Source of the DNA: Owenia fusiformis
Taxonomy: Eukaryota > Annelida > Polychaeta > Sabellida > Oweniidae
DNA length: 64,000 nucleotides
Direction of reading: 5' to 3'
Assembly: GCA_903813345.2 (NCBI GenBank)
Contig: CAIIXF020000006.1
Location: forward strand, 29,331,936 to 29,395,935
Position numbers and translations under genes: made by a program
Notes under the pieces: model-generated
Told to the model about the DNA's origin: nothing
The model's database searches: none
What the model saw: the letters and a program-made list of their open reading frames with translations, nothing else
Part shown: in pieces, positions 1-64,000 of the stretch
Layout of the letters: every line of letters starts with the position of its first letter
Position numbering within the stretch: the stretch's first letter is position 1

Positions 1-264
1 GTATTGACCTTTAATACTCTGATCAAGAATCAAGATCTAGTATTTTTTAACAGATTGACATCAGACCTTGAACTGAATATCCCAAAATTTATAATATTGA
101 ATACTGGTACTCAAGTGTTTATTTATATCTAAAGATTGATTAGTTGTATCCTTATATAAGGTTTGTTTTTGTCACAAAATTAGTCTCTGGCCTGGTGCAT
201 TACAGAAAATCATTTGTTTATGAATTTCTTTTTTGGGGAGGGGATAAATGGATATTTTTCTATT

Positions 265-388
265 ATGTCACCTACTACGAATCTCCTACATTTTTGTGGA
301 CAGTGTTCAGCATTCGGCACTTAATATTCGGCAGTTGGCATCTGTAACAAATGGCAGTGATGACATTTTGCATGTTAATGCCTTGTTT
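265..388 (+). repeat. Dispersed repeat family A, copy 1
   Basis: This copy shares a block with five other sites in the window. The order is a TGTCACC/GGTGACAT element, a TTTTTGTGGA run, CAGTGTTCAGC, then a GGCAGTTGGCATCTGTAACA-like block and GACATTTTGCATGTTAATGC. Better copies are at 42872-43022, 54649-54788 and 63228-63350. It looks like a short nonautonomous element; no coding capacity is seen. Confidence 0.7.
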
Positions 389-675
389 ATTTCTTTAAAG
401 ACTTCAAAGCTCTGTATTGCATCCTGATGTGCTAGATAAAATGTTATATTGTATGTAATTTGTTGTTGTTGTAAGTTGATATATGCACTGATACACCCTG
501 CACTTACTTAAGGTGTCGAGTGCAAATATTTTGTGTTATGTTCCAATATGCTGAATTAAAGCAGATAGATAGATGTATTTGGACATGTTTTTTCATCAGT
601 AGTGTGAAAACTATTTCACTCTAACGATCGTTATCGCTGCTTAATATAAGCAATATTCGAATTGGTTGTGACGTT

Positions 676-872
676 ATTGGCCCCCACGTGATCTCTCACT
701 GGTCCCCACGTGGCCTGTTTTGGTCCATTAGATCATGACGGCATAATGCCAAAATGTTTTGTTATTTGTTTACACAACAATCCTATGGTTGCCGTGACGT
801 TGTGATTACTATGGAACCAATAAACCAAAGCTATAATTTGTATATGACGTTACTAATCACGTGGGGGCCAAT
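676..872. mobile_element. Small inverted-repeat element with CACGTG boxes
   Basis: ATTGGCCCCCACGTGAT at 676-692 recurs as its exact reverse complement at 856-872, giving a 197-bp unit with perfect 17-bp terminal inverted repeats. A further CCCCACGTGG lies at about 703-712. The size and structure fit a MITE. No target-site duplication was resolved, so the class is unknown. Confidence 0.5.
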
Positions 873-1846
873 TTGATTCATCAGTTAGTTTTATTTCGTT
901 ATCTATGACCGTTAGCAGTTATCTAACATTTATTTTATAATGGCTATTGCAAGAACTCTACGGTGGGCTTACAATGGAGAAAACCGCATTTTTGTAGCTG
1001 CAAGTTGAGAAAAGCTATTTCAGTTGTCCTTTAAATAAACTATTAACTAGCTGTAAGCGTAATACAGAGAATCAGCATCGCAATTGCATCATTGCTGCTG
1101 TTTGACACTTTATTAAATTTTGTAAATTTCGTTGTTATTCACAAGAATTAAACAGATCTAATTTAATATGATGTGATTGTTTCCAAAATTTCTATAATTT
1201 AAATTAAAGTCTCTCATCTAAAACAACCTCATTTAAGGGCCCTGGATATTCATAAATAACCTTGTTGAGCAAACAGTGACATATTTAACAAAGAGTTGTT
1301 CAGGTTACAAGATTGTTAAACAGTATGTTTTCCAAAGTACATGTATTTCATAATCACAATTTTAGGGTCCTGGATGACAATAAACAACCTTTAAGTTAGA
1401 CAGTATTGTTGCAAATAGACATTATAGCAAAATAAAGTACTTAATGCGCTACTTACCAACTTTAAAGAAACATCTTATGATTTATTAGATATCATTAACA
1501 CAAGAAAAAATAAGCTACTTCATTCTGCCTAGTGCACTTGATAAAGTGGTGGCAAAGACTAAAGAGTGAAAAATCTTTTAAAATATTCAGTCATCAATTT
1601 ATTCCCATCTTTTACCATTCTATTTCATTTTTTTATCTCAACAAAACCTTAAGCTTCATCAATCATCTCAAAAAAATGTTGATTTATTTGTAATATAGTA
1701 ATTAACATGGCAAAAATGCTTAATTTAACCTAGCCGCTGTCACGGGTATTGTGAATATTGTAAAAAAAGAAACCATAAAAACTAAAAAGAAACTTACAGT
1801 TTCTTAGTATGTGAACCAATGGAAATTTAGTTACTATATTTTTCAG

Positions 1847-1880
1847 TGGGCCTTCTTCCATCAACCCCATTACAGAGGAA
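1847..1880 (+). CDS. 34-nt microexon of the acetyltransferase (GPSSINP)
   Basis: The acceptor TTTTTCAG ends at 1846 and the donor GTAAGT starts at 1881. One base completes a split codon, then eleven codons read [11 protein letters not shown]. This matches the family's glycine-rich loop just before the Y-x-x-x-FP segment that opens the next exon at 2246. The previous exon must therefore end in phase 2. The exon is too short to find from open frames alone. Confidence 0.85.
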
Positions 1881-4800
1881 GTAAGTTTTTGTTTCCTCCA
1901 AATCTTTTTCATGCACTACCTTTCAAAATGCACACTGTATTTATTTAAATTAAAAAATGAGTTCTAAAGCCTGTCTTTGATCTTTATTATTTTATTTTCT
2001 GCATTTCTGCATCCTTGAGGCAAAAATGCTTCAAAATGCACAATGTATTTATTCATATTAAAATTAAAGAATGAGTTCTGAAACTTTTCACCCTTTTCAA
2101 AAATTAAAATTGATCTTTATTTTGTTCTCTGCATTTATCATACCATTCTCTAGGAATTTTGAGGCAAAATGTCTTCAATTTGGTAGAGATAAACATCTCT
2201 GAAATTAACCAATCTCACAAATTAAAACAATATGTTTATTTCCAGCCATATGCCACTACATTTCCTATTATCAGTGTACAGGACATGGTCAATGCTCACT
2301 TCTTACTGCTGGACAGTTTGGGAATAAAAAAGGTATGCATTCACTTGACCTTTACTTTATATCATGGGCAGAAAAAATGGAATATATCATGGGAGTATCC
2401 AATTGGATATATCATGGGAGTATCCAATGGAATATATCATGGGAGTATCCAATTGGATATATCATGGGAGTATCCAATTGGATATATCATGGGAGTATCC
2501 AACTGGATATATCATGGGTAGTATCCATGAGAACATATTGTGGGAGTATCCAAGGGAATTTATGGATAATATCAAAGGGAATATCATGGGGAATATCCAA
2601 TTGAATATATCATGGGTAGTATCCATGAGAACATATTGTTGGAGTATCCAAGGGAATTTATCATGGGTAGTATCCATGAGAACATATTGTGGGAGTATCC
2701 AAGGGAATTTATGGATAATATCAAAGGGAATATCATGGGGAATATCCAAGGGAATATATCATGGGTAGTATCCATGAGAACGTATTTTGGGAGTATCCAA
2801 GGGAATTTATGGATAATATCAAAGGGAATATCATGGGGAATATCCAAGGGAATATATCATGAGTAGTATCCATGAGAACATATTGTGGGAGTATCCAAGG
2901 GAATTTATGGATAATATCAAAGGGAATATCATGGGGAATATCCAAGGGAATATATCATAGATAGTAACCATGAAAAGATACCGATTGAGTATCCCAGGTA
3001 AGTGAATGTATCATCTGTAATATCCAAGGAAACATATCATGTGTAGGACATGTATCTAAGGGAATATTTCATGGGTAAAATCCAAGAGAATAAATCATGG
3101 AGATTTTCCGAGGGAATATAAATGTAGGGCTCTAAAAATGGGCTAAAAAGCTAAGACATATTGTGCATGAATAATTGGAAAGTTAATAGACTAGACCACA
3201 CGAGACTAGACTAGTTAAACATTATAAGTTCATTGCGACAAATGTTACATAGTTGATGTGTCTGGGTGTAATCATAAAGTAATGTTACAATGAAATTTCA
3301 AAGCATTTTAACACATTGGAAATATCTCAATGTTTCAGCTCCATACATGTGTCGGCTCGAGTCTCGGAGGAATGTTATCTCTCACTGCTGCTGTGCAATA
3401 CCCAGAAAGGGTTGGCAGGTATGTGTGTTATACACTGTGTATTTGTACACTGTGTATGTATGGACTATGTGTACTTTAATATATACACAGTATGTGGAAT
3501 TTCTATATGAACAAAGTTCCGAAAACTCACTTTTTCCCCTTTAGCTCTTTAACATGGTCCCCTTTACCTTTGATATATACTTGGATGGGTTTGTGATCTG
3601 TAAACCTTTCTGTTTCTTCTTTTAGATTTGTGTCTATATCGTCATGTGCAATGTCACACCCCTCATCAATAGCCATGAGGTACTTACAGAGGAAGAATAT
3701 AATGACAGACCCTAACTGGAACAAGGGATACTATTACAATGGGAAGTATCCTAGAATGGGGATGAAGCTAGCCAGGTATTGTACCCTTTTAAAGTTTCAG
3801 TTTGCTTTGTTACTATTCTCTCAGCAAATTTCAAAATCAAATGTCAAAATTTTCAATTGATTCTGAATAATCTTCAAATGGTATTGGATAATCTTCAAAT
3901 GGTTTTGGATAATCTTCAGATATTATCGCATAATCTTCAACTGGTGTTTGATGATCTTCATTTGTTTTGTGTGTACATTCCTTAAATGATATTCGATAAT
4001 CTTCAAATGGTTTTGGATGATTTTCAAATTTTTTAATAAAATCTTCAAATAGTATCGCATAATCTTCAAATGGTGTTGGATAATTTTCAAATGGTGTTGG
4101 ATAATCTTCAAATGATGTTCGATAATCTTCATATGGTGTTGGATAATATTCACATGGTGTTGGATAATCTTCAAATATTATCATATAATCTTCAAATGAT
4201 GTTTGATAATCTTCAAATGGTGTTGGATAATCTTCAAATGATGTTGAATAATCTCCAAATGGTGTTTGATAATCTTCAGATGTTGTTGGATAATCTTCAA
4301 ATGGTGTTGGATAATCTTCAAATGATGTTTGATAATCTTCAAATGGTGTTGGATAATCTTAAAATATTATCACATCATCTACAAATGATGTTTGATAATC
4401 TTCAAATGGTGTTGGATAATCTTCAAATGGTGTTGGATAATCTTCAAATGGTGTTTGATAATCTTCAATTGGTGTTGTATAATCTTCAAATGGTGTTTGA
4501 TAATCTTCAAATAGTGATTGATAATCTTCAAATAGTCTTGGATAATCTTCAAATGGTGTTGGATAATCTTCAAATGGTGTTTGATAATCTTCAAATGGTG
4601 TTGGATAATCTTCAAATGGTGTTGGATGATCTTCAAATGGTGTTGGATAATCTTCAAATTTTGTTGCTTAATCTTCAAAACGTTTTGTTATGTTCTTCAA
4701 ATCATGTCTAACATTCTTTTTCTGGTTTCTGTAATGAAATTCTACATTTTCTTTACAGAGAAATTGGGACACTTACCTACAGAAGTGGACCTGAGTGGGA

Positions 4801-7800
4801 TGAAAGGTTTGGGAGAAAGCGCATAGATGAAAATGAGGCTAAAACACCGAGCCTCTGCCCCACCTTTATGATTGAGAACTACCTAGATTACCAGGGGGAG
4901 TCTTTCTGTACAAAGTTTGACCCAAACTCACTGCTCTATATATCAAAGGTAATAAAACATTTGGATGGCAGTAATCCATAATTACAGAGGTAGTTCAGGT
5001 GTATAATTGTAATTTTAGTAAAGGATTTTCAATGTTATTTCCAAAGGGAAATAATGCATATTAATAACTTCAAAACTAACTTATTGTTTCATTCCTTTTG
5101 AATGTCAATAACATCTTTCTTGATCGATGTAAGGTTGACAAACTGTGTCTATGAGGAGACTACATTCTGCCTCGGCTTTCAGAATCTGTTACAAATGGCA
5201 GGTGGTCAATGCCATGATGTCTTTATTTATTGAAATTTAAAATGACATATTAGTCAGATCTTGGGGGAAAATTGTTGTTTAATGTTACTTTTTCAGGCTA
5301 TGGACCTGTTTGATATTGGAGAGGGGTTTAATAGTGTAGATGAGGCTTTGAGCATGACCTCCTGTCCTGCAATGGTGATTGGAGTCCAGACTGACATTTT
5401 GTTCCCCATCTGGCAACAGAGGGAACTTGCAAAGATGCTACAAGATTCAGGTAACTAAAACTAGATTCTAGAAAAAATATGAGATTTTGATACCAGAACT
5501 GTAACTAGAAAGAAGAAGGCTGATTTTTTATTGTTTGAGGATGAATTGAGGGGCTTTAATTAAGAAAAAATAAAACAATTATTCTTTTATGTGTAGCTCT
5601 GAATGTTGATTTTTAATTCATATGGGTTTTTGGAAATGAAAAAAAATCAAAACAGCAAGCAGCTGTATTTTTGTTGGAATAAAGATGGCAGACTAAGTGG
5701 GGAAGAGTTGAAAAAACATTATGTGGGAAATAATATTACGAACCTTTATCTAACTGTTATATTCCAGTTAGTTCAACCATGGTCATCCAGGGATGAGGCA
5801 TTGCGGCGAAATTTTACAGAAAAATGTTAATTCAGATATTTTTACAAAAGAAACTTTAATGTTTTGTGATGTTATTTCACTTTTAAATCACATTTGACTT
5901 GTCAAATAAAATTTTGATCCTGGCTACGCTGATTTCTCAAGTAAAAGTACAATTGATCGGTGACACATGAGAACAATACATTATTAGAACCATTTGTTCA
6001 TATTACATTCTCTGATTTCAGGAAATACTGCTGTGACGTTCTACGAGTTGAATTCCTTATATGGTCATGACACATTCTTGCTTGACTTAAATGGAGTTGG
6101 TGCTGCAGTAAAGGTAATAAATTTAGATCAGGTTATTCATACATTGCATAAGAGGGAGGTTTTGGACACTGATGTAACTGATGTATCCCACACCTGGTTG
6201 CAGGTGCATTTTTTTAACCTTAACTCATTGCTGACCAACCCCGAGATATTTCGTCTATGATGTCGTAATCGGATCTGACCAACCAAGATATATCTCGGGG
6301 TGCTGTCCCATAACTGCCACATAATCTGTACCAATTATCTTACCAAATATACTAGGGGTCACTAGAGGAACCTGGTAGGGTGCAATTGAAATATTTTGTC
6401 ATTGGCCTCACAAATGGCATTTAACTCAGAGCATAGCGTGTTGATACAGTCTATTTTATGCTTATGTGAAAACATGCAATTTTGCTTAATTTTCCATCAA
6501 AGTTGCCAGACGAGCAGAAAACCTCCAAAAATAGCTTTGGCCACCAATGAGTTAAAAGGTAGAATGTATATAGAACTGTAAAATAGGTATGGGATAAACC
6601 CTGTATCAAGAACACTATACAAATGAAACCCTACACTTGAAAACAAAAAACTTGGAAATTCAATACTCTGTTTATACTAATGAATTTAAAATAGAGTAAA
6701 ACCTGTAAATTGGAAATCCTCTTTATACAGAAGTCCTCCATAAGTAGATCACATTTCAAAACTCACTGTAAAATGAACCTTTAACTGGAACACCTCCCGA
6801 ATGTAACAATATTTTGAAGTATAAAGGTGTTCCACTTACACAGGAACTGTGTAAAAATATTTCTACTCTACTTTTTGATTTTTAAAGGAGTGGTATCGAT
6901 ATGGAGAACTGAATTCAACAATGTTTTTCTCTTAAACCAATCATTGAAAACATTCTGTAAAAAACATGGTATTTTATGTTGACTGATTGACAACAATTTA
7001 ATGAGAAAATTATTTAGAAATATAACTGTTTTTGTTAACATTTTTTATTGTTTAGTGCAATTGTTTTTGCTCCTTTCTACCTATTCTTGAGAATGAAATA
7101 AAATGTGTTTCTGAACCTTGTTGGAACAAAATAGCATATACAACATGTTTTTAGACCTCTCAATATTTTAGTTATACGCTTTGAAATCAACACCCACATA
7201 TAACTAGTGGATCTTATCTCATGGCAATTAGGCAATTTTAAAAATGACATGTAATATGTATGAACTTTATAGAAAATATGGTAAATTGATCTTGATGCCA
7301 AATGGCCTTAACCCTATGCATAACCCCGATTCTTATAAAACATTAGAAAGGAGTTGTATCGATATGGAGAACTGAATTCAACAATGTTTTTCTCTTAAAC
7401 CAATCATTGAAAACATTCTCTAGAAAAACACGGTATTTTATGTAATGTTGACTGATTGAAAACAATTTAATGCGAAAATTATTTAGAAATATTTTATATA
7501 ACTGTTTTTGATAACATTTTTGTTTTTTTTAGTGCAATTGTTTTTGCTCCTTTCTACCAATTCTTGAGAATGAAATAAAATGTCTTTCCGAACCTTGTTG
7601 GAACAAAATAGCATATACAACATGTTTTTAGACCTCTCAATATTATAGTTATACAAAGGAATTTTTGGTTGATTTTAAAAAAGTATTCAAAAAATTAAAA
7701 ACAAAATCCCCCCAAAATAGATAAAAATCAAGATAAACCTTTTATTTCATTAACAAGATACTTTTTTAAAATCAACCAAAATTTCTTTTGTACAATTACA

Positions 7801-8329
7801 ATATTGAGAGACCTAAACATGTTGTGTTTATGTCGTTTTGTTCCAATGAGGTTTGGAAAGATGTTTCATTTCACTCTGGAAACATAATACCAAGAACAAA
7901 ACAAGTGTTTGATGTGTTTTCTAAAACAAGATAGATGAAAGTATATATATATTTCAAATTATATTGTTACCATTCAAAAGATGACCATTAAATTGACGAT
8001 GTGTTCAATTTTTGGGATTTTTTTGTGACTGGTGAAAGAGAAACGTGTTTTCAAAAAGTTCTCCATATCGATACCACTCCTTTTACTGTATTAACTTTTT
8101 GTCACTTAGTCACTCCAAATTGATTCATGTCACATGTGAATTTTCTTATGTCACAATTGTTATTTTAAATTGTCGCGTGTCTCAGATAGTTACTTTAAAT
8201 TATGTTATGTCACACATAGTTACTTAGAATGTTCTTGTATTTCAGGGATTTCTAGAGACAGAGCTAAGGGAGACTGGAATGTTAACTGAAAAGAGAAACG
8301 CCCACCAGAGAGACAGGAAACTTTTCTAA
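1847..8329 (+). CDS. MetX/CysA-family O-acetyltransferase (serine or homoserine), 5'-partial, eight exons
   Basis: Exons are 1847-1880, 2246-2332, 3339-3418, 3626-3775, 4759-4948, 5297-5450, 6022-6113 and 8246-8329. All are flanked by AG/GT and joined in one consistent frame, giving about 289 residues and a TAA stop. The family is the alpha/beta-hydrolase acyltransferases that move acetyl from acetyl-CoA to the hydroxyl of homoserine (MetX) or serine (CysA-like), in sulfur amino-acid synthesis. Visible marks are GPSSINP in the first exon, [10 protein letters not shown], the nucleophile elbow [23 protein letters not shown], the acid residue in GVQTDILFP and the catalytic His in YGHDTF. The C-terminus is complete; the N-terminal part with the first strands lies left of the window. 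SHPSSIA, YRSGPEW and [16 protein letters not shown] resemble fungal CysA-type serine acetyltransferases more than bacterial MetX as I recall them, so the acceptor is uncertain. The triad appears intact, so this is not an obvious pseudogene. Confidence 0.9.
2360..3120 (+). repeat. Intronic minisatellite, 25-bp unit with ~98-bp higher-order repeat
   Basis: Between acetyltransferase exons 2246-2332 and 3339-3418. From 2386 to about 2520 the core ATATCATGGGAGTATCCAA repeats every 25 bp (ATCATGGGAG at 2411, 2436, 2461, 2486). From about 2520 the units diverge into a composite that repeats at about 98-99 bp: GAACATATT-like marks lie near 2531, 2629, 2679, 2778 and 2876, with one 50-bp half step. 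The array decays after 2960. Open frames here on both strands are by-products of the repeat. Confidence 0.9.
3855..4700 (+). repeat. Intronic 21-bp minisatellite, about 38 units
   Basis: The unit is GATAATCTTCAAATGGTGTT plus one G, repeated with few indels between exons 3626-3775 and 4759-4948. The period is a multiple of three, so reading frames stay open on both strands. On + this creates a 213-codon frame (4070-4711) of MVLDNLQ-like heptads, and on - a frame of KIIQHHL. The array lies wholly between a clear donor (3776) and acceptor (4758) and interrupts the enzyme, so it is annotated as an intron repeat and not a gene. Confidence 0.9.
6884..8088. mobile_element. Foldback DNA transposon (Harbinger-like TIR/TSD) with duplicated left arm, in intron
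   Basis: AAGGAGTGGTATCGATATGG starts near 6886 and its reverse complement ends near 8083. TTA flanks both outer ends, which suits the 3-bp TSD of PIF/Harbinger elements. A second copy of the left arm starts near 7348 and repeats about 300 bp of the first, including the GAATTCAACAATG and TTGGAACAAAATAGCATA stretches. The segments 7560-7690 and 7755-7870 are inverted copies of each other, so the inner unit folds into a long hairpin. No transposase frame is present. It lies in the last intron of the acetyltransferase gene. Confidence 0.65.
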
Positions 8330-8990
8330 ACTATTACAGAAGAAACTTATTGCCACTTTAAAGGTGTCAATCTGACAATATGCCATCTATGGCTCGAGTA
8401 TTGTCAATAGTATTAAGAAACAAGATTTCTTGATGTGTGTCCTTCTGCCCACCTACCAACCTGACATACAAAATATGCCACACAGTGGATTAATACAGTC
8501 TCTCTTAGTGTACTTGACAAAATTGAAATCAGGGAATTCAAGACAGAAATAAAAAGTCCTTCCTAATGCAACAACAATGGACTATTATTCACACTTCTTT
8601 CAAAAGCAAGCCACCAGAGTTCAATAACCAATGCAGTTTAGTAAAGTGATAGTTGCAGAAAGCATGAAACATGTATTGGTTTGGAAAAGATCAGAAAGAT
8701 TACTTCAGGTCTCAGATTATTATTTTTGAATAACATTTGTTAGTCTCTTTAGAATTTCATGCATTTAATACCAAATGTAGTGTTTTAAACTCCTAGAACG
8801 TCACAGGAGTATTAACCGCCTTGTATATTGTATTTTACTGTGTTGTATTGTAATATTTTGTTTTTTAACAATGTTCATTTTAGAGATCTTGAGATTATTG
8901 AAGTGTAAAGCCTTCTCTATTTTGAGAATTTAAACTTGGATTTTGGGTCTCACTGAATATTTAATAAACTCTAACTTATAGTGAGTTTCC
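8330..8990 (+). other. Putative 3' UTR of the acetyltransferase gene
   Basis: The stop codon TAA ends at 8329. AATAAA polyadenylation signals follow at 8548-8553 and 8963-8968, with further copies at 9127 and 9137. Which one is used cannot be told from sequence. No other coding content is seen. Confidence 0.5.
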
Positions 8991-9046
8991 TATATTGAGC
9001 CCCATGGGCTTATAACCACAGCACTAGTAAATAGTTACCAGTTTCA

Positions 9047-9058
9047 CCACCAGGTGGC
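9047..9058. promoter_or_regulatory. CTCF-like core motif (CCACCAGGTGGC)
   Basis: CCACCAGGTGGC fits the CTCF core consensus CCASYAGRKGGC at every position. It lies about 80 bp past the 3'-most strong polyadenylation signal of the acetyltransferase gene. The same motif, with the same TAGTTACCAGTTTC upstream, recurs at 62794-62805. The core also contains the E-box CAGGTG, so a zinc-finger repressor site or a repeat fragment are alternatives. Confidence 0.4.
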
Positions 9059-9892
9059 TAACTTGCACCAGATATGCTATTCACCCCAGGCTGGAGTATT
9101 TCAATAGTATAGTTTCTAAATAGCTAAATAAAGCTGAATAAAGCTGACATAATAGATGTCACCTTTGTTCATCTTGGGCCAACCTTCCATTGAGTTCTAT
9201 GCTAAAAGCTTGCAATAGTCACTTAATTTCATGATTTATCAAAGATTGTTAGTTAAATCTGTCTGAAATTTGAATGGCATACTATTAAATGACCCTGTCA
9301 ATGAACATATTGTGATTAAACATGAAAATGTTGGTTGTCATACGATTAAACCATCAATGATGATGATCGATTAAAAGCATCAATGGAGATTTGGCCCAAG
9401 TTTTTTTAAAATGTCATGGAGAATGATTTAAATGACATAAATGTGTAAATCAAAGCTATTATTGTTGGAAACATATCACTGAATTCAAATATGCTATTAA
9501 AAAGAAAGAAAAGTAAGTCATTAGAGGTAAAATGTGCAAATCTCTTAAAATCTCATGAAAAAACGAGAATTAGCGAGATTTCAAAATCATTTAGAAACTC
9601 CTCTATTCTATATTTAGCATTATTTATGTATTGTATGCCCAAATAAGGTATGAGTGGCAAATTTTTTTGTATATGTCACACATTATAAGGAATTTAACAA
9701 TAACAAGCTAAAATGTTTAGAGTCTAATGTACAGCTTCAAGCAATGCCTCAGTTTAGGTAAACTTCCATTTATTCATATGGATTCACCCATCACCACCCC
9801 ATTTATTGTCTTCTTGGTGCTTTATTCAAGACTGCAATCTTCAATACATAGTTAGCATAAACACTAAATTACTTAACATATACAGTAAAACC

Positions 9893-10035
9893 TATCTATA
9901 TTGAAGATTTCAGCATTGCTAGGTGTTCACTACAGAGAGGGTAATTTATACAATAGTCAATGAAGTATCTGCGAAGGAAGGGTGTCCATTAGGTGTTCAC
10001 TAGAATTGAGGTGTTCACTAAGACAGGTTTTACTG
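9893..10035. mobile_element. pogo/Tigger-like MITE, 143 bp
   Basis: The left end is TA|CAGTAAAACCTATCTA and the right end is AGACAGGTTTTACTG|TA. It therefore has CAGT-starting inverted repeats and a TA target duplication, as in pogo/Tigger elements. Larger relatives are at 27112-27497 and, degenerate, near 6697, 10449 and 59010. No coding capacity. Confidence 0.7.
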
Positions 10036-10244
10036 TATTTCATTCTTTATAATAAGAGGTCGTTGGGTCTATCTTAAGGGATGATATGATATCTTCCCAA
10101 GAAAATAAAAATCAAAAAAGACTATTTTTCATTTTTTTGTATGGTATTCCTAGTATTTTGTTAATTATGTGAAGTATAACGCTACTATGTAAACCAAATC
10201 GTGTTATGATTGGTTAATGAAAACACAGAACGAAATTCTGTGCT

Positions 10245-10332
10245 AAGAGCTGATGTGAAAAGTCAGTCCACCCTAGTGGGGATTGAACCCAAAACCCCTG
10301 GGTTTCCAGGCGATTGCTCTAACACCATAGAA
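10245..10332 (-). repeat. tRNA-derived SINE fragment or tRNA pseudogene
   Basis: On the minus strand a block reads as an A-box-like TGGTGTTAGAGCAATCG, an anticodon-arm-like CCTGGAAACCCAGG and a B box GGGTTCAATCCCC. The spacing is that of a tRNA. The anticodon loop is too short for a normal tRNA and no acceptor stem was found, so a SINE head or decayed tRNA is more likely than a working tRNA. Confidence 0.5.
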
Positions 10333-11279
10333 ATATGGTCATGTTTTAGGATGTGGGGAAATGATGTGAAATAGTTATGCCATGCAATTGCATTCATATA
10401 TTGTTATATCAGGGTGCACCTAGTTATACTAAGGCAATCATGCATGTAAACCCTGTCATGTGGAACACCTTTGTAAAAACCATTTTCCACAGTTCTTTGA
10501 GCCACTACATTCGAACACCTATAAGTAAAATCTCTTGAAAACTGATTAAGTGGAACTAAGGTGTTCTACGTAGACAAGATTTACTGTATTCACTATGACG
10601 CAAGTCTTGAAATCGATTATGTATGTTTTTTCCAAAAATGTTGATGTATCTGTATGTATCTGTATAGTGAGTGGAGGAACAGCATAAATGAGTGCAATAG
10701 TGAATAAACAGTTCCCAACTAACTACATATAGGTACACATAAATTGTTTGTTTTATTGGTCGGGTTGTTGACTGTTGCCCTTTGTGCAAAATTAAAGTTT
10801 GACTCTCTGGAGTCAGTTTTTTGAGTTCATGACTGAATGAAGTGGCAATTCAGTTCAAAATAGGTGTTTGGTGAAACTGGTAATTTCACAAAAGTGTAAT
10901 GAACTGTTGTGATCTATTATGTCACCAAGGTGAACTTACAAGGCATCTATAGCGACTACTGTCATCACCATGGCACCCTTAGATTGTGTATTTGTTTGTA
11001 CAAAATAGTTTAAGTGGCAACAAAGTGACACATTAAAGTGAAGGGTAAGCTTTTAAAAAAGTGTGAGGTGTTCGAGGCCAATAATATTTTTCTGACTTAT
11101 TTCAGAAAATGCTTTAGTTTTGAATGTTACTCAGCAATAATTCTGAGGACGTCTATTCTACTATTCGCTTTTTGAGTTTAGTTGTAAAGCACATATTGGC
11201 ATTTGTATTGTCTATTGAAGATTGCCTCCAATATTATTTAACACTCGTATATCATTTGCTGCCACTTTAACAGACTGTA

Positions 11280-11815
11280 CATCACATATAAACCTCCAAT
11301 CTGCAATCTGATATCATGGTGCCGTATGGTACATTAAGAATGTGGTACTGTATGGTATCATACAAATATGATGATGTTCAGTGTTTACAGTGACATATTA
11401 TAAGTTATTGAATGATTTGAAGTGCAATACAGGATATATTCTGCTCAAGAAATTCCGTATTGGAACAAGACGAAGTCGAGTGCCAATACAGAATATCGAG
11501 ACAGAATATATCCTGTATTGCACTTCAAATCATTCAATAACGTTTTTATCGTGTGATCCTCTGTATTGCTACTGAGATTGTCCCTTCCGTACCAATATTT
11601 TCTGTATTGCGACGGAGATGATCAATGGGGAAAATCTCAGTAGCAATACAGATTGGTACAGCACAAGAACTGACCAATCAGAGGGCTTCATTTCACAGAT
11701 CATACGATAAAGAATCATATGGTACCACATTTTACGCTACCATATACTGTAGTACCGTAGCCAAAACGGTACTGTACAGTAGTTTTAGAGTTGACCTTAT
11801 ACATGCACCAATGTA
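11280..11815. mobile_element. Complex foldback element with 40-bp perfect inverted repeat
   Basis: Positions 11404-11443 and 11502-11541 are perfect 40-bp reverse complements around a 58-bp loop. A second inverted pair, CTGTATTGCTACTGAGATT near 11560 and its complement near 11634, lies just right. Outer GTACCATA/TATGGTAC-type segments near 11321-11360 and 11720-11770 may be the ends. TGTATTGC and its complement recur throughout. No protein is encoded. Confidence 0.6.
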
Positions 11816-12057
11816 CTAAACATTCTACATCACATATATAACACGATTGTTCTACACATTCTTTTAAATGATTATATCATAAAATATAATATATATTATT
11901 ATATATTTATCTAAATACTTTGTCATATTTATTATTTTTTGATATTTGTTATTTTTTTTTTCCCATTGAAAAGGGGTATAAGCTTACACAGAACATTTTG
12001 TCCACTTGTACAAGGGGTGATCAATAAGTAATGGGCGCTTTTTTCATATATCCTTTT

Positions 12058-12560
12058 TTATGTCACCTCCAAAAAGTGGTGACATATTTTTATTTTCTGT
12101 GACGGCGACTGGGAGATGGCAGTTGTTGGTTGGCGTCTGTAAAAAATTCTTACAACTTCCAATAATAATTTAACAAAAGTCTCAGAAGTTCATATCTGAC
12201 TTTACATTTGAGATTTCACCTTCAATGACCTTCTCATGGTCAAAAAAGGTATTTTTCCAGCTTGCTTCAAATTGACCAAGTTTCTTCTTCAAAATCATGT
12301 ACAAGTTCTCAAAAGTTCAAATCTGATTATAGCTTTGAGATTTGACCTTTAATGACCTTCTCAATGTCAAAAAAGATTTGACCTATTCAGGGTCAAAAAA
12401 GGTCTTTTTCAACTTGCATCAAATCGACCATTTTTTCAAAATCATCTTCAAATTCTCAGAAGTTCAAACCTGACTTTAGATTTGACATTTCACTTTTAAT
12501 GGCCCACTCCAGGGTCAAAAATGGTCTTCTTTCAACTCTGCAAAAAGGTGACGCACTTGT
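12058..12560. repeat. Three ~130-bp tandem units in a TGTCACC-flanked repeat
   Basis: The block TCTCAGAAGTTC... followed by TTTGAGATTTCACCTT and GGTCAAAAAAGG recurs three times, with the AGAAGTTC mark near 12183, 12310 and 12454. The left edge TGTCACCTCC/GGTGACATA is a short inverted repeat like the head of dispersed family A, and AAGGTGACGCACTTGTG lies at the right edge. Confidence 0.65.
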
Positions 12561-12799
12561 GTTTTTAGAGTATCGCATCAATGTAACTTTAATTCTTCGG
12601 AATATAAGATAATATTCTAATTTAAGTTATATATCATTTTAAAGCTGCATTAATGGACCTTTTATGGTGACAAATAACATGGGGAGTAAATCACCCCCTC
12701 CCTCTTTATATTCTTTATATGTACTAGTATATAGCCTACCTAGAATGTAAGAGGAAGGGACTCCCCATGACAGATTACTGAGATTCTAATGTTTGGCCC

Positions 12800-13870
12800 T
12801 TAGACAAATGTTTCATGATCTTCCATTGTAACAGTGACCGACCTTAACTTGGTGAGGCAAATTCCACTAGATAGCCTACCTAACATTTGCCTCAACATTT
12901 TTAGAAGGCTCTGTCTGAATAATGGTCCAATGAAGCAATAGAATAAAAAGTTTAAGGCCGAATTAAATGCTAAAATGATATGGATTGCATAGTTTGATGA
13001 TGTGAATACAAGGAATGTGATCCCTTGTTTGTGCATAGTGTTATGTATATTGAGTATAAGAATTATTGAGTAGATGACGCCACAAAGCACAAAGAGGGAG
13101 AGAATGGCTATGATCTGTAGTGTAAAGTATAGTTCATGTCTTTCATTTCTTGACATGGCCCCCGTGTGAATCCTAATTGAGGTCCTCACTGAGCGAATGA
13201 TAAACATGTTCAATGTAAAGGTGATTGCCACAGGAGTTACCATAGCAACCGTTGATACCATAGCGTAATTTATCATATGTTCACTCCTGATGTTTCCGCA
13301 GAAGCGTTTAATAATGTCAATCGTTGCAGAATCAGTCCATTCGACATCGTACACAACGTATCCACATGCCTCGAAATACAGCAATGGTACATTAAACAAT
13401 ATGGACGAGACCATAACCATGGCAACAAGCACTTTTGCTCTAAAGACGGAGAGTATCTGTGGTGCCCTCAAAGGCTTGATAACATAAATGTATCTGTCCA
13501 CAGTAACTAAGACAACCATCCAAAAGTCAAATGTCTGCGTCCATTGAAACAAAGTCGGTACAAAAACAACAGACACCAGCGTCATTGATACCCCATCATT
13601 GGGAGTGTCCCACATTACATACGTAATTTGCATGGTTAGAAACAAGATGTCGGCAACTGCAAGCCATCCTAGAAGACATATCCGTGATGAACGATCTTTC
13701 TCTCTCAGGAAAACAGCCAATGCAAGAATGTTACACAGAATCCCTATAGAACTGATGCTGATAACGATGTAAAAGACAACAACAGCAATGTTGTCCCAAT
13801 CTTGCTGCAAGAAATTAACGGTTGGATCACCGGTTGATAGATTAGAGCTTAGTTCAAGAGAACTATTCAT
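12800..13870 (-). CDS. Class A (rhodopsin-type) GPCR, orphan, single exon
   Basis: This 356-residue, seven-helix receptor reads from ATG to stop without introns. Helix 1 (about 29-55) carries the conserved Asn in CNILALAV and helix 2 has LAVADI with Asp 74. Helix 3 ends in DRY (125-127) followed by IYVIKPL. Helix 5 has a Pro in VTPVAI, and helix 7 reads NSALNFLFYC where most receptors have NPxxY. N-glycosylation sites NSS (2) and NLS (10) lie in the extracellular N-terminus. Unusual points are the missing CWxP in helix 6, no Cys at the start of helix 3 (so the usual disulfide to loop 2 is absent or moved), and no Trp in helix 4. The C-terminus ends TFV, a class I PDZ-ligand pattern. It resembles the peptide-receptor-like orphan GPCRs common in invertebrates; the ligand cannot be named. 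Confidence 0.88.
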   Translation of the reverse strand: MNSSLELSSNLSTGDPTVNFLQQDWDNIAVVVFYIVISISSIGILCNILALAVFLREKDRSSRICLLGWLAVADILFLTMQITYVMWDTPNDGVSMTLVSVVFVPTLFQWTQTFDFWMVVLVTVDRYIYVIKPLRAPQILSVFRAKVLVAMVMVSSILFNVPLLYFEACGYVVYDVEWTDSATIDIIKRFCGNIRSEHMINYAMVSTVAMVTPVAITFTLNMFIIRSVRTSIRIHTGAMSRNERHELYFTLQIIAILSLFVLCGVIYSIILILNIHNTMHKQGITFLVFTSSNYAIHIILAFNSALNFLFYCFIGPLFRQSLLKMLRQMLGRLSSGICLTKLRSVTVTMEDHETFV

Positions 13871-15509
13871 AATTCTATATCGTTGTTGTGAAGAAGTGTT
13901 GCTTGTTCATTCACTTTGGAGACAGTATCTTTCCAAAATGTTATCCAGTCTAACTTAAGCGCATTTTAAAAGTAAAATTCATCAAAAAAGTAAAATTCAT
14001 CAAAAATTCTCGTCTCTGTTTCGGCATGTCCACTCTGTGAAAGCACTTTTTGTTTTAGGTGCTTTTTGTTGGTTTCTATTTTTCAGAGTGCATATCATAT
14101 GGACATCAGCACTTGATATGTTTTGCATTTGTTTTTAATTTTAGTTTCAGTTGTGTTCTGTAATCTGAAACCTCGTAAACATGTCTCAGATCTATCTCGC
14201 TATGTTTTAGTTGCTGTGACCATGGACCTCTGCTGCAACTCAAAGACGTCAGAAATGCTCCAGTTGTCAAATATGACCCCGTGTAAACAATTTAAAGTTG
14301 TATTCGGGTCTGCACGAGGCCTACCTGAATTATTGTTGCCAGTCCTATCTCTTGTCGCGTTCTGATGGTTTTGTTCTGATGAAACAAAGACATGTAATAG
14401 CGTTTTACATGTCTGATTGAAATAACTCAGTAATTAATAATCTCTTACTGTCCATGTTGAAAATGTAGGATCTGCTTTTAGCGTGCCACATTACATGTAT
14501 TTTTATTCAAACATGAATGTACCAAAAATAAAAGTTTGGTGTCGGTGTACTTGTTTGTGATGTCAAGCTGACTTGCATGGACTGCATGTATGTTGACTGA
14601 TATCATGTATCATCTGTATACGCCTCACAGCCTCTTTATTATCTATAGCTAGAGATTTTTTGTATCCGTATCCGGGCTTGAAAGACGAATATTGGGGTTT
14701 TAAATTTTATACTAGTAATTCAAATTATTGCTAGAATATTTCAGATGATTTTAAGGAAAATTGTTTCGGTACTTTTGGCTAGTTATAGTTCGCGCTTATT
14801 GCTTTAAAATGTAGCAATCTAGGATGTAAGAAGTTCCCTTTCCATGATTTCATAAGATCATGAAGATGTAATCCGCAGAATCTTCGGCATTTTTGGCATA
14901 CGCGTGTGATAGCATCGTATGTTTCAGAAACTTATGATCGTTTCGGAACGAATGATCTGAGACGCTGTTAATCGTTTTCATGTTCCCTTAGTCAATATCG
15001 TTTTCGGCATCTCCGTGAACTATTGCGTTCGCAAAAGCTAAGAAGCTCTAAGATTATGATGCTGACATACGTTTCTGACGTTTGCCTCTAAAAAGCTTTT
15101 TGCCTACATCTGGTGAATCATGGAAAAAGAGTCATACCTTCGAGGCTGCGACAATTATTATCGAAACGGATCCGTTAGTAATAATGTGCGTGCCGTGCGG
15201 GTGTGCGTGACAGTTTATTTCAACTTATATATTTTTGAAACCAATAAATGGCGTCCACGGTGATTTTGAAGACACTTCCGAATGAATCCTTTTAAAAAAA
15301 ATAGTGTTCAAAATTTTGTCCATCGTGGGGGGGCAGTTTCTAATGGGAATTACATTAAGGTTCCTAATATATGTTTTACAACTGCACTTTAGAAGAGAGA
15401 AAAAAAACTTTCCCAAATTATTACAATGAGTGATGTAAACGGTGGAGAAAAAAGTTTAAGCTTAAACATTAGTTTTTATAAGAAAAATTAAAAGACCCGA
15501 TACATCTTG
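13871..15509. other. Upstream of the GPCR, no coding exon seen
   Basis: This holds the presumed promoter and 5' UTR of the minus-strand GPCR. No clear TATA box or splice pair was found. A CpG-containing stretch near 14880-15200 is less AT-rich than its surroundings. The 80-codon + frame at 14123-14365 has no recognisable domain. Confidence 0.5.
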
Positions 15510-16348
15510 TGGGTTTACGAAAAACACCGACCACCGACCAGTCACTCTTCACAGTTGGGTACATGTGGTCGGTGGTCGGCTGACGGTCTTTTACATAAAG
15601 ATGAAAAAATGCAAAATTAGAAGTAAAACTAAAACTGGGAATCCGATTTAAAACGTATAATTAATCATTTCAAATCACGATGAAAACGTTACATCGTCGT
15701 GGTGTGTAATGTCATATTTTTAAGTGATGTTTCAGTTGTTAGAAGACCAATTTCATCCTGGTTAGTCACTTTGGAAAAAAGCGCACGTAACATTGCATTA
15801 AGTTCATTCATATGAAACGCAATAACAAAAACACACAAACATCGTCGATGTTGACGTCGTAACGTTATGTTTGATAAACGTCAACTGGTAAAAACTACAT
15901 TTGATATGACAAAAAAAGCTTTCTAATGGTGTACTGAAATGGTAAGTCACTTTTAATCCCGATAAGAGAACGCATGTAGCATTCGTGTTCAGTATTCAGT
16001 AGGCTATGACGATAACAAATCATTTTTGTTTCAAATCTCATAAAAAGAAACGATAGAATGGTTAATGATAGGTTAGGACCTAAGGCAGGACAATTAATCG
16101 AGAGGAGACGGATGCCCAATTTCTTTGCTTGCCATTCGTTGCAAGGTACAAAATCGGTAAAACGTTGCCTAGTCAAACGATTGACATTCAAAATCAAATC
16201 ATTAATATTTTAAGGCTACAAATATGTTCGGTCTTTTACATGATATGGTCGGTCTTTTACACATTTTCTTCAAACCCTGTTTTGAGGCTACCAGTGGAAA
16301 ACACCGACCGGTCGGTGGTCGGTGGGGTCGGTCTTTTTCGTAAACCCA
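15510..16348. mobile_element. 839-bp nonautonomous DNA transposon with 7-bp TSD
   Basis: The left end TGGGTTTACGAAAAA (15510) is mirrored by TTTTTCGTAAACCCA ending at 16348. CATCTTG flanks both sides (15503-15509 and 16349-16355), a 7-bp duplication; an 8-bp reading (CATCTTGT) is possible. Subterminal clusters of ACCGACC/GGTCGGT in both orientations occupy about 15526-15590 and 16217-16335. No transposase frame. The TSD length and subterminal repeats suggest a hAT-type or related element. Confidence 0.75.
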
Positions 16349-16879
16349 CATCTTGTAGATAGCTTCAGAGTTATGATGCTGAACACATATGTACGGTAAA
16401 TATAATGACAGTAAAAAAGTGGGACATTTAGAGTATGACAGCCTATACTCTGCAGCGCGCAGGTTGTAAATTGCGTGGACAGAAGTTAAGCGTTATGTTT
16501 AATTTGTTGAACTAGCCTGATGTAACCGAACTGGCGGATCCAGGCCAGTAGTGGGCCTTTTTGGGCATTACTTGGCTTTTTTGGGGTTTTCAGATCATAA
16601 TGGGCTTCAAATTTCCAAATTATGGGGCCAATTTTTGAATTTAAAGGCCCAAAATGTATTCCGCGCAAAATTGTTAGCTTCTGATTCCACCGGTGACTGT
16701 GAGCCCAAGAAAAAGTGTATGTAAAATGTAAATACATCTATTTTTTATAAGTTAGTTATCAAACTTTTCTCGCTAGGCTAAATGAAACGATTGGTTTGGC
16801 AGTTTGGAGTGCAGGGCCTGGAGTTCTGAAGCTGAGATGATTTCATGTTATTGAAATGGAAATTTAAAATTATACGCAT

Positions 16880-17033
16880 TGATAGATGGCAGCACATTCC
16901 GAGCACTAACCGGAAGTCACTGATTTGACAATAAGCTCACAAGGTTTTCAAAGTTTGAAAAAGTGAGGGAATATTTCGTTTGATAGCGAGAATGATAAAG
17001 AAAGTGTAAGCAGAAGTAAGATACTACCAAACG
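16880..17033 (+). other. Possible untranslated first exon of the liprin-beta gene
   Basis: A strong donor, ACG|GTAAGTA, lies at 17034, and the DNA just upstream has no long open frame. The next good acceptor on + with a matching gene is 31067, giving a 14-kb first intron. The link to liprin-beta is inference from position and splice-site strength only. Confidence 0.25.
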
Positions 17034-17529
17034 GTAAGTATAATGATACATATAAGAAGATACATTATTGTGCAAGTGTTTTTATATGTAAGAAGTTTGA
17101 AGAGTCTCAAGTTTGGGATCGATTTCGATTTTTGATTTTTAAATTTTTTATTGAGCAGCAGCTAGATCTAGGCCTAGTAGCCTACTAGATCTAGTACTGT
17201 GTACTTCACAGGCTGGCTGCTTCGTTAGAATTTAAAAAGTAAGACTTAGCTAAAGATTGAGATTGCAACTTGCACTTAGGCTACCTCTTACATAGTTTAA
17301 AGTGACTCTAACGTATATATGATGCTCAAAATAAAGAGAACTAAAATTCAAATGTGTTCGGTTATATCGCATATCAAAAACTTGTCAGGGAGCAAGTCTG
17401 TTTCACAGTTATTCAATACGTACATATTTAATATTTCTTGGATATGGTGCTTATGCTCTTTGTTCAATGGTTGATTGGTCTGTCTATTCATGAGGTAGCC
17501 TATAGTGCATTTATGCTAGCATTATGATC

Positions 17530-18400
17530 CAAATGTACACACATGACTCAGATGAGCATTGTCAGAGTATATATCAAATCAGATGAAGGTTGTCATAGTG
17601 AATATCAAATCAGATGAAGGTTGTCAGAGTATATATGAAATCAGATGAAGGTTGTCAGAGTGAATATGAAATCAGATGAAGGTTGTCAGAGTATATATGA
17701 AATCAGATGACAATTGTCAGAGTATATATCAAATCAGATGACGTTTGTCTGAGTACATATCAAATCTACATATCAACATATCAAATCAGATGAAAGTTGT
17801 CAGAGTATATATCAAATCAGATGACGTTTGTCAGAGTACATATCAAATCTACATATCAACATATCAAATCAGATGAAAGTTGTCAGAGTATATATCAAAT
17901 CAGATGACGTTTGTCAGAGTACATATCAAATCTACATATCAACATATCAAATCAGATGAAAGTTGTCAGAGTATATATCAAATCAGATGACGTTTGTCAG
18001 AGTACATATCAAATCTACATATCAACATATCAAATCAGATGAAAGTTGTCAGAGTATATATCAAATCAGATGACGTTTGTCAGAGTACATATCAAATCTA
18101 CATATCAACATATCAAATCAGATGAAAGTTGTCAGAGTATATATCAACATATCAAATCAGAGGACAGTTGTCAGAGTACATATCAAATCAGATGACGGTT
18201 GTCAGAGTACATATCAAAATAGATGACAGTTCTCAGAATATCAACATATCAAATCAGATGACAGTAAATCAGATGACGATTGTCAGAGTATATATCAAAT
18301 TAGATGAAGGTTGTCAGAGTATACATCAAATCAGATTAAGGTTGTCAGAGTACATATCATCAAATAAAGGTTGTCAGAGTTCATATCAAATCAGCTGATG
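17530..18400 (+). repeat. Satellite with 83-bp higher-order unit
   Basis: The base unit, about 29-30 bp, is ATATCAAATCAGATGAAGG followed by TTGTCAGAGT. In the middle, a composite with a GACGTTTGTCAGAGTACATA arm and a CTACATATCAACATATC insert repeats exactly every 83 bp: TGAAAGTTGT starts at 17791, 17874, 17957, 18040 and 18123. Flanking units on both sides are diverged single repeats, so the composite was amplified inside an older array. Confidence 0.9.
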
Positions 18401-19956
18401 AAAAACTAAAAAATCTAAAATGGGTTCCATATAAGTGTCACATGGTTAATTTTCAAGTACTCAAAAATCATTACCCATATAGTCTTCAATCTTTGATTTG
18501 CACATAGAGTGAATTTGAACTTAATAGGTTTAATCATTAGATTTGTGTGAAGTGTATAAAAATGAGACAATTCAGTGAACAACATGGGATAACGTCACTT
18601 GTTGATCATGTGGATGTAATTTCTGGAAGGGGGAAGCCATGTCTAGGGGATCTCCAACAATTCTCCCAGTGATGCCATGGTGATATTTTGTTTAAGTGTG
18701 GACATGCATAGATAGAGATCCCATAATTTTTTCTAAAAGTGAAACATTACAAAGAATGCAAGTTCTAAATGTCAAAGTTATCTCATTTTTGTAAAAAAGT
18801 AAGTTTTCAAAATATACTTTGATAATGATCTGTGAGGCATTAATTTTAGATTATATTAAGATATTTTGAGTTTGAAGGAATGAATATCAATACTTTTTGA
18901 GTATGAGTAGTAATTATGTGTAGGTTATAGAAACATTTACTATTTGTAAAAACAAGGTAAATTGCTCCTGGTAATGGGAATTATTTTTTCTCTCTCATTG
19001 ACACAAGGAAATGGTTGCAATAGTTGCAATTCACCAATTCATGCTTTGTTTATTCTCTAGTTTATCTAATCAAAGTTAGTATGATTGTGTTTATAACAAG
19101 TTAAATTTAAGTACTATGTTTTATTTTACTCTTGGTAATACTGAATGTATACACTATGTACTCTGATGAGTAGCTAACGTATTTGTTACATTTATCTAAA
19201 GTATTTGTAATTTTTAGTGCAGCGCTGTACCTGATAGGGATTAGGAAGATGTTTTAAACAGATGTTTCATTTTTGTTATCTCAGAAAACGTGTAAAACAG
19301 TAACCTTTCGTTTTTTGACGTCTTTGTCCAATGTAAGACTGTTAGTAAATGTCTTACTGTGTATCTAAGGCAAGGAGGGTGAAATCCCAGGAGTCCTCAT
19401 AAAATTGAGTAAAAGATGCCAAAGGAGGCGAATGATAAGAAAAGTTGTTATAAGAAATAAACATTTGTATCTAATATATCACCAGCACTTGATTTTAAGA
19501 TAGTTATTCTATGTTTGATATCGATCTATTTATTCTTTAATGCTAGATTGAGGACAATTTTAGTTTCAATTTTTGGCTACTAGATTTAATTCAATATCTA
19601 ATATTTGTCTTTAGTCATACTGACCAGTAATTCACTAGTACAAGGCATACAGGCACTATACCTACTTGAGGTTTTGAAAATAGGATTGATCTTCCTTCAG
19701 CTTATCTACCTACTGGACTTCATTTACACCCTTAACTTTAAAAACATTGTGAAAATGAAATGACAAAATCCTTTGGATGATACATCTAATCATATGGTTG
19801 ATACTATGTTTATTTCAAATGAGGTATGTAATTATGAAAAAGTTGGCAACAATATCATGTACCTTTTCGTAACAGTAGGAAATTGTGACACTTCACCATG
19901 GTAACACATTGTATATTTTATATAATCTCCCATTTAGACTTAGCAGGTTACATATT

Positions 19957-20115
19957 TGGAATAGACTAGATGCAAGTAGAAATAATCCTGATTAACGTCA
20001 TTAAATATTCAAAATTCAGTCAAAGTGATGTCGAGTCATATTTGAAATCCACATGTAAAAGTACATGAAAAATATGATTTCGAAAATTGTTTATCAACTT
20101 TGAAAATTTTAATTT
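19957..20115 (+). repeat. Dispersed repeat family D, copy 1
   Basis: ATAGACTAGATGCAAGTAGA, then TTTGAAATCCACATGTAAAA and AAATTGTTTATCAACTTTG, recur in reverse-complement order at 63045-63196, and in part at 46195-46262. The family is about 150 bp long with no coding frame. Ends were not resolved. Confidence 0.65.
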
Positions 20116-22779
20116 TTTTAAGATAACCTAAACATATCAAAAACTCCGTCATCCAACATTGGTTTAAATTCATATTTGGCACAATTGAAGCTTGTTCAGT
20201 GTTTTTTCATTCTATTAAATTTCAATTTTTGGCTCACCCTGTATTACTCTAATAGCAATTAATTCTCAACTCAAATTATTTCAAATGATATAAAAAGTCT
20301 AATAAACTAAGATAAACAATGCATTGACTGTAATATCACTACATGTATTTATACAGTTAAGCAAACATTTTCTAACTAGGTTATTTAGTAATAAGTGTAT
20401 ATATAAAGGTTATCTCTTGGAAAATGTAACAGGTAAGTTCATTTTTGGACATAATTATTGCTCTCTTGTATCACAGTTAGTAAATGAAAACAACAACATA
20501 TGTAGATCTATGTAAACTAATGCTGAGATTTGAAGGTAATTAGTAAACTGAGTCAGGATCCATGGTCCATTTTCAGCACAGCTTCTTCCTAGTCATTGTT
20601 TTCTTTGACCACTCTCTCTCCCCTTTATAAGATCACTCTTGTTGCCTTAAAATTTTTAAACCACTCTCTGGATCCCAGAAAGTCTAAAAGATGTTATTTT
20701 AGTATATTATGTGATTAAAGGTTAAATTTTATCAATTTTGATCTGTCAGTGAGCAAGTGTTACCATGAGCCTATGGTGTTACCTTCTTCATATCACACAA
20801 GTTTGAGTATTTTTGTAAGGTTAAATGATCAAGGCTCATGGTCTATGGGAACCACAGTTGTTGTTGTTTTCTCTAAGGTATTTTCTCAGCTGACATACCT
20901 ACGCCTACCTTGTTAGAATTGACATAATAGCCCTAGCATATGGACTGTCCTTTAGCAAACAGACGCTCTATCTAAATCATTAGTTTTTGTATAATGCACT
21001 GGTGCAAACTATGTATCACTTGTTTGGCAGTGGCTTCAGTAACACCCTTATGTGTAAGTGTGGGAAATAACTCCCCCTTCCCTTTAGTGCTAAAATTTGC
21101 AAATTTGCAATCTTTAGGCCTGTTTCATGCTATCAAGTACCTGTAGTTGAATGAACTATAATAATAAAGTCTTTAACCCCATAATGATCCCTCTATACAG
21201 CTTCATTTTAACCCCCTTTGCTAGAAAGACTACCCTGGGGCTCCTGCTCTTAGCAAGGTGAATGAGTTCTCCTCCCCCCCCCTCCGCATAACCCTGTGTT
21301 TCTATTCCTGGAGATGAATTCCCCAAGCCAATATAGAGTAACCAGTAATTGATCTCTGCCCTGGAGAATTGCAATGTGCTCCAGTGCATTCTTGATGACA
21401 CACAACAGTTGCATTAGAGTCTCAGGTAGCATATCACCTATCTACATTCATAAGAGTTATGTTCACTGTTTCTCAGGAAAGCTGGAGATTTAATCGATGA
21501 AATAATAAGTAAAGCTAAAGGACAATATTGATGTTATCTCCAGCAAAGTTTTGATGAAGAATTTACAAGGTGAGCATATTTTGTTAATGTATGTTTTTTT
21601 TATTCATTTTTAAAACGATTTTATCTTTATTTTGATTTGTTATGAGTAAGAAATTGTCATACAAAGCTCAAATAAAAAATCTGAAATAAAAGACAAAATC
21701 TGTTAGTTGTGCTCCAAGGTTTTGTGACTTCCGAAAAACAAATGCATAAACCAAATCATTAAGATGTAATATTATATTTATGCTACCCTTTGCATTCGTT
21801 CGACTTCACTTCTTAAAAAGAGAGCTCCGTCTTCTAGTTTAACTAGACTCTGCACGCAGGGTATATTTATGCAAACCTACAAAACATCCACGATAGAACC
21901 TTATTAAAGCCAAAAAGCCCATCAGTCCTATGACTAAGTGACATATGAGCATTTAATATAATGTTATGGTTGGCAAATCTCCATCCTTGCTCAACATATT
22001 AATATGTTTACTTGTTCTCTTTTTGTATATGATAATTATTAAATGCAGATTTATGGTTGACAGTATTGTGTAATTGATATAAACACAGAGTTCCTGTTTT
22101 TGTTAGTAATATACCCTGAATCTCGATCAGCTTTCTACACTTCCCTCTGGGTACTTAAGACGATTTTGTAGATCGATCCATATAAGATCACTATAATCTC
22201 TGTTTTCATGTCCTATAATGGGAATTTGGATGTGTTATGAGTGATAGCTAATTTGACTACATAATCTGATTGGATATTGGTTAGATCAACGAATTCTCCA
22301 TTTCGCTGTTCGCTCTTTGAATCAGAACGTTCGCATATATGGTGCATATATGTACTCAAAAAGGACAAAATTTGATTGGTCAATATTTTTCAACGATGCA
22401 TTTCGTGTAGCTATTTGTGAGACCCGAAAGTTCTAAATCAAATTAATTACGCAATTTTGTTTTTACACCCGCAAGCTAAATAAAAAAATGACACCATCGG
22501 AATTCTTCTTCTTTGTCATTGAATTAATAGTCAGTATACCAGATTTAATCAATAAAAGATTATACAATTAACAACAAAATTCGGAAACGAGTATGTAAGA
22601 TTTGCTTTCGAACCACTAAACTTGACCTAGATAATAGCGACGTGTCTTCTTTGGTCAAATGCTCAGTTGTTTGTGGGTTTTCAACGTAACTCTATAATGT
22701 AATATGAAGATGAGTACTTTTATTCAGTTGTTGCATCGATGTTACAGTTTGTAGTGCGGTAATATTGGCATGAACGTGT

Positions 22780-23130
22780 TGAAAGTCGAATGGAATTGCT
22801 TTTTCCAATATGGCGACTAGTCACGTGACTTCTTCTCTTCCGGAATATACTCCCATTTTCAATCATTGTTTTCACCCCGTTAGGAGCCAATAAAATGAAA
22901 AAAATATATGTTATATAAAGATTATTAAAAGACTAATTGTTTCTGATAGTTTGTTTTCTCCGATCGCATGGAGATTCGATCGAAAATATCGCTTGAAAAA
23001 TGGGTATGAAAATCCCCATGTTAAACCAACGGGGAAAAACAAGGTAGAAAAATTTTGTTCCCCCGCGAACTGCATCATGGGAAATATTTTGACCTTATAA
23101 GGAAAAACTTTCGCGCCATCTTTATTAGAG
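22780..23130. promoter_or_regulatory. Candidate promoter or enhancer in a GC-richer patch
   Basis: Within AT-rich DNA this patch holds CAATATGGCGACTAGTCACGTGAC (written here as CAATATGGCG then TCACGTGAC near 22808), CTTCCGGAA (ETS-like, about 22836), GCATCATGGGAAA (about 23072) and TTTCGCGCC (E2F-like, about 23109). Such sites cluster in housekeeping promoters. No confident first exon or splice donor follows on either strand, so a gene start is not shown. Confidence 0.3.
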
Positions 23131-26100
23131 ATTCAATACTACCGAATCCGCGATTTTAAGAATTGTGTCTAATTTAAAGAGTCTAGATTAAAGTCACGCT
23201 CTTGTCAAGAGTTGTTCTGTTTTTACTGTCATTAACAGAGCACAAATATTGTGAGGCCTGTACAAGCTGAAGCTATGCTCAGCTTGGTGTTGGGGAGGCT
23301 ATGTGAATCCACATAATTGCTTTATATCAACTCATCAATGAGCATTGGTGCACCCAGTTAGAAGCTGGACATATCACCTTGCACCTTTGAGAAAGTCATA
23401 TTGACACTCTTGAAAATTTGGATATTTTTTGTAGTTTTGCTTGATATAATTTTATTTTAAAAAAGGGAATGCATTAAGCAGAAAAGTATTTTCTTTCTAC
23501 GACATAACTGGGCTATTAAGAATATAATGATCTATGAAGGCTTAGGCGGTGATCTCCCCAGGATTTGGAGTTAATCCCCCTACCCACTGATAAAGTCAAC
23601 ATCACTTTCTAATCCTGTAACTTAGATTATTTGTTATTTTGTCATATGGTATTAAGGGAATAAATAGTACAAAGATCTTGATTTTATTATATCTCATTGA
23701 AATATATGTAAACCTCCAAATTTCCAAAATCTCACTCTATGATATGTGTGAAAAAATGAGAAACTTATAAAATAGGTTCAGTTTAACATGAGAAGACCAA
23801 TCCAGAGTACATCTCCAAAAAATGGCTGAAACTTTAGTGATCTTTCTCTTATTTATTTTGTCCAATTTCCCATGTTTTGCCACATTTCTTTTGGATTTTG
23901 GCTAGACTGAATTTAAAATGTGCCTCTGAGTAAAAATGTACACTTGTGCTAAGATGTGATGAATGTGTATGAACTTTTGAATGTTACAGCAAATACATAA
24001 AATCTATTTTCCAGATTTGCTTGGCACACTATAGGTTATATACAGGAAAATATATGAACTAAGGCAGATGCAAAGGTAACTGTGCCAAAACATACAATTG
24101 AGAGGCTGTTGCATTTATATTTAGAAAGAAATTATATGTTGATTAAAAAGTGAAATGTGTCTTACGTACAAGAGAAAATAGTGATATGTTACATCCATCT
24201 GAGAAAATATGAAAAATGCGGGCAGGTAAAAGAACCCATTAGTCCCTTCTTTCCAATGTCTGATTAATCCACCTATAAAAACACTCAAATGATTCAGTCC
24301 AGGTGTAAGTCAATTCTCACCTGTCAGTTATACCAGTCTATAAGCTACCCTTTATCCACATTGGGTAGAGGATTCCCTCTGACCTTTACAAATGAATATA
24401 CTACAGTAACTTGATATTAATATAATGGAATGAATGTTTGTTATTACTTATCTAAGCAGCAATGTTGTGATTTTGTCTTGATGTTTTGGCTGTCCATTCT
24501 GATTGAATAAAGAATATACTGTATTTTCTCTAATGAAAACACAGTGTGGTTTCCAAATTGAAATTTAAAAGGGTAAGATATTGAGAAATTCCACAAAAAT
24601 TTGGAAAAAATTATTTCGGATAATCATTTTACTTGTTATCACTAAGGTTTACATACTCTAAAGCTTTTATATTTCTTTCTCTGCATTAAATATAATCATG
24701 CATTTAACTTTGTGTTTTCTCGAAACCATATTTAACATAAAGTCATTTTTATTGCAAATGTACGCTGATTAGAAAGAATATGGTATCTCAGATGAAATCA
24801 GAGGGTAGGGTATTGCAAAGGGTAGTCCATGGCTGCTGTTGTGATTTCTGGTTACTCCCACAACTTTCAAGCATCATGCAAACATGGAATTCATCTGGAG
24901 TGAAGCTAACTGCTTCAAATAAAGTGTTGAGTATAATAGAGTATATAATATGCCAAACTTAAATGCTTGAAGATGGAGCAGGGATGGACCTAGAAATTGA
25001 AAAAGGCTTCGGGCATTTTTTTGAAAACCCCTTCTTGGCCCTTTTTGGAAGACTGAGGTCTTAAATTCTTAGGAAGAAAATAGAAAAACTGTTTAGAAAA
25101 GTTCAGATGCCCCATTGCAAGTTTTGAGTGTTACTTGTTGAAGAAAACTGGTATGGTTTTTCTAAGAAAATTAATTTAGTAGAGAGGGAGGTGCATATAT
25201 TTTCTGTGTATGAATAAAGAATTGAAACATAATAGGGCTTGGCTGAATCCTGAATAATTTCCTGTCTCTGATAGTTCTACTCTTGAGGTTAACATTGGAA
25301 AGAGATAAAAATTGGTGTGTTTAGTCAGTATTTCAGAAATTTTTCCATTGGCCCATGAATTTGTGTTTTAAAGTTCTAATGGCCCGTCCTACCTGGTATC
25401 CGGATTTACCACATTTCCCATTCATGAAAGTGTTACTTAAGTTCCTTCGTTAATGTTTTTTTCATGGATCAATGTACTGTAATGTGATGTAGTGACATGG
25501 AATGAATGAAACCAAGAGCAATAAGTGGTTTGAAGGTATGATAATAAGCCAGACTTTGGGTTAAGGTGACATAGACTCAGTTACAGTCTTGTTCACAGCC
25601 TCATATTTAATTTTGTAAGACATGTACTTTTATAGAAGTCTTTACAGCATCGAGAAGCCTTGCCAAATATTCTTTCAAAATCAAGCTGTTTATTCTATCA
25701 GATCAAAGATATGGTATGAGTATCAGAATGTAAAAGTTTGAAGCGTTCTAAAGTTTGTAAAATAAAACAATTGATTGTCAAGATCTTTGAAATTGGTTAT
25801 TTGAGACATTTTAGAAGCTGTACATCCGACTTTATTGCCTTAGGTAATATTTCATCACTAAATATGAGTGGGTTGTGATGATATTACAAATATGTGATTG
25901 CTATATTCCTTGAAAAATGATACAATGATAATCCAATAAAATGAGCATAGTTGAAGAGCAAAGTTTATTAATTATTTTTCTGATACAGTTTTATGGATTT
26001 AGTTTTAAGTATGATATTTCTTAGGTTTAAATAAAACATAGAAAATGAAAAATCAGTAGGGAATATGCCAACATGGCAAAATAGACAGAAATTATAATAG

Positions 26101-26669
26101 AATTGAAGAGGAGGGGTTGTGTACGGGTTTTATCAGGAGGGATCATATGATATCTTATACAGGCTACAGAGGTAGGATATCATGTTATCCAGCAATTAAA
26201 CATTGCTCATATTTGAAAGAAATTGAGAACAATACAATTTTGAAGTCTTCAAATACTATCCAAGATGTCATAAGGATTAGATGTTGAATCATGGATTTTT
26301 AAAATATTTTTAAAATATTAACCAGCCTGCTTTGCTCATCTAATTTCATAAATTCCTTTCCAAACTTTAAAAAAGTTTTGTAGTTTCGAAATTGCAAATG
26401 TCCATATTAGAGAAAATAATGAGGAAAGTAATCACTTAGAGTAATAACTGGATGAATGATAGTTATAGATATGATGGATTGTTTCTGGAAGGAAGCCAGT
26501 GGGCTATGACGGATGAAGCTTATTAGTATGATAGATAAAGCTTATTAGGCTATGTGATACAATGTTTTTAATAGATATGAAAGCAATCGTTTATTCTGTT
26601 ATGATTGTAGCAATGAGTATTTTTGACTATGGAGTCGGAAACTTTTTTTATTATTTCTATTGTTGTGTT

Positions 26670-26850
26670 TTCCATCTTTTTGTAGAATGTGTTCAGCAGT
26701 GTTATATCACCACCAGAAGTTGGGACATATTGTTATTGTCTTCAACCTTTTTTGTGGATGGTGTTCAGCAGTTGGTATTTGGTGGTTGATGTTTGGTATT
26801 CAGTGCCTGTAACAAATAGCAGGTGGTGACATTTTGTATGTTAACGCTAA
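26670..26850 (+). repeat. Dispersed repeat family A, copy with internal duplication
   Basis: TTTTTGTAGAATGTGTTCAG near 26680 and TTTTTTGTGGATGGTGTTCA near 26748 repeat the same segment. The usual CTGTAACAAATAGCAGGTGG and GACATTTTGTATGTTAACGC follow. The TCACCACC/GGTGGTGACA pair is the short inverted repeat typical of the family. Confidence 0.65.
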
Positions 26851-27111
26851 TGTTATGTTATTATATTCGGCATTGAGCTTGGCTAGTTTTTTATTGAAAG
26901 GGATTTGAAAATAACTTGTTATCAATTTTCTATGCATTTAAAAATATAAGAAAACTCTTTCATGTTATTTTTATGGGGTTATTAAAGGGAATGATATGAT
27001 AATTTGAGGTACTTGTATGCAATTATGGTCTATTCGTGATAACTAAAATTGATAAATATTGTCTGGTAGTAACAATAAAAACTATTTTTATCATACTTGA
27101 AAAGTGCTATA

Positions 27112-27497
27112 CAGTAAAACCTGTCTTAGTGAACACCTCTATCTAGTGAACACCTGTCTCTAGACACCCTTTCTCCACACATACTTCTGTATAAATTACA
27201 CTCTCTGTCGTGTACACCTACCTACAGTGAACATATTTTTGTGGCCCAATAGTACAAAGGACTGAAACAGCAAGAAAATCTTTACACACTGAACGATATT
27301 TAGTTTCCCAGGGAAAATTGCCGGTCGTTAAATGCATTCTCGACCGGTCTGAAATGCATTCTTGACCACCACTATGACGTTACATATTGCTCAGGTCGAT
27401 ATAGTAAAATGAACGCCTTCTAAACTAGCACTGAAACCCCTAGAACTGGCCCGGCAAGGTGGTAATAATAGGTGTTCACTGTATACAGGTTTTACTG
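27112..27497. mobile_element. pogo/Tigger-like MITE, 386 bp
   Basis: TA|CAGTAAAACCTGTCTTAGTG is the left end and ACAGGTTTTACTG|TA the right. Both ends carry phrases like GTGAACACCT. TA duplicates the target. It is a longer member of the family at 9893-10035. There is no open frame of transposase size. Confidence 0.75.
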
Positions 27498-27865
27498 TAC
27501 TGTCATCATCATAATCTGATAGGTAGGTGCTACAAGGAATATTGACACGAAGACAGCAATAAAAGTGTTGATACCATTTAACTTATAATTTACAGATGCA
27601 AAAGCAGACAAGCAGGGGCGGATCTGAAATATGAAAATGAAGAAAGTTCTGGCCCTAAATTTGAAAATTTAGCCCTAATAATTTAAAAACACAATGTAAG
27701 TCAAGAATTAAAAGATATTGCCCAGTATAACTAAATTGCCCAATTTATGTAAGGAGATACAGATTATGTGTCCTAATTTTTGACCCCACCCCCAGATCTG
27801 CCAACGGACAAGAACCAAGAAAACTTGGGCCTGCTAAGTTATTTTAAAAGTGGTCGTTTTGCTGC

Positions 27866-28071
27866 AGACCCATAGCCAGGATTTGCCCAGGGGGGTTCAG
27901 TTTTCAAAAATTTCCAGGGGGGTTCACATTTGACAATTTTGGCTCAAATATGGCTAAAATTACTTGAGAAGTGCTCAAAATGGTGAAAAACTGCATGATT
28001 TTGAAAGAATTTTTGGCCGGGGGGGAGGGGGGTCACCAGAACCCTGCGAACCCCCCCTGGCTACGGGCCTG
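27866..28071. mobile_element. Dispersed repeat family B, copy 1
   Basis: CAGACCCATAGCCAGGATTT at the left mirrors CCTGGCTACGGGCCTG at the right, giving imperfect inverted ends. Inside are GGGGGGTTCA twice, TTTGACAATTTTGG, and CTGCATGATTTTGAAAGAAT. The same order is seen at 35744-35943, 39187-39392 and 52015-52155. It is a short nonautonomous element of uncertain class. Confidence 0.7.
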
Positions 28072-31067
28072 TGCTGTGTAATATTTACCACTATATACTG
28101 TACATATCTTGTTTTTCAAATTTTTTTTATCTGAAGTATACCTCTGTTTTAGTAGACATATAAACATTTATCTCAAAGTTGTCAGCTATGAGGTTTTTAA
28201 CATATCCTCCCTCCTCAATAATCTCAGTTTGTTGCTCTACAAATTAGTGAGATATGATAGGAATTATCTGCTAAATTAAACTGTTATTTGACAGCAAGAA
28301 GCAGACACAGAAAAGCTGGTCATTTTTATCAGTGGGAATCTACAAATTCTGGAATTTGTAAATTCATTCAAAATGTTTCATGAGATCAGTGAAACAAATA
28401 CAAGAATTTGAATGATATAGATTAACATCAAAGATGAATAAAGTTATAAAGAGGGTGTTTTATCTAAAACCTGATGTGATGCTGGTCTTTTAAAGATTAA
28501 TTCTAACTTATATTAAGACCAGTATGTCAAGGGTATATTCAGATCATGTGGGAGAGGGTCCAGATTTTGTAGTTCACTGACTTATCTTTAATGTGGTCTT
28601 TATTAGATTTACCTGTTTCCAAGTGGCTTTCCCATCACATCAAGTAGACCTGTGTATAAGATGTCATGTTTAACATGTAAAATAGAGTGGAAATGGGTGG
28701 AATTTGCAAGAAATGAAGAAAATAGTATTGTACTCAAATATAACATTATAAAGAAATGTCATAAAATCAGAGTTCATTTATGGTAGTTACAGATATATGG
28801 TAGAAATGCCTGATTGAATTGATATCTAAAATTCTGTGAGACTATCCTTAAAATGTTTATCTTTGTCTGTTTGAGTCTTTAACTATGGCAGGTAAGGGAG
28901 ACCAGGGAATGTCATTGTGTTATAGACTTGTTCTGGAAAATGCACTCGAGAATACATAAAATGTAATACAATATTTAGTAGTCTATCCTACCATCTTTAC
29001 ATTTTTTATGCATTGCTTAACATTTAGCGCTGTCACATTCAATATTTAATGAAATTATATGCATTTTAGAATTTGTCCATTATTAGCATAGGTGAAGTTA
29101 TTTGTGAAAATTTTTTTTTTATTTAATTTTGTGGTCTTAGTATGATGGAGGAAATCAAGGAATGAGATAGATGTTAATGTTTAAAGAGCATTTGATAAAA
29201 TGTTGATACTTTTACATGGATTTTATCATGGAGTTTACCTTGAAATAGATTATGCCTTGTATATATAGTAATTCTGCAAGAAACCTGTGATGTGTGCTGC
29301 CCCTTCTTAATGTATAAGATATTTTTAAGTTCTATATTCACCATACATTTAAAATGAGGAGACTTCCAACAGTTTTGATATTGCCACCATTTTTGATAAG
29401 ATGATGTACATGAGGGGGGCAAGATTATGGATATAGCTAACATTTTTTGATTTTAAAACTTACATTTTTTTGATATAATTGTATTATCTGTCAATATCTT
29501 TGCAGATTTCATCATTTTCAATTTTATCATTGCAAATATTGTCATCATTGAGTAGTGTTAGGTGTTTAAACAGCATAGAGTATATATTATGTTGTATTAC
29601 TATTTCCTCATCTCAGTCTGTATGTGTGTTTGTTTAGCTGTAGCAATCATGATGATAATTGTGATATATTAATATAAAATATTTACTGCAACATAAAATA
29701 AATTTCATTTATGTATGGTTTAGGTTGACACAACTGTTTTATGTTACAACCTATTTTTGATGGGGTTTGAGGGATCTCCAAGTATAAAGGAAAAACACTG
29801 TATATTGTGTAGTGTTAAAAGAAAACACTTTAACTGGTATCTCCATCTTTTATTTCAAATATTTTAAATATGGAAGAAGATATATTGTCAGATATAGTTC
29901 AGCAATTTCCAAAAAAAGAAATTAAAATCAATGTATGAAATGAAATCAAATTGAACATTGGCAATGGATATGTCATTCTTAATTAATATTAACCAGCATG
30001 AATATGTCAATCTCAGAGAATATTAACATTGCATATGGAATAGTCAATTTTCACTGTTTAATATAAGGATTAGTAAATCCATGGTTTCTCTTGTTAAGCT
30101 CTAGAATAAATTAAATAATAATCCCCTCGCAATATTGGAAATGTTACAGTGACATAAGTGTGTTTAGCCTATATTATTTGAAGAGGTACAAATGTGATAA
30201 AAAACAAAACCCACTTTTTATAATGAGATTGTTAAATCATAGTAAATTACACTATATTCTATTCATTGTAATATCATTGTAAATTGAATTCCCTAGCAAT
30301 GATGGAAATATTTATCTAAAATGGAATTAGGAAAATGAAGGGAAAATAGGAAAATGAAGGGAAAATTGGGAAAATGAAGGGAAAATTGTTTATCATTGGG
30401 GGAATATAATCTGATGAGAAAATCTAACATTGATTTGTGAAATCAAAATGAAAAAAATCTAGAACAACTGTTCAACATATCAGGTTGAATGACAGGTGTT
30501 CTACTGTCCATTCTCTGTATATTCAAATCCCATGTTGGAAAGCGACAGATGCACTGAGTAATAAACACCTCCAGTAAAATTAATATTTGTTAATAAGCAA
30601 ATTAGAAAATCAGAAGATTGAAAATTAGTTGGTATGGCAACCTCAATCCTTGTGCTTTAAATTATATCTCTAGTTGTTTATATCACAATTATTATTAAAA
30701 GATCTCAAGAAAAGGGAACTTGATTTGGATATGCTATACAAGTAAAATATGTATAATTTCTAATCAAAATTGAAATTAAAACTAGAATGGTTATAAAAAT
30801 CTACAAATATTAACAAAAATGGAATCTTCTCATTTATTTACTTTACTAGTTTTCCTGAGATTGTTATTTTCAATTTATCACTTTCAAAACATGAGTTTTA
30901 TTATAGATGTCTCCAACTGTCCTGCATCCAATTCATCACAAACTATTTATTATGGGATCTCTCAAACCTTTTTGACTTTTATAGACAATAAACTTCAATG
31001 TCAGGGTGAATAATGCTAGGTTTAACAGAATTTTAACGATCATTATACCTGTACTTTGTTGTTTCAG

Positions 31068-31369
31068 TGCCTTACTACAGAATGGTGGTGCCTTGTTAAA
31101 GCTTTGAAGTGCCTTATCAACAAATGATTTCGTCATTTCGAAAAAAAAACGTATAAGTAACAAGTTTGATGAATCTTCTCATCCAACTACAGCTGATCAA
31201 GACAACATTGATACATTTGAACAATTTGCCTTATAAGGACATATCGCTGTCGTACCTGGTCTTTTAAAGATCAAGGGGCAAGAATCTAAGATGACGGATA
31301 ACCTTAATATGTTGGATGCCTCTGACATGCTGGCTGCAGCACTGGAGCAGATGGATGGAATCCTGGCAG
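31068..31369 (+). CDS. PPFIBP: Liprin-beta first coding exon (CDS from 31291)
   Basis: The acceptor TTGTTTCAG ends at 31067. About 220 nt of 5' UTR follow with an in-frame TAA at 31234, then ATG at 31291. Twenty-six full codons include DASDMLAAALEQMDGI, nearly identical to the N-terminus of vertebrate liprin-beta-1 (SDASDMLAAALEQMDGIIAG), and the exon ends in phase 1 at donor G|GTAAGG (31370). Liprin-beta proteins are cytoplasmic scaffolds that pair with liprin-alpha at synaptic active zones and adhesion sites through coiled coils and SAM domains. Those domains are not in this window and must lie to the right. No TATA box is seen near. The motif match is the whole basis of the naming; the extent of the UTR exon is inferred. 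Confidence 0.85.
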
Positions 31370-31781
31370 GTAAGGTGGTTTATTATTCTACAGTAGGGTC
31401 AAGGAAGATTTTGATGTCTATAGTGGAGAAACTAGGGGCCAGTTTCATAAGTCTATTCATATTTTTTTTATTTCCTTCAAATTCAATCAGATTCACTATA
31501 ATCTGAAACAAAATTGTTCTTCCTGAAATGTATTTGTATTCATGAATTTCATGAAATGTTATTAAATAATTTTCTTTTTTGGCAATAAACATCTTTTTAT
31601 ATTGACTCCTGGGAGCTTCTTAGACTTGTCTCCCAATTGACTCCATATATGTATTTTAGTAGATATATCGTCACAACAATAAATTGTTTACATCTTGATG
31701 TTTTCTGTCTCCAATGCTACCTGATGCATATATATTGCCATAACAATGAATTATTGACATCTGTATGTTTTCTGTCACCAG

Positions 31782-31832
31782 GGTTACCTGATACATATAC
31801 CAACACCTGGCAAGGTGATAACTCAAGCACAG
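31782..31832 (+). CDS. PPFIBP: 51-nt phase 1-1 exon following the liprin-beta start
   Basis: The acceptor TTTTCTGTCACCAG ends at 31781 and the donor G|GTAAAT starts at 31833. Joined to the exon at 31291 it reads GLPDTYTNTWQGDNSST and again ends in phase 1. At 51 nt and symmetric, it can be skipped or kept without a frame change. A shorter use of the internal donor CAAG|GTGATA (31815) would make 33 nt, also in frame. It lies only 412 bp after the first exon. I do not recognise the peptide from vertebrate liprin-betas. Confidence 0.6.
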
Positions 31833-33881
31833 GTAAATGCTACAAGCTACAGTTAAGCATGTCCCCCCAAATGCCATGGCTGTTATATTTTATAATTTGA
31901 ATTTTGATCAGTAAAGCAGAAATATATTTCTTATACGTCCTAAGCATACCTTAGTTCAGACAATCTGCCATGTAATCAATTGCAGCTGATATGATTGGCT
32001 CAACATGGTCAAATGTATGCATTGCCTGTACTAAAAGGTAAAGTCTTGTATATGTATAAGTCTCAGGTGCCTATTATATTGGTTGGTGCAAGACTCAAAA
32101 TAGGTTGTATAAAAACTATATTCATTAAAACTTAAATCATCAGTATACTGCACAGCTTTAAAAATTGCTCAAGGTAATACAATCCTTCATTTATTTCCAT
32201 GAGCCAATTGCTAAATTGTCTGTCTGAATTTTTGAAGTTAAGCAGTAAACTGTAATAAGTATATGAAAGCAAATGCTTGAAATTATATAGTAATAAAAAT
32301 TAAGTAAGAAGCATGGCAAAACTGACATTTCAAACACAGGATGCTTGTGCTGTAATTACTAAGATTGATGCTTGTAACATTCACTTTTGGTTATTCATAG
32401 ATATATTTCTGGTTCTCAGTTTTATTTTGGAATGGTAAAAGTCAAAGTGCACGGAGTGTGGGAAGCACCATTGCTAGAAAGTAATGGGGGCACCCAGAAA
32501 TATCATTTGGAAATTTCTTATTTTCAGTTTTAATTTTCAGGATTTGAATTTTGTGATATCTGATTTTGGATTATTTTGTTTTGGGTTTTGATTTTGTGAC
32601 ATATGAATGCAAAAAGATGGCGCTCTAATATGTTTTTTATTTTTGCGTGAGTTGGGGTTTGGATTAAACGCATGGTGCTGTTCTTTCAAAAGGAAGGAGC
32701 TGAAGCAAAAAATAACAAGTTTGAATATATACTTTGTGCATTTTGTGCGAAATATTGCAGTTTTAAGCATTCTTTGAAATAATGAAAAAATCTAGAATAG
32801 CAATAAGCAGACAGTCATAGATCCAGACATATGTGAAATATTGTATTCCACGTAATTTAATCCCAAAACCTCTTTATGAAATATTTTGTAAACTCTGTGA
32901 AACCAACGGATGTTGGTTTTGTGTTATGGAAACATAAAACTCATCCGAGAGATAACATAGCATTTTACCTTGCATTTTATCTCAATTCATGGTAAAATCA
33001 TTACCATACTGGACACCCCAGTAAAAGCACATATATTTTATGATCTTTTATCTAATCCATTTAATGTACCTTTAGTGCGGAATCATCCGTAAATGAAATA
33101 TTTAGGTGGTTATGTTATGATATGCAAGAGTGTTAGAAAAATTTGCAAGAATGTCAGCAAGATATATGTAGTCAACACATCACATTGCGTGGATATGCTT
33201 CAATATTGGGATACTTTCTTGAAATAACTTTCTTAGGAAATGATGTAGAGAAATGCTGATCAGATAAAGATTGACGTTTCTGAGTTCGGGTTAAGTGACC
33301 CTGTTGAACCGTTCAAATAGTAAGCACCTCAAAATGGAGTACTTTTTAGATATAACATGTTTACTTGGGATAATGTAAACGCACTCTGCAGTGATTGGTT
33401 TACTTAAATGTATTGCTTCGGTAAATCTGCTGAAACAGCACTTCAAACACAGGGAGTATTTAAGAGTTTCCGTTTGTATATATCTCAACTGCAAATAGCT
33501 CAATAATACTAATATACCTGAAATGTATTTGACGTATGTGAACTGGTGAATTCTTCAGTAGGAGTAAACATAACCTGCCTGCAAGTTCTACATGCTTTAT
33601 TTAAACACGTCAGGTGATACACATCTTATATGAAATACAAATCTTGAAAAAAACAGGAAAACACCAAGATTTTATTCAGATTTATACCTCATCAGGATAT
33701 TTTCAGATAAAAACTTGTTTACAAATGAAAAATGATGATGTAATTGCTACTCGTATAGAATGCTGTAAATTGGAACTTAACAGTTTCGGGTTGTTTGCGA
33801 ACAGAATGTTTAACATAAAACTTTCGTCCAGGAATTTGGAATAGTTGTAAAATTGGGACTCAACAAGTTAACATATACAAA

Positions 33882-35271
33882 ATGTCTGATTCTGATATTG
33901 AGGAAGTCTATAGAGAGAATAGTGAACTGTATGATGATAATGGCTCTATAAGTGATCTACTTGAAGATGAACCATCAGATAATAGTACGAGGATTAAAGA
34001 CAGCCATCATGACAGCAATGTTATTGAAGGTGAACATGAAGATAGAGGTAATGACATTATAAAGGAGGTGAGATTCTCTGAGATTAATGACTCAATTGTT
34101 GTTCAAGATGAACATATAGAGAATTTAGTAAAGGATATAAGCACTGATGACTCAAGTTTTAGTGATGTATATGCACATCAATATGAAGAACCCAATGATG
34201 GTGACAGCATTAAGGATGAGAGGATTAATGAAAATATAAATGTTATTGAAGAACAAATGGAAATTGGAACAACATGTAGTGAAACCACCAACGTTTATGA
34301 TGTGCTCCTTATGGAGAAAAGCAGTGCAAAAGTTAATGCTACCAATACCAGAAATGATGGTCTGCATCTGAAAACTGAAGAAAACAATGATAAAGGTGCT
34401 TTTGAAAATGACTCAGATACTAAATATGAAGATGTACCTTTGAATAGTGAAGTCATCCCTAAAGCAACATCTTTTGATGATAGTGATAACATTACTTTAG
34501 ACAGTGATGTAGTAAAAACTAACTTAGAAGGTGACATTGAGCATCATGTTACTGGGCCCCAGAAGGATGGTGCTGATAATATTAAGGATGATGAGCATGC
34601 TATTGGTACAAATGAGGATGGTACAGTTGATATTGAAAATAATAATACAGAACCATTTGAAGATTGCCCTCTGGATTATTATACCATTAGTATAAAAGAA
34701 GATAATATCTCTGATGACGCAACAACAGATGAATCCATTGAAGATAGGCCTATAGATTATTCTACTACTAGTGCCCAGAAGGACAATACGTATGTGGCTG
34801 AGATATTTGAATCTCCTGAAGTTGGCAGTCCCAATGATTTGAAGGATAATAAACATGTCCTTGAGGTAAATGATGTAAAGGTTTGTGAAGATAATATTGC
34901 AGGTACAAGCGAGATGAAAATATCTGGTAATGACACCGATAACTTAGAACTACAATATGGCCCTCCAATGAATGACAAAGATGCTACCACAAGAGAGGAC
35001 AATGAAACCACATTAGACAATAACTATACTGGTAAACTAGAACATATAAAGCTGTACAAATCTATGGAAGACTATGCTGCAAGAGTAAATGCAAAGGATA
35101 TATTTGTTGGTGATATTGATGGTATCATGGATGCATCTGACGATGACTCTACAGGAAGTAGTACTGCCACAATAAGCAGCAGTAGTGGCAGTTTAGAAAT
35201 TGACAATTCGGGGATCATTGAACTGCACATTTGGGAAGAAGATCTAGAATCTCTTACTTTGGATTCAACAG
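33882..35271 (+). CDS. Large acidic, disordered exon; alternative first exon or giant cassette of liprin-beta (inferred)
   Basis: The frame is open from ATG 33882 for 463 codons and ends at a strong donor, ACA G|GTGAGT (35272), in phase 1, the same phase as the liprin-beta exons. The frame also stays open upstream to 33819. A possible acceptor, CTTTCGTCCAG (ending 33831), would give a 1440-nt phase 1-1 internal exon of 480 codons. The product is very rich in Asp, Glu, Ser, Asn and Thr, with few hydrophobics and no Pfam-like domain I recognise; it should be disordered. An internal repeat is visible: FEDCPLDYYTISIKEDN and IEDRPIDYSTTSAQKDN. The last part, ELHIWEEDLESLTLDSTG, is more hydrophobic. 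A separate gene whose other exons lie elsewhere is possible. Codon use looks genuine and the frame is far too long for chance in this AT-rich DNA. Confidence 0.7.
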
Positions 35272-35743
35272 GTGAGTGAAAAACAGTTTCATTAATACTC
35301 CTTCCATGAAATGGCTGAACTGAATGAAATGATCATGGACCAGATAACATATTAACAGGTTATTAATAAATACATTTTAACAGATCATCTGGGCAGATGA
35401 TCTGTCACTACATTGAGTAAGTAGGGCATTATTATAAGACTTGACTGTTTTTGAAAACCCGCAAAAAGAAAGTTTATTAGGAATTAATCAAAAGTTAATA
35501 GAGGCTCTTATGTTACATTCTGCCAAGATGTAAAACAAATGAAACCATCAGGGAAAATTATTGAAAAGTATAATCAACATGGACATAGTTGTAAAACTAC
35601 TTCAAACAACATACCATTTTGATAAATACATAAAAATGGATAAGAGCCCATTGCTCTCTGCTTATGAAACTGAGTTTTGGTTCATGTATGGACACCCTGA
35701 TTTGGGGTTACGTAGGCATGAACAACAAACATAAATAATGTAG

Positions 35744-35943
35744 CAGGTTTTGCAGCTTGCTTTTTCCAAGGGGGTTCACTTTTTGAAAAATTCCAGGGAG
35801 GTTCACATTTGACCATTTTGACCCAAAACCACTGAAAAAGTGCTCAGAGGTAAAAATCTGCATGGTTGTGAAAGAATCTTTAGCCAGAGGGTTGCTTGCA
35901 CCCCTTGAACCCCCCCCCCCCTCTTGGCTACAGTCCTGTGGCT
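35744..35943. repeat. Dispersed repeat family B, copy 2
   Basis: It has GGGGGTTCACTTTTTGAAAA, TTCACATTTGACCATTTTGA, CTGCATGGTTGTGAAAGAAT and a C-run followed by TTGGCTACAGTCCTG. The order matches 27866-28071, with a weak left end. Confidence 0.6.
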
Positions 35944-36449
35944 AAATGAGAATAGATGAGCTATGATTCATTGGCTCACCTTGTTGTGAACTTGGAAGCT
36001 ATTTGTTTGATTCCTTACAGATGGTTGTTTTTAGAGTGTTGTTGTCTGTTGTCTGTCTAAGCTAGATGTAATAGCTGGTTGTAACATAAGAAAGAGATAA
36101 CAGATAGGAGCTTTTGTGATAGGTGTTTACCTTAAAGTCTTTGAACTCTTGAGGTTTTCTCTATTGAATGAACTATTGAAATTATTGAAATATAAATATT
36201 GAAAATGAAATACTCCAATGGATGTTATCTCAATTTTTGTGTGTTTTTGAGGATTTTTTTTATTGTTGCGTTATAAATAGCTTGTTTAGATTGTCGGTTA
36301 ATATGTTTTTTTGGTTTTATGTATTCTTTAAGTGCATCTTCTGATTTATTATTCTCAGTAATTAAGTAATGCTAACCTGGACATAAAGTATATTAATAAA
36401 TATTAAGTTTTCAGTTTCAGATGCTTTCACTTTTGCATTATCAAAAACA

Positions 36450-37350
36450 GGCCATAAGAAGTAGATTCTTTGTTTTGCATCCTGGCAAAATCCAAATCAT
36501 GCAAGGGTACAAGGAAAACAAATACAAACTCAAGAAAAAAGATAAACGTGTTTGCTGAGAAATGTATACATTTAATTGGCATAAAAGGGATGATATAGCA
36601 ATTTGCAGTGATTACAAATACATATCTATACATTTTATACAATATATTTAAACATAGCTATTATTCAAGGGTAAAAAATAAGAAAATACACAATGTATGC
36701 CAAAGTAATCAATAACACTGTCAATTTTGACGCACATCAAATTATCCGCCATTTCGTCTGATTCTGATTGAACGAAATGTGATGGTATTAGCTTTCAGAC
36801 CTTTGTGATTGGTATTTGGATGTGTTTGTTTTACGTGTGATTTACTCAAAATCGTGCAAGCAAGGGGACAAACACAAAGAATCTACTTCTTATGGCCTCA
36901 ATTTTACCTGCATTCTACAAGTACTCAAGGACTCATGAGCAAGTTCTTTAATGTAAAGGACGATTCTCGGTTTGGAGAACAGTCTCCTGGGCTAATAATT
37001 TTTTTCATGAAAAATATAGAAATATTACCCAAATTAAACTATGAATATTCAAAAGAGGACATTTAAATCTACAAGATGTAAAAATAACAAATTGGTCTGA
37101 AGCAGGGATAAAGCTCAATTTGACCGATTCAATAAAATACAAGTCTCGATTTGGGGAAAGAAGTTCATAAGTGTACTGCGCTAATATTTTTTTGCGAAAA
37201 ATCTAGAAATATTACCCAAATTAAATTATGACTATTCAAAAGAATACATTCAAATCTATATTATGTAAAAAGTTCAAAGTTGTCCGAAGCAGGGATAATG
37301 CTCATTTAGATTGATGAACTTCGTTCTCCAAACCGAGAATCGTCCTTTAC
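36450..37350. repeat. Two adjacent foldback structures
   Basis: A 23-bp segment at 36450-36472 (GGCCATAAGAAGTAGATTCT...) recurs inverted at 36875-36897. A 28-bp segment at 36953-36980 recurs as a perfect inverted copy at 37323-37350 (key part GGACGATTCTCGGTTTGG). Between the second pair, 36995-37120 and 37190-37310 are direct copies sharing AGAAATATTACCCAAATTAA and GAAGCAGGGATAA. No coding frame. Confidence 0.7.
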
Positions 37351-39186
37351 TTTGTTCATTTACTATTCCATTTTTGTATATAATGTACATCAAGTTTTCT
37401 GTCAATTCTTTCTCTGCTTGGTCTATTTTCCCAACAGAAGTTGTGGCAGTATCACCCATAGTAAAAATGTCACAATTGTCCTGCTTTGAAATGTGATATA
37501 ATATAGTAAAAAGAGTATAACAAGAAACAATGTGAAGAGGCATGTAATTAGCGCTCCAAAGTGTATACAGTTTTCAGAAAATCGGGTACTTCACTCTAAT
37601 TTTGATACAAAAAGATTCAATAAGTATGACGAGGAAGTAATTTTAGGCATGGGAGATTTTGTTCAAGTTTTGCATTAACTCACCTGTATTGACAGGTAAT
37701 AATCATGTTCTTAGAACATATCCTGTTTTTCCAGTTGATCACATTTATTAACGTCTACTAGGATTTGTTCTGATCTACTAGGAATTTCTTTATTGACATA
37801 TTATTTATGTTGATGAAATATCATTTTGTCTGGTTGAGAAAAATGATATTTATGTTAGAAACAAGTCAAATTCTTTACTTCAGAGAATATTTTTAATTTA
37901 TTGAGACTTGTTTTGACTTGTTTCTGATATATTAACCAGAGAGATGAACTTACATAGAGATATTTATGTTTTTAGCTCTATCTTCTGTTAATAGATGTCA
38001 TCTTATAATGGTGGATATGCTTCTAGCTCTGTTTACTTGCAATAGATGTCTCTCTATGAACAGTGAGGGGGCATTATCAGTTGGTTGTATTGTGTGTATA
38101 AATGCTCAGTCATTTAGGATCTAATGTAGAAATGTAGTATAATTACATAACTAGACCCAATCTTGTTGGTTAAAAGTTATGACAATTGACAGCGTAAGAA
38201 ATCATGTCTTTTAGGAGGAATGAACATTGCAGAGAAAAAAGCCATGCATTCTTGTGCATAAGACAATTCTCAGGTGCCGGACACGACAAGTCTGGATATT
38301 ATGCCGTATGGATAAAGAATAGCTTTGGATATTTTGTTATGAAATAGATCTGGATAGACTTGGATAGTTCAATATAGAATGGATACCTATGAATAGATTG
38401 GTATCAGCTGATTGGGATACTTCGAGAAAGATTGGGATAGTTCTCATAAGGCTGGGATTGTGGATACTCTGGAATAGAGTAGGATAGAACTGGATAGATT
38501 GGGATAATTGTCATAGCTTTAAATAATTCTGAATATTAAAAGTAACATATATTTAGATGATAGATTTTGGTAGTGCTCTAAAGATAGCTATGCAGGGAAA
38601 TAGATGTGGTTGAAAGATTAGAATGGTCTTGGGATAAGATAGTTTGACAATGTTATGATTCCTGTAAGCATCTGGTTGTCTTTTGTTTATCATTAATGGC
38701 AGTTTAATGACTTAAATAGATAGCAATTTGATTGGAAGTATCACCTGTTGTTTCATTTCATTTCTGATGTTCACAATTTTACTTTCTGGTTAAATGTAAA
38801 GCTGCTTGATGGAAGAACTTGATTTTGCTTAATTCTGAAAAAATTTAGAAGAAATTAATTTCCAAAAATCCTTATATATACCAAAATTAAAAAGGATAAC
38901 TCGTTCCATCAATAGACATTGTTATAAACCTATTCTTCAAATATTAGAGCTTGAAAAAATATATGACTCCCAAGTTTGCTTTGTGGACTACAACTGTCTC
39001 AACATGAGTTTGTCAGAATTTAGGCCCATTATAGAATTTGCCTAGCATGTATGCATTTGCAGAGAGAAAGGGACATAGGGGTTATGTACCCCTTCCAGTA
39101 GTTTGATTTTGCCTCTTTAAAAGGGAGGTTCATCTACAATTTCTAAGCCCTGACACTCAGGGCAGGGTTGGAGATAACAGAAAAGG

Positions 39187-39392
39187 ATGCATTACTCAGC
39201 CAGGATTTGCCAAGGGGGTTCACTATTTGGAAAATTCCAGGGGGGTTCACTTTTGACAATTTTGGTCCAAAAATGCCCAAATGCACTTACAAAGTGCTCG
39301 GAATGGTGAAAAACTGCATGATTTTGAAAGAATTTTTGACTAGGGGGGGGGGGTTGCTCGAACCTATCGAACCCCCCTGGCTACAGGCCTGT
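39187..39392. repeat. Dispersed repeat family B, copy 3
   Basis: CAGCCAGGATTTGCCAAGGG at the left and CCCTGGCTACAGGCCTG at the right enclose the same GGGGGGTTCAC, TTTGACAATTTTGG and CTGCATGATTTTGAAAGAAT blocks as 27866-28071. It directly abuts the MITE at 39401. Confidence 0.7.
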
Positions 39393-39400
39393 CTATATAC

Positions 39401-39861
39401 TAGAGGTGTGCACTGTTGGTAAATCACTTAATCGATCAACAAAATATTTTAATCGATTAATCATCGATTAATCATTCTAATATAAATGATAGAGATCTGA
39501 CATAATTTCCTTACAATTTTCTAATTCTTTAGTAGTAGGCGATAATTCACTCGTTTGATTTGATTGCATACCTCTATTGAATAAAATATATCAATAAGAT
39601 GTATCAGAAAACACAAAAACAACAAAGGTAAGCGTCTAGCTTAGGGTAATAATTAGCTTGTTTGGCAGTTTGAGTTTTAAGCTTGGCATGTCAACCTGAC
39701 AAATTAGGTCTCAATCAGTCAGTGACATCATGTAAGCTTACTCACGGCAGGATATTGAAGATTATCTTTTTGAGAATCAGTTAATTGAGTATTAAGAATC
39801 TTAATCGATTAAACTTGTGTCGATCAATTAATCGATGATCGATTAAAAATTCACACCTCTA
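39401..39861. mobile_element. hAT-type MITE, 461 bp, with perfect 8-bp TSD
   Basis: TAGAGGTGTG at the left end is mirrored by CACACCTCTA at the right. CTATATAC flanks both sides (39393-39400 and 39862-39869), a perfect 8-bp duplication as made by hAT transposases. Subterminal ATCGATTAATC repeats occur in both orientations near each end. There is no transposase frame, so it would need a transposase from elsewhere. The perfect TSD suggests a fairly recent insertion. Confidence 0.85.
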
Positions 39862-40269
39862 CTATATACTCAGTCATATATAACACCTTGATGGATCAAG
39901 GTAAACTCATGGTAGGATTGTAGATTAACAAAGAAGGATGCAACACAACTACTGACCCTGTCTTATCATATGTTATCTATTCTCTGTAGAGGTCAACTGA
40001 AAGAAGGGATGCTATACTAACACACCTATCACCTGTGTTTAAATTTCCATGGTGATCACATAAAATCATCTCAGTTTCTCTAAATTTTGAATGAAGAATT
40101 TAATTTTCTTGCATTTCCATACAATTTAGAGTATCGACTACAAGAATGTTTAATTTAATCCTTGCTAATTCCACTCCTTTTCTCTTTATTTTGCAATCCA
40201 AATCATGACCAAAGTGAGAAATTTCTCATAGCTATCTCTCACACCAGGTATCTGGTCTTCAAGGAATTC

Positions 40270-41100
40270 TGGTCCATCTAATCCTAATCTAGGAGATCAC
40301 TTTCACTATTTGTATACAAGCCACTGGTAGGTAGTAATACATAAGTACATGTGTGGCAACCAAGAATAAACAATTTACAACCAAGAATAAAGTTGATTTG
40401 GACATTAATAACAGAACCCTTGATGTAATTGTTAAAGATTTGGATTAGAAAATCATTAAGGGATATCAGTTTCAGTGTTTATATACAAGTCCAGTAATAG
40501 GTAGTTGCAAGGCAGTTTAAACTCAACAACCAAGCATCAAGATAAGAACTGAAAAGCACTATTGCAAGAGTAGATCTGTATGTGCAATTGTTAAAAACCT
40601 GGATTATATAATCCTTATATCTGCTGGCAGATAACCTTCATTGCTTGTACACAAGGAACTTCAAGAGGAGTATGTAGTACTTGAATAGAGTAAATCATAG
40701 ATTGATAAACATAACACAGGATTCAGGACCAATCACTCTGGACATATACTCCAACAAAACTAGAATATAACACAGCAAAGTCATTGTTGGTTCCAAAGCT
40801 TCTTCTGTTTTTGGAAGAGAGCAGGTTCTTAGATGCGTTACATTTAAGATTGATTGTGATAAATCAGAATGGAACAGCGTAATTAAAAAATCTGGATTAT
40901 GTGATCATTATATCTTGCAACTAGATAATGATAACATTTATATGCAAGGAACATGGAGTAGTATAACTGGAGGTAACATTACTTTAAGACTGAGGAACAG
41001 TTGATTTGGACATAAACTACAATCAAACTAGAACAAGAACACAACAAATTATTACCAACATCTTGATTAGATAATCCCAGATCTTAGCACTACTGTAAAA
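40270..41100 (+). repeat. Decayed tandem array, period about 165-170 bp
   Basis: Degenerate copies carry GGATTA-x-x-x-AATCATTA, then TTTATATACAAG, then AGGTAGTA, then a block about accompanied by ACAACCAAG and TTGATTTGGACAT. The GGATTA/CTGATTA mark lies near 40275, 40437, 40607, 40889 and 41060, so spacing is about 162-170 bp with one longer step. Similarity is low and was judged by eye. Confidence 0.4.
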
Positions 41101-42871
41101 GTGGTTATTTTCCTGAAATTAAATTTTTTAGTTTTTACTAAAATTCAAGTTGGCAGGTATGAATTTTACCTAGATCATTAAACAAGCCTAGCATTTGATG
41201 TACAAACATTAATTTGCTGAAATCTTAGTTTACTGAATGAAAAAGGCAATATAAATCTGATAAAAGTTATTTCTTACAGTATATTATATTCATGATTTAC
41301 TATAGTTCATCACTCTAGTAGGATAGAGTTACAAGAATTGTGAATAACCTAGAGCAACAAGTCTTGGAACAAAATAGAAAGAAGTGAAAGAATTCACAAA
41401 CAGTGCAAATAGCATTGAAGGAATTACTTGGATTAGAGAGATTTACCTATCAAACATCTGAAGAATATATTTTCACATGTTTTTAGTTTCAGGAAACAGA
41501 AATTGAGATACATAGATATGTAGAAGAAATTTATTAGGAAACAAAAAGGTAGAATCAAGAAGTTAAAAATAAAACAATAAAACGCACCAATTTAGCTTCT
41601 AATTTTCAAATCAGCTCAATCTGATAAATATAAAGGGATTGTTATATTCAGTTTTTTTGACACAGATGGGCGTTTTGCACTGAATTTTAAATATTTATAT
41701 ATCATTTCTTCTCATAACTTCAATGATATCAGATATTAGAGTTTTGTGCCGAGGACTAGAATTAAAACAGATCCAGTCTTTAAATAATCTTTCAATTATC
41801 CTATTTGCATCCAGGTTGATTGATTGATTGAATACTTGTTAGAGTTATGGTTCATTTGTGACGAATTGAGTAAGAGCATTTCTAGGGGAGTCTCATATTC
41901 CATATCAGATGTAATCTAATTTACATTTATATAAGATCATTAGGTAAACTCTGCTTCACACATAGCAGTATTGTTGGTTCTACAGCCTCTAGTATCTTTT
42001 GACCTGCACGCATTGAGGCAATTTGGCTATTGAATTTTGTTGAAATTTTGGAGGATTAAAATATTGGGATTTGTGATGATTAAGGAATTTAATTAAGTAA
42101 ATTGATTAGATTCAACAATGGTTTGATTTTGATTCTGTAAAAAAGCTTTGTCTTCTTTTAGTGCTTTAATATATTAGGCTCTGTTGTATGTTTTCTGTGT
42201 TCTGTAGCTAGTTAGGAAATGTTTTGGCGTACTCGCTTACCACATAGGCCTAGCCCCCTTTTTTGGCAATCGTACCCCCCCCTGACTGAAAGCTGGCTAC
42301 GCCCCTGTAATACCTAGGTAATTCCAGATGAGGTTTTGGTGTAATCATTATTCTACATGGAATATATGATTAGATAAATGTTGATGATTTAATGGATCTG
42401 ATCTGATATAAGGAGGGTAGACAATGGTAGACAAATATATGGTCTTTGTACAGAATGATTGGTTCTTGCTCTTGGGAGTTCAATTGATAGAGGTGTGAAT
42501 TATATACAGGAAAACATGCATATGGAAACACCATGTGGGGCAATTATCAAGGGAGTGTTTCGATTAGAATATTTGATATAGATGAAAATAGGCACAATAC
42601 ACAGTGGGCCAAAAAATGTGCAAAAATGTTTCTGAGAATGATGCTAATTATCTGGATTTGTCTGCAAAGGATATTGTTATACTGCCAGCTGATTAGTTTC
42701 AAGGTAACATTTTAGTATAAAATACCTGTTGAATATCAATTTATTTTAGACAATGAGAGCACTTGTATTGAAATTTAATTACAATGTTTAGATATACATG
42801 TAACAGGTTTTACAGGACTTATAATCCATTAGTTAGTACAGTAAAATATGCACACAGTTAAGTTTTTTATG

Positions 42872-43022
42872 TCACCACTTGATCACCACTTGACCACAAC
42901 AAGTGGTGACATACTATTAAAATAGTGTCCAACTTTTTTTGTGGATAGTGTTTAGTGGTTGATGTTCAGTGTCTGTAACATGCAAAAGGGAGGTGGTGAC
43001 ATTTTGCATGTTAATGCCTTCT
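42872..43022 (+). repeat. Dispersed repeat family A, copy 4
   Basis: TGTCACCACTTGATCACC and its inverted partner AAGTGGTGACATA open the copy. TTTTTTTGTGGATAGTGTTT, GTCTGTAACATGC and GGTGGTGACATTTTGCATGT follow, as in the other copies. Confidence 0.7.
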
Positions 43023-45088
43023 TTTGATATGCGTGTCATTGCTAGATTTGGGATTGAGAAATATTTTGTACCAAACTGAGACTAAGTTCTTGGGTGAACC
43101 CTAAAGTCCCTAATTTTACATACCTGAAACAGCCCAGTGAAGAAAACTTATCTAATCAGTCATAATATAGGAATTTCCAATTTCCAATTATATTATTCTA
43201 AAGAAAATTACATCAGTTAACTAAACATAACATTGCTTATGTTATTCTAGGGCTATTTATCTATGCTGTGTTTACAAGTGTTGTGAAATTGTTATTATTG
43301 GGAGGGTATACATACTTTCATGATCAAATCATTGATCAAAAGCTTCCGAAGAATTTTAAGATAGATTCATCTTGGTTTAGCAAATCTTGGTTTGTCTCCT
43401 CTCAATGGTATAACCCCTTGCTGTGTTCATCCTTTTCGTGTTCATTTTCTGGATAAAAATATTCAAACTCGACAAAAATTATGAGGGGTATGGGCTCATT
43501 GATAGATATTTGAGTGATTTTTGGGTTGTTAAGTATAGATAGATATAAAAGCCCATGGTAAATTTCAATGTGAAAGGTGTACTGGGCAGAAAATGATTGT
43601 AATTTGCTCTTTTAACCTCACTTGTGGAGGTAGGGTAGGTTTAGTTTTTTCAAATGTTGTTCAAATATTTAAGTAAATTGCAAGATGTGACTGTGGTTTG
43701 CTGATGAATACCAGACCTATCATCTAATCAACAAATCAGCTTTAAGGTAGTTCCACACCCTCACAAAAAATAAGAAAAAGTTCAGAAATATCATTTCAAT
43801 TCTAATCAGTTGAAACATTTTGATTTTTCATTCAACAATAATGTGTAAATATCCAGATTGAAAGAATAATTACACATTTCATTAATAATTGCTAATAATA
43901 ATCTAAATAATTGTCATAGTGTGGACATACCTTAAAGTTTCTAATTCTACAATACCATGTAGTGTCATGTGCTGAATTGATTAAAAATGTAAGGCTGGTC
44001 ATAAAAAGCATAGAAATGCCTAGATAATTAATATGCTTAATTCTGGAAGGAATGACAAAGAATTCAAATTAAAGAGAGAATTAGATCTAGCAAGTAGTTT
44101 AACAAAACATTGTTTCAATTTTAGAATATTTCTGGCTAATGTCATTCCTTTTCATGTCTATTTTCTAAAAATCCCCAAAGTGCACATTTTATTTCAGGAA
44201 AACTAAAGATTTTTACAATAATGTATTATTTTTCTATAAGAATGGTTACCTTTCTTGAACATTTTTTACCTATTTTTGCACTTTGAATCCATTATAACTT
44301 CACCAATTTATAACATATCGTGAACCTTTTAGGAGATATTGTATTTGAGATTGTACAGAATAGATTGGTAGGTAAATTGTACATGTTGCTTGTAATTTTA
44401 TCACCCCCATAGATCTGATTCTACCTTTAAGTTAAAAAAAATCTCAGAGGAAAAAGTGAATCTGTTTCATCTGCTTTGAATTGTAATTTTGTTTTGTGGG
44501 ATTATCCACATCTTGATCCATCAAGGTATTTTTAGTAATGAAGGCAAAATAATACAAGTTCAAGAATGTAATCTCATTGTGAGAGAGAAAGAGATAAAAT
44601 CACACGTATAGCTGCTTAAAATTATAATTTTTTTATTTTATGGGTTATATATATACACATGTACATTGATTCTCATCATTTGGATATATTGATACTCGTT
44701 TTGCAATTCAAAAGATGAAGCAATAAGTTCAATTAATTGTATATGAGGTAATATGAAAATACATGCAGAGGCATCGATGCATTTCTTGGAATACTGTAGT
44801 TTCATATTTTAATGCAAATGTAAACAGGTATCAAAGTTTCATTCCAGTGATCTCCACGGGATTTTCTCTCAAGTGGGTGCAAAATTCTCATTTTCACAAT
44901 TAAGATCAAATTAAGATCAAAATATGCCTATTTTTCATGATTTTTCTCATTTTCAAGTGGGTGCAGATGAATTTTCAGGTGGGTGCAAGCCTATTTTTAA
45001 AATCTCAGATGGGTGCTGCGCGCACTTGCTTTAATGCTGAAGAGATCACTGCATTATATTACCATATCAGATCAGTTTCAGTATTTTT

Positions 45089-45864
45089 ATCCCATCGAAC
45101 GAAGTTCGGAAGGATATAGGGAACGCCTCCGTCCGTCCGTCCGTACGTCCGTCCGTCCGTCCGTCCGGGCAATTACTCAAATACCGTTGGCCCGATTTTA
45201 TTCATATTTTGTACACATATACCCTATGGGGGTAGAAGTTCTGCTCGAAAGCCGATTTTCAAAATGGCCGCTCATTTAAAAATGGCGGCCATTTTAGTGC
45301 CGATTTTACAGTAATTTAGGTGCAATATGTAAAACTGTAATAGCAATATGTTTTAAATGTAAAAAAAATTATATAGGACATTAATAAAGCTAGAAATGTA
45401 GATATTAAAAAAGCACATGGCAGCCATCTTGAAAAATGGCGGCCTTTACTCGTTATTTTACGATTTTTGCTGTAACTCGAAAAGTAATGGAGCGATTTTG
45501 TTCATATTTGGTACGTGAATACGTATAAGCATGGTACACTGTCTAATGACACTTTTGGTAGAAGGCGGCCATTTTTCAAAATGGCCGCCATTTTAACGTA
45601 TTTTACTATAACTCGAAAAGTAGTGGAGTGATTTTGTTCATATTTGGTATGTGAATACCATAAGCATGGCACACTGTCTAATGAGACTTTTGGTAGAAGG
45701 CGGCCATTTTTCAAAATGGCCACCATTTTAACGTATTTTACTATAACTCGAAAAGTAGTGGAGCGATTTTGTTCATATTTGGTATGTGAATATTATAAGC
45801 ATGGCACACTGTCTAATGACACTTTTGGTAGAAGGTGCCCCTTTTGAAAAATGTTCGATGGGAT
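45089..45864. mobile_element. Inverted-repeat element with CGTCC run and ~135-bp tandem repeats
   Basis: ATCCCATCGAAC (45089-45100) is mirrored by GTTCGATGGGAT (45853-45864). Just inside the left end is a (CGTC)n tract at about 45130-45168. The right two-thirds is a tandem array in which AACTCGAAAAGTA starts at 45474, 45610 and 45745 (period 135-136). Each unit carries AAGGCGGCCATTTTTCAAAA and AATGGC palindromes. Open frames on both strands come from the array. No TSD was resolved. Confidence 0.7.
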
Positions 45865-46194
45865 TCGCTACGCTTTGGCGTTGCCGTTGTTCTGGTTATA
45901 TTTGACAATAGTAAAAATCTGTTGAAAGTTCATTTTTAACTCACACACTTATTTGTTCATATTTGATTTTATGTCCATATAATTATGGCATCATATTCAC
46001 AGACGTTGGTACCAAGGCTTATGTACATCTCCCTCTTTCAAGGATGTTGGACTGGAAATGAAAAACAGTTGTTAAAGTGTTATCTCTGCAATAGTCAGTG
46101 ATTAGTATCTGAGATTGACCAATTGGTATTTAATGCTTTATATTATATTATTGAGCTACATGTATATTAATTGTTGAAAATCTGTATTTCACTT

Positions 46195-46262
46195 TGATTG
46201 AATTTTGGATATTTTTTAATGACGTAAATCATGATTATTTCTACTCGAATCTAGTCTATTCT
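46195..46262 (-). repeat. Dispersed repeat family D, partial copy
   Basis: AATGACGTAAATCATGATTA and TTTCTACTCGAATCTAGTCT match the end of the family D copy at 63045-63196. The rest of the unit is missing. Confidence 0.5.
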
Positions 46263-46425
46263 GATTGTGAAAGTGGGTTTAAGACACAAACGTGACCTGC
46301 ATGAGATACTACTAATACTGACCAGTACCAATGAAAAATCACAAAGAGTAGCATAGAATCACAAATTAGTATGTATATTGCGAATCAGCTTGACATGAAC
46401 ATGACCACTATATGTAATACCTACC

Positions 46426-48309
46426 TTATTCTCTGTATTTCACAGTGAAGAGATTCCCTGTGTTGTCCCCCACCAGGAGTTTGCCATCATGGATTGCAAC
46501 AGCAAATGGTCCACATAAACCATCCTTCTTTGTGAGAACATATTTGATAAAGTCTCCCTCGGGGCTAAGTAGATGAATGCGATCATTGCCCCAGTCTGCC
46601 ACAAATATGTAGTCACTTGCATCAGTGCATAATCCACGAGGACCAGACAGCTGTTGATCTCCATTTTCTTCCTCACCATAAGAGAACACCTCCTTTCCTT
46701 GCTTGTCAAATCCCTTTATGCAGTTGGCTCCTAAGTCAGTCACCAGGATCACACCCTTGCTGTTGCATGTTACATATAGAGGGTCTTTGAATGTACCTGG
46801 TGGATATTGATAAACTGTATCACCCGTTGCAGGATCAATATGGTAAACATTACTGTTGCCCCTATCACAGACTAGTAGGTGTCCAGATGATGTGTTCATT
46901 GCTATGCCACATAGTTTCGACAAACCTTTACATACTATATCTCTCTTGTGGGTGCCATCTGGAAGGTGGACTCTGATAGTGTTTGACTGATCTGTAAAGG
47001 CAAGATTGTTATCAGGCATCATTGTTACATTATAGAATTTATTCTCTGTATCTTTTATTAATTTGAAGTTTCTGTCATATATTTTGGTTGAACCTCCCCA
47101 CATTCTATCTGTTGTTATGTAATCACCAGCTTGTGTAACTGTAATGTCATTTATATAATGTTTTTGTAGTTTTCTGTGCTCTTCAGAAGGTTCACACAGG
47201 GCCTCCAGCTCATCTTTTGCAGGTATCTTTTCTATTAGTACTCTTCCAAACTGCACCCCATCTTCATTGACTTTACTATCAGTGAATTTGATATCAATTC
47301 TGCAGTCAACGTCCAACTTTGGATGTTTAGACCACTCCTCTGATTTCTTACTGGTCTGTTCTCCCAGGCCTGCTATTTCTACAGGATGGCCATGCTCTAC
47401 CATGGTGCAGTATTTGTTGACTTGACCCTCTGTAATGGCTTTCCAGAGCTCCAAGTGACCAATATGGGACATAACTTGCTTAACATTAGATTCCTTTTCT
47501 TTCTGAACCAGTTCTATAAAGGACTTGCACTTGACACGGATTGCTTGCATCAAAACATTCATATCATTGTTAACAGCAGCAATGACATTTTCAGCATTTT
47601 TCTCCAGTTCACATTTGTAAGCCTGTGTTTCTTCAATAGCTTTCTCATACATGTCTGCAAGTCCTTTACCCTGTGTGATAACTGCACCAATAGGCTTCAT
47701 GTTTTTGACAGCTGTTTCTTTTATGTCCTCACAAGTATGACCTGCGTGATCTATTGGGTAGCACAGGTGACATAGCACTCTTTTGTCAACTTTACAGAAG
47801 AGCTCTATTGGTTTTGTTGGATGTTTCTCACAGAACACATTGCGTTCTTTTATGGACTGAAGTGCTGTCTTGAGGTCATTAGCTTTATCCCCAGTAATGT
47901 CAACTACTTTATGACCTTGAGAGAATGAGTCATGAAACAGTAGACAAGTAGCACACAGCCTTTTGTTGCAATCAAGGCATTGGGTGGTAGCTGGGGTATG
48001 CTTCTCTTGGTTATCACGACATGTGTTACATTCAGGTTCTTGGGTCTGGTTACTGTCCTTATAGGCATCAACCAAGAATGAAATTGTAGGGCTCGTCTTG
48101 AAATCTCCCACCCCTTGTGGTACAATACACTCATGTCGGCATTCTGGACAATTGAAACATTCTCCTTGAAGCTTACTTTTCTCAACCAAACTGTGTAGAC
48201 ACTTCAGGCAATAAACATGCATACACGGCAGGATCCTTGGGTCAGTTAATATATCTTGGCACAATCCACAAATGAGGCCTGCCTTGAAACGATCTCCAGC
48301 CGATGCCAT
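46426..48309 (-). CDS. TRIM-type protein: RING, two B-boxes, coiled coil, NHL-like repeats
   Basis: A single open exon of 627 residues from the ATG at 48309; the frame also has an ATG 11 codons earlier (48342), but MASAGDRF is the more usual start just before the RING. A C3HC4 RING uses Cys/His at about 14, 17, 29, 31, 34, 37, 54 and 57. B-box 1 (from about 94, CNTC...CLDC...CATC) and B-box 2 (about 157-196, CEKH...CKVD...CHLC...H) follow. A coiled coil spans about 205-330, then NHL-like propeller strands to the end (GLCTDASDYIFVADWGNDRI is the clearest unit). The domain order fits TRIM2/3/56/71-like E3 ubiquitin ligases, a family often expanded and intronless in marine invertebrates. Substrate unknown. 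It is nested antisense inside the presumed liprin-beta intron. All zinc ligands look present, so it should be functional. Confidence 0.9.
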   Translation of the reverse strand: MASAGDRFKAGLICGLCQDILTDPRILPCMHVYCLKCLHSLVEKSKLQGECFNCPECRHECIVPQGVGDFKTSPTISFLVDAYKDSNQTQEPECNTCRDNQEKHTPATTQCLDCNKRLCATCLLFHDSFSQGHKVVDITGDKANDLKTALQSIKERNVFCEKHPTKPIELFCKVDKRVLCHLCYPIDHAGHTCEDIKETAVKNMKPIGAVITQGKGLADMYEKAIEETQAYKCELEKNAENVIAAVNNDMNVLMQAIRVKCKSFIELVQKEKESNVKQVMSHIGHLELWKAITEGQVNKYCTMVEHGHPVEIAGLGEQTSKKSEEWSKHPKLDVDCRIDIKFTDSKVNEDGVQFGRVLIEKIPAKDELEALCEPSEEHRKLQKHYINDITVTQAGDYITTDRMWGGSTKIYDRNFKLIKDTENKFYNVTMMPDNNLAFTDQSNTIRVHLPDGTHKRDIVCKGLSKLCGIAMNTSSGHLLVCDRGNSNVYHIDPATGDTVYQYPPGTFKDPLYVTCNSKGVILVTDLGANCIKGFDKQGKEVFSYGEEENGDQQLSGPRGLCTDASDYIFVADWGNDRIHLLSPEGDFIKYVLTKKDGLCGPFAVAIHDGKLLVGDNTGNLFTVKYRE

Positions 48310-49301
48310 TTTGTATATCCATACAATGTACTTGAAAATCAACTTCCTGATTTACATTTAGTTTGTACTTTCAGCAATATTTTATTGTCCTATTGTATGT
48401 CCTTCGGTCAATGATTAGATTTTTTACCCAATGTTCTTGTCGGAATCAGTAATTTCAGTTTATTGAAGACAATTTATTCGAGAGCCATGTACTTTGAAAT
48501 AACACCCAACTTCCCTTTACAAGTTACTTTTATTATAATCAGTTCTCAGAACTCATATTCATAGATTGTATGTTATCGGGTTATAATAACCTTTTAACTA
48601 AAAGAAGAACATAGCTGTAGATCAAGTGTTATTTATTGATTATTTGAACTAGTATTAAAAAGTTGAATGTGCACTGTTATGCTCAAACTCTAATTGAAAA
48701 CTCAAAGGGCAACATTTCAAAAGTAAAAATAAATCTCTTATATTTATGAAATGATTATTTGAACAAGTATTTGATTGTTAAAAGTTGAATGTTTGCTGTT
48801 ATCCTTTAACTCTCACTGAAATGAGAATAGACAAAGGGCAAAATTCAGAAGAAGTGAGTAGGTCCCACAATTCTTTCATGTTCTATCGTATTCGGGGATT
48901 CCCCATTATATGAAGTCCAATCAAATTGCAGGATATGATCACATGAACAATCATGAGCACATGCATTCAGTGCTGCGCATGCATAAAGTAAAATTTGAAA
49001 TCGTGGAAATATTTCAGTTTAACATCATTTCAACATCATCATTTCAAAACTATGGTAATACTATTGAAGTTACTCGATCCAAACTTGTAGAGAATACTCT
49101 TAAAACAACAGTGAACAATGTGAGATCCATTTCAATGGCAAATGAGGCCTGTTTATAAAATTGGTCATTGAACGTGCCGAATACTACAGGTCATCTTTGG
49201 GAAATCTCCCACCCTGGGCAAAATTTCAAAAAATTGAAAACCTAATATTAATGAAGAAACTAATAAATGTTATATCAAGTGTACGATCAGATGATATTTA
49301 T

Positions 49302-49440
49302 AGGATATCCTATGATTTTGAGGAATATCATTTTTATCTACGAGGTGATATTGATATCTGCACGAGAGAGCGAAGCGAACGAGTGCATATATCAATATCA
49401 CCGAGTAGATTAAAATGATATTCTGAAAAAAATCATAGGA
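49302..49440. repeat. Near-perfect long hairpin, arms ~65 bp
   Basis: ATCCTATGATTTT at 49307 and AAAATCATAGGAT ending at 49441 bracket a foldback: GATATTGATATCTGCACGAG on the left pairs with CTCG...TGCATATATCAATATC on the right. The apex is a short GAGCGAAGCGAACGAG. The transcript of either strand would form a long hairpin. Confidence 0.75.
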
Positions 49441-49446
49441 TGTTCT

Positions 49447-49720
49447 TATTATCCTACACTTACAAGTAGTGTACTAAATGTATACTATCATTGCAAAATG
49501 AATTCCATGCCAAATAGAGTCAATTTGGCGGGAAATCAACAAGCGGAGTATATCGTCACAATATCCTCCGCATATTGGGTTTTCCGGAGTATATCGTCAC
49601 GATATCCTCCGCCCGGAGTATATCGTTACGATATCCTCCGGATATTCATTTTGCCAATAAATATCAAATTTATTTTTTAATGTTATTATACATTTAGTAG
49701 ACTAAGTGTAGGATAATTTA
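49447..49720. mobile_element. MITE-like element carrying three 27-bp palindromes
   Basis: ATTATCCTACACTTA with TACTAAATGTATA just inside is mirrored by TATACATTTAGTA and TAAGTGTAGGATAAT, giving ~32-bp inverted ends. Inside, three 27-bp near-perfect palindromes lie at 49544-49570, 49585-49611 and 49614-49640. Each has the form CGGAGTATATCGT, one base, then ACGATATCCTCCG (first copy with one change). No protein is encoded. No TSD was resolved. Confidence 0.7.
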
Positions 49721-52014
49721 CGTATATGCAATAGAGATATGCCAAGTTGGTGGTTAGTTTTACAAAGTGTCATGTTATCTACTAGACATAAGTGTTTTGA
49801 TATCCATGTGTAAGATTAGTGTCAGATTAGTAGATGAAGATTAACTCATTTAGGAGATTATCCCCCATTATGTAATATATATGCCCTTGAAGATACCTGG
49901 TACATGCCAGATTAACCATTCTAATTATCATAGAGAAAACTCTAAATCACATAATGAGATCAACATTCTGTTATATCTCTATGAGTACAAGCATTTGATA
50001 AAGAAGAACTCGATAAATTCTCTAGCTTCAAGGCTTTGTGGCGGGACCCGACTATACACCTCACTACTTCTGGGCCATTGACCATACATATATTTTCTGG
50101 GGGTGTCTGCATTTGATTGAGTGACTAGGTCAGCATTTAAACATTAAGGAAAAATGATAAATTAGATTGATTCAAGCAATTTCAGAGGTTTAAAAATTAC
50201 AAAAAGTTCTGATTTTAACAAGGTGTTTTTAAAATCAAAATCTACATATTTACTGATTTCAAAGATTAAAGAATGTCATAAATGAGGCAAAATAGTTGGG
50301 AGCAAATTAAAGTAAGGCCCCAAGCCTCAGACTATAAACCTAGCAATCACCTTTCTTATATTTTATGGGATTTATCTAGTGGTCAGTTAGTTTCAGCAAT
50401 AAATCATTAGTTCAAAGGTTGCATTGATTAATCTATAGCCTGACTACTTACCTGTAAGCAAACTAAACAGGTTGGTAAGTGTAATACTTGTTGATGTGGT
50501 CAGATAAAATTGTATTTTACATATGCATTTTACATATGCATAGGTGTAGCCAGGAGGGGTGCGAATGTGCGATTGACCCCCCCCCCTCCCCATAACCAAT
50601 AATTGAAGTTTCTGGCTCAATTTTAAAGGAATTTGCCTCAATTTTTGTAAAATTCAAATCAAATATTCAATTTTGGGGGTTTCTTATGCCACGATTTTAC
50701 CTCCCTGACTGAAAATCAGATCGCGATCGCACCCCCCCCCAATTCAAATCTATTGGACGTTATATTTTTTCCTAAAATTCCTTCAAGGTTTTTATCTAAG
50801 CTCCTTTTAAATATTTTGGATTTAGAGAAAGTCTGACTGCTAATTGAAAACTTCAATTTTAAATAAATTATCTCTACATGTGTACTTGTAATTGTATGCA
50901 AACATTATGTTTTGACCATTACAGTTGACAGTTTAAAGTGACATTTATAGTATGTCTACATCACAACCAAATCAAGTCATGATAGAGAATGGTTCTCAAG
51001 GATTTTATGATCATCCTCAAGAAAATACAGTTTAGTGCGATTGTTTAGTTTGTGCAGACGAGAATTAGAAAAAATACAAAGGAGAAATACTTGAAGAGTT
51101 AGATTTCACAAGTTTTGATCTGATTTAGAAAAAATCAAATGAAGGCATGATATTCATCATTAAGAAAGTACAGTGGGAAAAACCAAGGAGGATTATGAAA
51201 AAGAAAGTATTAAATATGAATTAACTTTGTGATTACTTTAAGCATATATTATTTATGAGATGCAAAAATATGATTATAACAAGACTATATGAAATTGAAA
51301 TGAAAGTAAAAAGAGAAAGTCATTACATGGAGTGTTAAAGAATTTTGATTGGATTAAGAAAAAGAAAAAGATTCATTTACACCATATGTTTTGTAAAGAA
51401 GAACTGAAGCACCTGTCATTATGATTAGGAAAAACATAACAGAAGAATGTGAATGCATTTTGTGAAAAGTTTCAAAAAATGAAAGATTATATGTTTTATC
51501 ACTTTAAACTTGAACTCAATTGCTCATACTAGCTATTGATTGTAAAATATTTTGAGAAATTTTATAATGTTATCCTAAGCACAATATAGTAAGCATCCCT
51601 CCACTTACTGTGCACTTACTATCATAGCATAGCATATTTGTATGAAGCTCTCTTTTAAGCAGCAAAATGAAACTATTGGATATACTATGTACTGGGACAA
51701 TATAATTAAGCACTGAAGCAGTAAGTTAATTTCAGCTTCTCGATTCTGTGGAAAAACTATTCACAAAATTCGGTCCTGTTATAGAGGTTCATTAAGGTAG
51801 GGCCTGGTAACCATAGCAACTAGTATCAGGGTGGATCTGAGGAAGATCACTAGAAGCAAGTTTCTGTTCAATCTTGTTCTGGTAGATACCCGTAGATAGA
51901 AGTACTAGTAATTAAAATTAGATACTTTCTCTATTTCTTTAGGAATATTATGAGCTGACAAATTTTCACAGCTGTCTAGGTTAACTCAGTCGTGTTTTAT
52001 CAATTTGAGGTACA

Positions 52015-52155
52015 CAGGCCCGTAGCCAGGATTTGCCAAGGGGGGTTCACTTTTTGAAAATTTTTGAATATTTCCACTTTTTACAATTTTGGTCCAAAAA
52101 TGGCCAGGAGGGGAACCTATCGAACCCCCCCCCCCCCCCCCTAGCAACGGGCCTG
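52015..52155. mobile_element. Dispersed repeat family B, copy 4, with possible 5-bp TSD
   Basis: CAGGCCCGTAGCCAGG at the left mirrors CTAGCAACGGGCCTG at the right, and GTACA flanks both sides. The internal GGGGGGTTCACTTTTTGAAA and C-run match the other copies. It is shorter than they are, with an internal deletion. Confidence 0.7.
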
Positions 52156-53234
52156 GTACAGATAATGAAATTCATGGAATTGTCAGCGTTAGGTACGGTA
52201 CCCTAGTAATTTGATGACGCGTTAGAAGATGAAGCACTCTTTTAAAAAGCAAAATTAGACTAAGAAAGGGTAGTATTAGGCTTTTGTCTCTATTCCAGTG
52301 TCTCCAAGTTGTATTCTAGAGAGAGAATATGAATTGGAGGGGGGTTAAAACAGAGGCTTAATGCAATATTATGTACATCTCCAGTGGGCACCTGCTCTTA
52401 GGCTCTTACTATAAAACTGATTAGCTCATAAAACAAAATAATAATACAAACAACCTACTCCAGGCTTCAGAAGTGAATTAATGGGAATTATTCCACTGCC
52501 AATAAAAACGATTGACTGTCAGGAATTGCATCGTAGGTGTTCAACCAATGATGATTCAGTATTGAATTTAGGAGGTTTTGACAGGTGTGAACAGCACAGC
52601 AGGTGATGGGACTGTCATTGTTTTATATGTCAATTCTTAAATGAGGAATCGTGCAACTAACATCATATAACTCTGATGTAATGGTAACAATGAAATCTCG
52701 AGGATGTCTATGATTGAATAAAACACTATAAAAGATGAATCTGATATGATAGACTCAACAGGAAATTAATTACGTTTATATGGATAATTATATGTTTGAT
52801 AGACTCAAGTGATCACAGGATACTGACAATTGAGAATAAATGTAATTCAGAATAATTACAATTGCATTTATGACATTTGTAAAACACATGTTCATGAAAC
52901 AAAAGAAAAACGACAAAATGGATGCAGGACAATATAGACTAATAGCACAAAAGTTGATTTTTGGACACCTGGCATATGTTTATTGATGGAGTAGATATCA
53001 TATGCGAAATCTAAAAACCAAACAGGATTATTCCCGAGGGACATTCCTGTTTATAAAACATATAAAATATACCTTTGATGTTACCAAGGATTATCTGTAT
53101 TACACTTAGTATTGTCTGTTATACACCAGTTGGTAACTGTAATACGCATGTACTGTACATGTATCTTGGATCAACATTATGTGATACACCTATAATTAAC
53201 TACAAAGATCTACCCATACATAGTATCCTGTGCT

Positions 53235-53565
53235 GATAATGAAAAACTCTCATGATCATCTATAAAATACCAGGATCATCTATAAGTATACTGTCATATC
53301 TGAAATACTAGGATTTTTTGTAGAATATCAAAATTATCTGTAATATACCAGGATCATCAGTTATATACCACAATTTTCTGTAATACAACCAGAATAATCT
53401 GCAGTATACCAGGATCATCTGTAGTATACCAGAATCATCTGTAATATACAAGGATCATCTGTAACATATACAAGGATCATCTGTAATATTCCAGGATCAT
53501 CTGTAATACACCAGGAACTTCTCTCATATAAGGATTTTGCTTAGCATTCCTGGATCATATGTAAT
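53235..53565 (+). repeat. Degenerate ~22-bp tandem array
   Basis: Units like CCAGGATCATCTGTAATATA recur about a dozen times with many changes (for example near 53340, 53400, 53425, 53450, 53480 and 53500). No coding content. Confidence 0.7.
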
Positions 53566-54003
53566 TGACCAACAATTATCTGTAACCATTTTTCTGATCA
53601 TTGATATTATACCCGTGACAATCATCTGTGAATTCTAAGATGTAGTTACTAACTGGGACCAAGTAAAAAGACACTCCAAATAATGATATACTTGTACTTG
53701 TGATATCTCTGTGATAGTATGATGTGATGATCACTATACATAGATGAAGTGAGTATATCATGAGTATAGATACAATTGATATTCCCAGGATGATATTTTA
53801 TTATTTAATACATCATGACTGTCTACCAGGAAGAAACAGTTGAGTTCATTAATCACACAACACTGGAAATATAGCAATTAAGATTAGATTGTGATTCTCA
53901 GCTTTTTATGTGATTACACAAAACTTACTTTGATTACACAAATTACTATGTAATTACACAAATCGTTATGTGGTAATGAGTAATGTGGCTCAATATTTCT
54001 TGG

Positions 54004-54011
54004 TATAAAAG
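54004..54011 (+). promoter_or_regulatory. TATA-like box before the second liprin-beta first exon
   Basis: TATAAAAG lies 29 bp upstream of the ATG at 54033, the usual TATA-to-start spacing, so transcription would begin at or next to the ATG. This is a good match in position and sequence, but AT-rich DNA gives chance hits, and such a short leader would be unusual. Confidence 0.35.
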
Positions 54012-54032
54012 AGAATGACATCATAAACGAAA

Positions 54033-54183
54033 ATGACATCACCACTTGGATTAAAATCGAGAAAATTTCTAAAAGCGCAAAAGGAATGGATAGCGCCCTC
54101 TAGTAGCCAAGATGAAGTTATCGGAAGTGAAGTTTTATCCCGAGCCCTGACGCAACTAGATAACATTATAGCACATATGAGAG
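54033..54183 (+). CDS. PPFIBP: Alternative first coding exon of liprin-beta (paralogous N-terminus)
   Basis: ATG at 54033 is preceded by an in-frame TAA at 54024 with no acceptor between, so this is a first exon. Fifty full codons end in phase 1 at the strong donor GAG|GTAAGA (54184). The last part, SEVLSRALTQLDNIIA, lines up without gaps with SDMLAAALEQMDGILA of the exon at 31291: S, L, A, L, Q, D, I and A are identical and the others mostly conservative. The first 30 residues (MTSPLGLKSRKFLKAQKEWI then a Ser-rich part) are basic and unlike the other exon. Both exons can splice to the same downstream acceptor. The product would be a liprin-beta with a different, longer N-terminus made from a promoter 23 kb downstream. 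The assignment is inference from motif, phase and order; a separate gene is possible. Confidence 0.65.
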
Positions 54184-54648
54184 GTAAGATTAAGTAGATG
54201 TGATGTATATTGTACAATACACATTGTATATTACATATTGGATTTTGTATATATGCCTTGTAAATAGACGTCTCAATGACCATGTCCTCCCCCCTCCCTC
54301 CCAAGGCAATTATATTTCAGGTACATTCATTTAGGTATGCATACTGGTGAACAAGAGGTAGAACTCGCAGAATGTGTCTAGTTGAAAGCCCATGATATAA
54401 CCTTGCATCTCAGAGGTTTACAAAATCCAAATCATTTTTTTCTTTTGTATATGCAGGACTGTATAATGGTCTCATATAACGAAAGAGACTACATTTCTCA
54501 TGCAGTTATTTTCTAGTGTAAATGATGTCTATTGTTAGACCTTTCAGCACAAGAATTGTTCAGAGGATCAGAGACTTAAAAGAGTCGCGTGTTTATTATT
54601 GTACTTTAGTAAGAATTCTGAAAACCTGTTTTTCATGACATCGTCAGA

Positions 54649-54788
54649 AGTGGTGACAAATTGTCATTGTTCCAAGCATTTTGTGGCCAATGTTCGGCAG
54701 TTGGTGTTTGGTATCTGCAACCGTGCTAGGTTGTCAGCATTGGTAACAAATGGCAGGTGGTAACATTTTGCATGTTAACGCCTTGTTT
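54649..54788 (+). repeat. Dispersed repeat family A, copy 5
   Basis: GTGGTGACAAATTGTCATTG, TTTTGTGGCCAATGTTCGGC, AGTTGGTGTTTGGTATCTGC and GGTAACATTTTGCATGTTAA follow the family order. Confidence 0.7.
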
Positions 54789-55998
54789 TGAGTTGCAAGC
54801 TGATTTTATAGGCCTGTTTGTATTTGATAATATGATATTTATAACATTCTACAGTGTTATCCTGGAAATGAATCAAATCCTGAACTTATTTGATTAATCT
54901 AGATATGAATGTTAACTTAATTATGAAAATATTTTTGTAATCTGAAATAATATTTTAAAGAGTCTTAGGTATCTTGTAATCAACTTGTGATTCTTCTCTT
55001 AGAGTCTGCCAGAAGTCATAAGTTGATATACTTTGGTTTTCACCTCAAGGATTGTCCAGGGATGGTTGCCATATCCTGGATATATATCATATCCAGGATA
55101 TGTATGAGATGCATTATTGTTGTCTCTGATGTGCTCATTTTGGAAGTTTTTATTTTAATTTATTTAACAAAACTTAAAAAGAAAACACATTGCAGAATAC
55201 AAAGAGGGTGCAGATTTGATTTTGCCTGATTGATTAGTGTTTGTTACATATGATACACATGCCTAAGGTTATCATAGTTACAATGTAATACAACCATAAT
55301 TAACACCTATTACCCACCAATTATGCACCTATCATGCACCTATTATATACAATTATATTTTGATAACAGATCCACATACTGACCTCATTTATTTTACACC
55401 TTGAACAGCCGAACATTATCTTAATAATCGTGAAATATTTGTACTAAATATAACATCTTTAAAAATATGAGCTTAATATGCATAGTCAGTCTATCTCAAC
55501 CCAAATCACAAAATTTTGAAAAAAATGAAAACTCGTGTCATCAGTAGGCTTTGGTTCAAGCAGTGCGTGAAATAAGGATTTTTTTAACCTAGACATTTTG
55601 GCAGGCCAGCCAGATTTTAACCAGCCATATCATTTTTTCTCAGGCCAATTTTTTGCAGCCTGTTTCTTACTTCTCTGGCCAAAAATTTCATTTCCATATT
55701 TCTCCACAACCACTCTAAAATGAGATTTATTTTAGTACAATATTAACAAAGTAAAACTAATTCCATTGCATGTCATGTATCATTCACTATACTGTACTTG
55801 ATGACTTAACCAACAGCCTGGGTGTGTTGATTCCCCCCTAGATTCACCTTACAAAAACATGAGGAACATGTACATATTGATCAAACTAAATTGTACTGAT
55901 TTTGGTCAGTTTAGAATTGCTCTCAGAAACTTCAATGTATTCAAAAACACATACTATGTACACAGACTCCACTAACAGACTAAAATTCAAGGTATAAA

Positions 55999-56110
55999 TT
56001 AGAGGTGTCACGGTCCAAATAAATTTCGGTATGGTACGGAATGGTACAAATGGTCTCGGGACACGATACTTTCGAGACAGGACGGGACAGAACATTAAAA
56101 ATGATACAAT
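55999..56110. mobile_element. Possible truncated hAT-like element end
   Basis: TTAGAGGTGTCACGGTCC resembles the TAGAGGTGT ends of hAT elements such as 39401, and is followed by a palindromic GGTATGGTACGGAATGGTAC stretch. No matching right end was found, so it is either truncated or not an element. Confidence 0.3.
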
Positions 56111-58587
56111 GTCTGATGATGACAGTTTCACTTTCAGTTTCACTTTTCAAAATCATATTCAGAAATACGTCAATTAAAATCGAATATAAAGCATCTGCCG
56201 TGAATGTGATCGGCATTTCACATAGTCTGCATGGTGAACTATCACCAATTCGTTTACCTTGTGATATCGGAGTCCCAAAATACTTCCAAACTGCCGACTT
56301 TTTGGACTTAGATGCCGGCTCGATTTTTCAATTTCTTTTCTACATCCGGCATACTGATAATGCACTCGATTTGCGAACGACGATGAAGAAATGAGTCATC
56401 CATAGCCAATCAAAATCACCGTAATTTCAACAAACAACAACAGCCAATCAAAAGTCACGTTATATCTTGGGCTTCAGTATGAAAACAAAAATATTTGAAA
56501 TTTTTTTAAATCTTCAACAAAAGTCATGGAATAAGCCGAAATCGCAGGGAATTCGGAGGATTTCCGGGCTGAAATGTGAGTTCTATTCATGGGCAATCTA
56601 ACGAATGCCACAAATGTCTGGCAGGCCAAAATGTCTGGGTGTTTTTATCAAAACAAGCCATCTATAATTTTGTCAGGCCAATGGCCGATGTCGGACGTCT
56701 ATTTCGCGCACTGTCAAGCAGTCTTTTCTTAACTGTGCATAACTCAAAGAAACAAATTCAAATATTTTAGCTACATGATTTTGGGATGAATTTAGTTTCC
56801 CATAATTTTAGAAATTTTACTTTGAGCAAAGCACTTCATTGTTATTCTAGCACTTTGGCATGAAAGTACTAAATATTTCCATGAGGGGCACACATGGTAT
56901 GAACTCCTGACCAGGCCATATAGATTCATTTGTACCTCAAATATGAGCATTTTTAATGCAACATTTGGCACAATTTGATAGCCTGTCCTTGTAAAGTTGA
57001 TTCTGTTGGTCCTTCATGGTATTTTTCTCAGGACCAGAATGTGGGCGATAATGTTATTTATTAATCACCTCTTGGAAATGCTGAATTTTGATTGGTTGCA
57101 TTGTTGATATATTGTTTATTTCTGGTTCTACAACTATATACATGAGATGTGAGAATTGATATATCTGACTGTTCTCTCCAGCATATTTTCTAAAATGAAG
57201 TTTTTTATCTATTGAAAATAATTCTGACTCACTTAACTAGTCCAAAACTCCACATTATTTAATTTTGCATGACTTTCCTAATAATTCTCAACTTTGTTCA
57301 AGTTTTTTTTTTCATTTGTAGCTTAGCACAAGTACGGAACTATGCCAGCAAAGAGAACATCTGTTTTATGCATTTTGATGTTTTTCAGGTTGTTGACTTG
57401 AAGCAGAAAATGAAGAAAAAGACAGAAAAAATCAAAAATCAAATGAAATTCAGATACAAACATTCTGTTCTAGTACATCATGGCTTGCCATGGTGATCTC
57501 TTCATTTAGAATCACAGGCTACATATCTGTTATTAGAAAGGTGGTGTGGTGAGTTTTCTCTGAGGCCCGGGAATATCTTTATAGAAACCCATATAGAGTG
57601 TATAGCCCAGCATACTTGAAACCCTTCATTTTTCTATGTATTCCTTATTCCTAATTGGTGAAAGATCTTAAGACTTGAAAAGGAAGGAAATGACATGGCT
57701 TACATCATCACTTGGATTCATTTCACTGGCAAATATGATCAGGAAACATCAAATTAACAGTTGAAATATGGCATATAATATTTGCTGTTAATTGATATTT
57801 GAGATAGTTCAGGGTTATGATTATGGTAGACTTTTACCTATGAGGTGTGAATTGTATTGTATATTGCTGTACAAGTTATATATAGCCTAAAAACCACAAA
57901 GATGTCTCGAGAGGAAGACACCTTTCTTATGAACACCTCTCTCTATGAAACACATACCCTTGTGAAATCTTAGAAACACTTCTATGTGATGAATACATCT
58001 TCAAGGTTCTTATGAGACATCAAAAACTGATGGTTGCCTTGACATTTTTGGGGGTTTAGAAACTAATGTAGACTAAATGCATTGAAATAGTTTCTTTTAT
58101 TCCAAAAGTTATAGTATTGTTAACATGTAGTTGAAAGTATTCATGTGAGCCTAGCTTCTTTTCCCTTGCGAATATCTTTCTTCTCTTTCCTTTATTTCAA
58201 AACATCACTATCAAAGGTTTTGTCACAGATATGTTTTGGTTACGTAACCAGATCGGTTCAGACAGCACGAAAGTTTCTCACACATCTGCTGGTCAAAAAT
58301 GTACCTCATTTGTAATCAAGCCAGGTTTTCAATGTTTTATTATTGTTTAATTAATTTCATTATTTAAGATAACTGCATATTGGAGGTTATGGTGTGCCAG
58401 GTTGTGCCCCTGGGGTCAATCTCTATTAAAGTTACAGACCTGCCTTTCCTAATACAAATAAATGTAATGTGACTTGATAAAAACAACATAGAACAAGTTT
58501 TATTAAGAGTGTTGATGTGAATCAGCTCATTAGAATGGGGCATATACGTTCACATTGTATTGAAATGAGTTTTAGCATCTTTATACA

Positions 58588-58748
58588 ACCCAACCAACCA
58601 ACCAACAAACAAACAAACAAATTAACAAACAAACTAACTAACCAACAACCAACCAACCAACAACCAAACAAATCAATCAAACAAGCAACCAACTAACCAA
58701 TCAACCGACAAACAAACAAACAAACAAACAAACAAAAACAAACAAACC
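58588..58748 (+). repeat. Low-complexity CAAC/CAAA tract
   Basis: About 160 bp of imperfect 4-bp repeats (CAAC, CAAA, TAAC) with interruptions. Confidence 0.9.
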
Positions 58749-58926
58749 AACCAGCAATCAAGATGAGGCTTTGGAAAAAGATAAAAAATTAAGATATTCT
58801 TTTATTTTGCTCAAAGTATCACGGAGGGCTTTCTTGGCTGAAGAGAATCCAATTGGTAGATAGGACAAACATCTAAGAAATAGATTTATAGCCCAGGTAT
58901 GTCAATATTCAAGTAGATAATCAAGA

Positions 58927-59299
58927 GAATTTCTGCCTTACATAACAGCAAAACAAACTATAAAATCAAGCTTGGTGCCTGTGATGCCTTATCCAGATGC
59001 CTCTAGGACCGGCCAAGTGTTCGGATTAGTAGGTGTTCACATTTCAAGGTTTTTTAAACATGTGAAAAAACGGATTAGTAGGTGTTCACATTTCAAGGTT
59101 TTTTTAAACATGTGAAAAAATAAATTTGGGATAGATAAAAAGTGTCCACAATGTATTTGAGAGGTGTTCAGATTTGAGAGGTGTTCAGATTAGAGAGGTG
59201 TTCAGATATACTGGTTTCACTGCAGATAATTAAACTTGACCAAGGGAATTTCTGCCTTACATAACAGCAAAACAAACTCTATAAAATCAAGCTTGGTGC
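58927..59299 (+). repeat. Direct duplication with 50-bp tandem inside
   Basis: GAATTTCTGCCTTACATAAC through AAATCAAGCTTGGTGC occurs at 58927-58979 and again at 59246-59299. Between them a 50-bp unit starting CGGATTAGTAGGTGTTCACA occurs twice in tandem (about 59021 and 59070), followed by GAGAGGTGTTCAGAT repeats and a pogo-family-like end (TACTGGTTTCACTGCA). Confidence 0.75.
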
Positions 59300-62200
59300 T
59301 AGAGGTAAACAGTATACTTAAACCTTACCATCTTTGGTCGCAACTTGTCTCTTATGAGACCCTGTGCTTTTGAATAGATACATATTATTTGATCGGTAAT
59401 ATATACTGGTGGTACTAATGAGAGGTAAGTGTTAATGAAATATGATTATTGGGTGTACATGTACATGTTTCTGGCCTTGATGAGTTATTTATTCTCATAG
59501 AAAATATTTCATAGGTATCTCATTTTTTAAATAAATGTTAATTATAACACAAAAAGGATATTTTTGCAAGGAATGATGTTGACACTTTGATTTGTTTTAG
59601 ATGCATTACTTTATATTATTTAGAATTGCAAAAATAATTGCCAGAATATGCGTTCAATGGTCAATGAGTTATGTTTAGCTTGGGATATTTGGTTCAAGTA
59701 TGTTGGAATTTATCATTGACCAGCAAGTTCAAATTAGCAATCAGAAACCAGGTTATCATAATTTTTGAGCAAATACTAATATATGGCCACAGCAAATAGC
59801 AACACCCTTCATAAATCGTACATATATTGTGTATGTATTCAGAAAGGAGCAGGAATCTAGAAAGATATGAAGTAGATTGTATGTAACTGATGTCAATTTG
59901 ACAAATACTAGTGTTTTACATCTTTGTCATGTCAAAGTACATAAAACATAAATACATTATTTTAGTGCCATATAAAACATTACCAAAGGGAAAATCAGAA
60001 TGAATGTTTCTCTATTTTATTCAATATTTTCTAACAAACAATCTATCATTTATTTTTACATGTTTATTGATGAAGATTGATAAATAAGATATTTGTGAAG
60101 ACTAACTATGTTCAGATTTTAAGACTTCAATAGAAAGAAAAGGGAATATTTTTGGAAAAGTACAATGCATGAATTGATGCTTTTCATTTCAACATTGCAC
60201 ATTAGATGTCACTACTAAACACTCATACAGTCTATCTTGGCCAGGTTGAGTAAAATGCTCAATGCAGCTTGAATCCTGTTATATGAACACTTATATTTTG
60301 AACATTTTTCCGTCCAGTCAGGTGTTCACCATTCTGGTTATCCTTCCTTAAGAAATACAAATGATGATATAGTAAATAAACATTATAAGGTAAACATCAG
60401 GAATTTATAAACACGCTATGATGAGTTTGGAAATCTTTTGAATATATTATACTGTTCCCTTCTATCATTTGGAATAAAACTCTAAAGTGTTCACTTTAGA
60501 AAAGTCTAAAGTCTTCATACCCGAGTAGTGTTCATATTTAAGAGATCTGAGAGATGTTCATATTAAAGAGAGAATTTCACATCAGAGAAATGTTCATAAT
60601 GGAGAAATGATCACTCTAGAGAAGTGTTCACATTTGAGAGGCAACTGCATTTGAGTAGTGTTTATTTTAAATAGGTGTTCACAGACTCAATTCATACTTT
60701 GAATATAAATATAGAGCTTGAAGTCAATAACTTCTTACAAAAAGAGCATATTACAAAATAATGTGTATGATAATTAAAAACAGCATGAGATCTTTAATTA
60801 TAAAAACGTGCATTTTATTAACATGCTGTGTTTATAAAAAGCTAAGTAAATTAATAAACCTTCTTGCTGATCTGAGGGACATATTGACTGGGAGGGCAGT
60901 GTGTTTCTAATTATATTTGACAAGTTCATGGAGATTTCTACAAAGAAAATCTCATATGGGCATATTTTGAAATCCAAAATTGGTTGAAAAAGAGTGAAAT
61001 TCGCAAGGGATTGATGTTACTAGAGTAAAGATAGCACTTTATATTGCATAGAAATTCAATGGATTTGTGATTGTGCTTTTTATCTTAGAAGGAATGTCAT
61101 GGTTTGAGCATGAGTAGTCTGACATTTAGAAATTAGGTAAGTAACTTAAGCATCCTCTCTGGTTTTTAACCAGCCATCTAGGTTTCATATTTTAGGGATT
61201 TGCTCCAAAGATCTAAAGTTTGATGTGTTTGATGGGACTTATAGTACATCTATAATGTCTACAGTGTATTTGTTTCATTTTTAGTAAAAAGATTTCTGAA
61301 AATGTAAAAAGATCTGAAGTTCTGAAAACTGTTTTACAAATCACTTCAACCCAAAGGGATTGATTGTAAAATAATGACCATTTTGGTAAAGTTCAAATGC
61401 TGGACGATGTATGCAGATGTAAAATATTTCTGTTTGGTATTTTTGAGATGTTCCCTGAAAATGAGATGAGAAATAAATAATATAAGAGTTGGCATTTTAA
61501 TGTGCTCTCTCCACTCTATCTATAATTTCCCATTTCTCTGGAGTATGAAAATAATTCTATGAGAAATGAAATGAAAAGTTCATAAATTGAAGTGCATTAC
61601 ATAAAATGTATTTATTTTTAGAACAGTGAAGATAAAATGACACAGGCTTTTAGTCATCCAGATTTTGAGTACCTTTAACCACACATCTGGTTAGATTGTA
61701 ACATAACACATCCTTGGCTCAAAATGTCTGTCTGCCTCTGCTTATTTCACTCAATTTCTCTCCAAACTTTGAATGAACTACCAGATTTTCTTGCATTTCC
61801 ATACAATTGGGAGTATTGACTACATATCTATTTACTTTATTTTATGGAAATTATACTCTTTTCCACTTTGTTTTCTATTTTAAACTGTCACCGTCATGCG
61901 ATTTATGCTCAAATTGTAACATAATACATTATCCTCTCTCACAATGAAATGTAATTTATGTTAGGAATTTTACATGATATGAAAATTAAACAATACGGAA
62001 ACATACAATCGGAATTCAATTATTAATTCCCGATAAATGAAGTTTCGGGTTTTCTCTAATTATTTATAAAAATTGGAATTTTAAGTAGTACCTGGATGGA
62101 ATTCTGTGAAAGAGTATATTCTGTCACATCTAAGGTTCATGTAGTGAGGAAACTGTCATTTCCATTTTAATTTTGCAGGTCAGCATCTCCCAAAATCATT

Positions 62201-62793
62201 TACATATAGTGCAACAAAAGTAGATGGTATCAAGCTCAAAGTAAACCGAAATCAAGGAACATTGGAGAGTTGTTTTAATCAACAATCAACAATACTTATT
62301 TTTGGACTTCTGTCTTAAGGCTTTAGTTGTAGTTAAAATACACAAGTTTGATATATGAGAATTGTTAGGTGGTAATGAATCACAAGTTAGCTCAGTAGAA
62401 CTGGCTCACCAAGGAACAAGTGTATTTCAAGTGAAGGAATTTATACATGATGGGAGCTACAGGTTAGTGTTTATAAATATTTGTATTTTCTATATCAGAA
62501 GAGGAAGATATAGGATGTGCTTGGTCCTCTTCTTACTGAGGATTGTAGAGGATTCAGATTGAGTGTCAGATAAGTAGATCCGGGGGGGAGGCTGATTTTT
62601 ACCAGCCCACAAGATTATATTGTCGACTGGTTAAAAATAAGAGTGCAGTAGACAGGGAGCCTCTCCCTCGGGTAGATGTAGTTTATGTTCTGTATGATGT
62701 TGAGATTGGCTTATTAGTTTGATAGGATGCAGCATATTGATATAAAGTTCTTGTCAGAATAACGCAGATGCGAGTAGGTAGTTACCAGTTTCG

Positions 62794-62805
62794 CCACCAG
62801 GTGGC
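62794..62805. promoter_or_regulatory. CTCF-like core motif, second copy
   Basis: CCACCAGGTGGC again, with TAGTTACCAGTTTC directly upstream as at 9047-9058. Flanks beyond this shared ~28 bp differ. It lies in the presumed liprin-beta intron. Confidence 0.4.
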
Positions 62806-63044
62806 TCGTTCGGGTCAGATAACATGGCGGGTATAGTAGAAAGTTCCCTTTAACTTAAATTACATCTGTTTTAGTGGTTCAATTTTTATATAACCCTTAT
62901 GTATCTAATAGTTGTACAAATTAAAATATGTCCAGTAAAAGAAAATGTTATCTGTCCAATACAAGAAAAGATATTTCAGTTTTTGTGATTTTGTAACCTG
63001 GGGTCTATGAGGAATCAACCCGAACAAGAAGTCACATTTTCAAA

Positions 63045-63196
63045 AAAAATTAGTTTTCAAAGTTGATAAACAATTTTCGAAACCATATTTTTAGATGTAC
63101 TTTTACATGTAGATTTCAAATATGACATCACTTTGTCTCTATTTTGAAAATTTAATGACGTAAATCACGTTTATTTCTATTCGCATCTAGTCTATT
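63045..63196 (-). repeat. Dispersed repeat family D, copy 2 (inverted)
   Basis: CAAAGTTGATAAACAATTTT, TTTTACATGTAGATTTCAAA and ATTCGCATCTAGTCTATT are the reverse complement of the blocks at 19957-20115 in the same order. Confidence 0.65.
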
Positions 63197-63227
63197 GAAT
63201 TATGGTTCATTATCATTTTTGTCAGTT

Positions 63228-63350
63228 TAAGTGGTGACATATTGTTATAGTCTCCAACTTTCTTTTTTTGTAGATGTTGGTCGGCAGTTGGCATTCGGCA
63301 TTCAGTGGTCGGCATCTGTAATAAATGGCATTTTGCATGTTATTGCCTTG
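63228..63350 (+). repeat. Dispersed repeat family A, copy 6
   Basis: AGTGGTGACATATTGTTATA, CTCCAACTTTC, GTCGGCAGTTGGCATTCGGC and ATTTTGCATGTTATTGCCTT match the family consensus; the spacer before the last block is shortened. Confidence 0.7.
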
Positions 63351-64000
63351 TTGATACATGTTGTATAGTACTGGATATTGTTCCAAAGATCCGATATCTT
63401 ATTAGTCACATATGAGTGGGAAGACCCATGGATTTGGTTACTAATGACATTGGTAGAATGCCATCAAGCTTACTTATAGAGGATTGTCAGCCAGTTTACT
63501 CATTCTACACCCCTATGAAGTTCTCCTTCAGGACCCATTTATATAGCTAACAAACTCTTTCAGGAGAAGGCTGGACATCCTTTATGAATACTGCATAAAA
63601 CCAAACAGACAATTCTGTGGTGATGTACCAGGTCTCTCTGATGCCATTTGGTAATTTTAACAATAGTTTTGTTTTGAATTATAGTAATTAGTAATTACTA
63701 GCTGAAATATTTTTCCAGACACAAGAGATGATTTGATCTGCAGTGACGCAGACTGCATCAATCATGCTTGGGATATGTTCATGATTTGTTTGTTTGTTTG
63801 TTTATTTATTTGTATAGTTGATTGTATGCAGCCGTAATAAAGCAACCAGCAGATCAGTTCATGAATTTTGGAATATTTGAGTTAAAAAAAATTATGCACT
63901 GTCTGTGAACAAATTATAGAAATACTTTGAAAATAGCATATTCTGAAGTCCATTATTTATTGTATACATGTACTGTAAATATGTGCAATCTCATCACATG

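Follow-up and report, generated by a model that had tools for sequence, protein, structure and literature searches.

A paralogous candidate first exon within intron 1 of a liprin-beta gene of Owenia fusiformis

The liprin-beta gene and its first intron

The window, that is, the whole 64,000-nucleotide stretch of Owenia fusiformis DNA analysed here, contains the start of a liprin-beta gene. The features of this gene, within the window and beyond it, are as follows.

31291-31369, + strand: E1a, canonical liprin-beta first coding exon, phase 1 out; translation MTDNLNMLDASDMLAAALEQMDGILA
31321-31368, + strand: N-terminal helix motif SDMLAAALEQMDGILA, within E1a
31370-64000, + strand: liprin-beta intron 1, running on past the window to exon 2
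33882-35271, + strand: acidic candidate first exon of 463 codons, donor CAG/GTGAGT (phase 1, 13.61 bits)
54004-54010, + strand: TATAAAA, a possible TATA box 29 bases 5' of the E1b ATG
54005-54041, + strand: 18-bp tandem duplication across the E1b start codon
54015-54026, + strand: three-codon open reading frame ATG ACA TCA TAA in the upstream copy of the duplication
54033-54183, + strand: E1b, candidate alternative first coding exon paralogous to E1a, phase 1 out; translation MTSPLGLKSRKFLKAQKEWIAPSSSQDEVIGSEVLSRALTQLDNIIAHMR
54033-54125, + strand: E1b leader of 31 residues, basic near the N-terminus
54126-54173, + strand: E1b variant docking motif SEVLSRALTQLDNIIA, score 41 against E1a
54184-54189, + strand: E1b splice donor GTAAGA (GAG/GTAAGA, 10.46 bits)
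64187-64422 in window numbering (C6:29396122-29396357), + strand: liprin-beta exon 2, phase 1 in, phase 0 out
C6:29408408-29409454: E1c, basic candidate first exon in intron 2, phase 0

Judged by its sequence, E1a is the conserved first coding exon of liprin-beta. It carries the liprin-beta N-terminal helix motif SDMLAAALEQMDGI(I/L)A, and a PDB sequence search matched it to 8iw0_A, a liprin-beta-1/KANK1 chimera (E=3.2e-5), in whose alignment residues 2-21 of liprin-beta-1 correspond to E1a nearly exactly; liprin-beta-1 and -2 (PPFIBP1, PPFIBP2) have this N-terminus in common with E1a. The exon was found at a single place in the assembly among the matches listed. The Pfam search gave no family for E1a or E1b, and none above the cut-off for the human liprin-beta N-terminus.

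Exon 2 starts 187 bases beyond the window end, has a donor of 10.35 bits and opens with GSKPSDLQNGYSD, which we take to run parallel to GSKALEYSNG of human liprin-beta, with the same Gly-Ser-Lys opening. Downstream lie coiled-coil exons and then SAM exons (collinear matches; SAM_1 profile matches). SAM1 is of the beta type, its best match being liprin-beta-1 3tad_C at 3.6e-26, versus 3.1e-12 for liprin-alpha-2. One liprin-beta gene was found in the assembly (12 chromosome-sized contigs), and no second one that could be the source of E1b; this search gave one match in all, without any liprin-alpha, and a diverged second gene could escape it. A TRIM-NHL gene is nested in intron 1 in antisense orientation, at 46426-48351.

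Structure of E1b

E1b lies in intron 1, on the strand of E1a and between E1a and exon 2, and its donor has the phase of that of exon 1. The initial annotation had described E1a and E1b as paralogous, phase-matched first exons, each with an ATG behind an in-frame stop and a strong phase-1 donor, and this exon anatomy was confirmed. The stops lie at 31234, 18 codons 5' of the E1a ATG, and at 54024, two codons 5' of the E1b ATG; the E1a donor is CAG/GTAAGG (phase 1, 12.94 bits), and donors as strong as that of E1b occur at seven sites in the 32.8-kb intron 1, E1b's own included. The shared acceptor was located, in phase 1, at C6:29396122; the matching phases thus fit an actual exon, and the junction from E1b to exon 2 is in frame.

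The leader of E1b has a net charge of +4 over its first 21 residues, and three extra residues (HMR) stand between the motif and the donor. AlphaFold2, run on E1b alone and without an alignment, predicted two helices, one over residues 7-19 and one over 25-49 (mean pLDDT 73.4). For the second helix the mean pLDDT was 88 over residues 31-40 and 90 over residues 41-50; the leader helix had low to moderate confidence in this single-sequence run. The model supports helicity alone.

The start of E1b is awkward. The mini-ORF has an A at -3, as does the E1b ATG, and ends 6 bases 5' of that ATG. If the TATAAAA at 54004 were used, the 5' end of the mRNA would fall at or adjacent to the E1b ATG. Either the mini-ORF or a short leader would thus pose a problem, which counts against the explanation that we prefer below. 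The surroundings of TATAAAA are AT-rich, making it weak evidence of a TATA box.

Similarity between E1a and E1b

When E1a was scanned along intron 1, the best ungapped BLOSUM62 score was 41, at E1b, and the runner-up scored 27. A score of 41 was reached in 1 of 1000 introns simulated with an order-1 Markov model and in 0 of 1000 with an order-3 model (Gumbel P ~0.0015 in the latter), and 0 of 2000 simulated introns had this score together with an equally strong phase-1 donor at most 5 codons away. On the scan and the simulations, we rejected a chance match. We also considered E1b as a transposon or repeat, which is disfavoured, as E1b and its 601-bp surroundings map to one place in the assembly in a DNA search that ignores very common words.

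The 16-residue motifs are identical at 8 positions, and 13 of the 16 pairs have a BLOSUM62 value above 0. The ends of the two exons, described as aligned, do so in the motifs but not exactly, with HMR extra before the E1b donor. Three of the eight identical residues use the same codon and five use different ones; across the 16 codons, the first position agrees in 7, the second in 12 and the third in 6, and synonymous positions appear to be near saturation (pS 0.63, ~12 sites). The three non-conservative changes in E1b all lie opposite the hydrophobic face (6 of 560 placements are as extreme, for three positions only), and the hydrophobic positions are retained or conservatively changed. The codon divergence and the placement of the changes are as expected for an old duplicate under selection, and the proposal of an old duplication of the first exon agrees with the likeness beyond chance and the five recoded residues. 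The motif had also been said to be swapped for a variant with a basic leader. The basic leader is there, but the hydrophobic positions of the motif are largely kept, and the 31-residue leader is the larger change. In codon preference, E1b ranks near the 94th percentile among intronic open frames, 5.6% of the 1835 overlapping frames doing as well; this score is not significant alone and comes from a table trained mainly on GPCRs.

A possible effect on KANK docking

In PDB 8iw0 the KANK1 coiled coil is joined to residues 1-24 of liprin-beta-1, to which the exon-1 peptide corresponds. Both segments of the liprin-beta-1/KANK1 complex have counterparts here, in E1a and in a KANK coiled coil. The assembly encodes a KANK KN motif at C1:17167853, and the coiled coil at the same locus is 69% identical to that in 8iw0 (match at 7.6e-13). 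The E1a isoform matches 8iw0, whereas a PDB sequence search up to E=10 gave nothing for the E1b isoform, 8iw0 included. A basic leader followed by a variant docking helix is the probable product of E1b. Since none of the hydrophobic positions has undergone a non-conservative change, E1b is more likely to vary KANK docking than to abolish it.

Interpretation of E1b

E1b is likely to serve the one liprin-beta gene found as an alternative first coding exon, having arisen as an old duplicate of E1a and been kept by selection. With a promoter 5' of 54033, transcripts would have 54183 spliced to exon 2 at C6:29396122. Their protein would begin with the basic leader and a variant amphipathic helix, SEVLSRALTQLDNIIA replacing SDMLAAALEQMDGILA; the N-terminal domain, coiled coil and SAM domains that follow would be unchanged. 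As 8iw0 joins liprin-beta-1 residues 1-24 to the KANK1 coiled coil, the likely function would be that promoter choice tunes the docking of liprin-beta to KANK, and hence to talin and focal adhesions; the leader might add membrane or partner contacts.

Alternatively, E1b could be internal, spliced in behind E1a as a cassette or as a mutually exclusive exon, giving a protein with two docking helices or a choice made by splicing. Phase-1-compatible AGs do lie ahead of the motif, at 54076, 54094, 54112 and 54118, with the frame open to the donor. Their upstream sequence, however, is only 19-56% pyrimidine with an intervening AG in all four cases, whereas the eight acceptors assigned to the liprin-beta gene have 69-81% pyrimidine and no intervening AG. 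The single filter-passing acceptor-like site 5' of the E1b ATG, at 53718, introduces stops when joined to E1a, and an ATG heads the open frame of E1b; we therefore regard a cassette exon as unlikely. A site such as 53718 is a possible acceptor for a non-coding leader exon. With E1b inside intron 1 and only poor acceptors near it, a promoter of its own would be the simplest arrangement, and a predicted alternative promoter fits best.

It is unlikely that E1b opens some other gene lying within intron 1, its likeness to E1a being convergent or incidental. The intron already hosts the antisense TRIM-NHL gene, and the link from E1b to exon 2 is predicted from the DNA, but this reading leaves the similarity to E1a in the correct phase as a coincidence, and no other match to E1b was among those listed in the assembly. 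In a scan confined to internal exons with stronger splice sites, and so not covering last exons that end in a stop, none of the 27 acceptor-like sites in 54224-64186 had a phase-1 frame open as far as a donor of 8 bits or more; no alternative downstream exon for E1b within intron 1 thus passed the filter (zero acceptor/donor pairs). E1b might also be a disused leftover of the duplication, its promoter gone, as its awkward start, with the mini-ORF and the 18-bp slippage duplication, and its modest codon score would allow. A neutral copy of such age should have lost its frame, donor and motif; all three are intact although synonymous positions look near-saturated, and we hold this improbable. 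An alternative first coding exon remains our preferred reading of E1b.

Comparison with known N-termini

From vertebrate liprin-beta genes, a second first exon with the motif is not known to us, and none was among the papers listed in our literature search. An alternative liprin-beta N-terminus exists in human PPFIBP1: a passage of PMC9388382 places the start codon of the short transcript NM_001198915.2 57 bp downstream of c.403, so that residues 1-24 would be missing, and gives this transcript the second highest mean expression across tissues. As described there, it loses the KANK-docking region, whereas E1b would replace it with a paralogous one; E1c would be the closer parallel. In the excerpted accounts of the alternative first exons of CD36, RBFOX1 and BAI1, promoter choice alters the 5' end of the gene, as proposed here; unlike the exons described in these accounts, E1b has diverged from the canonical exon as its paralogue and has kept the binding motif.

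In human cells, links of KANK1 to liprin-beta1 and talin position cortical microtubule complexes at focal adhesions, according to a passage of PMC4995097, and in pancreatic beta cells a passage of PMC12803835 proposes liprin-beta1 as the tie between the secretory scaffold and KANK1. If two versions of the docking helix stand under separate promoters, the liprin-beta/KANK link would act as a switch that can be regulated and can evolve, and E1b, as a natural variant, would reveal which residues of the docking helix can change. Single-isoform annotation can overlook such scaffold N-termini.

Further candidate first exons

The alternative starts of liprin-beta may form a set, more than a pair. In the widest version, which we regard as doubtful, there would be four alternative first coding exons: E1a and E1b with different KANK-docking helices, and the acidic and intron-2 exons without one, promoter choice deciding the coupling. 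Were this true, that choice would determine if the liprin/ELKS cortical platform couples to KANK, talin and adhesions, and how firmly, and the duplication of the docking helix would provide graded affinity. The acidic frame at 33882-35271, with a codon-preference score of -0.6 over its 463 codons, may instead be a single-exon gene. A docking motif was not found in it. Its sites resembling E1a, at 34839 (score 27), 34932 and 35106 (score 23 each), include the runner-up of the intron scan and were judged compositional: they align with the first half of E1a, mostly ahead of the motif and about 130 or more bases before the donor, and we read them as Asp/Asn-rich composition in common with E1a.

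Two similar exons at the 5' end of the liprin-beta gene

Translation confirmed the two exons proposed in the initial annotation, E1a and E1b, and both were found to end in phase 1, as had been claimed. An in-frame stop lies 18 codons upstream of E1a and 2 codons upstream of E1b, and the splice donors score 12.94 and 10.46 bits, respectively, with a donor matrix. The helix motifs are SDMLAAALEQMDGILA (E1a) and SEVLSRALTQLDNIIA (E1b), with three additional residues, HMR, between the E1b motif and its donor.

Exons and candidate exons of the liprin-beta gene (window numbering unless a contig is named)
31291-31369, + strand: E1a, canonical first coding exon
33882-35271, + strand: acidic open frame of 463 codons; phase-1 donor, the strongest of intron 1, two codons before the stop
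54033-54183, + strand: E1b, E1a-like exon in intron 1, with a 31-residue leader and a variant motif
64187-64422: exon 2, preceded by TTTTCAG; phase 1 in, phase 0 out
85733 and 108466: coiled-coil exons
127543 and 128197: SAM exons
Contig C6, 29408408-29409454, beyond the window in intron 2: lysine- and serine-rich frame of 349 codons; moderate donor, GAG/GTCAGT (8.76 bits)

The window covers positions 29331936-29395935 of contig C6. The genome searched was a 498-Mb assembly of 525 contigs, of which contigs 1-12 measure 32-62 Mb and the sampled contigs 13, 14, 15, 20, and 50 less than 0.7 Mb. Human liprin-beta probes matched further exons downstream on the same strand. Exon 2, which is weakly conserved, was found with a two-sequence profile (E=0.038, ranked first among 868 open frames). 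Its peptide begins (G)SKPSDLQNGYSDTLSS, and human liprin-beta reads GSKALEYSNG at the matching position. Located between exons 1 and 2, E1b is in frame with exon 2. SAM1 was closest to liprin-beta-1 (3tad_C, 3.6e-26, versus 3.1e-12 for liprin-alpha-2). A genome search with SAM1 returned only itself, which does not prove a single liprin-beta gene because liprin-alpha was not returned either.

Paralogy and age of E1b

When E1a was slid ungapped along intron 1, the best score, 41, fell at E1b and the second best was 27, which bears out the proposed paralogy. Simulated introns reached 41 in 1 of 1000 (order-1 Markov) and 0 of 1000 (order-3) cases, and none of 2000 combined it with a phase-1 donor of equal strength no more than five codons away. 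A second test used a 16-column profile built from three canonical motifs: the motif score alone was reached in 0 of 600, and the profile picked out E1a and E1b but no further site in 134 kb, both strands included. The full-length test is the fairer one, because the motif window was picked after the match was seen. Intron 1 has 11 donors scoring 9.5 bits or more, and two of these terminate phase-1 frames that stay open for over 30 codons and include an ATG, namely E1b and the acidic frame. Judged by its sequence, E1b is a real paralogous exon.

Eight of the 16 motif residues are identical, three of them with the same codon; one shared serine is encoded by TCT in E1a and by AGT in E1b. Identity at codon positions 1, 2, and 3 is 7/16, 12/16, and 6/16, with pS of 0.63 and pN of 0.43. 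A neutral copy whose synonymous sites had diverged so far should not have retained frame, donor, and motif. Every non-conservative change (motif positions 6, 9, and 13) sits on the far side from the hydrophobic face, as defined from the human-type motif, and 6 of 560 placements were equally extreme in this small sample. The codon preference of E1b, equalled by 5.6% of 1835 intronic open frames, was not decisive.

Alternative first exon or internal exon

To be an internal phase-1 exon, E1b would need one of four AG sites, all with pyrimidine tracts of 19-56% and an intervening AG; the eight acceptors assigned to the gene have 69-81% pyrimidine and no intervening AG. Upstream of the E1b ATG (53600-54033), a looser filter gave one acceptor-like site, 53718, which runs into stops when joined to E1a and could serve as acceptor after a non-coding leader exon. 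A separate promoter for E1b, as the initial annotation proposed, would be the simpler reading. The start region counts against it, however: an 18-bp tandem duplication across the start leaves an upstream ORF (ATG ACA TCA TAA, 54015-54026) ending 6 bases before the ATG, and a cap placed by TATAAAA at 54004 would fall at or beside the ATG. No nested rival exon was seen: in a scan for internal exons over 54224-64186, none of the 27 acceptor-like sites led through a phase-1 open frame to a donor scoring 8 bits or more. On balance, E1b is probably an alternative first exon of liprin-beta.

Just upstream of E1b, at 53906-53972, a 20-bp unit containing GATTACACAA is repeated about 3.4 times; the repeats could hold homeodomain-type sites in a promoter.

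KANK docking and other candidate starts

PDB entry 8iw0 is a fusion of liprin-beta-1 residues 1-24 with the KANK1 coiled coil; entry 8iw5 contains about residues 42-89 of liprin-beta-1. The genome has a KANK KN motif (contig C1, 17167853; 49.4 bits) and, at the same locus and strand, a coiled coil that shares 69% identity with the one in 8iw0; E1a thus encodes the counterpart of the docking peptide. Published reports describe KANK proteins as bound by the liprin-beta1 N-terminus (PMC9145010, PMC8602034), place the binding site in the initial portion of the KANK1 coiled coil, and link proper clustering of cortical complexes near adhesions to KANK1 bound to both talin1 and liprin-beta1 (PMC4995097). 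We infer the function of E1b from its predicted peptide, a docking-peptide variant with the hydrophobic face kept, which would therefore be expected to bind KANK at altered strength. The leader, a helix predicted with low to moderate confidence, may make extra contacts. The E1b isoform had no match in PDB up to E=10, however, which counts against the expected binding.

The acidic frame is possibly another first exon or, given the AATAAA at 35365 after it, a single-exon gene; Pfam gave nothing for it at E values up to 0.01, and its one match in the genome was itself. The intron-2 frame ends in phase 0, as exon 3 needs, and is a possible start of a short isoform lacking the KANK-docking region. 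Alternative liprin-beta N-termini are already known, since a short human transcript is described as starting beyond the docking region (PMC9388382). A duplicated docking exon in liprin-beta was not found in titles and abstract openings of open-licence literature among the matches listed.

Elsewhere in the window, the repetitive stretches at 2114-2768 (+) and 3837-4711, with DNLQMVL among their units, stay open in several frames; their open frames are no evidence of genes. A Rhodopsin-family receptor gene forms a single open frame at 12800-13906 (-), as does a TRIM-type gene (RING, B-box, NHL repeats) at 46426-48351 (-), antisense inside intron 1 of liprin-beta.
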